DNA of 47,926 nucleotides, from contig ONND01000016.1 of NCBI GenBank assembly GCA_900319105.1, forward strand, positions 1 to 47,926, in the 5' to 3' direction. Of this stretch, positions 1-47,926 are shown piece after piece. Below the pieces are notes generated by a model. That model did not search any database. It saw nothing but the letters and a program-made list of their open reading frames with translations, and was not told the DNA's origin. A program made the position numbers and the translations under genes. The DNA is from an uncultured Bacteroidales bacterium. GTDB lineage: Bacteria; Bacteroidota; Bacteroidia; Bacteroidales; Paludibacteraceae. The number at the start of each line of letters is the position of its first letter. Within the stretch, counting starts at the first letter, position 1.

Positions 1-86
1 CATTGAGGGTCGTTGTAGACGACAACGTTGATAGGCTGCAGGTGTACAATGGTGACATAAAGCCGAGCAGTACTAATTGCCCGAAT
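1..86 (+). rRNA. 23S rRNA, 3' end (partial)
   Basis: The window opens inside a 23S rRNA gene. The terminal domain is recognisable from the GTTGATAGGCTGCAGGTGTA segment and the near-universal AGTACTAATTGCCCG just before the 3' end. Only the last ~86 nt are present. The exact 3' end is estimated, because the partner strand of the terminal stem lies outside the window. Confidence 0.9.
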
Positions 87-362
87 CTTTTTCTAAAAAG
101 GTTTTTTGCATTTCGCGGCTCCGCCGCTGAATTGCAACCTTCTTTCAAGAAGGTTTTTAAACTAGTTTTACTAGTTCATCTAGTTAGACTAGTTCTACTA
201 GAACTCTATTGCTTTCGCTCGCGAAAGCTCTTACATTCGTTGATCTGTCAACCCCATATGGTGGTTGAGTGTGGTGGTGGCTTGGTTTTCACCATTAAGC
301 GGCATAGCCGCGTCACCATTGAGCAAGTTTTGCTTGCGCTCATTCCATCATTAACCTATATT
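87..362 (+). other. 23S-5S internal transcribed spacer, hairpin-rich
   Basis: A 23S-5S spacer of about 275 nt without a gene. It holds a series of small perfect hairpins: GCGGCTCCGCCGC (115-127), a 9-bp stem AACCTTCTT/AAGAAGGTT (136-155), CTTTCGC/GCGAAAG (near 214-229), GCGGCATAGCCGC (near 300-312) and a GCAAG/CTTGC stem near 323-337. Between the second and third lies an array of five CTAG tetramers with exact 9-nt spacing. The stems may be RNase processing sites, which is inference. Confidence 0.7.
162..206. repeat. CTAG array, 5 units, 9-nt period
   Basis: CTAG tetramers begin at 162, 171, 180, 189 and 198, exactly 9 nt apart. The unit is CTAGTTNNN, the last unit being CTAGAACTC. Two other arrays in this window (15575 and 34897) also have exactly five CTAGs but an 8-nt period. 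Confidence 0.9.
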
Positions 363-473
363 TAGGTGGTTATAGCGCTGAGGTCCCACCCCTTCCCATT
401 CCGAACAGGGTCGTTAAGCTCAGCATCGCCGATGGTACTGCACTGCGTTGTGGGAGAGATATCGTAAGATACC
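363..473 (+). rRNA. 5S rRNA
   Basis: Recognised from the conserved 5S core GGTCCCACCCCTTCCCATTCC, then GAACAGGGTCGTTAAGCTC and GCCGATGGTACTGC, in the right order and spacing. Total length is about 110 nt. It follows the 23S gene on the same strand, so it is the last gene of an rrn operon. Ends are estimated to within a few nucleotides. Confidence 0.93.
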
Positions 474-532
474 GGGCTTCTTTGTATATGTGGCGATGCT
501 ACCTACTCTCCTTCCGTGTTGTTCTCGCAAAT

Positions 533-1405
533 TTACAATCCCTTCTGGTATGCTTTAGGAGAAAGCCCTGTATAGCGATGGAAGTATTTGCCGAAAGTAG
601 ATTGGTCGGAGAAATGGAGTGCATCGGCTACTTCTGCTACAGTAGCATCAGGCATGCTAAGCTGTGTTTTAGCTTTAAGAATTACATGTTCCTGAATCCA
701 TTTGCTTGCCGGTTTATGGGTGTATTGCGAAACTACATTGGCAACATATTTGGGTGATAGGCACATTTTACGCGCATAAAATTCAATACCTCGTTCTTGG
801 TGGCAGTGTTCATGTACAAGTTGTACGAACTTGTTGACCAATATTTCCTCCCGTGATTGCTTGTTATGTTGCTCCAAATGGTGAAAATAATAGCCTACAC
901 CATAATATAATGCGCGTGTAAGGTTAATAATAATCTCCAATCTGTAGGGGTTGGATTCTTGCTGCATAGCGCGCTTGACCATAGTGAAAAACATCTCTAT
1001 GTGCTCATAGGTCTCTTCGTTAAGCGTAACAATTGGATAGTTTGTGATGGTTTTCCGGATATTGAACTTACTGGAGATGTTGAGTTGTGTTGTGAAATGG
1101 TCAGACATGAGAATGGTTTTTCCCTTGATTTGCTCTGAGTGGTCAATGAACTCGAGGATGTCATCCTTGAAAAAAATAACGAGTGACGGGGCCTGGACAT
1201 GTACATCTATGAGGTTAATACGTCCGTGTATTGTTCCTTCTTCTATGATTACTGCGGTAGTCATGGGAGCCAAAAAATAAGGAGGGAAATCCGGCGTTAA
1301 GTCTAAATCATCCGTTATGATGATTTCATCGCCCAGTTTGTTTACCTGAATACGGCTGCTATCTGCAAGCCTGAAAATTTGCGCGAGATGAGAATATCTG
1401 TTCAT
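533..1405 (-). CDS. AraC family transcriptional regulator
   Basis: A 290-residue protein with a C-terminal AraC-type DNA-binding domain (about residues 190-288). The two helix-turn-helix units are visible: the first around GIEFYARKMCLSPKYVANVV, the second around ATVAEVADALHFSDQSTFGKYF, closing with the family signature GLSPKAYQK. The N-terminal half is a probable sensor domain of unknown ligand. ATG at 1405 is chosen because a promoter fits just upstream (-7 box 1427-1434); a GTG at 1411 is also in frame. It is divergent from the dehydrogenase at 1555, so that gene is a plausible target, which is inference. Confidence 0.92.
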   Translation of the reverse strand: MNRYSHLAQIFRLADSSRIQVNKLGDEIIITDDLDLTPDFPPYFLAPMTTAVIIEEGTIHGRINLIDVHVQAPSLVIFFKDDILEFIDHSEQIKGKTILMSDHFTTQLNISSKFNIRKTITNYPIVTLNEETYEHIEMFFTMVKRAMQQESNPYRLEIIINLTRALYYGVGYYFHHLEQHNKQSREEILVNKFVQLVHEHCHQERGIEFYARKMCLSPKYVANVVSQYTHKPASKWIQEHVILKAKTQLSMPDATVAEVADALHFSDQSTFGKYFHRYTGLSPKAYQKGL

Positions 1406-1426
1406 GTACACATGCTATTTTGTCTG

Positions 1427-1457
1427 CAAAAATACTATTTTTTCTTCAATTATGCAA
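1427..1457 (-). promoter_or_regulatory. Promoter of AraC regulator
   Basis: Minus strand: -33 TTGCATAATTG, exactly 20 nt between TTG and the -7 box TATTTTTG, which has a preceding G. This places the transcription start about 15 nt upstream of the ATG at 1405. Confidence 0.75.
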
Positions 1458-1498
1458 ACTTTTCTACTATTATGACCATTTTTTGTGTTATATTGCCC

Positions 1499-1529
1499 TT
1501 TTCTGTATTATGAAATTGTAGTACCTTTG
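1499..1529 (+). promoter_or_regulatory. Promoter of short-chain dehydrogenase
   Basis: Clear -7 box TACCTTTG at 1522-1529, preceded by G. The -33 position reads TTT rather than TTG at 20-nt spacing, a weak match that would suit activator-dependent transcription, for example by the divergent AraC protein (inference). Confidence 0.6.
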
Positions 1530-1554
1530 CACTGAATTTTAACATATAGGTATT

Positions 1555-2469
1555 ATGGACTTAAAAGACAAAACATTTGTAGTCACAGGAGGTGGCAGCG
1601 GATTAGGTCGCCAATTGACCATAGAGTTGGTAAAAGTGGGTGCTAAAGTAGCCGCAATCGACATTAATGAGGACGGATTGGTCCAAACAGTCAAATTGGC
1701 AGGTGAACTAAGTAGTATGATTTATCCTATTGTATGTAATATTACAGACAAGGAAGCTGTGAATGCTTTGCCGGAGCGCGTGTTACGCCGTAGTGGGCAT
1801 ATTAATTGCTTAATCAATAATGCCGGTATCATTCAACCGTTTGTGAATGTGGAGGAGATGGATGATGCTCTGATTAACCGTATTTTCGCCATCAATTTCT
1901 TTGGAACCCTCTATATGGTGCGTGCGTTTCTGCCACATATGCGCAAAGAAAATGAGTCTTGTTTGGTTAATGTATCCTCATTAGGTGGTTTTGTACCGGT
2001 GAGTGGTCAAACGATATACGGCGCGAGTAAAGCTGCGGTGAAACAACTGACGGATGGTTTGCGCGCGGAGTTAGATGGTACGAGTGTTCATGTAATGAGT
2101 GTTATCCCGGGAGCAATGGCTACGCAGATTCGGGAAAACTCGGGCTTGGGTGCTATACATGTAGAAGAGCAGAAAACGAATAAGGTACTTGATCCTATGG
2201 TTGCCGCGCACTTAATTGTAGAGGGCATCAAAAAGAAGGAAAAGGAGTTGTATATAGGTGCTGATAGTCGCTTGATGCATAATCTATTCCGTTTCATACC
2301 TTTGCGGGCTGCCAAATGGTTGAATGACAGTATTCGCCGCCAGCACGCGAACTCCTTAGTCAGAGTAGGTAGCTATGCTTTGCCGCCACTCTCCTTCCTT
2401 TCGAGGAAGGGGCTTGGGGGTAGGCTTCCCCTCCATTTAGTGAGCCGGAGGGTAGGTATTGCCGTTTAG
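1555..2469 (+). CDS. Short-chain dehydrogenase/reductase (SDR)
   Basis: A 304-residue classical SDR: NAD(P) motif TGGGSGLG (residues 11-18), an acidic residue in AAIDIN favouring NAD, the NNAG motif, catalytic Ser in NVSSLGG and YGASK with catalytic Tyr and Lys. The substrate is unknown. The last ~30 residues (PPLSFLSRKGLGGRLPLHLV and beyond) are not SDR-like and are encoded by a GC-rich hairpin-forming element at about 2389-2455, so the native C-terminus seems to have been replaced or extended. The stop overlaps the convergent nucleotidase gene by 4 bp. Confidence 0.92.
   Translation: MDLKDKTFVVTGGGSGLGRQLTIELVKVGAKVAAIDINEDGLVQTVKLAGELSSMIYPIVCNITDKEAVNALPERVLRRSGHINCLINNAGIIQPFVNVEEMDDALINRIFAINFFGTLYMVRAFLPHMRKENESCLVNVSSLGGFVPVSGQTIYGASKAAVKQLTDGLRAELDGTSVHVMSVIPGAMATQIRENSGLGAIHVEEQKTNKVLDPMVAAHLIVEGIKKKEKELYIGADSRLMHNLFRFIPLRAAKWLNDSIRRQHANSLVRVGSYALPPLSFLSRKGLGGRLPLHLVSRRVGIAV
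2389..2455 (+). repeat. GC-rich hairpin element in the SDR 3' end
   Basis: The stretch has a CTTCCT-ttcg-AGGAAG stem-loop, then GGGGCTTGGGGGTAGG and a CCCCTCC run. It looks like a dispersed intergenic palindromic element captured in frame at the end of the dehydrogenase gene. The copy number elsewhere in the genome cannot be seen here. Confidence 0.4.
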
Positions 2470-4037
2470 TCGTCGAGGATGGTTATTCGGCCCTGCGGGG
2501 AGGCATAGCGGTTAGGAACGACGCCGCCGAGAGTTGTCTCCAGGTAATCGGCGAACGTATCACCGTCGTATTGATTCGGAAGGGGGACTCTGGGACATTG
2601 TTGCAGCACGCCGTTCATACCATCTTCTGCACAGTAGTCGGTAGTGCCGATGGTGTACGTGCCTGTCGGTAGGATGGGCATCCATGTGCCGGTGACGTCA
2701 TCATAGACATCAACGTTGGTAACTGTATGCGAGCGTTGATGCACGGTGTAACGCAGTCCGGCTACTTGCGGGAAGGCGCCACACTCGTCCGGAAGGGAGG
2801 CTGTGCAGCTCTCCAGCATAGCAATAATCGTGCTTCCGGAGGCTTCCACTCTGACCATCTGGTTATTGAAAGGCTGTACGTTAATCACATCTCCGTAAGT
2901 GATTATTCCGGCCGGAATGCTCGCGCGGATACCGCCGCCGTTACAGAGACCGATCTGCGCTTGTGCTATTTCGCGAAACGCATCGGTGATAATATCCGCC
3001 ATGTTCGTTTCGCCGTTACGTACCAGCCGTTTGCCATCTGGCCCGTTGATCGTCAGTTCAAAAGGACAGGTAGCGAGTTGTTTATGCGTTACTTCATCCA
3101 AGAGCTGATAGACGCTGTCGATGGTATGTTGTACCACCGCGCTGGTGAAGCTGAACTCCTGTTGGTTGATGAGCGTTGTAGATATTCGTCCGTCGGGAGA
3201 GATAACCATTTTGCCGATGTTGGCGAATTGTGTTCCGGTCTGTGTCACCGGCACGGTCTGTCCGTCGCGATTAGCGACCTCATCGCGTATGATCACGGAG
3301 TGGGTATGTCCATCGAGAACGATATCGATACCTCGTGTGGCCGCCACCAAGTCATGGGAGGAAATGCCTAAAATAGGTTGTTTCTCGCCCATATGCGAGA
3401 GCAGCACTACATAGTCTGCACCTTCTTTCCTCGCCTGATCAACGGCGGTCTGAACCAGTTGTGGAGCCTCATCGGTGTGCAGATCATAGATGAGATTGCC
3501 GTTTTCATCGTAGAAAGAGTAACTCTCGTCCATCATCGTCTCCGGCGTGAGTACTCCTACGTACGCCACGCGTCGATCTCCGTAGCGGCAGATGACATAC
3601 GGGGCATAATAAGGTGCAGCGGCTCCTGCATCAAAGAAATTCGTGCAGACCACCGGTGCTTGGATTTGCGCCACCAGTTCTTTCATCCGTTCGCCTCCAT
3701 AGTCAAACTCATGATTGCCTATGGTCACGGCATCATAGTGTATCTGACGCATGATATCCACGATATACTGCCCTTCGGACAGCGATCCGGCAACCCCTCC
3801 TTGCAGGTAGTCTCCGCTGCAGACGACAGCGACCCAGGCTGTGTCCGTTGCCTCGATCGCGTCCCGCAATCCGGCTAACTTGGCGTAATTGTCGATAGCG
3901 CAATGCACATCATTCTCATACAGAATGACGATACTTTTCGGCTGCTGGGGAACGTCCTGTTTGTTCTTGCAAGCAGTTAACATTCCCTGTGCGAGCATGC
4001 AGAGGAGGGCAAGTGTATTGCAGAATGTCTTTTTCAT
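2466..4037 (-). CDS. 5'-nucleotidase / cyclic phosphodiesterase lipoprotein (UshA family)
   Basis: A 523-residue two-domain enzyme that hydrolyses nucleotides outside the cytoplasm. A lipoprotein signal ends in LTAC (Cys23). The metallophosphoesterase domain shows ENDVHC (usual form NDxHG, so here the Gly is Cys), GDYLQGG, GNHEFDYG, HMGE and DGHTHS. The C-terminal nucleotidase domain shows NGGGIRASIPAGIITYGDV and the substrate-stacking region QPFNN. It is the last gene of a three-gene operon, 16 nt after the DUF1893 lipoprotein. Confidence 0.93.
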   Translation of the reverse strand: MKKTFCNTLALLCMLAQGMLTACKNKQDVPQQPKSIVILYENDVHCAIDNYAKLAGLRDAIEATDTAWVAVVCSGDYLQGGVAGSLSEGQYIVDIMRQIHYDAVTIGNHEFDYGGERMKELVAQIQAPVVCTNFFDAGAAAPYYAPYVICRYGDRRVAYVGVLTPETMMDESYSFYDENGNLIYDLHTDEAPQLVQTAVDQARKEGADYVVLLSHMGEKQPILGISSHDLVAATRGIDIVLDGHTHSVIIRDEVANRDGQTVPVTQTGTQFANIGKMVISPDGRISTTLINQQEFSFTSAVVQHTIDSVYQLLDEVTHKQLATCPFELTINGPDGKRLVRNGETNMADIITDAFREIAQAQIGLCNGGGIRASIPAGIITYGDVINVQPFNNQMVRVEASGSTIIAMLESCTASLPDECGAFPQVAGLRYTVHQRSHTVTNVDVYDDVTGTWMPILPTGTYTIGTTDYCAEDGMNGVLQQCPRVPLPNQYDGDTFADYLETTLGGVVPNRYASPQGRITILDD

Positions 4038-4053
4038 GGCGGTTGTATGGAGG

Positions 4054-4533
4054 TCATCTATTTTTTAAGATGTTGAAGCACTCTTTGGGGTCGTCAACGC
4101 CGTTGAGACTTTTATCCATGGGGCACTGATCTGTCTGGTTCCGGTTGAGTATCATCGGGATCTCCTCTTCTGCGGAGACCTGAATACCGGCGTTCTCTAA
4201 CATCGCTTTTGCCGGTGTAGAGATGAGGTTGGTATAGACCTGTTTGACTCCTCCGAGAACCATGAGTGCCGCCGCTGCTTTGCCAATCATCTTATCCGCC
4301 ACCACAGCGCCTTGCAGCCGTTGCGGGTCGTTCTCCAGCAGATCCATCAGATCTTTCACTCCCCGCTGGTTATGTTCGGTGATCGTTCCGTTATTGCTGA
4401 CGACAAGACTCACTTGTTGGTCATTGAGGTAGGCGAGCATCTGTTCGTCCGCGATGGAAGGCTTTGTCGATTGCGGTTTCGAGCAGCCGAATAAGGTCAA
4501 AACAACAGTAAGTAAAAGAATAATTTTTTTCAT
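4054..4533 (-). CDS. DUF1893 domain lipoprotein
   Basis: 159 residues with a lipoprotein signal MKKIILLLTVVLTLFGC (Cys17). The mature part matches DUF1893: SLVVSNNGTITEHNQRGVKD, GAVVADKMIGKAAAALMVLG, GGVKQVYTNLIS and the conserved end NRNQTDQCPMDKSL. The family has a deaminase-like fold, but no activity is established. Members are often cytoplasmic, so an exported lipidated version beside a nucleotidase and a reductase is a little unusual. Confidence 0.85.
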   Translation of the reverse strand: MKKIILLLTVVLTLFGCSKPQSTKPSIADEQMLAYLNDQQVSLVVSNNGTITEHNQRGVKDLMDLLENDPQRLQGAVVADKMIGKAAAALMVLGGVKQVYTNLISTPAKAMLENAGIQVSAEEEIPMILNRNQTDQCPMDKSLNGVDDPKECFNILKNR

Positions 4534-4569
4534 TTTGAAAGTGTTAAAGGGTCGGTGGATAAAAGAGGT

Positions 4570-5193
4570 CTATCGTATAAAGTGCATCGGTTTCCATTCT
4601 TCTCGTGCCGGCAGTTGCGGAGCGTTTTCGCCGCGTAGTCCACGTATCATCCATGCCAGGTTATGCGCGAGGGTGCGCATGGTCTGCATCCCTTCCGTAT
4701 CCTGTGCCACTTGTCCTTCTTCCCGTCCGTAGGCGATGTTCCAGTACTGCGATGTAGCTAAGGGCATGTTCATCATCTGCAGCGGCATCTGGAGTGCTTC
4801 AAAAGCGGCTGTAGCGCCTCCACGACGGCAGATCGTAACGACAGCGGCGGGTTTATTCTGCATGTTCGCTCCGTTGGAGAAGCATAGACGTTGCATGATA
4901 GCGAGCAGTGCGCCGTTGGGCTGGCCGTAGTAAACAGGCGAGCCAAAAACGAAACCGTCCGCATCGGCGAAGGTGGCGGAGATGGTATTGCATACATCAT
5001 CGTCGAAGACACAGCGTCCGTTGCCTTTCGTTTTGCAGGTGCCGCAAGCGATGCAACCGCGAAGAGGCTTGTTGCCGATCCAAACAATCTCAGAGTCGAT
5101 GCCTTCTGTCCGGAGCGTCTGAGCTATTTCGCTAAGTGCGGTAAACGTGTTGCCGTTCTTACGGGGCGAACCATTAATGAGGATTACTTTCAT
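4570..5193 (-). CDS. Flavodoxin-like NAD(P)H-dependent oxidoreductase
   Basis: 207 residues of the NADPH-dependent FMN reductase family. The FMN phosphate loop is NGSPRKNGNT (residues 6-15), followed by a Cys-rich insert CIACGTCKTKGNGRC (about residues 51-65) typical of iron-sulfur flavoprotein-like reductases, then GSPVYYGQPNG for flavin contact. The substrate is unknown. It is first in the operon with the two lipoproteins; the 36-nt gap to the next gene supports cotranscription. Confidence 0.9.
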   Translation of the reverse strand: MKVILINGSPRKNGNTFTALSEIAQTLRTEGIDSEIVWIGNKPLRGCIACGTCKTKGNGRCVFDDDVCNTISATFADADGFVFGSPVYYGQPNGALLAIMQRLCFSNGANMQNKPAAVVTICRRGGATAAFEALQMPLQMMNMPLATSQYWNIAYGREEGQVAQDTEGMQTMRTLAHNLAWMIRGLRGENAPQLPAREEWKPMHFIR

Positions 5194-5224
5194 ATTTATT
5201 TTGGTTTGTATTCATTTTTGAGCG

Positions 5225-5255
5225 CAAAGGTACAAAAAATTATTGATATGTGCAA
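5225..5255 (-). promoter_or_regulatory. Promoter of reductase-lipoprotein operon
   Basis: Minus strand: extended -33 TTGCACATATCA, 20 nt after TTG, then -7 TACCTTTG with a preceding G. It lies about 30 nt upstream of the ATG at 5193. Confidence 0.85.
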
Positions 5256-5302
5256 ACAAAAAATGAATAATATGAGCTTATTAGCCTTCTTTTTATCTTC
5301 TG

Positions 5303-5341
5303 TAGGTATTGCGTATGTCGAAAAAAAGCAGTACCTTTGCA
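5303..5341 (+). promoter_or_regulatory. Promoter of first TonB receptor (39-bp duplicated block)
   Basis: TTG at 5309, 20-nt spacing, -7 TACCTTTG at 5332-5339. All 39 bp of this block are identical to 7662-7700 in front of the second receptor. It is open in frame with the receptor (which would read MRMSKKSSTFA), but the promoter boxes show it is not coding. Confidence 0.9.
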
Positions 5342-5362
5342 CCCGATTTTGATTTGACGAAA

Positions 5363-7642
5363 ATGAAACAATATTTACTGATATTATTTTTTGCGCTGTT
5401 CTGTGCCGTTTCCGGATGGTCACAGCAGGAGTATGATGCCCATTTGGTGGGGCATGTGATAGATGAGAAAACGGGTGAACACCTTCCCTATGTCAATGTG
5501 CAAGTCAAAGGTACGAATATAGGCACCGTGACGGATGAGTCCGGCCACTATTTTATGACTAATCTGCCGCTGGGAAAGCAGACAATTGTCTTTTCCTATG
5601 TGGGGTATGAGAACCTGGAGTTGCCTGTCAAGATCGAGGAGAACAAGACCGTGGAGTTGAAGGCTGCTATCCACGAAATGTCTCAGTTGCTCAACAGCGT
5701 GGTTGTCACCGCCAACCGCTATGAGACGAAGCGCCAGGAGGCGGCCACGATAGTCAATGTGTTATCGCCGCGCCTGTTCGAGATGACAGCCGTGGCGTGC
5801 GTCGCAGATGCACTGAATTTCCAGCCGGGTCTGCGCGTGGAGAACACCTGCAGCAACTGCGGTAAGACGGAGTTGCGTATCAACGGTTTGCAAGGCCAGT
5901 ACACCCAGATATTGATGGATAGCCGTCCTGTTTTTTCCTCCATGGCTTCAGTGTATGGCTTGGAGCAAGTACCCTCAGCCATGATCGACCGTATCGAGGT
6001 TATTCGCGGCGGCGGTTCGGCTATGTACGGCGCGAATGCGATCGCCGGTGTGGTGAACATCATCACCAAAGAGCCGGTGCGTAATTTCGTCAATATATCC
6101 AATACGAGCATGATCAACGAGAAAGCCGGCTACGATATCCATACGGATCTGAATGCGTCGGTGATGAGCGAGAACCGCAAGATAGGAGCGTATATCTTTG
6201 CCAGCCATCGCACGCGCAGCCCGTACGACCGCGACGGCGACGAGTTCAGCGAGGTACCCAAACTGCGCTCTACTACTGCGGGTACGCGCGTCTTCTTCAA
6301 GACGAGCGCGTATAGTAAGATCACCGCTTCCTACCATCACACGACGGATTTCCGTCGCGGAGGAAACCGCTTTGATTATGAGCCGCACCAGGCGGACATC
6401 GCCGAGCAGTTGCGCCATAATATCGATGCAGGACAGTTGGCGTTCGATTGGTTCTCTGCGGATAACCGCCATTTCGTGTCGGCGTATTCGGCGATCCAGC
6501 ATATCGGACGCGAGAGCTATTTCGGAGCCGGCAGAGACACGGCGGCCTATGGTCGCAGTAAGGATCTGACGTCTATCACGGGTCTGCAATACCGTTTCTC
6601 GTACCCTTGCGGTCGTGCGAAAGGTGACCTGAGTGTAGGTGCGGAGTATTCGTACAACGGCTTGCACGACAGGATGGTCGGCTATAACCGCGATCTGCAC
6701 CAGCATGTACATGTGGCGGGCGTCTATGCGCAGAACGAATGGAAACAAGAGAAATGGAGCGTGCTCATCGGCGGACGTCTGGAGAAGCATAACTTATTGA
6801 AGAAAGTCGTTTTTAACCCTCGTGCCACCTTCCGTTATACGCCGGTCAACGGTCTGGTGCTCCGTGCGGGCTACAGCAGCGGTTACCGTGCTCCGCAGGC
6901 TTACGATGAGGACTTGCATGTGGCGGCGGTAGGAGGCAGCGTGTCGCTTATACGCCTTGACCCGAACCTCAAACCCGAGTACTCGCATAGTGCTACGATG
7001 AGTACAGACTGGTATCGGGCTTTCGGTAAATGGGAAGTGAACCTGACGGCGGAAGGGTTCTATACGTACTTGCAGGACGTTTTCTTCCTGCGTGAGGACG
7101 GCAAAGATGCAGCTGGGGACATCCTCTTTACCCGTACGAATGCGAAGGCAGCGTGGGTCGGAGGCCTCAATGTGGAGGGCAAAGTGAACTACGGATCGAT
7201 GTTCGTCTTCCAGATCGGTTATACCTACCAGCAGAGCCGTTATACGGAGGCGCAAGCATGGAGCGATGTGGTGCCGGCTGAGGTGCGAATGCTCCATACA
7301 CCCGATCATTACGGATATGTGCTGATCGATGTGCAGCCCGTGCATGATTTCACGATATCCGTAAACGGCAAGGCGACCGGATCGATGCTCGTCCCGCATT
7401 TGGCAGGTTATATCCCGCAGGATCGGTTGGAGAAGACGCCTTCTTTCTGGGATCTGGGAATACGTCTGGCGTACGATATCAATCTCTATAAACATTATTG
7501 TCTGGAGATCAGTTGCGGCGTCAAGAACGTCCTCGACCAATTCCAGAAAGATCTTGATCGAGGAGAGTTAAGGGATGCTAATTATATCTATGGTCCGACT
7601 ATCCCGCGTACGTATTTTGCCGGGTTGAGTCTCAAACTATAA
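5363..7642 (+). CDS. TonB-dependent outer membrane receptor with CarboxypepD-like N domain
   Basis: 759 residues. Signal peptide MKQYLLILFFALFCAVSGWSQ, then a carboxypeptidase-regulatory-like domain (about residues 26-105, GHVIDEKTGEHLPYVNVQVK), TonB-box-like SVVVTANR, a plug domain with ENTCSNCGKTELRINGLQGQ and the signature VIRGGGSAMYGANAIAGVVN, and a 22-strand type barrel ending in an aromatic-rich strand. The paired Cys in the plug are typical of Bacteroidales metal or heme receptors. The ATG at 5363 is chosen because the longer frame runs through the promoter. The neighbouring metal receptor and HMA protein suggest metal or metal-complex uptake (inference). Confidence 0.92.
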   Translation: MKQYLLILFFALFCAVSGWSQQEYDAHLVGHVIDEKTGEHLPYVNVQVKGTNIGTVTDESGHYFMTNLPLGKQTIVFSYVGYENLELPVKIEENKTVELKAAIHEMSQLLNSVVVTANRYETKRQEAATIVNVLSPRLFEMTAVACVADALNFQPGLRVENTCSNCGKTELRINGLQGQYTQILMDSRPVFSSMASVYGLEQVPSAMIDRIEVIRGGGSAMYGANAIAGVVNIITKEPVRNFVNISNTSMINEKAGYDIHTDLNASVMSENRKIGAYIFASHRTRSPYDRDGDEFSEVPKLRSTTAGTRVFFKTSAYSKITASYHHTTDFRRGGNRFDYEPHQADIAEQLRHNIDAGQLAFDWFSADNRHFVSAYSAIQHIGRESYFGAGRDTAAYGRSKDLTSITGLQYRFSYPCGRAKGDLSVGAEYSYNGLHDRMVGYNRDLHQHVHVAGVYAQNEWKQEKWSVLIGGRLEKHNLLKKVVFNPRATFRYTPVNGLVLRAGYSSGYRAPQAYDEDLHVAAVGGSVSLIRLDPNLKPEYSHSATMSTDWYRAFGKWEVNLTAEGFYTYLQDVFFLREDGKDAAGDILFTRTNAKAAWVGGLNVEGKVNYGSMFVFQIGYTYQQSRYTEAQAWSDVVPAEVRMLHTPDHYGYVLIDVQPVHDFTISVNGKATGSMLVPHLAGYIPQDRLEKTPSFWDLGIRLAYDINLYKHYCLEISCGVKNVLDQFQKDLDRGELRDANYIYGPTIPRTYFAGLSLKL

Positions 7643-7661
7643 GAGGCTAAATCCCTATTTT

Positions 7662-7700
7662 TAGGTATTGCGTATGTCGAAAAAAAGCAGTACCTTTGCA
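7662..7700 (+). promoter_or_regulatory. Promoter of second TonB receptor (copy of 5303-5341)
   Basis: TTG at 7668, 20-nt spacing, -7 TACCTTTG at 7691-7698. It is identical over 39 bp to the promoter of the upstream receptor and sits 20 nt after that gene's stop. Confidence 0.9.
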
Positions 7701-7718
7701 GCGTTTTTGACGAATGAG

Positions 7719-9791
7719 ATGAGAAAGCTATTATTCATACTACTATTTATAGTCATCAGCACCTCCGTTATAGCCCAGGAATCCAGTGAGTTTCAGATAG
7801 AGGAAGTGACGGTTGTACAACGCAAGAAAGGGAAGGTTAAGAGCCGTTCCGATGCGTTCGACACCGAGAAACTCAATACGGAGGAGTTATGCCGTGCGGC
7901 GTGCTGTAACCTCAGCGAAGCGTTTGAGACCAACGCTTCGGTTGATGTCGCGTACTCCGATGCAGCGACGGGAGCCAAGCAGATACGGTTACTCGGCTTG
8001 AGCGGAACGTACGTGCAGCTGCTACAAGAGAACACACCGGCGGTGAGAGGACTGGCGCAGAACTTCGGTCTGGAGTATATACCCGGCTCGTGGATGAGCA
8101 GTATTCAGGTCAGCAAAGGTACTTCGTCGGTCGTTAACGGCTACGAGGCTACCTCGGGACAAATCAACGTCGAATTGCTTCGTCCGCAGTTGCAAAACCC
8201 GATCTCGGTCAATCTTATGTTCAATTCCGAACTCATGGCGGAGGCGAATATCATGGGAGGTTGGAAGATACCGCTCAAAGAGGAGGAGCATGTACACCAT
8301 CATCATGTAGGCGAAGAAGATGAGCATGAGCATTGCCACCATGAGTCGTTGCATACCGGTATTCTGGCGCACTACGGAGGCAGTTATATGCCGATGGACG
8401 GTAATCATGATTCTTTCGTGGATATGCCTAAGATGCAGAATGTCAACCTCGCCAACCGATGGGTCTACAAGCATGGCGATTATACGTTCCAGGCGTTTGT
8501 CCGCGGCCTGTATGATCGTCGTCGAGGAGGACAGTTGGCGGATTCAATCAAGAACCCTTACCGTATCAACCTCAACACCTGGCGTGTGGAGGGATTCTTC
8601 AAGAACGGCTATGTCTATGACCCCGAGAGCGGTTCGTCGGCAGCAGTCATCGCGGCGATCAGTTACCATAACCAGGATCATTTCTACGGCCTGCGTAACT
8701 GGAAGGCCAACCAACTCAATACCTACCTCAATGCCATGTGGCAAGGTGTTTTCGAAGGCAGCGGAGAGGTGGACAATGATCATCGTCTGACAACCGGTAT
8801 CTCCGTTAACTACGATCGCTATGAAGAGGATCTCCATCTGCCCGTTACTGATTTTCAGTTGGATAGACAGGAAGTAGTGCCCGGCATTTTCGCCGAGTAC
8901 AACCTGAAATACGATGAGATGCTGTCGTTGGTAGCCGGTGTTCGTGCCGATTACAGCACGCGGTACGGCTTCTTTTTTACCCCTCGTATGAACATCCGCT
9001 ATACACCTTTCGAGTGGTGGACGCTTCGCGGAAGTGTCGGGATGGGTTACCGTAGTCCGAATGCGATAGCGGATAACGCCTTTATCCTGCCGTCGAGTAG
9101 GGTACTGCACCTCGCGGATGAGATCAAGCAGGAGCGCGCGGTGAACACCGGTCTCTCGACCTCGTTTTATATCCCGATGGGCAACAAGGAACTGCAACTC
9201 TCGCTGGAGTATTACTACACCCATTTCCTCAATTCGCTTATCGTCGATATGGATCAGGATAAACACGCCGTTTATCTCTATAACCAGACCGACTTGTCCG
9301 GCGCTAAGTCTTTTGCACATAGCGCACAGATAGAGGCATCTATCGAGGTACTGCGCGGGTGGACATGGACCGCGGCTTTCCGATGGACGGACGTCAAGCA
9401 GACTACCATCAATGCAGAGGGTGTAGCCCAACTGCGAACCAAAGCCCTGACAAACCGTTTCAAGGGCATCATCACAACCAGCTACCAGACGCCTCTCAAA
9501 AAATGGCAGTTTGACGTCACGGCGCAGTTCAACGGCGTGAGTCGTGTGCCGGATGGCTTTGAACAGCCGTTCACATGGTACCCGCAACTCATGGCGCAGA
9601 TCACCAAGTATTTCCGTACTTGCAGCATCTATCTGGGAGCAGAGAACATGACGAACTTCCGCCAGGATCCTTCTATCGTAGATAGTTTCCATCCTTATAG
9701 CCCGGATTTTGATGCCTCGATGGTATGCGGACCCACAACCGGATGGAAGGTGTACCTCGGTTTCCGATATGATTTGGATAAACCCGAATGA
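7719..9791 (+). CDS. TonB-dependent receptor with His-rich metal-binding loop
   Basis: 690 residues. Signal peptide MRKLLFILLFIVISTSVIAQ, TonB-box-like IEEVTVV, and a plug domain (AATGAKQIRLLGLSGTYVQL, VSKGTSSVVNGYEATSGQIN). An extracellular loop near residues 190-215 carries about ten His with Glu and Asp (EEHVHHHHVGEEDEHEHCHH), a likely site for Cu, Zn or Ni. Unlike the first receptor it lacks the carboxypeptidase-like domain. It ends 1 nt before the start of the HMA protein, so the two are cotranscribed and probably work on the same metal (inference). Confidence 0.93.
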   Translation: MRKLLFILLFIVISTSVIAQESSEFQIEEVTVVQRKKGKVKSRSDAFDTEKLNTEELCRAACCNLSEAFETNASVDVAYSDAATGAKQIRLLGLSGTYVQLLQENTPAVRGLAQNFGLEYIPGSWMSSIQVSKGTSSVVNGYEATSGQINVELLRPQLQNPISVNLMFNSELMAEANIMGGWKIPLKEEEHVHHHHVGEEDEHEHCHHESLHTGILAHYGGSYMPMDGNHDSFVDMPKMQNVNLANRWVYKHGDYTFQAFVRGLYDRRRGGQLADSIKNPYRINLNTWRVEGFFKNGYVYDPESGSSAAVIAAISYHNQDHFYGLRNWKANQLNTYLNAMWQGVFEGSGEVDNDHRLTTGISVNYDRYEEDLHLPVTDFQLDRQEVVPGIFAEYNLKYDEMLSLVAGVRADYSTRYGFFFTPRMNIRYTPFEWWTLRGSVGMGYRSPNAIADNAFILPSSRVLHLADEIKQERAVNTGLSTSFYIPMGNKELQLSLEYYYTHFLNSLIVDMDQDKHAVYLYNQTDLSGAKSFAHSAQIEASIEVLRGWTWTAAFRWTDVKQTTINAEGVAQLRTKALTNRFKGIITTSYQTPLKKWQFDVTAQFNGVSRVPDGFEQPFTWYPQLMAQITKYFRTCSIYLGAENMTNFRQDPSIVDSFHPYSPDFDASMVCGPTTGWKVYLGFRYDLDKPE

Positions 9792-9792
9792 T

Positions 9793-10143
9793 ATGAAAAA
9801 AATTCTATTCTTTTTTGCCCTCTGTGCGCTGCTGCTCTGTTATGCACAGGAGCCGATAGATGCCCAAACGGGGGCCAGCCAACAGGCTAACCAAGCCGAG
9901 CAAACTGTGCGCTCGGACAAGCCGAATTACAAGCGTATGGTGGTGTTGAAATGCGACCTGCATTGTCAGGGTTGCTGTGACAAGATTATGAAGAATATTG
10001 CCTTTGAGAAGGGAGTGAAGAATCTTGTTTGTGACCTCAAGACCAAGACTGTAACGGTGACCTACGACACACGTAAGACCGATTTGGAGACGCTTCTCAA
10101 GGCCTTCGAGAAGATCGGTAAACCAGCCACGGTAGCAGAATAA
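9793..10143 (+). CDS. Exported heavy-metal-associated (HMA) domain protein
   Basis: 116 residues. A signal peptide (MKKILFFFALCALLLCYAQ) and a short Gln/Ala-rich linker precede an HMA domain (about residues 45-112) with the motif DLHCQGCCDKI, which has the CxxC pair that binds soft metals, and KTVTVTYD as the central strand. It probably acts as a periplasmic metal chaperone for the receptor that ends immediately upstream. A longer frame exists but lacks a signal peptide at its start, so the ATG at 9793 is preferred. Confidence 0.9.
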   Translation: MKKILFFFALCALLLCYAQEPIDAQTGASQQANQAEQTVRSDKPNYKRMVVLKCDLHCQGCCDKIMKNIAFEKGVKNLVCDLKTKTVTVTYDTRKTDLETLLKAFEKIGKPATVAE

Positions 10144-10277
10144 AAATTCAAATATTTGTAGTAACTTCGACCAACTACCCTAAAGGGGCTCTTCGAAGCT
10201 ACGTTCGCACAGTTGTGCGAATAACAAGGCTTTCCCAGTAAAAATTCAAATGCATTTTATTTTTTACTGTCAAATCC
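10144..10277. other. Intergenic stretch with hairpins and a promoter-like fragment
   Basis: No gene. ATTCAAATATTTGTAGTA at about 10147-10164 resembles the region around the -7 box of the next gene (10284-10301), but the box itself reads TAACTTCG. It is followed by a CTTCGA/TCGAAG long stem and a perfect 8-bp hairpin TTCGCACA-gt-TGTGCGAA (10204-10221). This may be a terminator plus a decayed promoter, or a small RNA. Confidence 0.4.
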
Positions 10278-10308
10278 TTGTATATTCCAAATATTTGTAG
10301 TACCTTTG
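10278..10308 (+). promoter_or_regulatory. Promoter of cytidylate-kinase-like gene
   Basis: TTG at 10278, 20-nt spacing, -7 TACCTTTG at 10301-10308. The start codon is about 80 nt downstream, after a leader containing an 8-nt periodic array. Confidence 0.8.
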
Positions 10309-10360
10309 CAACAAATTTTGGATTTAATACTATGAGTTGGATCATGATTTTGCAGCTCCT

Positions 10361-10389
10361 TTTAACTCTTTAATTCTTTAATTCATTAT
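10361..10389. repeat. 8-nt period array (TTAATTCT-type)
   Basis: Three to four units of the form TTAACTCT/TTAATTCT/TTAATTCA run directly into the start codon at 10388. It is one of many short-period arrays in this window. Confidence 0.7.
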
Positions 10390-11014
10390 GAATCCAAATA
10401 ATAAATTTATCATCACGATCAATCGTGAATTAGGAAGCGGCGGCCGCACGGTCGGTCGCAAGTTAGCCGAGAAATTAGGTGTCGAGTACTTCGACAAAGC
10501 CGTCATCAACGCCCTGCAGGAACGGTATAATCTGTCGGTTGAGCAGATCGAGCAGCTCAAAGGTCAGGAGACCGGTTGGTGGGCAGAGTTCAAACGTAAG
10601 ATGACTTTCTCGGAGTCTGAGTACGAACTCAACCAAACAAACATCGAGACCGAGGATGTCTTCCGCGCAGAGACTCAGGTGCTCAAAGCACTTGCCAAAG
10701 AGCACTCGTGCGTCATTGCCGGCCGTACGGCGTGCTACGTCTTCCGTGAGCACCCGAACCACCTGAGTATCTTCATTCAGTCTTCGATGCCTTGCCGCAT
10801 GGCGCGTGTAGCTCGCGAACAGAACATGTCTAAAGAGGAAGCACGTCTCACAATCGAGAAAGTCGATAAGATGCGTGAGAACTACGTGCAGGAATTCACC
10901 GGCACCTCCCGTTATGACACCCGTAACTATCACCTCGTCCTCAACATGGACGAAATAAACGAGGACGCGGCTGTGGAGCTGATACTTGCTTATATTAAGA
11001 GCATGGCTGCTTGA
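10388..11014 (+). CDS. Cytidylate kinase-like family protein
   Basis: 208 residues. The N-terminus shows the P-loop variant NRELGSGGRTVGRKLAEKLG (residues 12-31) of the cytidylate kinase-like family. A FDKAVI region, IAGRTACYVF (NMP-binding side) and an R-rich lid around MARVAREQNMSKEEA follow. The end YDTRNYHLVLNMDEI is typical of the family. The true substrate is unknown: these proteins are distinct from the housekeeping Cmk. It is monocistronic, with its own promoter and a downstream hairpin. Confidence 0.85.
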   Translation: MNPNNKFIITINRELGSGGRTVGRKLAEKLGVEYFDKAVINALQERYNLSVEQIEQLKGQETGWWAEFKRKMTFSESEYELNQTNIETEDVFRAETQVLKALAKEHSCVIAGRTACYVFREHPNHLSIFIQSSMPCRMARVAREQNMSKEEARLTIEKVDKMRENYVQEFTGTSRYDTRNYHLVLNMDEINEDAAVELILAYIKSMAA

Positions 11015-11035
11015 TGGCTTTGCAACGCATATTTA

Positions 11036-11069
11036 AGAGAGTGTGCCTAACTTGGCACACACTCTCTCT
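11036..11069 (+). terminator. Terminator-like hairpin after the kinase-like gene
   Basis: AGAGAGTGTGCC (11036-11047) pairs with GGCACACACTCTCT (11054-11067) with a 2-nt bulge and a short loop. No strong T-run follows, so termination efficiency is uncertain. Confidence 0.5.
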
Positions 11070-11196
11070 TGGTGTCGTCCAAGACTCCGTAGAAACGGCG
11101 CTTAACAGTAGCGGCGATGTGTTTTTTACGGCTACGGCAGAGGAGTTAGATAGGAAGGGAAAGGGATAAGAGAATAATCTGACATACAAAGAAAAG

Positions 11197-11232
11197 AACA
11201 AGCGCGGGGCATTTGAGTGCTCCGCGCTTGTT
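11197..11232 (-). terminator. Rho-independent terminator of the BspA-like gene
   Basis: A perfect 11-bp stem AACAAGCGCGG/CCGCGCTTGTT. On the minus strand it is followed by a T-rich tail (TTCTTTTCTTTG), 45 nt after the stop of the BspA-like gene. Confidence 0.8.
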
Positions 11233-11277
11233 GATTAAACATTGTGATAGCGTGATAAGGATATATCGAATGTGGAG

Positions 11278-13008
11278 TTATTTTACCCCTGCTCCAATGA
11301 CGTTATAAATCTTACCGTTCGTTTCAATGAGTAATTGACCATTACGCATAAACTTTGCGTTTTTTGTTTTGGCACTTAGAGTTTCTTCTATGTCCTGGCT
11401 TTTCGGTGTTGCCTCGTATGTTGCAATATATGTCGCATCTTCCGTCGCAGGAACAATCTCCGGTGACCAACCAATGAACGTGTATGTATATTCCTCGTCT
11501 TCAGGACGAGTCGGGGTTATGCCAATATATTGTGGAACGTCTCCTTCAGCTACATTTAGTGTCAGCAAGGTACTACCGTTCCAATTTACAAAAGTGATAG
11601 TAATGGAAGCACAATTGCCCTTTATACGATCTGCATATTTGCTCCAGGCGCTTTTATATACATCTACTGAACCACATGGGACATAAATAGGACAATATGT
11701 ATAATCAAATGCATTCTCTCCTGATGTGGGAGGTGTTTCAGCTTCGATTGTCACCGATTTCAAAAGGCTGCAATATTCAAAGGCACTCACTTGAATAAAG
11801 TTTACGCTACTAGGAATTGTTACAGATTCTAAACCGCAAGCGTAGAAGGCCTGAGAGTCAATAACCGTAACGCTATTAGGAATTGTAACCGATGCCAAAG
11901 AGTCGCAATACATGAAAGTATACGCCTCGATACTTGTCACACCATTGGGTATGGCGATTGATTTCAGGCTTTTGCAAGAAAAGAAAGCGTGTTCTCCGAT
12001 GCTGGTAACACTATTTGGAATCGTCATAGATGTCAAACGCTCGCAACCATAAAAAGCTTGTGCTCCAATGCTTGTAACACTATTTGGAATAGTTACTGAG
12101 GGGAGAGCACAAGAAGCGAAAGCAGCTGCTCCAATACTTGTAACACTATTCGGAATCGTCACAGACGTCAACTGGAGACACTCAAAGAACATTCCATCTT
12201 CAATGCTTGTGATGCTATTAGGAATTGTTACTGAATCTAAACTCGTACAGCTACGAAACGCACCCCATCCAATACTTGTAACACTATTTGGAATTGTGAC
12301 CGATGCCAAAGAACGGCACTCATTGAAAGCGCAATCTCCAATGCTTGTAACACTATTCGGAATAGCTACTGAGGCTAAATTCTCACAATACTCGAAAGCG
12401 TACGCGCTAATGTTTGTAACACTATTAGGGATGGTTACAGATGTCATAGCAGAACATTTGGAGAATGCTCGATTGCCAATTCTTGTAATGTTTTCCCCAA
12501 TAATATACTCCTTGGGAAATCGCCCCAATCCGCATATTTCAATTTTACCTCTTGTTGTATATTCATCACCATCGCTGATAATAGAACTTGAGTTAATGGT
12601 GACAGTTTCCAAATTGACACAAGCAGCGAATGCGTTAGTTTCAATACTTGAGACGTTTTCCCCAATTGTTACAGAGGTCAAACCTCGGCAGTTATTAAAA
12701 GCCTGTCCCCCAATTTCTGCTGCATTAATCGTCACAGATGTCAAACTTTCACAATACTCGAAAGCTCCCCCTTCAATTCTTATGACGCTATATGCTATGT
12801 TATTATATGACACAGAACTTGGAATAACTGCATTTATTAGTCCCGCATAACTATTATAATCAAAAGTAACTGATGCTGTTTTATTTGTGCCATTAAGATA
12901 ATAATACAAATCGCCAATCTTAACATGCGGGTAATCCTCAGCATACATTTTCCCTTCGATAGCTATTAGAGCAAGGAATATTGCTAAAATTTTTGTTTTC
13001 ATGTACAT
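11278..13008 (-). CDS. BspA-like leucine-rich repeat surface protein
   Basis: About 576 residues. Signal peptide MKTKILAIFLALIAIEGKMYA, then at least 12 LRR_5 (BspA) units of about 23 residues with the core SVTIPNSVTSIG and a variable AF..C.. segment, then an InlB-type repeat (ITITFVNWNGSTLLTLNVAE to GWSPEIVPATEDATYIATY) and a C-terminal tail FMRNGQLLIETNGKIYNVIG. The tail resembles the sorting-like tails on other secreted proteins here. ATG at 13008 overlaps the upstream stop (TGATG), suggesting translational coupling; ATG at 13002 is the alternative. Role: surface adhesion (family knowledge). Confidence 0.92.
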   Translation of the reverse strand: MYMKTKILAIFLALIAIEGKMYAEDYPHVKIGDLYYYLNGTNKTASVTFDYNSYAGLINAVIPSSVSYNNIAYSVIRIEGGAFEYCESLTSVTINAAEIGGQAFNNCRGLTSVTIGENVSSIETNAFAACVNLETVTINSSSIISDGDEYTTRGKIEICGLGRFPKEYIIGENITRIGNRAFSKCSAMTSVTIPNSVTNISAYAFEYCENLASVAIPNSVTSIGDCAFNECRSLASVTIPNSVTSIGWGAFRSCTSLDSVTIPNSITSIEDGMFFECLQLTSVTIPNSVTSIGAAAFASCALPSVTIPNSVTSIGAQAFYGCERLTSMTIPNSVTSIGEHAFFSCKSLKSIAIPNGVTSIEAYTFMYCDSLASVTIPNSVTVIDSQAFYACGLESVTIPSSVNFIQVSAFEYCSLLKSVTIEAETPPTSGENAFDYTYCPIYVPCGSVDVYKSAWSKYADRIKGNCASITITFVNWNGSTLLTLNVAEGDVPQYIGITPTRPEDEEYTYTFIGWSPEIVPATEDATYIATYEATPKSQDIEETLSAKTKNAKFMRNGQLLIETNGKIYNVIGAGVK

Positions 13009-13286
13009 CAATTTTTATTTTTCCATTTTAGAAAATTGATAATTATTGTTAATCTTTCATAGTATTTTTGACAAATACCACGTTTCTCTCTTCGAGTTGT
13101 ATGAGTACGTTGTTTACACATCTTAACGAAGTCTTTTTTACTCATATTTTCTCTATTGTTATAATATTGCACAGCAAATGCATAAAATTCTGCATCATCT
13201 GCAGGATGGTATTCAATGCCATTATCCCATTTGAGCCAAGCATCGAAAGCTTTCTGTGTAGATTCTTTTAAGTCGTTATTTTTCAT
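13008..13286 (-). CDS. Small hypothetical protein coupled to the BspA-like gene
   Basis: 92 residues, rich in Lys, Asn and Tyr, with no signal peptide or recognised domain. It reads as a helical cytoplasmic protein (KAFDAWLKWDNGIEYHPADD, then a basic C-terminal half). The stop overlaps the next start by TGATG, so it is probably made with the BspA-like protein. Base composition is more AT-rich than its neighbours, which may point to recent acquisition. Confidence 0.6.
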   Translation of the reverse strand: MKNNDLKESTQKAFDAWLKWDNGIEYHPADDAEFYAFAVQYYNNRENMSKKDFVKMCKQRTHTTRREKRGICQKYYERLTIIINFLKWKNKN

Positions 13287-13381
13287 TGTGAATAGATGTT
13301 TTCATAATCTCTACTCTTTTACGGATTTTCGAGTTGCTCCGTTAGCACCGATTGCTTTGAAAAAAATAGGCATATATAAAG

Positions 13382-13558
13382 AGCGTGGTGCTATGTATTT
13401 CAATTCGGGTCTTGAGGATTTACCGGACTACCTAACACACCAAATCTACTGAACAAAGCCCACGCCACGCGTGAGCATTTTGGCTTGTTCTCTTGGTGTG
13501 TTTTTAAGTCTTTCGAAGTGTCCGGCTTTTCAAGACCCAAGTCTCAAACTAAAACGCT
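13382..13558 (+). ncRNA. Rod-shaped structured RNA, probable 6S RNA
   Basis: A 177-nt stretch with no ORF folds into one long interrupted hairpin. Paired segments, outside to inside: AGCGT (13382-13386) with ACGCT (13554-13558); GGGTCTTGA (13407-13415) with TCAAGACCC (13530-13538); CCGGAC (13423-13428) with GTCCGG (13520-13525); ACACACCAA (13435-13443) with TTGGTGTGT (13493-13501); GAACAA and GCC (13451-13460) with GGCTTGTTC (13482-13490); CACGC with GCGTG at the tip. An asymmetric bubble (13429-13434 versus 13502-13519) sits mid-rod. Size, rod shape and central bubble match 6S RNA, the regulator of RNA polymerase. The strand is inferred from a T-rich stretch after 13558 and is not certain. 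Confidence 0.6.
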
Positions 13559-13623
13559 ATTATTTATGTATTTGCCTTTTATTCGTTTTTCTTCATAGGC
13601 GGTAATTTGATTTGTTATTTATG

Positions 13624-13697
13624 TGGAGTATAGCGGACTCGAACCGCTCACCTCAACACTGCCAGTGTTGCGCTCTAGCCAGATGAGCTAATACCCC
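13624..13697 (-). tRNA. tRNA-Ala (anticodon GGC)
   Basis: Minus strand: acceptor GGGGTAT pairs with ATACTCC and includes the G3-U70 wobble that identifies alanine tRNA. The anticodon stem CAACA/TGTTG encloses loop CTGGCAG, giving anticodon GGC. The T loop GGTTCGAGTCC is canonical. CCA is not encoded. Confidence 0.95.
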
Positions 13698-13725
13698 AAT
13701 TATTTCTTAGCCACGAGGGCACGAT

Positions 13726-14736
13726 TTACTCTTTCTTTATAAACTTAACGATACAATCAATACAGATGGGTTTGCCGGATTGCGGGTCGATGAAGACGTT
13801 GGCGGAGTGCATGTCTTCAAGGTGCAGACGATCGCTGATATAGTTTACTCCCGTCCCATCTCCATTGTCATGGAAGCCTTTTGATCCTACCATCTCATCT
13901 ATTTCCGATTTTGTGGCGAGACGTTCACAAGGGACAAAAGGCTGAGTGAGAATGACTCTAAACAAGCCATCTGAATCACGCGTGAAACCGATTACTTTCA
14001 TTTGTGTTTCCGGGAAAATCGTGTTGTGCAACACGATAGCTTCAAGTGCTTTGCCTAAAGTAGCATAGATGGATGTACGCTCCTTGATGACGGATAAATC
14101 TCCGGTGCGATAATATACCTTCGCTTCGGCTTGTTGTGCAATCTTAGGACCAAATGTTGAAATTATCCATTCCTCGGAATCCGGAATCCATAACTTCTTG
14201 GCTTCTGCCCATTGTTGCAAGACCTCTTCTTGCTTAGCGTCTATTTCCCAATTTGTTGGGCTGCCTTCTTTGCATTTAAGAGAAAAGCGACCTGGCTCAA
14301 AGCTTGCTCGCGCGTAGTTGCAGACGGCATACGCCCCAATGAGCGCCGCACCTCCTGTGCAGAGTCCTGCATGCTCTTGCAAATTAAATCGATGAATGTT
14401 TGTTCGTCCATTGAGTATATCGTTTATATAGTTGTCTATCAGTTGGAGTGTGTGCACCGAAAATCCGTTGTAGGTAATGGAGGTGTTGATTTGTTCTTGG
14501 CGCGTAGGCCACATGTCCTCAGTTAGATCTAATCGATCTGTCGAGTCCCATTCTGCTTTCCCAAAGAGCACTTCATTAACAACCTCAACTATCTCCTCGT
14601 CTGTCCATCCAAGACCTGAACGTCTAAACTCCTCCAATAACTGCGGAGCCCAGCGCGGATCAATCAGCTCTGTCCAGCCTCTGTCTTCCAAATAATTGTC
14701 GGCTACGCATATCGCTGTCGGATATTGTTCGTTCAT
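13726..14736 (-). CDS. Polyvalent-protein / kinase-remnant domain protein
   Basis: 336 residues, no signal peptide. The C-terminal part resembles the kinase-like domains of mobile-element polyvalent proteins: SDRLHLEDMHSANVFID corresponds to a catalytic HxDxxxxN-type loop, and GKPICIDCIVKF to the metal-binding Asp segment. The N-terminal half (ICVADNYLEDRGWTELIDPR, SFEPGRFSLKCKEG) is not assigned. A longer frame begins at 14871 but runs through the promoter, so the ATG at 14736 is used. The family is usually found in conjugative elements or prophages, but no other element genes are adjacent. Confidence 0.55.
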   Translation of the reverse strand: MNEQYPTAICVADNYLEDRGWTELIDPRWAPQLLEEFRRSGLGWTDEEIVEVVNEVLFGKAEWDSTDRLDLTEDMWPTRQEQINTSITYNGFSVHTLQLIDNYINDILNGRTNIHRFNLQEHAGLCTGGAALIGAYAVCNYARASFEPGRFSLKCKEGSPTNWEIDAKQEEVLQQWAEAKKLWIPDSEEWIISTFGPKIAQQAEAKVYYRTGDLSVIKERTSIYATLGKALEAIVLHNTIFPETQMKVIGFTRDSDGLFRVILTQPFVPCERLATKSEIDEMVGSKGFHDNGDGTGVNYISDRLHLEDMHSANVFIDPQSGKPICIDCIVKFIKKE

Positions 14737-14756
14737 GTCTTTGCAACTTTTGGGTG

Positions 14757-14787
14757 CAAAGGTACTATAAAAAAATGATATATGCAA
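14757..14787 (-). promoter_or_regulatory. Promoter of the kinase-remnant gene
   Basis: Minus strand: extended -33 TTGCATATATCA, 20-nt spacing, -7 TACCTTTG preceded by G. Confidence 0.85.
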
Positions 14788-14898
14788 GAAAATGGACAAA
14801 AAACAGAAAAATATCGGCATTTTAGCATGGAACCTGCATAAAATTGCAGGAAAACAACGAAGAAATATCATTTTATTAACAAAACTGAGGAGGAAAAT

Positions 14899-14929
14899 TT
14901 GGAAATATCAAAAAATTGTTGTATATTTG
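14899..14929 (+). promoter_or_regulatory. Promoter of the 118-residue small protein
   Basis: TTGGAAATATCA at 14899, 20-nt spacing, -7 TATATTTG at 14922-14929. The ATG follows 29 nt later. Confidence 0.8.
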
Positions 14930-14958
14930 CAGTCGATTTGGAAAAGAATTGCTAAACT

Positions 14959-15315
14959 ATGAAGGCGAAGTGGACAAGTATCGTGGATGATTTGCAGGGA
15001 AGTGTCGATAGTAGGCACTATGCACGGCATATCCCCGGAAACGGAGAATGGGCGGCGGTGTGCCAGAAGCCGGAGTTGAGCAAGAAGACCAAGAAAAAGA
15101 AAGCAAGCCTGCCGCATGTGAAGGAGTTTGGCGCGCTGATTGCGACATGCAAGGAGATTCTACATGATCCGGAGCGCAGAGCGGCATGGCAAGCCAAATA
15201 TGACGAGGCTGTGCGGAAAGCACGGAAATACGGGAAGCCTATTCAAGGGCGGCTGTGCGATTATGTGCGGCACGAGGTGAGTGTGGCACTCAAAAAGGGC
15301 GAAGAAATCGCTTAA
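14959..15315 (+). CDS. Small basic protein, paralogue of 47080 and 47457
   Basis: 118 residues, about one quarter Lys and Arg, no signal peptide. The family pattern is an N-terminal segment ending in aromatic and basic residues (DLQGSVDSRHYARHIPGN), a Lys-rich linker, then FGALIATCKEILHDPERRAAWQAKYDEA and a final segment IQGRLCDYVRHEV. The same order (F...IL.DP......Y, then I..L..Y..H) occurs in the 112-residue protein at 47457. Function unknown; a compact helical nucleic-acid-binding protein is possible. The gene has its own promoter and a strong downstream terminator. Confidence 0.75.
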   Translation: MKAKWTSIVDDLQGSVDSRHYARHIPGNGEWAAVCQKPELSKKTKKKKASLPHVKEFGALIATCKEILHDPERRAAWQAKYDEAVRKARKYGKPIQGRLCDYVRHEVSVALKKGEEIA

Positions 15316-15360
15316 TTCTCAGATATTTCTTATAGTTTGGTTAGGGTGATGTCGGGTAGA

Positions 15361-15404
15361 GCATATATTCGGCATATATTGAGCATATATTCAGCATATA
15401 TTGG
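15361..15404. repeat. 11-bp tandem repeat, 4 units
   Basis: Four exact-length units with consensus GCATATATTSR begin at 15361, 15372, 15383 and 15394. Eight inner bases are identical in all four copies. It lies downstream of the 118-residue gene, before the terminator. Confidence 0.9.
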
Positions 15405-15524
15405 GATAAGCTGGAAAACAGATGGAAGGGAGGGAATGAATCCCTTTCTATATGCCGATTAGTAATCGGCGTAAATGCCAAGAATCTTTCTTCGGACGTT
15501 TGGCCGAAGCAGGGGACGAAACAA

Positions 15525-15566
15525 TATAATAAAGAACGCACGTGTGTACGCGCGTTCTTTATTATA
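15525..15566. terminator. Bidirectional terminator between the small gene and nqrF
   Basis: A perfect 15-bp inverted repeat TATAATAAAGAACGC (15525-15539) and GCGTTCTTTATTATA (15552-15566) with a 12-nt loop. A-rich and T-rich arms on both sides allow function in either direction, ending the nqr operon on minus and the small gene on plus. Confidence 0.85.
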
Positions 15567-15574
15567 ATAGGCGA

Positions 15575-15610
15575 CTAGGAAACTAGGAGCCTAGGAATCT
15601 AGGGGGCTAG
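15575..15610. repeat. CTAG array, 5 units, 8-nt period
   Basis: CTAG begins at 15575, 15583, 15591, 15599 and 15607, exactly 8 nt apart. The array abuts the nqrF stop codon (15611-15613). Confidence 0.9.
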
Positions 15611-16894
15611 TTAGCCGCCGAAGTTATCGAAGCGGATGTCTGCATCATCAACGCCCAGCGAGTGGAGCAGGTCGAGGACGGTCTTGGCCATCATAGGAGG
15701 ACCGCAGAGGTAGTACTCGATATCCTCGGGAGCGTCATGCTGCTTGAGGTAGGTGTCGCCCATCACAGGAGCGATGAAGCCCGGGGTGTACTTGATACCC
15801 AGTTGGTCTGCCTTCGGATCCTGACGGTCGAGCGCGAGATGGAAATGGAAGTTCGGGAACTCCTTTTCCAAAGCGAGGAAATCGTCGAGGAAGAAGACTT
15901 CGTCGATAGCACGTGCGCCGTAGAAATAGTGCATCTGACGGTCGCGGCAGTTGCGGGTCTTCAACATGTGCATGATCTGCGCACGCAGCGGAGCCATACC
16001 GGCACCACCTCCGACCCAGATCATCTCCTTCTTGCTGTCATAGACAGGACGGAACTCACCGTAAGGACCGCTCATGCGTACCTTGTCGCCCGGTTTGAGC
16101 GAGAAGATATACGTGGAAGCGATACCGCAGGGTACATCCATGAACTCAGGCCCATTCGGGCACTGCTCTTTGGGTTTGAACGGCGGGGTGGCGATACGTA
16201 CGGTAAGGGTGATGATGTCGCCCTCGTCGGGGTAGTTCGCCATCGAATAAGCACGTACTGTTGCCTGGGTGTTCTTCTGTTTGAGTTTGAAGAGCCCGAA
16301 CTTCTGCCAAGCCGGCAGATAGAGGTCACCGATGAGCGATTTATCCATGTCGCGGTCGTAGTCGATGTCGTACTCAGGGATGATGATCTGTGCGTACGAA
16401 CCCGGCTCGAAGTGCATGTGCTCGCCCGGAGGCAGCTGCACCTTGAACTCTTTGATGAAGGTAGCGACGTTCTTGTTGGAGATGACTTCGCATTCCCATT
16501 CTTTCACGCCGAGTACGGCTTCATCGACCTTCATGGTGATGTCTTCTTTCACTTTGACCTGGCAACCCAGACGCCAGCCTTCTTTCTGCTGTTTGCGGGA
16601 GAAATGGACGGTTTCGGTAGGCAGGATCTCGCCGCCTCCGGAGAGGACTTGGCACTTACACTGACCGCACGAGCCCTTACCGCCGCAAGCAGAGGGGAGG
16701 TGAACACCGGCTTCGCCGAGTTGGTTGAGGAGCGAGCCACCTGCTGCCACGTCGTACACCTTGTCGCCGTTGATGGTCACTTTGACGTTACCGGAAGAGA
16801 CGAGGTAGCGTTTAGCGATGAGCAGGATAGCCACTAACAGGAGTATTACTACTAAGAATACTGCAACTGCATAAATAATAGCTGTTATATTCAT
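15611..16894 (-). CDS. nqrF: Na+-translocating NADH:quinone reductase subunit F
   Basis: 427 residues; the NADH-oxidising subunit. One N-terminal membrane helix (about residues 5-27), a 2Fe-2S ferredoxin domain with CGGKGSCGQCKC plus a distal Cys in RLGCQVK, then an FAD and NADH domain: RAYSMANYP (FAD), GGGAGMAPLRAQI and FYGARAIDEVFF (NAD), and the end CGPPMM with DNFGG. Full length for the family. It is the last gene of nqrABCDEF, 15 nt after nqrE, and is closed by a strong terminator. GGAGGAAC lies just upstream of the start. Confidence 0.97.
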   Translation of the reverse strand: MNITAIIYAVAVFLVVILLLVAILLIAKRYLVSSGNVKVTINGDKVYDVAAGGSLLNQLGEAGVHLPSACGGKGSCGQCKCQVLSGGGEILPTETVHFSRKQQKEGWRLGCQVKVKEDITMKVDEAVLGVKEWECEVISNKNVATFIKEFKVQLPPGEHMHFEPGSYAQIIIPEYDIDYDRDMDKSLIGDLYLPAWQKFGLFKLKQKNTQATVRAYSMANYPDEGDIITLTVRIATPPFKPKEQCPNGPEFMDVPCGIASTYIFSLKPGDKVRMSGPYGEFRPVYDSKKEMIWVGGGAGMAPLRAQIMHMLKTRNCRDRQMHYFYGARAIDEVFFLDDFLALEKEFPNFHFHLALDRQDPKADQLGIKYTPGFIAPVMGDTYLKQHDAPEDIEYYLCGPPMMAKTVLDLLHSLGVDDADIRFDNFGG

Positions 16895-16909
16895 ATTGCG
16901 TTCCTCCTA

Positions 16910-17518
16910 TTAGAATTCGATGCCGCTGAAGCACATGAACGCCATGGCCATGAGGCCGACGGTGATGAATGTGATGCCAAGGCCTTGCAGCGGCTTCGGT
17001 ACGTCGTTATACTCCATTTTCTCACGAATACCTGCGAGGCAGACAATCGCCAGGAACCATCCGAGACCCGAACCGAAGGCGTACATGAAAGCGTCTCCGA
17101 GGGAGGTGATGGCCTTGGGATCCACTGCGGGCAGGCCGATACGCTGCTGCATGAAGAGCGAACCACCCATGATAGCGCAGTTCACCGCAATCAGCGGCAG
17201 GAAGATACCGAGGCTCGCGTAGAGCGACGGGCTGTATTTCTCCACAATCATCTCCACCAACTGCACGATAGCAGCAATGACGGCGATGAAGAGGATGAAA
17301 CTGAGGTACTCCAAGTGCAGCGGCTCGAGAACGAGCGTTTGCAGCAGGTAGTTAACCGGCAGGGTTACTGCGAGCACGAAAGTAACGGCTACACCCAGAC
17401 CGGCTGAGGTCTTCACGTTCTTCGAAACGGCGAGGTATGAGCACATTCCCAAGAAGTACGCGAAAATCATGTTATCCGCAAAGATCGAGCGGACAAATAA
17501 ACTTAAAGCGTGTTCCAT
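16910..17518 (-). CDS. nqrE: Na+-translocating NADH:quinone reductase subunit E
   Basis: 202 residues, six membrane helices. It shows the conserved NqrE features [20 protein letters not shown] near the N-terminus and [11 protein letters not shown] mid-protein; the Cys in each half is a ligand of the membrane-embedded iron centre shared with NqrD. Start and nqrD stop overlap by one base (TAATG), indicating coupled translation. Confidence 0.96.
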
Positions 17519-18138
17519 TACTTAGCCTCCTTATCGTTAAGGGATCTATGAACCCAGATTACACATCCTACCAGAATGAGCGCCATGGCGGGCATGAGCA
17601 TCATACCGCAGTTCTCGTAGCCGTGGTCATAGCACCACTGCGGGATCACTTGGAAACCAAGCAGTTGACCCGAGCCGAGGAGCTCGCGCACGAAGGCTAC
17701 GATGACGAGGATGATGGCATAACCCAGACCGTTGCCCAGACCGTCCAGCAGGGAATCCCATGCGTTGTTGGTCATGGCGAACGCCTCGAGGCGACCCATC
17801 AGAATACAGTTGGTGATGATCAGACCGAGGTAAACGCTCAGCTGCATTGCTACGTCGTAAGCAAACGCTTTGAGCACCTCGCTGACGAGTGTCACGAGAG
17901 CCGCTACTACCACGAGTTGCACGATGATACGTACACGCATCGGGATGGTGTTACGCAGGAGCGACACAATGACATTCGACATAGCGACGATAATCGTCAC
18001 AGCAATACCCATCACGAGGGCAGGCTTGAGTTGTACCGTTACGGCAAGTGCCGAACAGATACCCAGAATCTGCACTACGACAGGGTTATTCGCGTTAAGA
18101 GGACCAAGCAATGTGTCCTTTGTTTTCTGACTTAACAT
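17518..18138 (-). CDS. nqrD: Na+-translocating NADH:quinone reductase subunit D
   Basis: 206 residues, six membrane helices, homologous to NqrE in inverted arrangement. The conserved segments [17 protein letters not shown] and [15 protein letters not shown] hold the paired Cys for the shared iron centre. Two bases separate it from nqrC. Confidence 0.96.
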
Positions 18139-18140
18139 AA

Positions 18141-18842
18141 TTAATCCTCCGTATTAAATTGACCGGCTTCGCCTGTAAGACCGCCTTCGGCTGTAGGATC
18201 GCTTTCAGCTGTAAGACCGGCTTCGCCTGCAAGAAACTCTTGATAATTATTCACTAACTCTTCGTGGAGCATGGTGCTGACGCCGGACGAGGTGATGGTA
18301 GCGCCGGAGATGGCATCTACCTGCTCCTGTCCTTCGGCATGTTTGCCGGCTTTGAGCACAGCCACGGAAACGACTTCGTTTGCCGCATTGCGGATGTGCT
18401 TGCCCTCAAACTGCTCGCGGAACGGCAGTTCCACAATCTTGGCACCCAGACCCGGGGTCTCGGACTCGTGGTTGAAGTTGACACCATAAATGGTGTTCTT
18501 GTCCTCATCGAGTGCGAGGTAACCGCCGATGCCGCCCCAAAGACCCTTACCGCTGAGCGGCAGGATGTACTTGGTAGCACCGTTAAGGTTGGCTACATAG
18601 ACTTCTTTGTCGCCGTAGGTCAGCGTGTCGTTAACAAGCACCATGTAGATCTCTGCGGGATTGCCGGCGGAGTAGTCCACCTTGAGCGCACCGAGGATCT
18701 GTTTCTGCTTGTCGAGCAGGATATTAGCTTCTTGACGCGGCTTGAGTGACTGGTTAGCCAATGCCAGCAGCACCGCTACGATGATCACTACCACCGTCAT
18801 ATAGACGAATGTGTAGATATTGCTGTTCGTATTCAATTTCAT
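18141..18842 (-). CDS. nqrC: Na+-translocating NADH:quinone reductase subunit C, with repeat tail
   Basis: 233 residues. One N-terminal membrane helix (about residues 9-29) and a periplasmic FMN domain with the covalent flavin site SGATITSSG, where the Thr is flavinylated by ApbE (no apbE in this window). The last 30 residues are unusual: four 6-residue units (LAGEAG, LTAESD, PTAEGG, LTGEAG) encoded by four 18-nt repeats at 18165-18236. This acidic tail is not a general NqrC feature. The start overlaps the nqrB stop by 4 bases. Confidence 0.96.
   Translation of the reverse strand: MKLNTNSNIYTFVYMTVVVIIVAVLLALANQSLKPRQEANILLDKQKQILGALKVDYSAGNPAEIYMVLVNDTLTYGDKEVYVANLNGATKYILPLSGKGLWGGIGGYLALDEDKNTIYGVNFNHESETPGLGAKIVELPFREQFEGKHIRNAANEVVSVAVLKAGKHAEGQEQVDAISGATITSSGVSTMLHEELVNNYQEFLAGEAGLTAESDPTAEGGLTGEAGQFNTED
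18165..18236. repeat. In-frame 18-nt tandem repeat at the nqrC 3' end
   Basis: Four consecutive 18-nt units begin at 18165, 18183, 18201 and 18219. The first and last are nearly identical and the middle two diverge. Each encodes six residues of the acidic NqrC tail. Confidence 0.9.
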
Positions 18843-20035
18843 AGCTTCGCCTCCCTTTTAGCACGTTTATTAATGTTAGCTTGTACGACACACCAGTCGA
18901 TGAGCGGCGCAAAAGCGTTCATGAGCAGGATAGCGAGCATCATTCCCTCGGGATAGCCCGGGTTGAGGACGCGCACGAGTACTGCTACGAGACCGATGAG
19001 GAAGCCGTAGATCCACTTACCGCACTCCGTACGAGCGCTGGTCACAGGGTCGGTAGCCATGAAGACAGCACCGAAAGCGAAACCGCCGGAAACGAGGTGC
19101 ATGTACCAGGGGTACTGCGCTGCGAGGTTAGCCTCACTGCCACCGATGTTAAAGAGCCAAGCGGTCAGACCGCCACCGATGAAGGTAGCGAGCATGGTCT
19201 TCCATGAAGCTACGCCGGTAACAATCAGCAGACAAGCGCCGAGCGCGATTGCCCAGATGCAGGTCTCACCCACCGAACCCGGAACGAGTCCGTTCACCAT
19301 GTCCCAGAAAGACTGCGACACCGGTGTGCCGGTAGCCATCTGGGTCAGCGGAGTAGCACCCGAGAAACCGTCCACGAGCGCGTGACCGCCGTCCCAGCCC
19401 CATGTGGCACCCGTGCGGATGAACGGTTCGTCACCGGTCATGTGGCTCGGGTATGCGAAGAACAGGAACGCACGCGTGATGAGCGCTACGTTGAAGATGT
19501 TATAACCTGTGCCGCCGAACACCTCTTTCGCGAAGATTACCGCAAAAGCCGTTGCAATCGCTACCTGCCACAGCGGGGTGTTAATAGGCACGATGAGCGG
19601 GATGATGAATCCCGTTACGAGGAATCCTTCTGCTACCTCCTCATGCTTGATCTGCGCTACGACGAACTCGATGCCCAGACCGACGATGTAACTTACCAGG
19701 ATATACGGCAGTACGGCGAGGAAGCCGAAGCCGAACGCTTTCCACCAGAGAGCGCAGGTTAGACCTGCTGCCAACTGACCGGTAGCCAGCAAGTGCTGAT
19801 AACCGACGTTGAACATACCGAAGAGCAGTGCGGGTACAAGCGCGATAACTACGAGAATCATCGTACGTTTGCTGTCCGAACCGTCATGGATATGCGTGCC
19901 GTTGCGTTTGGCGGTCGTCTGAGGGGTGAAGAGGAACGTGTCGAAGGCATCATAGAACGAACTGAGCCAGCTCAGTTTGCCGCCTTCCTCGAAGTTCTTG
20001 CCGAACTTCTTCCAGTTTTTATAAAGCCATTCCAT
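18839..20035 (-). CDS. nqrB: Na+-translocating NADH:quinone reductase subunit B
   Basis: 398 residues, about ten membrane helices; carries covalent FMN and riboflavin and forms part of the sodium path. The flavinylation motif SGATPL is present (VDGFSGATPLTQM), along with the family segments GGTGYNIFNVALITRAFLFFAYP and HLVSGGFAFGAVFMATDPVTS. Full length. It starts on the last base of the nqrA stop (TAATG). Confidence 0.97.
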   Translation of the reverse strand: MEWLYKNWKKFGKNFEEGGKLSWLSSFYDAFDTFLFTPQTTAKRNGTHIHDGSDSKRTMILVVIALVPALLFGMFNVGYQHLLATGQLAAGLTCALWWKAFGFGFLAVLPYILVSYIVGLGIEFVVAQIKHEEVAEGFLVTGFIIPLIVPINTPLWQVAIATAFAVIFAKEVFGGTGYNIFNVALITRAFLFFAYPSHMTGDEPFIRTGATWGWDGGHALVDGFSGATPLTQMATGTPVSQSFWDMVNGLVPGSVGETCIWAIALGACLLIVTGVASWKTMLATFIGGGLTAWLFNIGGSEANLAAQYPWYMHLVSGGFAFGAVFMATDPVTSARTECGKWIYGFLIGLVAVLVRVLNPGYPEGMMLAILLMNAFAPLIDWCVVQANINKRAKREAKL

Positions 20036-21300
20036 TACTCAATCTCCTTTCTTAAATAATCCAACGCTTCGCGCACGATAGCCTGCAGCGGCATTTTGGA
20101 CGTGCACACATACTCGCAGAGCGCGAAATCTTCAGGAGCCACCTCATATGCACCCAGCGCTTCCATCTTATCGATGTTCGACGCAATCATCGCTTTGATG
20201 AGGTACTCGGGGTAGATATCCATCGGGAACACTTTGTCGTACTCGCCGCTGACGATGATCGCACGGCGACCTCCTTTGAGACGCGCATCCCACTGGTAGT
20301 GCTTCTTGCCGAAGAGCCAGCGTGTGAAACAGTTGTCGAGCATGGCAGCCGGGTCGGTCTTGCCGAAATGGAACGACGAGAAGCGCGGCAACATCCAGCC
20401 CATGAACTCGTGGTTCTCGGAGCCTTCGTCCAGCACCGTGAACAGGCTGATCTGACGGCCCGAGAGCACGTTGCCTGCTACATAACGGCAGGGGCACTCG
20501 GTGTGTACGTTCGAGAGCAGGACAGCGGAAACCGGCATACCCGGCAGGACGTTGTAGTACTGCTTGCCGTACGCCAACGGACCGGTCAGTGCCACTTTCT
20601 TCTGCATGTCCACGATGCCCTTTTGGAAAAGACGACCGATGAGCGCGAGGTCCTGGATGTTCACCGTGAAGACGGTCTCACCCTTAGCCAGCGGCGCGAG
20701 GTTGTTGAGCTGCACGCCGACGTTTCCGGCAGGGTGGGGACCATAGACCTCATAGAGGGTGCAGTCCTTGAGTTCACGGAACTCGGTAGCTTTGGCACCA
20801 CCCTTGATGCCGATGAATACCGGCGCGATCTTGCCCAGCGCGGAGACAGCAGCCTGTAAGGTAGGCAACTGACCCTTGAGCACCCACTCGTAGTTCGGAG
20901 CACAAGGCGCACTGTCAAAACTCGAAATAAAAATAGCGCGAGGAGTCTTGTTCGGCAGAGCGATGCAGTCGTACGGACGTTGCTTCATCAATGCCCAGAG
21001 GCCTGAACGGAGAAGAAGGTCTTTCACTCCTTCACTCGTTAAACCTTCACTCTTTACCTCAAATTTCTCATACTCGATGGTCGTGTCAGCAAGGATGTCG
21101 ATGGACATGATCTTACGTCGCTCACCACGCACGATCTCTTTGACTTCACCCGATACAGGCGAGGTAAAGAACAAGCTCTCAAACGCTTTGTCGTGGAAGA
21201 GCGGGCTACCCGCCTTCACACGGTCGCCGACCTTGACATCCAGTTTGGGAGTGATGCCGGCGAACTGGTCGGGCACGATATGAAACCGCAGTTCCCTCAA
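20035..21300 (-). CDS. nqrA: Na+-translocating NADH:quinone reductase subunit A, N-terminus frameshifted
   Basis: The open frame from a TTG at 21300 gives 421 residues and contains most of NqrA (FHIVPDQFAGITPKLDVKVG, TSPVSGEVKEIVRGERRKIM, PRAIFISSFDSAPCAPNYEW, YGPHPAGNVGVQLNNLAPL, ALPCxxV-type C-terminal parts). The expected start MQTIKLKKGLDIPFEG is encoded just upstream from ATG at 21340 but in another frame: one base must be skipped, and about ten residues usual between the two parts are missing. Either the gene has a real lesion, or the assembly has an error. A short in-frame repeat at about 21020-21060 encodes the insert KSEGLTSEGVKD. Confidence 0.93.
   Translation of the reverse strand: MRELRFHIVPDQFAGITPKLDVKVGDRVKAGSPLFHDKAFESLFFTSPVSGEVKEIVRGERRKIMSIDILADTTIEYEKFEVKSEGLTSEGVKDLLLRSGLWALMKQRPYDCIALPNKTPRAIFISSFDSAPCAPNYEWVLKGQLPTLQAAVSALGKIAPVFIGIKGGAKATEFRELKDCTLYEVYGPHPAGNVGVQLNNLAPLAKGETVFTVNIQDLALIGRLFQKGIVDMQKKVALTGPLAYGKQYYNVLPGMPVSAVLLSNVHTECPCRYVAGNVLSGRQISLFTVLDEGSENHEFMGWMLPRFSSFHFGKTDPAAMLDNCFTRWLFGKKHYQWDARLKGGRRAIIVSGEYDKVFPMDIYPEYLIKAMIASNIDKMEALGAYEVAPEDFALCEYVCTSKMPLQAIVREALDYLRKEIE
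21020..21060. repeat. 8-nt period array inside nqrA
   Basis: Degenerate units of the TTCACTC type spaced by 8 nt (CTTCACTC, GTTAAACC, TTCACTCT and neighbours). It is read in frame as part of KSEGLTSEGVKDLL. Confidence 0.65.
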
Positions 21301-21340
21301 AAGGAATGTCCAGACCTTTTTTAAGTTTGATCGTTTGCAT
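21301..21340 (-). pseudogene. Out-of-frame native nqrA start
   Basis: Minus-strand ATG at 21340 opens MQTIKLKKGLDIPFEGTA, which is the conserved first segment of NqrA. The frame then runs off into unrelated sequence, so this segment and the 20035-21300 frame are two pieces of one gene. Confidence 0.85.
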
Positions 21341-21382
21341 AAAATGGTTAATTATTGATGTTTTTTGTTAATTCGGTTTCTA

Positions 21383-21514
21383 TTAAATAGCGCTGCCGGG
21401 ATCGCCTCCTTCTATCGCTGTACCTCCTATATCCGGATGGGGAGATGTAAGCATCAACGTGACGGAAGCGATGCGGGTTGTGTAGGTGGCAGGTGAAAAG
21501 TATTCTTTTTTCAT
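21383..21514 (-). CDS. 43-residue peptide between phosphatase gene and nqrA
   Basis: Encodes MKKEYFSPATYTTRIASVTL then an end rich in Gly, Asp and Pro (DIGGTAIEGGDPGSAI). It starts 10 nt after the phosphatase stop and ends 42 nt before the nqrA start. Bacteroidales genomes carry many short peptides with an MKK.Y..P start and a Gly/Asp-rich end, so the pattern is credible. The function of that class is not established. Confidence 0.6.
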   Translation of the reverse strand: MKKEYFSPATYTTRIASVTLMLTSPHPDIGGTAIEGGDPGSAI

Positions 21515-21524
21515 GAGGCTGGTA

Positions 21525-23063
21525 TCAATGAATACTTTTACCCTGTGCGTCGTATTTATCGCTGCCTTTGATGATATGGAGTGCACCTCGTTCGATGACC
21601 TTAGCAGCCTGTGCATCTCCGCCTTGTATAGTACCGATCCCGGTCGGTGTTTGTGCCGGTTGTCCTATATGTGCGGGCATACCGTGACGAAGCGGCATTC
21701 CTGCCGGAGCGGAAGCAGCATCTACGTAGAAATATGCGCGGAAAGGTTTGATCTGTCCGGCAGAACTTGGCCAATAGAGTTGGTTGTTCGCGCCCAAGAA
21801 CAGATAGCCTCCGTTCATGTTGAGACTACCTTGCGCAGGCATTTCGAAAGGAGCAAACGTGCCCTTGAAAGTCACGCCGTTGAAGGTAACAGCCTGCGCG
21901 TCAAGGTCTGCGTTGCTGATGGTGACATCGGCGAAGGACATTTGATCCAGTTGGGACGAAGCGGAGTATTGTACGAAATACGGCTTGCCTGCTACGATCG
22001 TGTTCACGGGTTCGCTGACATAGAGGTAGAGTTCGTCATCGGCCACAACGGCGTTCGTGAACTCATATATCTGTACGCCGTTAAGCGAACTGGCAGCAAT
22101 CTGGTCTGCGTCCATAGAGAAAGGCAGGCAGAGCGTATTGTACATATTGTTCAGTACAGGACGTGTGATCTCCAATTCCGACAGTGTTTCTCCGTTGTGG
22201 TCGGAAAGAAAAGTGCTCACTTCCGATGCGGTGTTGGCATCTCCGATGGTGAGCGCAGGAACAGGCAGGGGATGCGTAGCACGGTAGTTTTCAAGTTCAG
22301 TTTTGGCGGCTTCCACTTGATTACGGAACTGGGGATAGTTCATGGCGATAGAGAAGGCGATAGCGCCTAATTGCCATCCTGCAGAGAGGTCGGTGTTCCA
22401 GTGTGCGCCCAAAACCAAACGACACTCCATCCACTCGTCCATCATCTTCTTGATTTTCAAAGTATTCGCCGGGTCGATATACATCATACACATAGTGAAG
22501 AGCCCTGCGAAATAGCCGTGACCGGAAGGGTAGGAGGTGGCGTCATTTTTATTAACGGAATAGTGCGTGCCGGCGTACCACTCTCCGAAATACTTGTATG
22601 GTCGCGGACGCGTGCGCCAAAGGCCGGAAGTGTTCTCCTCTTTCATTGCTTCGCATAGTTGCTGCAAGGCATTCATTTCCGGGAAATCGGTTGTATTGCG
22701 GGTCTTGGAAACGGAGTATTTGTTGGCCTTCGTTCTGTTCCATGTTGCGCTGATAAATTGCGCGTTCATTACGGAATCAGCAGACAAGCGATAGAGCGCA
22801 AAATCATAGGGTTCGTTCATCTTCGCCCAAATGGAATCCCAACGGTCGCCGTTAGTATCAATGCTCTCATGAGCAGCCTTTTTGTACTGGAAATACTTGG
22901 TGGAATCATCCAGCCAGATAAGTGACCCTACTTCGGGCGGAGCCGGAAGGAAAGACTGACCGCTCGGGAGTGCTGCCTTCAGGTCGGCATCCAATGTCAC
23001 TGCAGCCTGTGTCCCGCAGAAGAAAGCGGTAAAAAAGAAAATTAAAGTAACAATTTTTTTCAT
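21525..23063 (-). CDS. PAP2 / class A acid phosphatase, secreted
   Basis: 512 residues. Signal peptide MKKIVTLIFFFTAFFCGTQA. The phosphatase domain has the three PAP2 motifs: RTRPRPYKYF, SYPSGHGYFAGL and RLVLGAHWNTDLSAGWQLG, with catalytic His in SGH and GAHWNTD. A beta-rich region (about residues 285-460, PVLNNMYNTLCLPFSMDADQ and YLFLGANNQLYWP) common in Bacteroidales secreted proteins follows. The tail AKVIERGALHIIKGSDKYDA resembles the tails of the other secreted proteins here. The start at 23063 is set by the signal peptide and the promoter; the frame is open further upstream. Confidence 0.92.
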   Translation of the reverse strand: MKKIVTLIFFFTAFFCGTQAAVTLDADLKAALPSGQSFLPAPPEVGSLIWLDDSTKYFQYKKAAHESIDTNGDRWDSIWAKMNEPYDFALYRLSADSVMNAQFISATWNRTKANKYSVSKTRNTTDFPEMNALQQLCEAMKEENTSGLWRTRPRPYKYFGEWYAGTHYSVNKNDATSYPSGHGYFAGLFTMCMMYIDPANTLKIKKMMDEWMECRLVLGAHWNTDLSAGWQLGAIAFSIAMNYPQFRNQVEAAKTELENYRATHPLPVPALTIGDANTASEVSTFLSDHNGETLSELEITRPVLNNMYNTLCLPFSMDADQIAASSLNGVQIYEFTNAVVADDELYLYVSEPVNTIVAGKPYFVQYSASSQLDQMSFADVTISNADLDAQAVTFNGVTFKGTFAPFEMPAQGSLNMNGGYLFLGANNQLYWPSSAGQIKPFRAYFYVDAASAPAGMPLRHGMPAHIGQPAQTPTGIGTIQGGDAQAAKVIERGALHIIKGSDKYDAQGKSIH

Positions 23064-23093
23064 AAAGTTATTGGGCGTACATAAAAAAGCGTG

Positions 23094-23124
23094 CAAAGTT
23101 ACTGCTTTTTTTTGATATACGCAA
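23094..23124 (-). promoter_or_regulatory. Promoter of PAP2 phosphatase (possibly through nqr)
   Basis: Minus strand: TTGCGTATATCA, 20-nt spacing, -7 TAACTTTG preceded by G. No promoter of this type was seen directly before nqrA, so this one may also drive the 43-residue peptide and the nqr operon. Confidence 0.8.
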
Positions 23125-23162
23125 GTGCGCGCGCGTTTTTTTATTAAAAAAGTGTCTATCTC

Positions 23163-23193
23163 TTGTGTATGTCAATTATTTTTTGTAATTTTG
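23163..23193 (+). promoter_or_regulatory. Promoter of the secreted-protein to deacetylase operon
   Basis: TTGTGTATGTCA at 23163, 20-nt spacing, -7 TAATTTTG at 23186-23193. The first ATG in the long frame lies inside the promoter, so translation must start downstream. Confidence 0.8.
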
Positions 23194-23213
23194 CACGCAG
23201 AAATGTGTGCATA

Positions 23214-24479
23214 GTGAACATACTGGCAATCATATTGGCTGTAATGACGTGGACGGTTGAGTCGAAAAACGTCGTGAAGGGCAGTGGAGAGATCCCGACA
23301 GGGGCGGCAGCGACATACGCATGCAGTTATCAGAAAGGCACGGTGCGTAAGGGTGACGTGGCGGTGTTGCAAATCACGGGTCTGCAGCGGGAGACCATCC
23401 AAAACGTGGATGTATGGGTAAAATCCAACAAAACTGCCGGCGCCGGGGTGTTTACCGTGTTGGCGGATGGAACAGAAATCGCCTCTAAATCGGGTTCGCT
23501 CAAAGACTGGGTTGGTCAGTATGATAACACGAATTATCATCGTGTGAATATTTGGTCGGGTAGTATAACCGGCAAGGACGAATGGATCATTGATTTGTCG
23601 GGCACGGAGAACTCACTGTATATTGACCGCTATGTGATCACGTATCAACCGTCGCCCCGTTATTCGGTGCGGCTGATGCAAGGAGGCACGCTCTTTAATG
23701 AATTGACGGAGACGCAGGGGGGAGCAGGCGTGTTGCTGCCGCTGCTGAAAGACACAGCGGGATGGAGTTTTATGGGCTGGTGTGACCAGGAGTTCTGGTA
23801 CGCACAAACGATGCCGGAAGTGGCACCCGGCGGCACGCGGTTCTATCCCGATACGGACATGACCCTTTGGGCGATGTATGTGTACGAGGAGGGCGAGAAA
23901 GGAGCAGTAACGGAACTATCGGACGGCGATTATTTATACGTGAATACAACGAATCATACGGCTTTATCCGGCACGCCGAACGAGGGAAAGATGGCATTTG
24001 CCCTCACTAATGCATATGAAGAGCAGTTGTACTACACGATGGTATTTACGCCGAACCGCGACACGGCGTACGTGACGCATAAACAAACGAACACGCCGAT
24101 AGGGTACAACGCGCAAGCCAAAATGGCGGCGGTTCGTTCGCCCTGGCGCGTCTATCACAACGGCGAGCAGACCGTCCTCTATACGACGATCGAAAGCAAA
24201 ACGTACGTGCTGTGGCTGAGCGTGCAGGACATTCATGACCAGGCATATTTTTATGCCGGATTGTACCCAACCAGCAATATAGCCAGCGCCACGATGATGC
24301 AACTGCTATACCCCGCCGGCACGGAAGAACCGGTTTATACGTGTCACCCTGAGAGCGGCTTGGGAATCGAGTTGACGGAGGAAGGTTGGAACGAATCGGA
24401 GAAAGAGCAGGTAGTGCAAATAGGCATCTACCAACTGCATATCAAAAACGGAAAGAAATATATTAAACTGAACGAATGA
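23214..24479 (+). CDS. Secreted protein with InlB-type repeat and sorting-like tail
   Basis: About 421 residues from GTG at 23214 (signal peptide MNILAIILAVMTWTVES); GTG at 23205 is the alternative. An N-terminal beta-rich domain (TYACSYQKGTVRKGDVAVLQ) is followed by an InlB-type repeat (YSVRLMQGGTLFNEL to DTDMTLWAMYVYEE), a further beta-rich domain and a short tail IGIYQLHIKNGKKYIKLNE. No enzyme motifs seen. The stop overlaps the peptidase start by ATGA, so they are translationally coupled and may act together outside the cytoplasm. Confidence 0.75.
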   Translation: MNILAIILAVMTWTVESKNVVKGSGEIPTGAAATYACSYQKGTVRKGDVAVLQITGLQRETIQNVDVWVKSNKTAGAGVFTVLADGTEIASKSGSLKDWVGQYDNTNYHRVNIWSGSITGKDEWIIDLSGTENSLYIDRYVITYQPSPRYSVRLMQGGTLFNELTETQGGAGVLLPLLKDTAGWSFMGWCDQEFWYAQTMPEVAPGGTRFYPDTDMTLWAMYVYEEGEKGAVTELSDGDYLYVNTTNHTALSGTPNEGKMAFALTNAYEEQLYYTMVFTPNRDTAYVTHKQTNTPIGYNAQAKMAAVRSPWRVYHNGEQTVLYTTIESKTYVLWLSVQDIHDQAYFYAGLYPTSNIASATMMQLLYPAGTEEPVYTCHPESGLGIELTEEGWNESEKEQVVQIGIYQLHIKNGKKYIKLNE

Positions 24480-26488
24480 AACTATTAGTAATCATACTGA
24501 GTGTGCTGACCGGCATACTCAATGGCGAATATAACGCACAAACACTGAGTGCGGAGAAGCAGGATAGTATTTTGAATGTACAAAGGGACGACGCGCAATG
24601 TACCAGGTACCGTCTGGAGAAAGAGAACGCACAGAAGATCTTCCGTCGTTCAGAGGTCGCAGACTGGTTTGTCGTTGATACGATGCGTAAGACCCGCAAG
24701 CGTCTGGGCGAAGGGATGTTCAAGGGCGAAGAGGTCAAGGTACGTGACGCCGTGATGTCGCCGAACGGACGCTATGTAGCGTTTGCTAAGGACAATAATC
24801 TATATATCCATAAACTCGATTTCGGTACCGAAGTGGCGGTGACCAAAGAGGAGAATACAGACCTGATCAGTGGCGTGGCGGACTGGCTGTACGAGGAGGA
24901 GTTCGGTACAACCGCTCTCTTCGCATGGAGCCCGGACTCGAAGCAGTTAGCGTTCGTCAAACTGGATGAGACAGAGGTGCCGAGTTTCTCATGGGAGGTT
25001 TATTCCGATACGCAGTACCCGGAATTAGAGAGTTTGCGCTATCCCAAAGCGGGCTGTAAGAACGCGAAGGCATCGGTGTGCGTCTATGACGTGGCGACGA
25101 AGGGTATCCTGACGATGCAAGTGAACCCCAAAAACGAAGATGTCTATTTCCCGCGTCTCCAGTGGTACGACGAGAACACGCTGTTTGTCGTGCGTATGAA
25201 CCGCGACCAGACCAAGATGGAGGTGCTCAGCTGCAACGCCAAATCGACCGTAGTATCTCCGTGGTATCGCGAGGAGAGTAAGCAGTATTTTGTTGATTAT
25301 GAACTGTTTGACCAGTGGCAGTGGTTAAGTGACGGCCGCATGATTGTCGTGAGTGAACAGGATGGATGGCGTCGTGCTTATCTCTATGGAAAAGATGGCT
25401 CTCAACTGCGCGCGTTGACGCCCGACGGCATCGATGTAACGGCCGTTTATGGGGTGAACGAGAAGACGCAGACACTCTATTATCAAGCCGCGCCGACACC
25501 AAGCACGCGGCAGATCTATGCGGTGAACTTAAAGAAAGCAGATGCCCCTGTTCAGATTTCAGAAGGCGAAGGCACGCACAGCGCACGATTGTCGGACGAT
25601 GGTACCAGGATGATAGAGTGCTCCCAGTCTTTCACTACGCCAAACACATTCACTCTCTATAGTTTAAAGGGCGCAAAAGCGGTGCAAGTCGAGGTAATCC
25701 TAGACAATAGCACTATGAGACAGCGTTGGGAAGCGAATCATTTGCCTGAACCGCAGATGATGCAGATCAACGGTCTGGAGGCAATGCTGATGATAAGTGA
25801 CCAAGCGACCAAGGACCAAGGACCAAGGCCATTGATAGTGATGCATTATTCGGGTCCGCAGAGCCAGCGGGTACTCAACAGATGGCGTAAGCGCTTTGAA
25901 TACGCCTTGGTGGAAGCGGGTTATGCGGTGCTGATTGTAGATGCGCGGGGCAGCGATTGTAAGGGTCGCGCATGGCGTAACGAGACCTATATGAACTTAG
26001 GTGTCAAAGAGGCGGAAGACCTGATCATGGCGGCTCGTGAGATAGCCAAACGTCCGGATATAGACGGTAACCGGATGGCGATTATGGGATGGAGTTACGG
26101 CGGCTATGAGACGCTGATGACGATGAGCCAGAAGGATCACCCGTTCAAGGCCGGTGTGGCGATCGCGCCTGTCACCGACTGGAGACTCTATGACAGCGCC
26201 TATACGGAGCGATATATGCGTCGCCCGCAGGTGAATGACCGGGGCTATGAGAGTGCGTCGTTGCTCCCCAGAGCCAAGGATCTGACCGGCAAAGTGCTGA
26301 TCATACACGGCACTGCGGACGATAATGTGCATGTACAGCAGGCATGGCAGTATATAGATGCCTTGGTGAAAGCTGATAAGCAATTTGAAATGCAGTTTTA
26401 TCCGGATGACAACCATTTCCTGAAAAAAGGCAATAACGCCGTGCATATGCATAACAGGATATTGGAATTTCTGGCAAGGAACCTGTAA
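24476..26488 (+). CDS. Dipeptidyl peptidase IV family serine peptidase (S9B)
   Basis: 670 residues. A signal peptide, then a beta-propeller domain (MSPNGRYVAFAKDNNLYIHK) with the double-Glu segment DWLYEEEF that binds the substrate amino terminus in DPP IV enzymes. The alpha/beta hydrolase domain has catalytic Ser in GWSYGGYE, Asp in GTADDNVH and His in DDNHFL. It probably cleaves X-Pro or X-Ala dipeptides from peptides in the periplasm. Just before the hydrolase domain a 7-nt array (25801-25830) adds DQATKDQGPRP. Slightly short for the family (usually about 720). Confidence 0.93.
   Translation: MKLLVIILSVLTGILNGEYNAQTLSAEKQDSILNVQRDDAQCTRYRLEKENAQKIFRRSEVADWFVVDTMRKTRKRLGEGMFKGEEVKVRDAVMSPNGRYVAFAKDNNLYIHKLDFGTEVAVTKEENTDLISGVADWLYEEEFGTTALFAWSPDSKQLAFVKLDETEVPSFSWEVYSDTQYPELESLRYPKAGCKNAKASVCVYDVATKGILTMQVNPKNEDVYFPRLQWYDENTLFVVRMNRDQTKMEVLSCNAKSTVVSPWYREESKQYFVDYELFDQWQWLSDGRMIVVSEQDGWRRAYLYGKDGSQLRALTPDGIDVTAVYGVNEKTQTLYYQAAPTPSTRQIYAVNLKKADAPVQISEGEGTHSARLSDDGTRMIECSQSFTTPNTFTLYSLKGAKAVQVEVILDNSTMRQRWEANHLPEPQMMQINGLEAMLMISDQATKDQGPRPLIVMHYSGPQSQRVLNRWRKRFEYALVEAGYAVLIVDARGSDCKGRAWRNETYMNLGVKEAEDLIMAAREIAKRPDIDGNRMAIMGWSYGGYETLMTMSQKDHPFKAGVAIAPVTDWRLYDSAYTERYMRRPQVNDRGYESASLLPRAKDLTGKVLIIHGTADDNVHVQQAWQYIDALVKADKQFEMQFYPDDNHFLKKGNNAVHMHNRILEFLARNL
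25801..25829. repeat. 7-nt period array inside the dipeptidyl peptidase gene
   Basis: Units CCAAGCGA, then CCAAGGA three times. A change of one unit would shift the frame and truncate the enzyme before its catalytic domain. Confidence 0.8.
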
Positions 26489-26511
26489 ACGGTTAGCGGT
26501 TAACGGTTAGT
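26487..26511. repeat. 7-nt period array (CGGTTAR)
   Basis: Three units CGGTTAG, CGGTTAA, CGGTTAG fill most of the 40-nt gap between the peptidase and the transporter genes. Confidence 0.8.
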
Positions 26512-26528
26512 GTAAATAAAAAATATAT

Positions 26529-27788
26529 ATGAAAAACAACAATTCTTTGAAGATTATTACGATCGTTGCGATGATTTTTCTCTACGCAATGATCTCGTTT
26601 GTAACGAATCTGGCGGCACCTGTTGGTAAGATCTGGGGCGAGTCGTTTACGGACCCTGCGCAAGCAGAGAGGATGGGTATGTTGGGAAACTTATTCAATT
26701 TCCTGGCGTATCTGATCATGGGTATTCCTGCGGGAAATATCCTGGCTAAATACGGCTATAAGAAGACGGCGCTGGTAGCGTTAGCTTTGGGTTTTCTCGG
26801 TATCGGTGTACAATGGTTGTCCGGTATAACGGATAGTTTCTATGTCTATCTGATAGGTGCGCTTATCTGCGGATTTTGTGTGTGTATCCTGAATACGGTA
26901 GGCAATCCGATGCTCAACCTGCTGGGCGGCGGCGGTAACAAAGGAAACCAACTGAACCTCATCGGCGGTACGTTCCAGTCCTTCTCGGCAGCGCTGACCC
27001 CGATGTTGGTGGGAGCTATTATAGGTGAGAGCCTGGTTGGCAAAGAGATAGACGATGTGAATATCGTATTGTATATGGCGATGGCTGTTTTTGCACTCAT
27101 CTTCATCATCATCTTCTTCACTCCCATCGTCGAGCCCTCCAAGGTAGGCGACGCCGTAGTGTACGAGCGCAGTCCGTGGTCTTTCCGCCATTTCGTATTA
27201 GGCGCAGTAGCGATCTTCTTTTACGTAGGTATCGAGGTAGGTGTACCCGCTACGCTGATTAGTTATCTGCATAAAGCATCGGGAACAGGTTATGATGATG
27301 CTACGTTCATCGCCGGCCTGTACTGGCTGCTGATGTTAGTGGGCCGTTTCATCGGTTCGGTTGTCGGAGGTAAGGTAAGCAGTAGGGCGATGGTCATCTG
27401 TGTTGCTACCTTGGCTATCGCACTGATGGGCGGAGCGATGGCCTTAGATAACTGTATAATGGTGGATATGCCGACGGATTGGACCTTTGAAATGGAGGCG
27501 ATGCCTGTGGCAGCACTGCTGATCATGATGGTAGGTCTCTGTACTTCGGTCATGTGGGGCTCGATCTTCAATATGGCTACCGAGGGATTAGGTAAATACA
27601 CCGCCAAGGCGAGTGGTATCTTCATGATGATGGTCTTCGGTGGTGGTGTAGTGCCTTATATCCAGAGTGTCATAGCAGCGCATAACTGCCTGGCTTCGTA
27701 TATCGTTCCTATTATCGGTGTAGCGTTTATTCTGTACTACGCTATCTGGGGAAGCAAGAATGTGAACAAAGATATTAAAATAGATTAA
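26529..27788 (+). CDS. Sugar MFS transporter (FucP/GluP-like)
   Basis: 419 residues with about 12 membrane helices. It shows the fucose/glucose-galactose porter layout: an N-terminal helix with MISFVTNLAAPVGKIW, GNILAKYGYKKTALVALALG between helices 2 and 3, and GNPMLNLLGGGGNKGNQLNLIGGTFQSF. Probably a proton-driven importer for a hexose in the inner membrane. The ROK kinase follows two bases later, which suggests import followed by phosphorylation of the same sugar. Confidence 0.88.
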   Translation: MKNNNSLKIITIVAMIFLYAMISFVTNLAAPVGKIWGESFTDPAQAERMGMLGNLFNFLAYLIMGIPAGNILAKYGYKKTALVALALGFLGIGVQWLSGITDSFYVYLIGALICGFCVCILNTVGNPMLNLLGGGGNKGNQLNLIGGTFQSFSAALTPMLVGAIIGESLVGKEIDDVNIVLYMAMAVFALIFIIIFFTPIVEPSKVGDAVVYERSPWSFRHFVLGAVAIFFYVGIEVGVPATLISYLHKASGTGYDDATFIAGLYWLLMLVGRFIGSVVGGKVSSRAMVICVATLAIALMGGAMALDNCIMVDMPTDWTFEMEAMPVAALLIMMVGLCTSVMWGSIFNMATEGLGKYTAKASGIFMMMVFGGGVVPYIQSVIAAHNCLASYIVPIIGVAFILYYAIWGSKNVNKDIKID

Positions 27789-27790
27789 CC

Positions 27791-28747
27791 ATGAAAAAGT
27801 ATGCTTTAGGAATCGACTTGGGCGGAACCGGTACCAAGTTCGGTCTGGTAAACGAAGATGGACAAGTTCTTCGCAGTAATTCTATTCCCACGCAGCAGTA
27901 CCCGGATATCGAAGAGTACTGCGACGTACTATGCCAAGGTTTGAAACAACTGGTAGCCGATGAAGGGCTGACGATGAGCGATATAGTCGGAGTGGGCTGC
28001 GGCGCACCGAACGCCAATTTCTATACGGGCTGCATCGAGCAGGCGCCGAACCTGCCATGGAAAGGGGTAGTACCGTTTGCTAAGTTGATCAGCGAGCGGA
28101 TGGGTGTCAAATGTACCATCACCAATGATGCTAATGCGGCGGCGCAAGGAGAGATGATCTACGGCTCGGCACGCGGCATGAAGAATTTCATCGTCATCAC
28201 CCTCGGAACGGGTGTAGGCTCTGGTATCGTGATAGATGGCAAACTGCTCTACGGCCATGACGGTTTTGCCGGCGAGTTGGGTCACTGTAAGATCGACCAC
28301 AGTGGAAACGGTCGTCTCTGCGGTTGTGGTCAGAAGGGCTGTATAGAGGCTTATGCTTCGGCGACAGGTGTCGCTCGTACCGCCAAAGAGATCGTGACGA
28401 GTACGACGCAGCCTACGCTCTTACGTAACGTAGCGGATATCGATCATATCACGAGTAAGGATGTCTTCGATGCAGCCGAGAAAGGCGATCTGGTAGCCAA
28501 AGAGATATTCGATTATACCGGACATCTGCTTGGACAAAAACTGGCGGATTATGTACATTTCTCCAGCCCGGAGGCGATCATCCTCTTTGGCGGTCTGACC
28601 AAATCGGGTCACTGGATTATGGATCCTATCCGTGAGGCATTGGACGCGAACCTGATGCCGATCTGGAAGGGTAAGATCCCTGTTTCTATCTCGGTACTCA
28701 AGGATAGCGATGCAGCCATCCTCGGTGCCTCCAGTCTGGCTTGGTAA
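27791..28747 (+). CDS. ROK family sugar kinase (glucokinase-like)
   Basis: 318 residues. ATP site GIDLGGTGTKFG (residues 7-18), catalytic Asp in TNDANAAAQGE, phosphate motif LGTGVGSGIV, zinc site GHCKIDHSGNGRLCGCGQKGCIE with His and three Cys, and FGGLTKSG near the C-terminus. Most likely phosphorylates glucose or a related hexose brought in by the preceding transporter. The stop overlaps the next start by one base (TAATG). Confidence 0.93.
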   Translation: MKKYALGIDLGGTGTKFGLVNEDGQVLRSNSIPTQQYPDIEEYCDVLCQGLKQLVADEGLTMSDIVGVGCGAPNANFYTGCIEQAPNLPWKGVVPFAKLISERMGVKCTITNDANAAAQGEMIYGSARGMKNFIVITLGTGVGSGIVIDGKLLYGHDGFAGELGHCKIDHSGNGRLCGCGQKGCIEAYASATGVARTAKEIVTSTTQPTLLRNVADIDHITSKDVFDAAEKGDLVAKEIFDYTGHLLGQKLADYVHFSSPEAIILFGGLTKSGHWIMDPIREALDANLMPIWKGKIPVSISVLKDSDAAILGASSLAW

Positions 28748-29376
28748 TGGGTGTTCTCAAGAATATAGCGCAACGTCTTTATCCATGCGGCACATGCCGC
28801 GTGGGTAAAGCGGTGTATCTGACTTTCGATGATGGTCCGATACCCGAAGTAACCCCGAAAGTACTGGAGATCTTGTCCCGGTACGGCGTGAAAGCAACGT
28901 TCTTCATGGTGGGGGAGAATATCGACAAACACCCCGATGTGTTTGCTCAGGTCGTGAAGGCCGGGCATAGTATAGCGAATCATACCTACAATCATATGAA
29001 GGGTTGGCGCGTGTCCACCGCCAAGTATATCGCGAATGTGCGGAAGTGGGAAGAGGCTGCTAAACGAAATTACCCTGCCGGCTGTCCTCCTCTTGTGCTG
29101 AGCCGGTTCAGACCTCCCTACGGACGTACGTGGGTATGGCAGCGCAAAGCGGTAAAGAAATTAGGATATGAGATCTATCTATGGGATGTCCTGACGCGCG
29201 ATTACAACCGCTCGCGCACGCCGGAGGCAATGCTTCGTCAGATCCAGCGACAGACGCGACCGGGCAGTATTATCAATTTTCACGATTCCATCAAATCCAA
29301 TGATCGGATGTTAGAGGTACTGCCTAAAGCAATCGAGTGGCTACAAAAAGAGGGCTACGAACTCGCAACCCTCTAA
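28747..29376 (+). CDS. Polysaccharide deacetylase (NodB domain, CE4)
   Basis: 209 residues. The five CE4 motifs are present: TFDDGP (catalytic base and metal Asp), HSIANHTYNH (metal His pair), RFRPPYGR, a Trp-containing LWDVLTRDY and the final INFHDS. There is no signal peptide, so it may act in the cytoplasm or be anchored otherwise. It probably removes acetyl from a glycan or peptidoglycan precursor. Last gene of the operon begun at 23214. Confidence 0.92.
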   Translation: MGVLKNIAQRLYPCGTCRVGKAVYLTFDDGPIPEVTPKVLEILSRYGVKATFFMVGENIDKHPDVFAQVVKAGHSIANHTYNHMKGWRVSTAKYIANVRKWEEAAKRNYPAGCPPLVLSRFRPPYGRTWVWQRKAVKKLGYEIYLWDVLTRDYNRSRTPEAMLRQIQRQTRPGSIINFHDSIKSNDRMLEVLPKAIEWLQKEGYELATL

Positions 29377-29403
29377 CCTCTAACCACTACCCCCTAACCG
29401 TTT
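29367..29403. repeat. 7-nt period array (CTAACCN)
   Basis: About five units of CTAACCT, CTAACCA, CTACCCC, CTAACCG type. It covers the deacetylase stop, the whole 25-nt gap and the first bases of panB's 3' end. Confidence 0.8.
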
Positions 29404-30217
29404 AGTAGCTTTCCTCTTCGGATGGGAAGCTACTGTTTTTTACGGCGTCAATATAGTTGCCGACAGCGTTCTTGATCTCGCTGGCAAGGGCAGCAAAACG
29501 GCGGAGGAACTTAGGCTTGAAGCCCTGATTCATACCGAGCATGTCCTGAAGAACGAGCACTTGTCCGTCGCAGCCGTTACCGGCGCCGATACCGATGACA
29601 GGGCACGAAACGGCTTTGGTAACACGTGCGGCCAGCGCTGCAGGGATCTTCTCCAATACGATGGAGAAACAGCCTGCTTCGTCCAACAGTTTGGCGTCGT
29701 GCAGCAGTTTTTCCGCTTCCGCGTCATCTTTGGCACGCAATCCGTAGCCGCCGAACTGATTCACCGATTGAGGCGTGAGGCCGAGATGTCCCATTACCGG
29801 CACACCGGCCTGAATCATGTGACGGATAGCCGGAAGGATCTCTTCGCCGCCTTCTAACTTGACGGCATCACAACCGGATTCCTTCATGATCTTGATAGCA
29901 TTGCGCACCGCTTCCTCTTCGCTGATTTGGTAACTGCCGAAGGGCATGTCACAAACGACGAGGGCGTGTTGCGCTGCACGCACTACGCCTTTGGTCAGGA
30001 AAATCATCTCATCCACCGTAATAGGCAGTGTGTATAGGTTTCCGCATACAATATTGCTGGCGCTGTCTCCGACGAGGAGCATGTCAATGCCCGCTTCGTC
30101 CACCAGCGATGCCAGTGTGAAATCATAACTCGTTAACATGGCGATCTTCTCGCCCGAAGCCTTCATCTGACGCAGTTTGGAGGTCGTCATTCGGCTATTT
30201 TGTACATGTACACTCAT
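29402..30217 (-). CDS. panB: 3-methyl-2-oxobutanoate hydroxymethyltransferase
   Basis: 271 residues; first step of pantothenate synthesis. Family motifs: TSYDFTLASLVDEAGIDMLLVGDSASN, VCDMPFGSYQ (metal Asp), VKLEGGEE (Lys and Glu in the active site), VPVMGHLGLTPQS, and VIGIGAGNGCDGQVLVLQDMLG. The start at 30217 (MSVHVQNSRM) is placed just downstream of its promoter; the frame is open to 30241 across it. No panC or panD nearby. Confidence 0.96.
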   Translation of the reverse strand: MSVHVQNSRMTTSKLRQMKASGEKIAMLTSYDFTLASLVDEAGIDMLLVGDSASNIVCGNLYTLPITVDEMIFLTKGVVRAAQHALVVCDMPFGSYQISEEEAVRNAIKIMKESGCDAVKLEGGEEILPAIRHMIQAGVPVMGHLGLTPQSVNQFGGYGLRAKDDAEAEKLLHDAKLLDEAGCFSIVLEKIPAALAARVTKAVSCPVIGIGAGNGCDGQVLVLQDMLGMNQGFKPKFLRRFAALASEIKNAVGNYIDAVKNSSFPSEEESY

Positions 30218-30238
30218 AGTATTTTCAAAAAAAACGCA

Positions 30239-30269
30239 CAAAATTACTGCTTTTTTTTGATATGTGCAA
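30239..30269 (-). promoter_or_regulatory. Promoter of panB
   Basis: Minus strand: TTGCACATATCA, 20-nt spacing, -7 TAATTTTG preceded by G. It overlaps the oppositely directed promoter at 30257-30286. Confidence 0.85.
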
Positions 30270-30286
30270 AAAAAAGTGTATCTTTG
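30257..30286 (+). promoter_or_regulatory. Promoter of the FecCD permease gene
   Basis: TTG at 30257, 19-nt spacing, -7 TATCTTTG at 30279-30286. The -33 elements of this and the panB promoter lie within the same 13 bp, so polymerase should occupy only one at a time. Confidence 0.75.
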
Positions 30287-30294
30287 CAGCAGAA

Positions 30295-31269
30295 ATGAAA
30301 CGAAATTCGCTTATATTTGCCCTTTTGGGTGCTTTTTTGCTGATTCTTTTCGGCTTGGATGTGTGTAGCGGCACGATTTGGTTGTGGCCGTTCGGCGAGT
30401 TAAGCCCGATGGAGCAAAATATTCTCTATTCGATACGTTTCCCGAAGGCCGTTACTGCCATCTTGGCAGGTGCATCGCTGTCGGTGGCGGGTCTGATTAT
30501 GCAAACACTTTTCCGAAACCCGTTAGCGGGACCTTATACCTTAGGTGTCTCATCCGGCGCCAGTTTGGGTGTTGCCCTCCTGACGATGCTTGGGGGAGTT
30601 CTTTCAACTTTCAACTTGCAACTTGCAACTCTCGGCTTGCCGGTGGCGGCCTGCCTCGGTGCTACGTTGGTGTTGCTGTTGGTACTGGCGGTAAGCCGCC
30701 GCGTGACGAGTAATGTCAGCTTGCTGATCGTCGGTATGATGTTCGGCTCTATCGCGGGCGCGTTAGTCAGTCTGTTGCAGAACTTCGCCAACCCCGATGC
30801 CCTGAAACTATTTATCGTCTGGACCTTGGGCTCTTTGAGCAGCGTGGGATGGGAGGATATGCAGCTGATGTTGCCGGTATTGGCGGTGGGGGCATTGTTC
30901 GTCCTGCTCTCGCTCAAGCCGTTGAACGGTCTGTTACTCGGCGAAGACTACGCGCGTGGATTAGGAATACACGTTGCGCGCACGCGTTTATATATTGTGT
31001 TGGCTACAGGTCTGTTAGCCGGCGGAGTGACCGCTTTCTGCGGACCGGTGGCCTTCATCGGAGTAGCGGTTCCGCATATAGCCCGCGGGATCTTCCGCAC
31101 CTCGAACCATCGATTGACCATACCGGCTTCGGCTGTAATAGGAGCATGCCTCCTCTTGGTGTGTGATGTGCTCTGCTCGCTCTTCATCTACCCGCTGCCG
31201 ATATCAACTGTCTCGGCGCTCTTCGGAGCACCTGTGATTATTTGGATTATTCTAAAGAATAATCGTTAA
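30295..31269 (+). CDS. FecCD-family ABC transporter permease (iron/siderophore/B12)
   Basis: 324 residues, about nine or ten membrane helices. BtuC/FecD signatures: SIRFPKAVTAILAGASLSVAG, QTLFRNPLAGPYTLGVSSGA, LGEDYARGLGIHVARTR (coupling region to the ATPase), CGPVAFIGVAVPHIAR and an LPISTVSALFGAPVIIWII end. No ATP-binding protein or binding lipoprotein is adjacent, so its partners must be encoded elsewhere. A 7-nt array (30604-30631) is read in frame as STFNLQLATL in a loop between helices. Confidence 0.92.
   Translation: MKRNSLIFALLGAFLLILFGLDVCSGTIWLWPFGELSPMEQNILYSIRFPKAVTAILAGASLSVAGLIMQTLFRNPLAGPYTLGVSSGASLGVALLTMLGGVLSTFNLQLATLGLPVAACLGATLVLLLVLAVSRRVTSNVSLLIVGMMFGSIAGALVSLLQNFANPDALKLFIVWTLGSLSSVGWEDMQLMLPVLAVGALFVLLSLKPLNGLLLGEDYARGLGIHVARTRLYIVLATGLLAGGVTAFCGPVAFIGVAVPHIARGIFRTSNHRLTIPASAVIGACLLLVCDVLCSLFIYPLPISTVSALFGAPVIIWIILKNNR
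30604..30631. repeat. 7-nt period array inside the FecCD permease gene
   Basis: Four units: TCAACTT twice, GCAACTT, GCAACTC. The same TCAACTT unit makes up the long intergenic array at 34994-35130, so the same repeat type occurs in coding and non-coding sequence. Confidence 0.85.
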
Positions 31270-31316
31270 CCCGTTCATTCGTTCATTCGTTCATTCGTTC
31301 ATTCGTTAAATCGTTA
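31264..31316. repeat. 8-nt period array (CGTTCATT), 7 units
   Basis: CGTT begins at 31264, 31272, 31280, 31288, 31296, 31304 and 31312. The four central units are identical (CGTTCATT) and the outer ones diverge. It fills the gap between the permease and GH43 genes, starting inside the permease stop region. Confidence 0.95.
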
Positions 31317-31320
31317 TAAT

Positions 31321-32802
31321 ATGAAACGTTTCTTTTTGACCTTGTTGGTGATCCTTTCACCTTTCGCATTTCATCTTTCGCCTGTATGGGCTTATGACAA
31401 TCCTGTTTTGCCGTATGATTTTTCTAATCCGGATGTCATCCGTTTGGGGAAGTATTACTATATGACCTATAGTTCGTACGCTTCGACGCCGGGTTTGCAG
31501 ATCTTGCGTTCGGAGGATGGCGTGCATTGGAGTTACGTGGACGCGGCTCTGAAGGATACAGTTCCGGGCTACGGCCATTTGGATGCCTGTCCTGCAGGAA
31601 GCGGTGTATGGGCGCCTTCTTTGCGTTTCCATGACGGGCGCTTCTATCTCTATTACGGAGATCCGGATATCGGAATTTATTGTATCCGTTCTGCCCCCAA
31701 AACGGTGAAGATCCCCTGCCAGTGGGAACAGGCAGTATTGGTGAAGAAAGGCAAAGGACTGATTGATCCTTGCCCGGTTTGGGATGCCAAAGGGCGTTGC
31801 TACCTGGTACACGCTTTTGCCGGCAGCCGTGCAGGCTTTGAATCGGCCTTGGCGGTGTGCGAACTGAGTTCGGACGGTCTCTCGGTCATCCATGAGGATG
31901 AGCTGGTATTCGACGGACACCCCTATAACCCGATGGTCAAAGGACCGAAGTTCTACAAACGTAACAGTTACTATTATATCTTCTGCCCTGCCGGAGATGT
32001 TGAGACCGGATGGCAGTTATGCCTGCGTAGCAAGTCGCCTTACGGACCCTATGAGGTGCGTCGTGTCTTAGAGCAAGATACCACGGATATTAACGGTCCA
32101 TACCAGGGTGCTTGGGTGGACAACTGGTTCTATCATTCCCAGGACGCCGGTGCAGCGGGACGTATTGTCCATCTCGAGCCGCTCAAATGGCATTTCGGAT
32201 GGCCGGTCATCGGCGATAAAGGACGTCCTGTCAAGACCGCCAAGGATGAAGGAGCACCTTTCAAAGGTATTGGTGTAGATCCTGTTCACGAAGAGTTCGC
32301 TTCCCGTCCTCTGGCGCCCGAGTGGCAGTGGAGCGGAAACCGTAGCGCGCTGTACTACTATCTCAATCCCGATTCCTCACGTCTGCGTCTGTTCACTTAT
32401 CCTGCCGATAGTGTGGAGATCGCTCCGAACCTCCTGTTGCGTAAGATCCATGCGAATACAGCCTTTACTTTTGAGGCCCGTGTGCGTTTTGTACCGAATA
32501 GGGAGAACCAGCTGCATGAGGAGGCAGGATTGATTATTCAGGGGCGACAAACAAAAACACTGCCCATCTTGAATGATGGACAGTGGTGGTATGCTCGTAT
32601 CGTCATGGATAAGAAGCAGGTATGCCATTTCTATCTGTCAAGCGACGGACATACTTGGGCGTTAGTCGATGACGGTTTTCAAGCCGAGGCGGACGAACAG
32701 GTCGGCACGCGTATCGGATTCTATGCCACTCGGGACCGCAAGCGTTTCCATGACGCCGGCTATCTCGATATCGACTGTGTGGATATCACCCCGGCACTTT
32801 AA
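31321..32802 (+). CDS. GH43 family glycosidase, catalytic acid replaced
   Basis: 493 residues. Signal peptide [25 protein letters not shown] five-bladed GH43 propeller: general base Asp in SNPDVI (about residue 37), pKa-modulating Asp in IDPCPVWD, and [13 protein letters not shown] as expected of the xylosidase/arabinosidase-like subfamily. The usual EGPKFYK segment, which holds the acid Glu, reads VKGPKFYK: the Glu is Lys. A C-terminal beta-sandwich domain (about residues 330-493) is retained. Expected family role is release of arabinose or xylose from plant glycans; with Lys at the acid position activity should be lost or strongly reduced. Confidence 0.9.
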
Positions 32803-34859
32803 TTCCGGAACCGTAACTCTCCGTCTCTCAGCTCCACAATGACCGGCTTGGATGAATCGACCTTGCCGGCGATGATGGATTTGCTCAATTCGTTGAGTAC
32901 AAGCCGTTGCAGCGCTCTCTTGACAGGACGTGCACCGAACTGCGGATCGTAGCCTTCTTTGGCGATATACGTCATCGCGTCGTCCGTCACACGCAGGTCG
33001 ATTCCTTGACCTTCGAGCATCTTATGGATGCGGCTCACTTGCAGCCCGACTACCGCCTTGATGTTCTCTTCGGTCAGTTCGCTGAAGTGGATGATCTCGT
33101 CAATACGGTTGATGAACTCCGGCCGTACTTGGGCGCGCAGTTGCTCTTCCGTCAGGTTGGAGGTCATGATGATCAAGGTGTTCTTGAAGTTCACGAGCCT
33201 TCCTTTGTTATCCGTCAGACGGCCATCGTCCAATACCTGCAGCAGGACATTAAAGACATCGGGATGCGCTTTCTCGATCTCATCGAAGAGGACGACGGAG
33301 TAGGGTTTGCGTCGGATGGCTTCGGTCAGTTGACCGCCTTCATCGTAACCTACGTATCCCGGAGGCGCACCGATGAGTCGCGTCGCGCTGAATTTCTCCT
33401 GATACTCACTCATATCAATACGCGTCATCATGTTCTCGTCGTCGAACAGGTAATCCGCCAGTGCTTTCGCCAACTCGGTCTTACCGACACCGGTCGTACC
33501 GAGAAAGATGAACGAACCGATCGGTCTCTTCGGGTCTTGGAGCCCGGCACGGCTACGACGGATAGCATCGCTCACGGCTTCGATAGCTTGGTCTTGACCA
33601 ATGACACGTTTGTGCAGCTCTTCCTCCAAATGCAGCAGTTTGTCGCGCTCGGATTGCATCATTTTCGCAACCGGAATACCCGTCCAGCGGGCTACTACTT
33701 CGGCGATGTCGTCTTCATCGACTTCCTCTTTGATAAGCGATTCGTTGCCTAATTGGTGCAGAGTGTCTTGCGCGGATTTGATGTTCGCTTCCGCGGCAGG
33801 GATCTGGCTGTAACGGATCTCCGCTACCTTGCCGTAATCGCCCTCACGCTCAGCCACCTCGGCTTGATGTTTCAAGGTCTCGATACGCGCTTTCTCGTTC
33901 TGGATAGTAGCTACGTAGCCTTTCTCCTTGTTCCAACGCGCGTTGAGCTCATCCGATTTGGCTTTGAGTTCTTTGAGTTGATTCTCTATCTCGCCGAGTT
34001 TGGCTGCGTCTTTATCGCGTTTGATCGCTTCGCGCTCGATCTCCAATTGTTTGATCTGACGGTCGAGCGAATCGATCTCTTCCGGTTTGGAATCCACCTC
34101 CAGACGCAGTTTGGCTGCGGCTTCATCTACCAGGTCGATCGCTTTATCCGGCAGGAAACGGTCGGTGATATACCGTGCCGAGAGGCTGACGGCGGCAATG
34201 ATTGCATCGTCTTTGATACGCACTTTATGGTGCGTCTCATAGCGCTCTTTCAGTCCACGCAGGATAGAGATCGTCGCGGCCTCGTCCGGCTCATCAACCA
34301 TCACTTTCTGGAATCGGCGCTCCAGGGCTTTATCGGTCTCGAAATACTTCTGATACTCATCGAGCGTAGTAGCACCGATGGCTCTCAAATCACCTCGTGC
34401 CAATGCAGGCTTCAGGATGTTCGCCGCGTCCATCGCACCCGAACTCTTACCGGCACCGACCAAGGTGTGTATCTCATCAATAAAGAGGATGATCTCACCC
34501 GCAGCGGCTACCACTTCGTTCACTACGCCTTTCAGACGCTCTTCGAACTCGCCTTGGTACTTGGCACCGGCTATCAGGGCTCCCATGTCGAGGGAGTAGA
34601 TCTGTTTCTTTTTCAGGTTCTCCGGCACGTCGCCGCGTACGATACGATGGGCCAAGCCCTCCGCGATAGCGGTCTTTCCTACACCCGGTTCTCCGATCAA
34701 AATAGGGTTGTTCTTCGTTCGCCGACTTAAGATCTGTAATACGCGTCGGATCTCGTCATCTCGGCCAATGACGGGATCTAATTTACCTTCCCGAGCTCGC
34801 TCGCAGAGGTTGATCGCGAATTTCTTGAGGTTCTCGTTGTTTTGATTCGTTGCGTTCAT
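32799..34859 (-). CDS. clpB: ClpB-type disaggregase, lacking N domain and part of NBD2
   Basis: 686 residues against about 860 in the family. It starts right at the first ATPase domain ([20 protein letters not shown]). Walker A motifs GEPGVGKT and GTTGVGKT and Walker B motifs ILFIDEIH and VVLFDEIE are intact, and the coiled-coil middle domain is present, so the protein is ClpB and not ClpA or ClpC. Two losses: the ~150-residue N-terminal substrate domain, and about 20 residues in NBD2, where TSNL is followed by only TEEQLRAQV before [10 protein letters not shown]. Upstream DNA holds repeats, not a lost N domain. Its stop overlaps the GH43 stop by 4 bp. Confidence 0.93.
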
Positions 34860-34896
34860 AGTTATAGTGTTTTTGTTATTAATAATGCTTGTTTGA

Positions 34897-34936
34897 CTAG
34901 TTGACTAGTAGACTAGTAGACTAGTAGACTAGTTCA
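34897..34936. repeat. CTAG array, 5 units, 8-nt period
   Basis: CTAG begins at 34897, 34905, 34913, 34921 and 34929. The consensus unit is CTAGTAGA. It lies 38 nt upstream of the clpB start, in the leader or promoter region. Confidence 0.92.
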
Positions 34937-34962
34937 CCCTCTCTCCTACAAACCCCGCGCCA

Positions 34963-34990
34963 AACAAAAAAGAACTGCCATTTTGGCAGT
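34963..34990 (-). terminator. Terminator of the acyltransferase gene
   Basis: Stem ACTGCCA/TGGCAGT (34974-34990). On the minus strand it is followed directly by TTCTTTTTTG, a classical T-run. Confidence 0.8.
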
Positions 34991-34993
34991 CCT

Positions 34994-35130
34994 CTCAACT
35001 TTCAACTTTTAACTTTCAACTTCTTTCAACTTTCAACTTTAAACTAGACAACTTCTTTCAACTTTCAAGATTTTCGCTTGTCGAAAATAATCGTTCGAGC
35101 GAAGCGAGATAAGAACTTTCAACTTTCAAC
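34994..35130. repeat. 7-nt period array (TCAACTT), interrupted
   Basis: Runs of TCAACTT and TTAACTT with a few 3-nt slips and two interruptions, one by a segment with an ACTAGA and one by an inverted repeat around 35070-35110 (TTCGCTTG..CGAAAA, TCGTTCGAGCGAAGCGAG). No gene. The right end supplies the last codons of the acyltransferase. Confidence 0.85.
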
Positions 35131-35769
35131 TCTATTATACCACTCTTCGAGTTTCTCATTGAAGGCACGTTTCTCCAGGGTCTGTGCCCACTGACGCACC
35201 TCATCCGTGTGATCCTCGAAATGCAGCGTTACCGTGCGTCTCCATTTCCATTTTTTGGGCTTGAGTTTGGAGAACCGGCTGGTCTCTAACCCGCGCATCC
35301 TACAAAGGATCACGCGCACGCCCGCAGGTAGTTCGCGGCATACCTCGTACGCCATACGCCGGTTGCCGATCACCTCTTTATTGACTGTTTTAACATGCCC
35401 GGAAGGGTAGAAACAGAGCTCTTTGCCTTCGGCAAGACTATCGATAGCGATGCGGCTCAACTGACTTGCCACCGCCGCGCCTTCTTCGCGAGACATAGCG
35501 CTCTTCTGCAGGTCCGGCACTTCGATCGCATCGCCCAGACGCACGACATAGCCGTAGAGCCAATGACGATAGAAAACCTCATCCACCATCGGACGGATAG
35601 GAAGCCACCATAACTCACTGAACAGGATTACCGGATCGATGTATGCACTATGATTCGGAAGGACCAGATGGATGCCTTTGTCCCGCAATACTTCTTCTCC
35701 GCTTACCTTCACATCGTAGTGCAGATGCGTCATGAAACGGAGTATTTTACCCATTGTATAACGATTCAT
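35119..35769 (-). CDS. PlsC-like acyltransferase
   Basis: 216 residues. Motif I NHSAYIDP (HX4D, about residues 39-46), and a motif III equivalent FYPSGHV in place of FPEG. Probably transfers an acyl chain to a lysophospholipid or glycerol phosphate at the inner membrane. In some bacteria such domains are fused to an AMP-ligase; none follows here. The last residues RVES and the stop codon are encoded by the edge of the 7-nt repeat array, so the native end may have been lost. Confidence 0.8.
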   Translation of the reverse strand: MNRYTMGKILRFMTHLHYDVKVSGEEVLRDKGIHLVLPNHSAYIDPVILFSELWWLPIRPMVDEVFYRHWLYGYVVRLGDAIEVPDLQKSAMSREEGAAVASQLSRIAIDSLAEGKELCFYPSGHVKTVNKEVIGNRRMAYEVCRELPAGVRVILCRMRGLETSRFSKLKPKKWKWRRTVTLHFEDHTDEVRQWAQTLEKRAFNEKLEEWYNRVES

Positions 35770-35773
35770 GCTG

Positions 35774-35804
35774 CAAAATTACTACAAATTTATCATATAT
35801 GCAA
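35774..35804 (-). promoter_or_regulatory. Promoter of the acyltransferase gene
   Basis: Minus strand: TTGCATATATGA, 20-nt spacing, -7 TAATTTTG preceded by G. Confidence 0.85.
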
Positions 35805-35853
35805 GAAAAAATGTATGTTTTGCTAAGCGCAGTTGGCAAAAATGGATTTATTC

Positions 35854-35884
35854 TTGGTAGAATAAAAAAAAATGAGTAATTTTG
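35854..35884 (+). promoter_or_regulatory. Promoter of the TolC efflux operon
   Basis: TTG at 35854, 20-nt spacing, -7 TAATTTTG at 35877-35884. The ATG follows at 35913. The extended -33 sequence is not conserved here. Confidence 0.75.
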
Positions 35885-35912
35885 TGCCGATTTTTGAATA
35901 ATACGATACAAG

Positions 35913-37397
35913 ATGTATAAAAAACTTCTATTTATTGCGTCTTTGCTGGCATTCACGATGAGTGTGAAGGCCGGCGACACATTGCGCTATACGCTGGATC
36001 AGTGCCATGAGTTTGCGCTGCAGAATAGTGCAACGGCGCGTTTGCAGAGTGAGGAAGTGTTGGCTGCCAAGTATAGCCGTCAGGCGGCGTTAGCTGCTAT
36101 GTTTCCCCGTGTGAGTGCAAACGGAGGGTATATGTGGAACTCGCGCAAAGCCCATCTCGTGGGAGATGAGCAAAGCGTCGGTTCGTTAGGTACGGCGCGT
36201 ATCGACAAGGATGGTAATCCTTCCTTCGATTGGTCGAGCGACAGCTGGCTGAGCCAGCAGGCAGCGCAGTGGGCAGGTACGATCCTCGAGTGGCCAATCC
36301 AGTTCATCCAGGGCGGAATAGGTAACGTCATCGGCGGCGGGTATCAGAAATTGTACAATGCGCTGACCGTGGATGTGCAGCATGTGGCGGTTGCGCAGGT
36401 CGGCATCACACAGCCTATCTACCTCGGAGGACGTCTGACGCAGATGTACAAGATTGCCAAGTCGGCGGAGAAGATCGCGAACATCCGCTCGACGGCTACC
36501 CACGATGACCTGATCTACAAGGTGGATGAGGCTTATTGGCGTATGGTGTCCGTCGCGCATAAGAAAGAGTTGGCGGACCAGTACCACAGCCTGCTTTGTC
36601 AGCTCGAGAGCGATGTGACCGAGGCGGTCAAAGAAGGTATGGCAACGCAGTCGGACCTCATGAAGGTGATGGCTAAGAGAGGCGAGGCGGATGTGAAAAA
36701 ACTGCAGGCGGAGAACGGTCTTACCCTGAGCCGGATGGCGCTGGCGCAAGTATGCGGACTGTCGTTAGGCGAACTCTTCACGGTCGATGACTCCGGCCTG
36801 AACAACACGATGCTCGCTGCGGATTATATCGATGCCGGGATGTATGTGGACCGTCGCTCCGAGATGCAACTCATGGAGGAGATCGAGAAAATGGCGAAGT
36901 CTTCGGCTAAACTGGCTTCGGCAGGACTGCAACCGAATATCCTGGCTTCGGCGAACTATATCTATACCAACCCGAATGCGGAGAACGGTCTGAAGAGCGA
37001 CTGGAAAGGTCATGGTTTCTTCTCCGCCGGCGTAGTGGTCAACGTGCCTATCGCGCATGCGGATGCTATCCTGCGGTACAAAGCGGCAAAGCATGCAGCC
37101 AAAGTGGCGACTCTCAAGGCCGAAGAGACCCGTGAGTTACTGACGCTCCAGATCACACAGGCCAACCAAAAACTGATGGAGGCGCAGCAGAAGATCGCTA
37201 TGGCACGCCTCAACCAACGGAATGCCGAAGAGGTGCTCCGTATGGCACGTGAGTCGTACGATGCCGGTATGGTCACCGCCTCGGAGCTGATGGCGGCACA
37301 AACGGCGTGGCTCTCCGCGGCTTCCGAAGTAGTGGATGCCGAAACGGAGGCGAAGACGCTTGATACACAAATGCGTAAATATTTAGGACAATTATAA
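35913..37397 (+). CDS. TolC family outer membrane efflux protein
   Basis: 494 residues. Signal peptide MYKKLLFIASLLAFTMSVKA, then two OEP repeats of long coiled helices (SATARLQSEEVLAAKYSRQA; LMEAQQKIAMARLNQRNAEE) and the family segment YDAGMVTASELMAAQTAW. Forms the outer membrane duct of a tripartite pump with the HlyD protein and two permeases that follow. First gene of the operon; the gap to the next gene is 8 nt. Confidence 0.93.
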   Translation: MYKKLLFIASLLAFTMSVKAGDTLRYTLDQCHEFALQNSATARLQSEEVLAAKYSRQAALAAMFPRVSANGGYMWNSRKAHLVGDEQSVGSLGTARIDKDGNPSFDWSSDSWLSQQAAQWAGTILEWPIQFIQGGIGNVIGGGYQKLYNALTVDVQHVAVAQVGITQPIYLGGRLTQMYKIAKSAEKIANIRSTATHDDLIYKVDEAYWRMVSVAHKKELADQYHSLLCQLESDVTEAVKEGMATQSDLMKVMAKRGEADVKKLQAENGLTLSRMALAQVCGLSLGELFTVDDSGLNNTMLAADYIDAGMYVDRRSEMQLMEEIEKMAKSSAKLASAGLQPNILASANYIYTNPNAENGLKSDWKGHGFFSAGVVVNVPIAHADAILRYKAAKHAAKVATLKAEETRELLTLQITQANQKLMEAQQKIAMARLNQRNAEEVLRMARESYDAGMVTASELMAAQTAWLSAASEVVDAETEAKTLDTQMRKYLGQL

Positions 37398-37405
37398 TAA
37401 GCTAT

Positions 37406-38395
37406 ATGAAAAAGGAAAAAGAGGGAAGTCTGCTGCTTGGCGTAGTCGCCCTGTTGGCAGTAGTAATCATCGTTGCGCTCGTAGGCGTGTTGACGCTTAC
37501 TCCGGAGAAATCCATTATCCAGGGTGAGGCCTATGCAGCCGAGTACCGTGTTTCCGGCAAAGTGCCGGGCCGTGTGGAGCGCTTCTTGTATGAAGAAGGA
37601 GATGTCGTTCGCAAGGGCGACACGCTCGTCATTATCTATTCGCCGGAAGTAGAGGCGAAAAAAGCACAGGCTGTGGCTGCGCGCCGGATGGCAGAGGCGG
37701 TTAACCAGAAGGCTATCAACGGTGCGCAGAAAGAGCAGATCCAGGGCGCTTATGAGATGTACCAGAAAGCGCTGGCAGGCGAAGAGATCTACCGCAAGAG
37801 TTACGAGCGTGTAGAGCGTCTGTACCAGAAAGGTGTCGTCAGCGAGCAGAAACGCGACGAAGTGGAAGCGCAGTATAAAGCCGCTTCGGCTACCGTCAAG
37901 GCGGCTCAGAGCCAGTACGAGATGGCGCTTGCCGGAGCTCGCGAAGAGGATAAAGCAGCAGCGAAGGCACAGGTCGCCAAAGTGGATGGCGTGCTCCAGG
38001 AAGTAGCGGCTGCAGAAGCGGAGCGTTACCTCCTCTCTCCCTGCGACGGAGAGATCAGCGAGATCTTCCCGAACCCCGGAGAACTGGTAGGACAAGGTAG
38101 CCCCGTGATGGCTATCCTCGATATGACCGATACATGGTTCATGTTCTCCGTTCGCGAGGATATACTGCCTAATTTCAAAGAGGGAAGCCAGATCAATGTG
38201 AAGATCCCTGCGCTGGGCGACGAAAAGGTCTATCCGCTTGTGGTGACTTATGTCAAGGCCATGGGTACCTATGCTACATGGCGTAGTACCAAGCAGAACG
38301 GCGGCTATGATGTCCGTACGTTCGATGTCAAATGTCGTCCTATTACGCCTATTGAGGGGCTGCGTCCCGGTATGACTGCGCTGGTATTGGAATAA
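37406..38395 (+). CDS. HlyD/EmrA-type membrane fusion protein
   Basis: 329 residues. One N-terminal membrane helix (about residues 10-31), a biotinyl-lipoyl half (VSGKVPGRVERFLYEEGDVV), a long alpha-hairpin (about residues 85-205) and the second half lipoyl strand (LLSPCDGEISEIFPNPGELV), then the beta-barrel. Bridges the permeases and the TolC protein. One base is shared with the next gene (TAATG). Confidence 0.92.
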   Translation: MKKEKEGSLLLGVVALLAVVIIVALVGVLTLTPEKSIIQGEAYAAEYRVSGKVPGRVERFLYEEGDVVRKGDTLVIIYSPEVEAKKAQAVAARRMAEAVNQKAINGAQKEQIQGAYEMYQKALAGEEIYRKSYERVERLYQKGVVSEQKRDEVEAQYKAASATVKAAQSQYEMALAGAREEDKAAAKAQVAKVDGVLQEVAAAEAERYLLSPCDGEISEIFPNPGELVGQGSPVMAILDMTDTWFMFSVREDILPNFKEGSQINVKIPALGDEKVYPLVVTYVKAMGTYATWRSTKQNGGYDVRTFDVKCRPITPIEGLRPGMTALVLE

Positions 38396-39570
38396 TGCGT
38401 ACTATTTTCCTTAATATATGGAATGTGTTGCTGCGTGAGTTGCGACGGATGGTTTCCCGTCCGTTGTACTTGGCGGCTTCTGTGGGGGCTTTCCTGGTGT
38501 CAATGTTCTTCTTCATGACCTTGATGCAAAAGGGTGCCGCCGAACTGATGCCGGTAGCGGTGGTCGATCTCGACCAGACCTCTATCTCACGCCGCTTGAT
38601 CCACGAGATGCAAGCCACGCCTTCGGTGGATATACAGCTGATCACCAGCAGTTATCAGGAGGCGCGTGAGGCGATGCAGCGCGGTGAGGTCTATGGTATC
38701 TTTGTGGTGCCTGCGGATTTCTATCGCCATCTGGCTTCGTTCAAACGTCCCCGTGTGGATTTCTATATCACGAATGCCTATACCGTCGGCGGTAACACGG
38801 CGTACAAGCAGATGTTGACCGTCGCCAACCTCGTCTCCGGTGCCTTCCAGCGCGAGGTGCTGCGGAAGAAAGGTATGACCGACGAGATGATTATGCGCCG
38901 TATTCAGCCCATTACCGTAGAGGGACACATGATCGCCAACCCATGGGGTAACTATATGATTTATCTGGTGAGCATCGTCCTGCCCGGTATATTAGGCGTG
39001 ATCGCACTGATCCTGACCATTTTTGCAGTGGGCTATGAGTTGAAGTCCCGCTCGTCGAAAGAGTGGTTGGCGGTAGCAGGAGGTAACTATACCGTCGCCA
39101 TGATCGGTAAGCTCATCCCTTATACCGTGCTCTATCTGACTTTGGGAGTGGTATGTTATATGATGCTCTTCACGGTAGCCGGTTTCCCGGTATTGGGTAG
39201 TCATTGGCGTCTGCTCTTCGGGCTCTTGCTCTTTATCATGGCCATGGAGATGATGGGTATTGTGCTCATCGGCTGTATGCCGCGTCTGCGTGACGCGCTC
39301 TCGGTGGGTGCCTTGTATTCGATGTTGGGCTTCTCGCTCTCTGGATTTACCTATCCGAGCATGGGGATGATGCCTTTCGTCCAGGCGCTCAGTAATATTG
39401 AGCCGCTTCGTCACTACTACATCATTTATGTGAATGAAGCGCTGATGGGTGCGCCGTTCAGCAACAGTATTCCTGCGGCGCTGGCACTCGTGGCGTTCTC
39501 AATCCCGGCGCTGTGCGTTGCTCCGCGGCTCCACCACGCACTCAAATATCAGAATTATCCGATTAATTAG
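38395..39570 (+). CDS. ABC-2 type efflux permease, subunit 1
   Basis: 391 residues. First membrane helix about residues 23-42, a large periplasmic domain (MPVAVVDLDQTSISRRLIHE, SSYQEAREAMQRGEVYGIFVVP) typical of the YhgE/Pip-like ABC-2 group, then five helices. No ATP-binding subunit is encoded in the operon, so it must pair with one from elsewhere or be energised differently. It is followed 10 nt later by a homologous permease. Confidence 0.9.
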   Translation: MRTIFLNIWNVLLRELRRMVSRPLYLAASVGAFLVSMFFFMTLMQKGAAELMPVAVVDLDQTSISRRLIHEMQATPSVDIQLITSSYQEAREAMQRGEVYGIFVVPADFYRHLASFKRPRVDFYITNAYTVGGNTAYKQMLTVANLVSGAFQREVLRKKGMTDEMIMRRIQPITVEGHMIANPWGNYMIYLVSIVLPGILGVIALILTIFAVGYELKSRSSKEWLAVAGGNYTVAMIGKLIPYTVLYLTLGVVCYMMLFTVAGFPVLGSHWRLLFGLLLFIMAMEMMGIVLIGCMPRLRDALSVGALYSMLGFSLSGFTYPSMGMMPFVQALSNIEPLRHYYIIYVNEALMGAPFSNSIPAALALVAFSIPALCVAPRLHHALKYQNYPIN

Positions 39571-39580
39571 GAAGGAAAGC

Positions 39581-40858
39581 ATGTATCGTAGATTATATCA
39601 ATATTGGTTGAAATTCAAGGAGTCGGGTTGGATGTTCGCCCATGAGATGAAGCGTATCTTCAGCAACTCGGGCGTATTGGTCATCTTCTTCTTGGGCTCG
39701 CTCGCTTATCCGTTCCTCTACAAGGCGATGTACTGGAATGAGCAGATCAACGACATACCCGTAGCGGTGGTGGACATGAGCTGTTCGCCCGAGAGCCGTG
39801 AGTTCCTCCATAAATGGGCGGCGGCTCCGGATGTCAAGATCGCCTATACCTGCGCTTCTATGGCGGAAGCAGAGCGTCTGCTGCGCGACCAGAAAGTGCA
39901 TGGAATCATCTATTTCCCGAAGGACTACGCTACCCAGCTGGCTGATCCGCTCGGTCAGGCGCATATATCGCTCTATTGCGATATGTCGTCTTTCCTCTAT
40001 ATGAAGGGCTTGTACATGAGTTGTAACCTCGTCATGCTCGAGACGATGCAGAACGTGCAGATTGACCGCTATGAGCAGATGGGCTTGGATAAGGAGTTCG
40101 CTTGGCAACTGGTGCAGGAAGCGCCGTACGCGACGAATGCCCTCTTCTCGCCTACCGGAGGCTATGGCTCTTTCCTCATCCCGGCGGTGCTCGTCATGAT
40201 CCTCCATCAGACCCTTTTCTTCGGTATCTGTATGTTAGCCGGTGCTATCCGGGAGGAGAAATCCGAACTGTACCGTATTCCCGGACGTAAGAGAGGTTAT
40301 TCGGCTTTCCGTACGCTTATCGGGCGAGGCGGTGCCTATTTCGTTATTTACTATGGACTCGCAGCTATCCTCTTGGGTTTCCTGCCGCGGCTGTTCGATA
40401 TACCGCATATCGGTGCCATAGAGGATATCCTGCGCTTTAACGTGCCTTTTATCCTCGCAGTGGTCTTCTTCGCGTTATGCGTGGGATTCTTTATCCGGAA
40501 TCAGGAAGCCAGTATTGTACTGCTCATATCGACGTCCTTGATCTTCCTTTTCATTGCCGGTATATCTTGGCCGAAAGAGCTGGTGCCGGATGGATGGAGA
40601 TACCTCTCGTATATAATCCCTTATACCTGGGCTTCGCACGGATTCATACATATCAACTCCATGGGCGCAACGCTCTGGGACGTGCGCACCGAGTATATGG
40701 CGTTGTGGATCTTAGCCGGCGCTTATTTCCTTCTGGCGGTGCTGATGTTCGTCATTGCCGGCTACCGTCAAGATTTAGAAGACAGCCGTCTGGAAGCTCT
40801 ATTAGAAGCTGAGTACCTCGAAGAATCTTACGAGGACGAGCAGAAGAAGGACTCGTAG
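39581..40858 (+). CDS. ABC-2 type efflux permease, subunit 2
   Basis: 425 residues, homologous to subunit 1, with the same order of first helix, periplasmic domain (IPVAVVDMSCSPESREFLHK, CASMAEAERLLRDQKVHGII) and five further helices. AAGGAAAG precedes the ATG at 39581; an upstream open frame is a shadow of subunit 1. The cytoplasmic C-terminal tail (RLEALLEAEYLEESYEDEQK) is acidic, and the DNA coding it also encodes, on the other strand, the tail of the GH53 protein. Confidence 0.9.
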   Translation: MYRRLYQYWLKFKESGWMFAHEMKRIFSNSGVLVIFFLGSLAYPFLYKAMYWNEQINDIPVAVVDMSCSPESREFLHKWAAAPDVKIAYTCASMAEAERLLRDQKVHGIIYFPKDYATQLADPLGQAHISLYCDMSSFLYMKGLYMSCNLVMLETMQNVQIDRYEQMGLDKEFAWQLVQEAPYATNALFSPTGGYGSFLIPAVLVMILHQTLFFGICMLAGAIREEKSELYRIPGRKRGYSAFRTLIGRGGAYFVIYYGLAAILLGFLPRLFDIPHIGAIEDILRFNVPFILAVVFFALCVGFFIRNQEASIVLLISTSLIFLFIAGISWPKELVPDGWRYLSYIIPYTWASHGFIHINSMGATLWDVRTEYMALWILAGAYFLLAVLMFVIAGYRQDLEDSRLEALLEAEYLEESYEDEQKKDS

Positions 40859-42107
40859 TCTCTTCTATGCCCTGGCTCTCATGGTAGAAACGGCGCATGT
40901 AATACGGCGCGCAAACGTCTTCGGCGGTCTTATCGCCGGAGACGTTTCCAGTTTTATTGATGGCATGGCCGGATGTGGTCGCTTGCTCGTTCCAGAAACC
41001 GCGGTTCTGCCATGACTTGATGACCAAGCGGCTGTTGGTGCTCCAGTTGACGTAGTCGCCGTTGCCGGCTTCTTCCGGGAACCAATAAGAGATACCATCT
41101 ACGTTCTCTAAGGGCTTGAGGTTATCTACCAGGTCCTTGACGAAGTTATATTGTCCCGCCACGGAGCACGGCCATACGTCTTGTGTGTCAAACGAAACGC
41201 CTTTGGTGGGCCAGTTTTGGAAGTTGTACGCGGTCTCTACGATATGTACCCGCTTGTCGGGGAAGAGCGTTTTCAGGTTCTTGATGGCAGTGACGAGGTT
41301 GTTCTTGTTCGTCTTGTCTTTCACCTGCTCGGTGTTCAGATAACCGTGCCAGAACGGGTAGTAACTGAGCCCGATGATGTCGAAATCTACGTTGCCGTTG
41401 ATCAGTTTGTTGTAGTAATAGCTGTTATATCCCGTGTTCGTCGGACGGTCGGTATGAATGATGATCTGCGCGTCCGGACACTCTTCACGCACCGCGTTGC
41501 AGCCCGCCTTGAGTAATCCTAAATAGCCGTCCCAGTTGCTGCTTGCGTCGTCGTACGGCTTCACTTTGATGCCGCATAGACCGTACATGATCTCGTTGCC
41601 TACCTGTACGAAATCCGGTGTCGCACCAGCCGCCTTGAGCGTCTGCAGCACGCGATGGGTGTATCGGCCTAACGAATCTGCCATCAATGCGTCGCTCAGC
41701 CCTTTCCATACCGACGGAGCTTGGATATGTGTGGCATCCACCCAGGTGTCCGAATAATGAAAATCCAGCAGCAAATAAGCCCCTGCCTCTTTGATGCGCT
41801 TGCCCAAAGCGGTCACAAACGCCAAATCTTGACAAACGGAGGGATTGAGGGTGCCGTCCTGGTCTGCTTTGGTCGGGTTGACGAAGATACGCACCCGGAA
41901 AGTGTTCCACCCGCAATCCGTTATGGCCCATGTGATAAAATGGTTGATCTTGGCGCCATTCACATCTTTGTAGTACGATAAATCTTTCTCGTACAAGGGC
42001 AGGGTAGAGATGTCCCCGCCTACGTAACGCGTCTGCGCATAGGCATCCATTACAACACTCGCGCTCACCAGCGCACTCATAACCAATAAGGAGAAAAATC
42101 GTTTCAT
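40752..42107 (-). CDS. Arabinogalactan endo-beta-1,4-galactanase (GH53)
   Basis: 451 residues. Signal peptide MKRFFSLLVMSALVSASVVMDAYA. The GH53 barrel shows GGDISTLPLYEKD, FRVRIFVNP, LLDFHYSDTWVD, catalytic acid in VQVGNEIMYG, and nucleophile in HIVETAYNF, followed by GISYWFPEE. It degrades pectic galactan side chains outside the cell. The C-terminal tail RKILRGTQLLIELPDG matches the tails of other secreted proteins in this window, so the last 107 bp, which overlap the permease gene on the other strand, appear truly coding. Confidence 0.93.
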   Translation of the reverse strand: MKRFFSLLVMSALVSASVVMDAYAQTRYVGGDISTLPLYEKDLSYYKDVNGAKINHFITWAITDCGWNTFRVRIFVNPTKADQDGTLNPSVCQDLAFVTALGKRIKEAGAYLLLDFHYSDTWVDATHIQAPSVWKGLSDALMADSLGRYTHRVLQTLKAAGATPDFVQVGNEIMYGLCGIKVKPYDDASSNWDGYLGLLKAGCNAVREECPDAQIIIHTDRPTNTGYNSYYYNKLINGNVDFDIIGLSYYPFWHGYLNTEQVKDKTNKNNLVTAIKNLKTLFPDKRVHIVETAYNFQNWPTKGVSFDTQDVWPCSVAGQYNFVKDLVDNLKPLENVDGISYWFPEEAGNGDYVNWSTNSRLVIKSWQNRGFWNEQATTSGHAINKTGNVSGDKTAEDVCAPYYMRRFYHESQGIEETTSPSSARPRKILRGTQLLIELPDGCLLNLDGSRQ

Positions 42108-42126
42108 AGTATTTCCATTTTGCGTG

Positions 42127-42157
42127 CAAAGGTACTACAAATTCTGCACATATGCAA
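42127..42157 (-). promoter_or_regulatory. Promoter of the GH53 gene
   Basis: Minus strand: TTGCATATGTGC, 20-nt spacing, -7 TACCTTTG preceded by G; the ATG at 42107 is about 20 nt downstream. Confidence 0.85.
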
Positions 42158-42231
42158 GCGTTCGGGTATTTTTCGCCAAATAAAATGAAATTTTATCTGT
42201 TGTATGGGGCTATATAAACCCACAATTTTGT

Positions 42232-42255
42232 GTGAATCTGTGAATGTGTGAATGA
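42232..42255. repeat. 8-nt period array (GTGAATCT), left border of RM/RAYT module
   Basis: Three units GTGAATCT, GTGAATGT, GTGAATGA. The same unit forms arrays at 46691-46714 (inverted) and 46806-46829 (direct). Confidence 0.9.
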
Positions 42256-42259
42256 TGGT

Positions 42260-42511
42260 TTATTGATTAACCAGCCATTCGGATGCACTAACTACGCGGA
42301 TCTTCTTGTCGTTGTGTTCTATGGTTCCTGTTTCGCCATACATCACTATCAACGTCAAGTTGTCGCAATGAGTTATTTTGGAAGCCTTTGTGAGACCACC
42401 TAGTTCACGGTTGAGTAGTTTGGTGGGAGAGTTGCTGAAATCGTACAAAAAATAAATGATATATGCAAATAAAACTTCAAAACCATTTCGCAAAAAAAAA
42501 TCAAAAATCAT
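42260..42511 (-). CDS. Uncertain small ORF (83 codons) or gene remnant
   Basis: The open frame has no recognisable domain. A promoter-like sequence (TTGCATATATCA with 20-nt spacing to TACGATTT) lies inside it, so if expressed the product would start further downstream, for instance at the ATG at 42343 (27 residues, ending SEWLVNQ). The imperfect -7 box and the lack of similarity suggest a decayed gene. Confidence 0.25.
   Translation of the reverse strand: MIFDFFLRNGFEVLFAYIIYFLYDFSNSPTKLLNRELGGLTKASKITHCDNLTLIVMYGETGTIEHNDKKIRVVSASEWLVNQ
42437..42468 (-). promoter_or_regulatory. Degenerate promoter
   Basis: Perfect extended -33 TTGCATATATCA and correct 20-nt spacing, but the -7 box is TACGATTT instead of TANNTTTG. 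Confidence 0.5.
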
Positions 42512-42591
42512 ATCATTTCGTATTTTTTTTCATTATTATGCTTACGTCCTGATTTCTATATACACCTTCGCATCGGAATTCAAAACTATAC

Positions 42592-42625
42592 AAAAACAGC
42601 CTGTAACCACAAGGGATCACAGGCT
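42592..42625 (-). terminator. Terminator of the RAYT gene
   Basis: Stem AGCCTGT/ACAGGCT (42598-42604 with 42619-42625). On the minus strand the stem is followed by GTTTTTG, 23 nt after the RAYT stop. Confidence 0.75.
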
Positions 42626-42647
42626 ATTTATATAAGAAAAAGTTACT

Positions 42648-43661
42648 TCATCTCCGTCTGTTTATTTCGAATTCACATATCTCCTCCGCCATCTTGTTCA
42701 TGGCGACGCATTCGGCACGGCTGACATGTTTTTTGTGCGGGTCGTATTCCCACGGGCTGAGTATGAGCACGCGACCGGCGGCGACGGCATCGAACAAGCC
42801 GTCGCTGGGCTTGTAATAATCGCGAAAACCATTGTCTGCGATATAGATGATGGGGTGTTCTTCCGCCAGAAGAACGACCATTACCTCTTTCTCCTTGTCG
42901 GAGATGAACGGTGAGACCATTACCGCTCCATTCCTTGCTGCCAACACACAGCCGTTCATGTAATCGCGTAGCCGCTTGTTATCTCCGTGCATCGCTTCTT
43001 CCACCATCGTCCGGCGCACATGCACGGGCGCATATTTAGAGGCTTGCAGTAATGCGGCATTACCGATACCGCGGTATTTCCGTCCGCCGATCTCGATACC
43101 ATCCTGCACGCGGAAAAAGCCCGGCATGAGACGCTTGGTAGCGAGGCGCTGGGGATTCATCTGTACATAGCGAATCATGGCCTGTAGTTGTCCTCGACGT
43201 GACATCGGACGGATGAAAGGGGATTCTGTGAAGATGGGTGATGGATTTGCCTTCTCTCCGTCCATTTTGTCTGAATTCAATTCAGACGGAACCAACGGAG
43301 TCGCATTGGCTATTGTGTAGTCGCGGCCTATTTTTTTGACGCCCTGCCATAGCCCACGAATAACGGACTTGATACTTTTAGGAAGCGGTTTGGTCACGTA
43401 GTAGATGACATGGAGATGGTCTGGCATCAAGCAATGTTGGATCACACGGATACCTGGGTAGTAATGGTTGATTCGTAGCGCTTCCTCCGTAACTTTCTCC
43501 CCAAACTCCGTCCTCCGAATAAATGCGCGCTTGGGATCATTCTCAGGGATGACCAACTCGCCTAACAACGGCTGGCGATCTGTTACCGTCAGCGTGACAT
43601 GGTAAATACCGATTCCGTACCATGCTTTACCAGTCTGCCAATGCCATTGTTCGTTATCCAT
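42648..43661 (-). CDS. REP-associated tyrosine transposase (RAYT) with C-terminal Rossmann-like domain
   Basis: 337 residues from ATG at 43661 (MDNEQWHWQTGKAWYGIGIY). The Y1/HUH domain shows a first strand IYHVTLTVTDRQPLLGEL, the metal-binding HLH pair in LMPDHLHVIYYVT, and the catalytic Tyr in MIRYVQMNPQRL. A C-terminal part (about residues 245-330: GAVMVSPFISDKEKEVMVVL, PIIYIADNGFRDYYKPSDGL, GRVLILSPWEY) looks like a DprA/SLOG-type nucleotide-binding fold (inference). A REP-like hairpin (43269-43287) lies in the coding region as SELNSDKMDG. The frame stays open to 43835 through two further hairpin units. Confidence 0.85.
   Translation of the reverse strand: MDNEQWHWQTGKAWYGIGIYHVTLTVTDRQPLLGELVIPENDPKRAFIRRTEFGEKVTEEALRINHYYPGIRVIQHCLMPDHLHVIYYVTKPLPKSIKSVIRGLWQGVKKIGRDYTIANATPLVPSELNSDKMDGEKANPSPIFTESPFIRPMSRRGQLQAMIRYVQMNPQRLATKRLMPGFFRVQDGIEIGGRKYRGIGNAALLQASKYAPVHVRRTMVEEAMHGDNKRLRDYMNGCVLAARNGAVMVSPFISDKEKEVMVVLLAEEHPIIYIADNGFRDYYKPSDGLFDAVAAGRVLILSPWEYDPHKKHVSRAECVAMNKMAEEICEFEINRRR
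43254..43287. repeat. REP-like palindrome inside the RAYT gene
   Basis: CTCTCCGTCCATTTT leader, then GTCTGAATT-c-AATTCAGAC, a perfect 9-bp stem with a one-base centre. Same leader and layout as the units at 43691-43766. Confidence 0.85.
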
Positions 43662-43690
43662 AGTGCTCTCTTTGTCCTCTCTCTTCCCCT

Positions 43691-43800
43691 CTCTCCGTCC
43701 ATTCCGTCCGGATTGTATTCGGACATTTTCACCTCTCCGTCCATTCCGTCCGGATTGTATTCGGACATTTCCCCTCTCTCCGTCGATTTCGTCCGGATTA
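43691..43800. repeat. Tandem REP-like units (42-nt period) upstream of RAYT
   Basis: Two full units with the palindrome GTCCGGATTGTATTCGGAC at 43706-43724 and 43748-43766, each preceded by CTCTCCGTCCATTCC, and a third half unit ending GTCCGGATTA at 43791. The 42-nt period keeps the frame, encoding ENVRIQSGRNGRRG-like repeats if the longer RAYT frame is translated. Confidence 0.9.
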
Positions 43801-43818
43801 GCGAGGCGCTCGCCTCGC
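43799..43818 (-). terminator. Hairpin after the type IIG gene
   Basis: AGCGAGGCG-ct-CGCCTCGCT, a 9-bp stem 20 nt after the stop of the restriction-modification gene. No T-run follows, so it may be part of the REP-like cluster rather than a terminator. Confidence 0.45.
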
Positions 43819-43838
43819 TTGGTACTAATATACATTTT

Positions 43839-46607
43839 TCATTTTGTCATTTCTTGATACATCTTAAATAACTCTGCTACACACTCGCTTTCGCTCATCT
43901 TCGTGCTAAATCCGTATGCAGCCATGACCGCACGGTCGTTCTCCTGATGCGCCTTGCGCAACTCTGGCGGCATAGTGACCTCATCATACAGATCCGCAAG
44001 CGAACTATCCGGATATTTAGCGCGTGCATCCAGAATGGCTTGGGCCGTTTGCTCTATCTTTGTCTTTTGCTCCGCCGTCGGTTCACACCACGGGAAGTTG
44101 TTATAGACGATATTAGCTGAATAGCGGTAATCGGATTTCAATCGCCCGCAGATAGCCCGCATCCAAGAATTATGCACATTACTTGTTAAGACACCAAAGT
44201 GGAATAATGACGCGTTGGGAATAATTTGTACGGCATCACTTGCAATAATCTCACTATTCAAAAATCCTATAGGCACATAACGTCTTCGTTCAGACGAGAC
44301 ACGCGGTACGAGTAAATAATTACTATCTGGTTGTCTATTCTCACCAAATAACATTGGATAATCCGCCATTTTACGTGTTCCGGGACGAGAGCTTTGTGCG
44401 CGGAGATTGCGCACATTCTCCATTCTCTCTATAACAGCAGGACACGAACGTAAAACAGAAGGAGGGCAGTTAACCAACCATAGACAATACCGCTTTTTGT
44501 TATTGATAAACTCCTCTGCTCCTAAGAACATTTTGATATACGGCTCTAATTGCGGATATTTATTAAGAAGTAGTTCTTTTTCTTCTTCATTGAGAATCAA
44601 ATTGCCACCATCATTAGCCATGCTTCCAAACACCATCTCAGGCACATCACAAAGTGCCTTTTTCTCACTCTCTATCCAAACATTCGGTGCATCCATGAGG
44701 TAGCCGTTTATATTCGTAGCAGGGATGGATTGCACATCAGAGATGTAGATACGCTTTGTATTATTACCCGAAATAGAAAAACCGATGATGACACAATGGA
44801 CATGCGCCTTGATATCTGCTTCACTATCCCAACGGAAGGTACGATAAGCAAAATCAAAATGAATTCCATACTGCTCAAAGAGCGGCTTCCATATAGCAGC
44901 TACTTGTTCGCCTTGGGTAATCGAGTTGGTAGATACAAGGGCAGCTTTGATGGCGGGATTAGCTTTGATCATTTGAACCGATTTGAGATACCAACCTGCT
45001 ACATAATCTATATTACCCAGACTTTTCCATTTCTTTCCAAAGATCTCTAATAAATCGTCTTTTTGTGCAGAAGACATCAAACGTGCCCCCACGAAAGGCG
45101 GATTACCCATAATAAAATCCAACTTCTCTGGCGCAATAACCTCGCTCCAGTCTATTCGCAACGCGTTACCTTCTTTGATATTATGGTATGCCTTGAGCGG
45201 TAACGGCTCAATATTGAACTGAACCAATTTTGCTGTCTCTTGAAGCATTTGTTGCTCAGCGATCCATAGAGCCGTAGTCGCTACCGAGACCGCAAAATCG
45301 TTGATTTCGATACCGTAGAACTGATGAATATCCACCTTAATAGGGTCAGCAAATTCGCCAATAACCGCTTGACCTTTATTGCGCAACTTAATTACCTCAT
45401 TCTCCAAACGGCGCAAACTAACATAACTCTCCGTCAAGAAATTACCACTACCACAAGCCGGATCAAAGAAAGTAAGACCCGCTATCTTGTCTTGGAACGC
45501 ATCCAGTTTCTGCCGTTGCTGCTTCTCTTGCGGGATAGCCTTGATAGCCTCCAACTCATCTTTGAGGTCGTCCAAGAAAAGCGGGTCGATCACCTTATGG
45601 ATATTAGCGATACTCGTATAGTGCATACCTCCCGAACGACGCGTGTCGGGGTTCAAAGTACTCTCGAAAATCGCGCCGAAGATAGTCGGGCTAATATCAT
45701 TCCAATCGAAATCATCCGATGCCTTCGCCAAAATCAGTTCCTTGAGTTCCTCGGTAAACTGCGGTATGATGAGACGCGCATCATGGCTGAACAATCCTCC
45801 ATTCACATAGGGGAATTTCTTGAGCGCCTCATCCATATACGGGTCGCGTGCCTCTGTCGGAGTGTCCAAGACCTCAAACAGATCTATCAAAGCCCGACGC
45901 ATGTCCTTTGCCGGATATTGCGCCAAATAATCATGGAAAGCCGTTTTCGACCCAAACAAATGGGCATCCTCCGCATACAGACAGAACACCAAACGCACAC
46001 ACAAGATATTGAGGCTTCGGAGCGTCTCCGTCGCATTGGGTTCGATATACTGCTTCAAGAGCGCATCATATATCTCTCCCACCAATTTGCCCGCCTCTTT
46101 AGAGACTTTCTCCTCTTGTTTGATGTGTTCGTTACCTTGATCCACCAAGAACCGCAAACGGTCGTACTCGTTCTCCAAATGAGCAAGTTGTATCTTCTGC
46201 GGTTCGTCATTCGGGTGCTCCAAGTCATAGACCCACCATTCCGCAAAATTGCAGGTCACAATCCATCGCGGACGCTGGCTGTTAGGCAACGAATCAGCAT
46301 AGCGTTTCGCCTGTTGGAAGGGATTGAGGAAGGTGCCATCGGACTGTTTGATACCTTCGCCAAGGTTCTTACCCAACGATTTCTGCTCAATCATCACCTT
46401 GGTTTCCGAAATGCGAGCGTCAATAAAGGAGGTATGCTCCAGTTGCACCTGATCTTCGAAAATAATGAACTGTTCCGGGTGCTCAATCCCGAAAACCTGA
46501 TTCAGTAGGGTTAACCAATAGGTCTGGCTTTCGCCCTTTTCATAGCCTTTGCCTTGCCAGAATTCTGAAAATGCCTTTGCGGCTTTCTGTTGTTGTATAG
46601 CAGTCAT
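43839..46607 (-). CDS. Type IIG (MmeI-like) restriction-modification enzyme
   Basis: 922 residues combining nuclease, methylase and target recognition. The N-terminal nuclease site is FIDARISETKVMIEQKS (D...ExK). A helical spacer (about residues 150-330) leads to a gamma-class N6-adenine methylase with SAM motif FFDPACGSGNFLTESY and catalytic NPPF (FIMGNPPFVGA). The C-terminal target recognition domain (about residues 600-860) includes LVPRVSSERRRYVPIG and NFPWCEPT. It protects against phage DNA while marking self DNA with one polypeptide. The recognition site cannot be read from sequence. Start at 46607 fits the promoter at 46643. Confidence 0.93.
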   Translation of the reverse strand: MTAIQQQKAAKAFSEFWQGKGYEKGESQTYWLTLLNQVFGIEHPEQFIIFEDQVQLEHTSFIDARISETKVMIEQKSLGKNLGEGIKQSDGTFLNPFQQAKRYADSLPNSQRPRWIVTCNFAEWWVYDLEHPNDEPQKIQLAHLENEYDRLRFLVDQGNEHIKQEEKVSKEAGKLVGEIYDALLKQYIEPNATETLRSLNILCVRLVFCLYAEDAHLFGSKTAFHDYLAQYPAKDMRRALIDLFEVLDTPTEARDPYMDEALKKFPYVNGGLFSHDARLIIPQFTEELKELILAKASDDFDWNDISPTIFGAIFESTLNPDTRRSGGMHYTSIANIHKVIDPLFLDDLKDELEAIKAIPQEKQQRQKLDAFQDKIAGLTFFDPACGSGNFLTESYVSLRRLENEVIKLRNKGQAVIGEFADPIKVDIHQFYGIEINDFAVSVATTALWIAEQQMLQETAKLVQFNIEPLPLKAYHNIKEGNALRIDWSEVIAPEKLDFIMGNPPFVGARLMSSAQKDDLLEIFGKKWKSLGNIDYVAGWYLKSVQMIKANPAIKAALVSTNSITQGEQVAAIWKPLFEQYGIHFDFAYRTFRWDSEADIKAHVHCVIIGFSISGNNTKRIYISDVQSIPATNINGYLMDAPNVWIESEKKALCDVPEMVFGSMANDGGNLILNEEEKELLLNKYPQLEPYIKMFLGAEEFINNKKRYCLWLVNCPPSVLRSCPAVIERMENVRNLRAQSSRPGTRKMADYPMLFGENRQPDSNYLLVPRVSSERRRYVPIGFLNSEIIASDAVQIIPNASLFHFGVLTSNVHNSWMRAICGRLKSDYRYSANIVYNNFPWCEPTAEQKTKIEQTAQAILDARAKYPDSSLADLYDEVTMPPELRKAHQENDRAVMAAYGFSTKMSESECVAELFKMYQEMTK

Positions 46608-46642
46608 ATTAATAGTATTTTCTTCTCTGCGCCAATTTGGCG

Positions 46643-46673
46643 CAAAGGTACAAAAAAAATCTGATATATGCAA
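46643..46673 (-). promoter_or_regulatory. Promoter of the type IIG gene
   Basis: Minus strand: TTGCATATATCA, 20-nt spacing, -7 TACCTTTG preceded by G. It is 36 nt upstream of the ATG at 46607. Confidence 0.85.
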
Positions 46674-46690
46674 ATTTTTGAATGTGTAAA

Positions 46691-46714
46691 ATTCACACAT
46701 TCACACATTCACAC
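46691..46714. repeat. 8-nt period array (ATTCACAC), inverse of GTGAATCT type
   Basis: Three identical ATTCACAC units; read on the other strand this is GTGTGAAT, the unit of the array at 42232. Confidence 0.9.
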
Positions 46715-46945
46715 AAAATTTTGTGTTCCTATTTTGGTCATAATAAATATATAATATATAATATTATTATATTATTATGGGGATTTTTTCAACAGACACA
46801 GATGCGTGAATCTGTGAATCTGTGAATTTTGCTTCTGCTAAAATTCACTCCTATAGCCCCCTCCCCTCTCGGTGTCCTGTGCTCGGCACCTCCGTTGCCA
46901 AGTCCCCATAATTTTGCATTTTTTTGATTTTTTTTGTAAAAAAAT
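46715..46945. other. Intergenic region without a gene
   Basis: An AT-only stretch (about 46738-46778) is followed by ATTATGGGGA (46778-46787), whose inverse TCCCCATAAT recurs at 46903-46912. Between them lie a GTGAATCT array and a GC-rich stretch. No ORF with support. The inverted repeat pair could mark a small non-autonomous element of about 135 bp. Confidence 0.4.
46806..46829. repeat. 8-nt period array (GTGAATCT), right border of RM/RAYT module
   Basis: Units GTGAATCT, GTGAATCT, GTGAATTT, directly oriented with respect to 42232-42255. Confidence 0.9.
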
Positions 46946-46977
46946 TTGCAAAAGGTAATTTGTTCATCGTATCTTTG
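46946..46977 (+). promoter_or_regulatory. Promoter of the small-protein pair
   Basis: TTGCAAAAGGTA at 46946, 21-nt spacing, -7 TATCTTTG at 46970-46977, preceded by G. The first ATG is about 100 nt downstream. Confidence 0.65.
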
Positions 46978-47079
46978 CACCGTCTTTTGAAAGAGACACG
47001 ATTCATCCTCGTTCGCACTACGTTCGCACCGCGTACGTGACCGCAACATAACAACAAAAGAAACGAAAACCTAAAACAA

Positions 47080-47289
47080 ATGAAAGCAGAACTAATCATC
47101 CCCATAGAAACCCTCCGTGGGAAACTCAACGAAGACGGCTTTTACTTCCGTGTGTGCAACGGTGCACAAATAGTCCAACGATGCCCGCGAAAATGGACGG
47201 ATACACCCGCTCGAAAAGCCGCAAGAGAGAAATTCATAAACCAATACGGTATGCGCAAACCGAAAGACGTAAACGATACCCGTCACTAA
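47080..47289 (+). CDS. 69-residue protein, N-terminal-half paralogue of 47457
   Basis: Shares the N-terminal pattern of the 112-residue protein that follows: a start with I.PIE.LRGKL, then YFRVCNGAQIVQRCPRKWTD and ARKAAREKF (in the neighbour: ALIESMSKKV, VYFRTNKQTGKTFTGKLCNP and AAKARFAK). It ends where the DP....Y part would begin, so it is a half-length member. Basic, no signal peptide, function unknown. Confidence 0.65.
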   Translation: MKAELIIPIETLRGKLNEDGFYFRVCNGAQIVQRCPRKWTDTPARKAAREKFINQYGMRKPKDVNDTRH

Positions 47290-47322
47290 AGAAAGTATCG
47301 GTAATAAGTAGCGTTTATGCAG

Positions 47323-47428
47323 GTCGCTTCCATGCGACCGCCCATCAAAACCCCTTAACTATGGCAGAAATTAAACCCGGAGCGTCTTCCCGACGGAACG
47401 GGAAGAAGTCCGTGACCGTTCCGCCTAG
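47323..47428 (+). promoter_or_regulatory. Structured leader of the 112-residue protein
   Basis: Two perfect hairpins: GGTCGC-ttccat-GCGACC (about 47323-47340) and GGAACGG/CCGTTCC (about 47396-47428). Between them an ATG at 47361 opens MAEIKPGASSRRNG in the same frame as the main gene, whose own start at 47457 reads MAKIKP. It may be an attenuator-like leader or a longer protein; undecided. Confidence 0.4.
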
Positions 47429-47456
47429 AAGGGTATTAAACTATACCTTAATTATT

Positions 47457-47795
47457 ATGGCAAAAATCAAACCAATGGCTCTGATAGAGTCGATGAGCAA
47501 GAAAGTGTGTGAGCACAGCGATGTGTACTTCCGCACGAACAAGCAGACCGGAAAGACCTTCACCGGCAAGCTCTGCAACCCGTCGGACAAGGAACCGAGT
47601 GCCGCACAGACCGCTGCGAAAGCACGTTTCGCAAAGGTCGTCGCCGCTGTACGCGCTATCCTCGCCGACCCCACGGAGAAAGCCAAACTGCAGGCAGAGT
47701 ACAAATCCCAAACCAAGATCGGTTCGCTCTTCGGCTACGCGATGCACAAGCTGAACGGGAACTACGACGAGAACGGCGACCTGATCAACGGTTAA
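47457..47795 (+). CDS. 112-residue small basic protein, paralogue of 14959 and 47080
   Basis: Pattern: MAKIKPMALIESMSKKVCEH, VYFRTNKQTGKTFTGKLCNP, then ARFAKVVAAVRAILADPTEK with a conserved Tyr (AEYKSQ) and a final IGSLFGYAMHKLNG. The middle and end match the 118-residue protein at 14959 (IL.DP......Y, then I..L..Y..H). No catalytic motif or signal peptide. An in-frame ATG at 47361 could extend it by 32 residues, but the MAKIKP start matches the paralogue pattern better. Function unknown. Confidence 0.75.
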   Translation: MAKIKPMALIESMSKKVCEHSDVYFRTNKQTGKTFTGKLCNPSDKEPSAAQTAAKARFAKVVAAVRAILADPTEKAKLQAEYKSQTKIGSLFGYAMHKLNGNYDENGDLING

Positions 47796-47926
47796 TTCAC
47801 GGAGTGTTTAACAATTAAAACCTAAACAACTACGAACTATAGTCAAAAAATGACAAAAATGTAGTTTTTTAACCCTCCATGGAAGAATTAGGCTTCCGAG
47901 AAACAAACCCATCGATATAATCGGTG
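47796..47926. other. Window end without recognised features
   Basis: AT-rich sequence after the small-protein gene. It contains an ACTAT..TAGT inverted element around 47836-47866, but no ORF or promoter of the type seen elsewhere. Confidence 0.4.

Follow-up and report, generated by a model that had tools for sequence, protein, structure and literature searches.

The TrpR operator contains CTAG half-sites 8 bp apart and the MetJ operator consists of tandem 8-bp boxes, and both are read cooperatively by dimers. A Salmonella study reportedly described conserved intergenic short sequences that contain CTAG, as single words. Direct repeats of the heptamer TAACTGA occur in five Bacteroidetes; many tandem sets per genome lie in intergenic gaps, most of them a few nucleotides upstream of start codons and some overlapping stop codons, ribosomal protein operons are included, and the reader is unknown (MacGregor, 2015; PMC4679880). 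A text search of its main text returned none of the words CTAG, octamer or palindrom-. GGGNATC heptamer repeats in Xanthomonas and Nostoc form dispersed, mostly transcribed arrays; most separate aligned genes and have a stop or start codon no more than 50 bp away, and their preferred copy number of four matches the G-quadruplex requirement of this G-rich word (Rehm, 2015; PMC4692102). REPs are extragenic palindromes of 20–40 nt that mostly follow coding regions; their families carry a GTAG or CGTC tag, and movement by RAYT was proposed for the GTAG-tagged ones (Di Nocera, 2013; PMC3733652). Among the papers listed in literature searches, with subscription journals largely outside their coverage, none had a title or abstract start describing CTAG arrays.

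CTAG arrays in the window

The window, the whole 47,926-nucleotide stretch of DNA analysed here, contains 21 CTAG tetramers against 130 expected from dinucleotide shuffles, and 15 of the 21 lie inside three arrays (Table 1). The earlier note had described three runs of five CTAGs at exact steps of 9, 8 and 8 nt; all three were confirmed, and the second was found to carry an additional degenerate unit.

Table 1. Arrays and adjoining genes in the window
Feature	Position	Strand	Description
Array 1	162..201	.	Five CTAG, step 9; 23S-5S rRNA spacer
Array 2	15567..15610	.	Five CTAG, step 8 (15575-15610), plus degenerate in-register unit ATAG (15567-15570)
nqrF	15611..16894	-	Na+-translocating NADH:ubiquinone reductase subunit F; NCBIfam TIGR01941, 534.5 bits, cut-off 295
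ClpB-type ATPase	32799..34859	-	686 aa, without the ClpB N-terminal part; downstream of array 3
Array 3	34897..34932	.	Five CTAG, step 8; 37 nt upstream of the clpB-type start codon (minus strand)

The spacers of array 1 are, in order, TTTTA, TTCAT, TTAGA and TTCTA, and those of array 3, on the plus strand, are TTGA followed by three copies of TAGA. Array 2 lies between the nqrF stop codon (minus strand), which abuts it, and an inverted repeat resembling the nqrF terminator. The nqrF product was matched in 81 of 101 genus genomes, fragments among the matches. The ClpB-type ATPase scored 1144 bits over positions 149–852 of NCBIfam TIGR03346, short of that family's equivalog cut-off (1232), and its N-terminal 200 residues had matches in all 101 genomes at E 0.001, several of them to a weaker relative only. 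An array of at least three CTAGs was present at 5 of the 30 nqrF orthologue loci viewed and likewise at 5 of the 30 clpB loci viewed. Among the matches listed for the 23S-5S spacer, the RUG12502 record (L055) has a five-unit CTAG array at step 8 in the same place as array 1, G003 has a GAGTGAA-type octamer array there and G045 a TACG-type array; inspection of the spacers of G023, G025, G028, G039 and G014 found no such CTAG array.

A genome-wide family with a modal copy number at gene boundaries

The own genome (G000), probably that of an uncultured member of the Bacteroidales, yielded 85 matches to the pattern CTAGN{4,5}CTAGN{4,5}CTAG against 1 to the reversed (GATC) pattern. For runs of four units whose middle gap is 4, the counts were 26 and 0; chance origin is therefore excluded. 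CTAG triplets at 8–9-nt steps were present in 46 of 61 genus genomes, ranging from 0 to 239 across the sampled genomes, and in 20 of 396 genomes of a class-level survey. In 388 kb sampled from the own genome, the frequency of lone CTAG was 0.06 times the expected one. Across 11 sampled genomes the value was 0–0.10 in nine and 0.25 and 0.38 in the other two. With regard to a possible restriction-modification signal at CTAG, depletion was equally strong in four array-less relatives (0.02–0.08). Array densities from the 20 sampled stretches are biased, since 9 of them were picked for listed arrays, beside consecutive runs of 7 from contig C5 and 4 from C8.

The earlier note had asked for a genome-wide check of preferred period and copy number, and the pattern survived it in counts covering the whole genome by pattern and about a fifth of the genome by sequence, with periods 8 and 9 and a mode of five units. 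Exactly five units were found in 36 of 54 arrays in 1.3 Mb of genus DNA when one-mismatch units were counted, a figure inflated by orthologous copies counted several times, and, when array ends were not extended, in 31 of 55 distinct arrays (12 of the 55 have period 9). In a separate intergenic count, similarly inflated, the five-unit share was 25/46 for CTAG arrays of period 8 or 9, compared with 19/96, 40/152 and 22/98 for other arrays of period 8, 7 and 11, respectively (p 7e-5 to 6e-4). Period-7 arrays of other words were also slightly commonest at five (37, 36, 40 and 22 arrays with 3, 4, 5 and 6 units), and long arrays of 8 to 51 units exist in G037, G056, G101 and G215. Copy number in CTAG arrays peaks at five rather than falling off steadily as in a microsatellite. 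No compensating changes were noticed by eye in mismatched units, and we know of no structural reason for a preference for five.

Placement was evaluated for 24 arrays with gene calls from a simple longest-ORF script. Twenty-two had a stop codon no more than 4 nt away or lay at most 40 nt before a start codon, against an intergenic background of 16%. A stop codon was overlapped or within 4 nt in 15 arrays, and 16 lay at most 40 nt upstream of a start. As 6 of the 15 stop-adjacent arrays overlap an ORF end while the background comprises non-coding positions only, stops are compared fairly when the 18 non-overlapping arrays are taken, 9 of which adjoin a stop, against 1.7%. Together with one array in an rRNA spacer, the 22 at stops or starts make 23 of 24 arrays that are predicted to be transcribed but not translated. 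One array of the own genome (L139) falls inside a 259-aa ORF call at the edge of a stretch.

The motif within arrays is dyad-symmetric. The base following CTAG was T, G, A or C in 90, 54, 52 and 3 cases, and the complement of the preceding base in 97, 66, 33 and 3, so that C after or G before CTAG is nearly excluded. An adjacent C was found at 12 of 600 array flanks and at 125 of 498 flanks of lone CTAGs (p 1.4e-33), the flank counts again including repeated orthologous copies. Motif and flanks are also nearly strand-symmetric relative to the gene. Spacers are distinct within arrays, so the units are not identical over the full period as microsatellite units would be. Among 27 distinct five-unit arrays, spacer identity was 0.325 between arrays and 0.52–0.66 within one array. 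A comparison that took in 80 of 118 loci, and whose pattern required five units at step 8 so that copy numbers are bounded below, gave a mean unique-spacer fraction of 0.83 for 24 arrays at 20 loci titled Bacteroidales or Paludibacteraceae and of 0.25 for 43 arrays at 42 loci of other taxa.

Conservation, turnover and origin of the arrays

Arrays are conserved at certain orthologous loci and are present or absent at others. At kbl-tdh, five genomes (G000, G034, G059, G250 and G258) share 31 nt of the array without a single difference, while the adjacent 60-nt bins, the left of which includes up to 9 further array bases, are 0.80–0.88 identical to G000. This divergence right beside an identical array indicates that there is no long transfer tract and disfavours transfer of the array plus its flanks; the array alone may have been transferred. 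Identity at four-fold sites of kbl was 0.54–0.83 among G034, G059, G250 and G258, G000 differing in length. Moreover, the array before kbl shares 35 of 36 nt between G000 and G222, with a four-fold identity of 0.41 (185 sites). At clpB, the leaders of G022 and G222 differ, by eye, by an array insertion without other rearrangement, and spacers differ among the species that carry an array; this lack of spacer retention speaks against selection of the element. The earlier note had proposed that only tetramer, spacing and number are kept, which is correct between loci and at clpB and fails at the kbl gaps, where the bases between are retained. Its doubt about simple copying was borne out, because spacers differ from locus to locus.

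Array number differs sharply between near relatives: 38 in G055 and 1 in G021, whose assembly is only 63% complete, and 20 in G014 and 3 in G054. On the kbl tree, with array counts for 57 of 85 rows and an analyst-chosen threshold of 14 for array-rich genomes, 11 changes between rich and poor were counted. Such jumps would be odd for an essential element and also speak against selection. The CTAG-poor G021 has period-8 arrays of TAAC/GTTA and CGAG instead, with about five or six units. Since orthologous gaps sometimes hold arrays of other words (ACGT-, TCGA-, CTCG- and TAAC-type), the gap slot and the architecture may count more than CTAG itself.

These substitutions also fit a neutral account, in which the gaps of this genus constantly gain period-7, -8, -9 and -11 arrays by slippage or template switching, CTAG being one outcome, and in which short gaps and the intolerance of coding DNA leave arrays at stop and start codons. 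The genus is indeed rich in such repeats (152, 96 and 98 non-CTAG intergenic arrays of period 7, 8 and 11 in 1.92 Mb, against 4, 4 and 11 in shuffled sequence), spacers inside one array resemble each other, and an array can start at the stop codon itself. However, arrays of period 8 to 10 have CTAG as their core more often than any other word despite its depletion as a lone word, the five-unit peak is weaker or absent in other arrays, the flank rule is missing at lone CTAGs, and arrays are nearly unchanged where synonymous sites have diverged far. We regard neutral repeats as a rather unlikely explanation. Slippage, which the earlier note had listed as a possible cause, probably helps to create arrays, because the DNA of the genus abounds in other period-7, -8 and -11 arrays; alone it leaves CTAG dominance, the peak at five and the conservation unexplained. 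Nothing noticed in the analysis pointed to a replication or repair process acting on CTAG, which the earlier note had also suggested.

An element acting in RNA would agree with the predicted transcribed, untranslated placement. The transcript could form a short, imperfect hairpin in which CUAG/CUAG helices are nested, or it could offer a row of sites to a factor that binds or processes RNA at cistron junctions and at the 23S-5S rRNA junction. The predicted folds of array RNAs (mean -11.1 kcal/mol, n = 51) are also more stable than those of dinucleotide shuffles (mean z -2.55) and of within-spacer letter shuffles (mean z -1.02). Yet CTAG palindromes pair by construction, the predicted hairpin needs only four units, and a single-strand reader would need none of the near strand symmetry observed. 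Facing spacers 1-4 and 2-3 were not more complementary (0.33 and 0.49) than other pairs (0.35–0.47), and a nested hairpin running through the spacers was rejected on this ground; the RNA-level reading as a whole is unlikely. A miniature mobile element of the REP kind, with 36–40-nt units inserted by a transposase and later maintained or lost, is very improbable. It would account for presence and absence in orthologous gaps, and the position between co-directional genes and after stops matches that of REPs (PMC3733652), but arrays at different loci are not copies of each other, and visual inspection of the junctions read revealed no target duplication. Nor does the occurrence of the REP-type transposase family Y1_Tnp track that of the arrays: the family matched in 23 of 61 genomes, several of them incomplete, only below the cut-off in G000, and in none of the array-rich G026, G034, G051 and G059. 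A REP-type transposase was accordingly rejected as the source. Transposon target duplications of 8–9 bp were also discarded, no transposon being noticed at arrays in the sequences read. Six-frame stop-codon insulation by a TAG every 8 nt was judged unlikely, since TAG recurs in just a single frame of period-9 arrays and stops serve no purpose in rRNA spacers.

A putative reader and relation to known systems

The retention of some CTAG arrays over long evolutionary times points to a previously undescribed genetic element. Our preferred reading, held tentatively and at somewhat less than even confidence, is that these arrays (CTAG5) are a dispersed family of short (34–44 bp) selected cis-elements, predicted to be transcribed and untranslated, and read at CTAG by a putative cooperative dimer. 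A series of binding sites, as the earlier note had suggested, is still the best fit, and is preferred on account of the motif's dyad symmetry and of a flank rule seen in arrays alone, although no binder was found. TrpR (PF01371) and MetJ (PF01340) were rejected as readers, neither family being detected in any of 61 genus genomes; positive controls were obtained in E. coli and B. subtilis for TrpR and in E. coli for MetJ.

A typical CTAG5 has five CTAG palindromes evenly spaced, 8 or 9 bp from one to the next, and occupies an untranslated operon gap predicted to be transcribed: behind a stop codon, ahead of a start codon, within a 3' untranslated region or in the 23S-5S spacer. Arrays would arise when gap DNA, in which short tandem arrays abound generally, duplicates locally in tandem, and would become fixed at five as a putative homodimeric CTAG-reading factor binds cooperatively, five dimers side by side. 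On DNA, this factor would label the ends of genes or insulate them; alternatively, it would act on the transcript while the complex moves past. We further speculated, as a quite unlikely extension, that CTAG5 could be a genome-wide gene-boundary mark with its own reader at dozens of operons per genome, in which word and reader would change together between species while slot, period and number stay, as in other co-evolving recognition systems. The arrays offer a large natural experiment, one genus with gaps that do and do not carry arrays and a preferred number of five sites, and whether such arrays are read, and by what, becomes directly testable.

The nearest known counterparts are the TAACTGA and GGGNATC heptamer arrays, bacterial gap arrays without a known reader. 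Like the TAACTGA sets, CTAG arrays are short tandem words in gaps near start codons; unlike them, they lack the conserved heptamer and combine a CTAG core with free spacers. They share dispersal, boundary position and a preferred copy number with the GGGNATC repeats, but prefer five instead of four, and in the arrays listed the units do not each contain a G-tract as a quadruplex would require. The Salmonella sequences are alike in being conserved, intergenic and CTAG-containing and differ in that no arrays are mentioned. As in REPs and BIMEs, CTAG arrays are extragenic with palindromic units, many are plausibly transcribed, and more than half lie at a stop codon, downstream of coding regions; they differ in sharing only the tetramer between loci and in lacking an accompanying Y1_Tnp. 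Finally, they resemble the trp and met operators in presenting palindromic sites at an 8-bp step, but there are dozens of them, typically with five units each, in place of a few operators.

Structure of the CTAG arrays

The earlier note had described three arrays of five CTAG tetramers in the window, and all three were recovered with every CTAG exact (table below). CTAG occurs 21 times in the window against an expectation of 130, and 15 of these copies lie inside the arrays. In the genome to which the window belongs (G000; 2.26 Mb, 30 contigs, 91% complete), 85 CTAG triplets (three CTAGs with 4-5-nt gaps) and 26 four-unit runs were found, versus 1 and 0 for the reversed pattern, the same search with GATC. 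CTAG was the most frequent core among arrays of period 8 to 10, and non-array CTAGs reached 0.06 of expectation in 388 kb of this genome, indicating that the array core is an otherwise strongly avoided word.

Features of the window
Feature	Coordinates	Step or form
CTAG array, 23S-5S rRNA spacer	162-201	five units, step 9
CTAG array, 3' of nqrF	15575-15610	five units, step 8
CTAG array, upstream of clpB	34897-34932	five units, step 8
Palindrome upstream of clpB	34974-34990	ACTGCCATTTTGGCAGT
Further short arrays	31264-31320, 30605-30640, 34997-35030, 15361-15410	CGTTCATT-type octamers (seven units), TCAACTT-type heptamers, 11-nt GCATATATTC array
Dispersed repeat, portion of 23S-5S spacer	279-354	cattaagcggcatagccg...gcttgcgctcat

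The preference for period and copy number suggested by these arrays extended beyond the window. CTAG-to-CTAG steps in 436 kb of G000, window included, were 8 (52), 9 (19), 10 (3) and 16 (5), the last being 8+8 across one changed unit. Among 54 arrays of the genus, counted with one-mismatch units, five units were commonest (36), the other numbers being 3 (2), 4 (7), 6 (5), 7 (1), 10 (1), 13 (1) and 51 (1). The step was uniform in 48 of 55 distinct oriented arrays (8 in 35, 9 in 12, 10 in 1), and 31 of the 55 had five units without end extension. We refer to this family as CTAG5. In a few genomes, step-9 CTAG arrays reach 10 to 51 units (L184 in G056, L180 in G215 and L188 in G101), unlike the five-unit form; the G056 array adjoins a run of N.

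The base 3' of CTAG (T90 G54 A52 C3) and the complemented 5' base (T97 G66 A33 C3) gave similar counts, indicating that the motif is nearly dyad-symmetric. C was adjacent in 12 of 600 array flanks versus 125 of 498 flanks of lone CTAGs. Comparison of 27 arrays gave spacer identities of 0.52-0.66 inside one array and 0.325 across arrays; facing spacers showed no special complementarity. Predicted folding of array RNA was somewhat better than in controls (z -2.55 vs dinucleotide shuffles, -1.02 vs within-spacer shuffles), to some degree because repeated palindromes necessarily fold better.

Gene boundaries and orthologous loci

Among 24 arrays of G000, 15 overlapped a stop codon or lay within 4 nt of one (background 1.7% of intergenic positions), 16 lay at most 40 nt upstream of a start (background 14.8%), and 22 were near a stop or a start in either sense (background 16.0%); the remaining two were in the rRNA spacer and within a called ORF at a stretch edge. 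A Pfam search with 20 of the 35 adjacent ORFs assigned each to a family; many of these are housekeeping genes. The matches include ribosomal proteins S12, S7 and S6, a six-S1-domain protein, Hsp70, a GTPase with KH domain (Era-like), a Glu/Leu/Phe/Val dehydrogenase, and FeoB-type and ABC transporter parts. NCBIfam names were nqrF, a ClpB-type ATPase without the N-terminal part, glycine C-acetyltransferase (kbl) and threonine dehydrogenase (tdh).

At orthologous clpB loci, a conserved TAGTTTGT box precedes the array, which in turn precedes the start codon. We take this box to resemble the Bacteroidetes -7 box and, because the array lies 3' of it, the clpB-leader array is predicted to be transcribed. 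Many of the clpB loci read (among L280-L308) also have an upstream palindrome of the form ACTGnCA-nnn-TGnCAGT, possibly a regulator's operator or a promoter part.

Orthologous loci were read for kbl (90, some ended by contig ends and with a variable downstream part), clpB (30, one of which, in G018, has a misplaced start) and nqrF (30). Arrays of three or more CTAGs were present before kbl in 11 and after kbl in 8 of the 90 loci and, among 30 loci each, in 5 clpB leaders and 5 nqrF 3' regions. The clpB leader of G222 contains 36 nt of array where G022 has a few bases between similar flanks. Position and the number five, with degenerate units counted by eye, were common to the clpB arrays of G000, G222, G270, G254 and G046, and spacers were not shared among these five. 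The RUG12502 record differs from the window in the 23S-5S spacer: its five CTAGs, at the position of the window's step-9 array, follow step 8. Arrays of other words occupy this place in G003 and G045, and a CTAG array is absent there from five further genomes.

One array in the kbl-tdh gap was identical over 31 nt in G000, G034, G059, G250 and G258; neighbouring 60-nt bins were 0.80-0.88 identical to G000, and kbl four-fold sites among the latter four genomes were 0.54-0.83 identical. The array before kbl differed at 1 of 36 nt between G000 and G222, with a four-fold identity of 0.41. On the kbl tree, the array-rich label needed 11 changes, below every one of 500 shuffles, and near relatives differed in array-rich or array-poor state.

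Other repeats were seen at these loci. In the gap upstream of kbl (L191, L194, L196, L214, L226 and others), the upstream gene's 3' end appeared by eye to be duplicated, inverted and direct, a pattern suggestive of template switching. Pieces of the nqrF 3' end (~30-120 codons) recur within the same genome (G014:C8, G039:C50, G058, G279, G256) in both orientations, some with stops, and near nqrF in G014 and G039; they resemble an integrative element for which this end of nqrF would serve as attachment site. The dispersed repeat of the 23S-5S spacer has partial matches on contigs C4, C17, C20 and C22 of G000 and in several relatives.

Distribution across taxa and other short arrays

At least one triplet was present in 46 of 61 genus genomes (range 0 to 229) and in 18 of the 27 with completeness of at least 90% and contamination of at most 5%; G215 had 239. 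Within the family, 43 of 200 genomes had matches, spread over 7 of 33 genera; counts were high in one other genus (g9; 83 and 260 triplets) and moderate in another (g15; up to 32). Across the class, 20 of 396 genomes matched, own included, the remaining ones with 1-9 triplets each.

A search of named genomes for period-8 arrays of five units gave at least 118 stretches, of which 80 titled loci were compared. Among the matches listed, the 20 Bacteroidales- or Paludibacteraceae-titled loci had varied spacers (24 arrays; five units in 15, six in 2), and 42 loci from further taxa, among them Vibrio and Rhodobacteraceae, held mostly perfect microsatellites (43 arrays; five, six and seven units in 9, 7 and 7, without a drop after five). 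Nine Kiritimatiellae-, Victivallales- or Verrucomicrobia-titled loci among these matches also had varied spacers, and their 10 arrays lacked a five-unit peak (five units in 2, six in 3). Perfect octamer microsatellites included CTAGAAAA or CTAGTTTT in 8 to 16 units under Rhodobacteraceae-type titles (L026, L040, L058, L059, L069, L086, L092) and CTAGAGAG or CTAGCTCT in Vibrio maerlii (L017, L083, L084).

Intergenic arrays without CTAG were also abundant in 1.92 Mb of genus DNA (199 kb intergenic). They clustered at periods 7 (152), 8 (96), 9 (31) and 11 (98), versus 4, 4, 6 and 11 in a single shuffled control, and were scarce at 6, 10, 12 and 13. Copy number in these arrays had no sharp maximum, being flat from 3 to 5 at period 7, whereas five units were found in 25 of 46 CTAG arrays with period 8 or 9; this excess (p 7e-5 vs other period-8, 6e-4 vs period-7 and 2e-4 vs period-11 arrays) is inflated by orthologous copies. 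Of two CTAG-poor genomes, G021 had five TAAC/GTTA, two CGAG and one degenerate CTAG array of period 8 in 158 kb, and G002 a single period-8 array in 160 kb.

Possible mechanisms and known repeats

Selection on the CTAG5 element is the best-supported reading, given the preferred number, the invariant core, the array-specific symmetric flank rule, the boundary placement and the conservation beyond synonymous sites at two loci. The background rich in other arrays agrees with pure slippage, but the CTAG-specific features are left unaccounted for by it. As to what selection would act on, a cooperative dimer reading every CTAG on DNA would fit the dyad symmetry and constant step, and a role at the transcript level would fit the array placement.

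TrpR and MetJ are known readers of tandem 8-bp palindromes; profile searches of 61 genus genomes found neither family. The distribution of REP-type transposases, considered as a source, does not follow the arrays. As descriptions of CTAG5, REP, TrpR operator, MetJ operator, perfect microsatellite and G4 repeat each fail on a defining feature, and no description of CTAG arrays was found in the literature searched. CTAG5 is of the same kind as the TAACTGA repeats (PMC4679880) and the GGGNATC repeats (PMC4692102). Both of these are short words repeated in tandem, dispersed over gene boundaries, and for GGGNATC structure sets a preferred copy number. CTAG5 differs from both in its palindromic tetramer core with free spacers, its two main steps and its preferred number of five.
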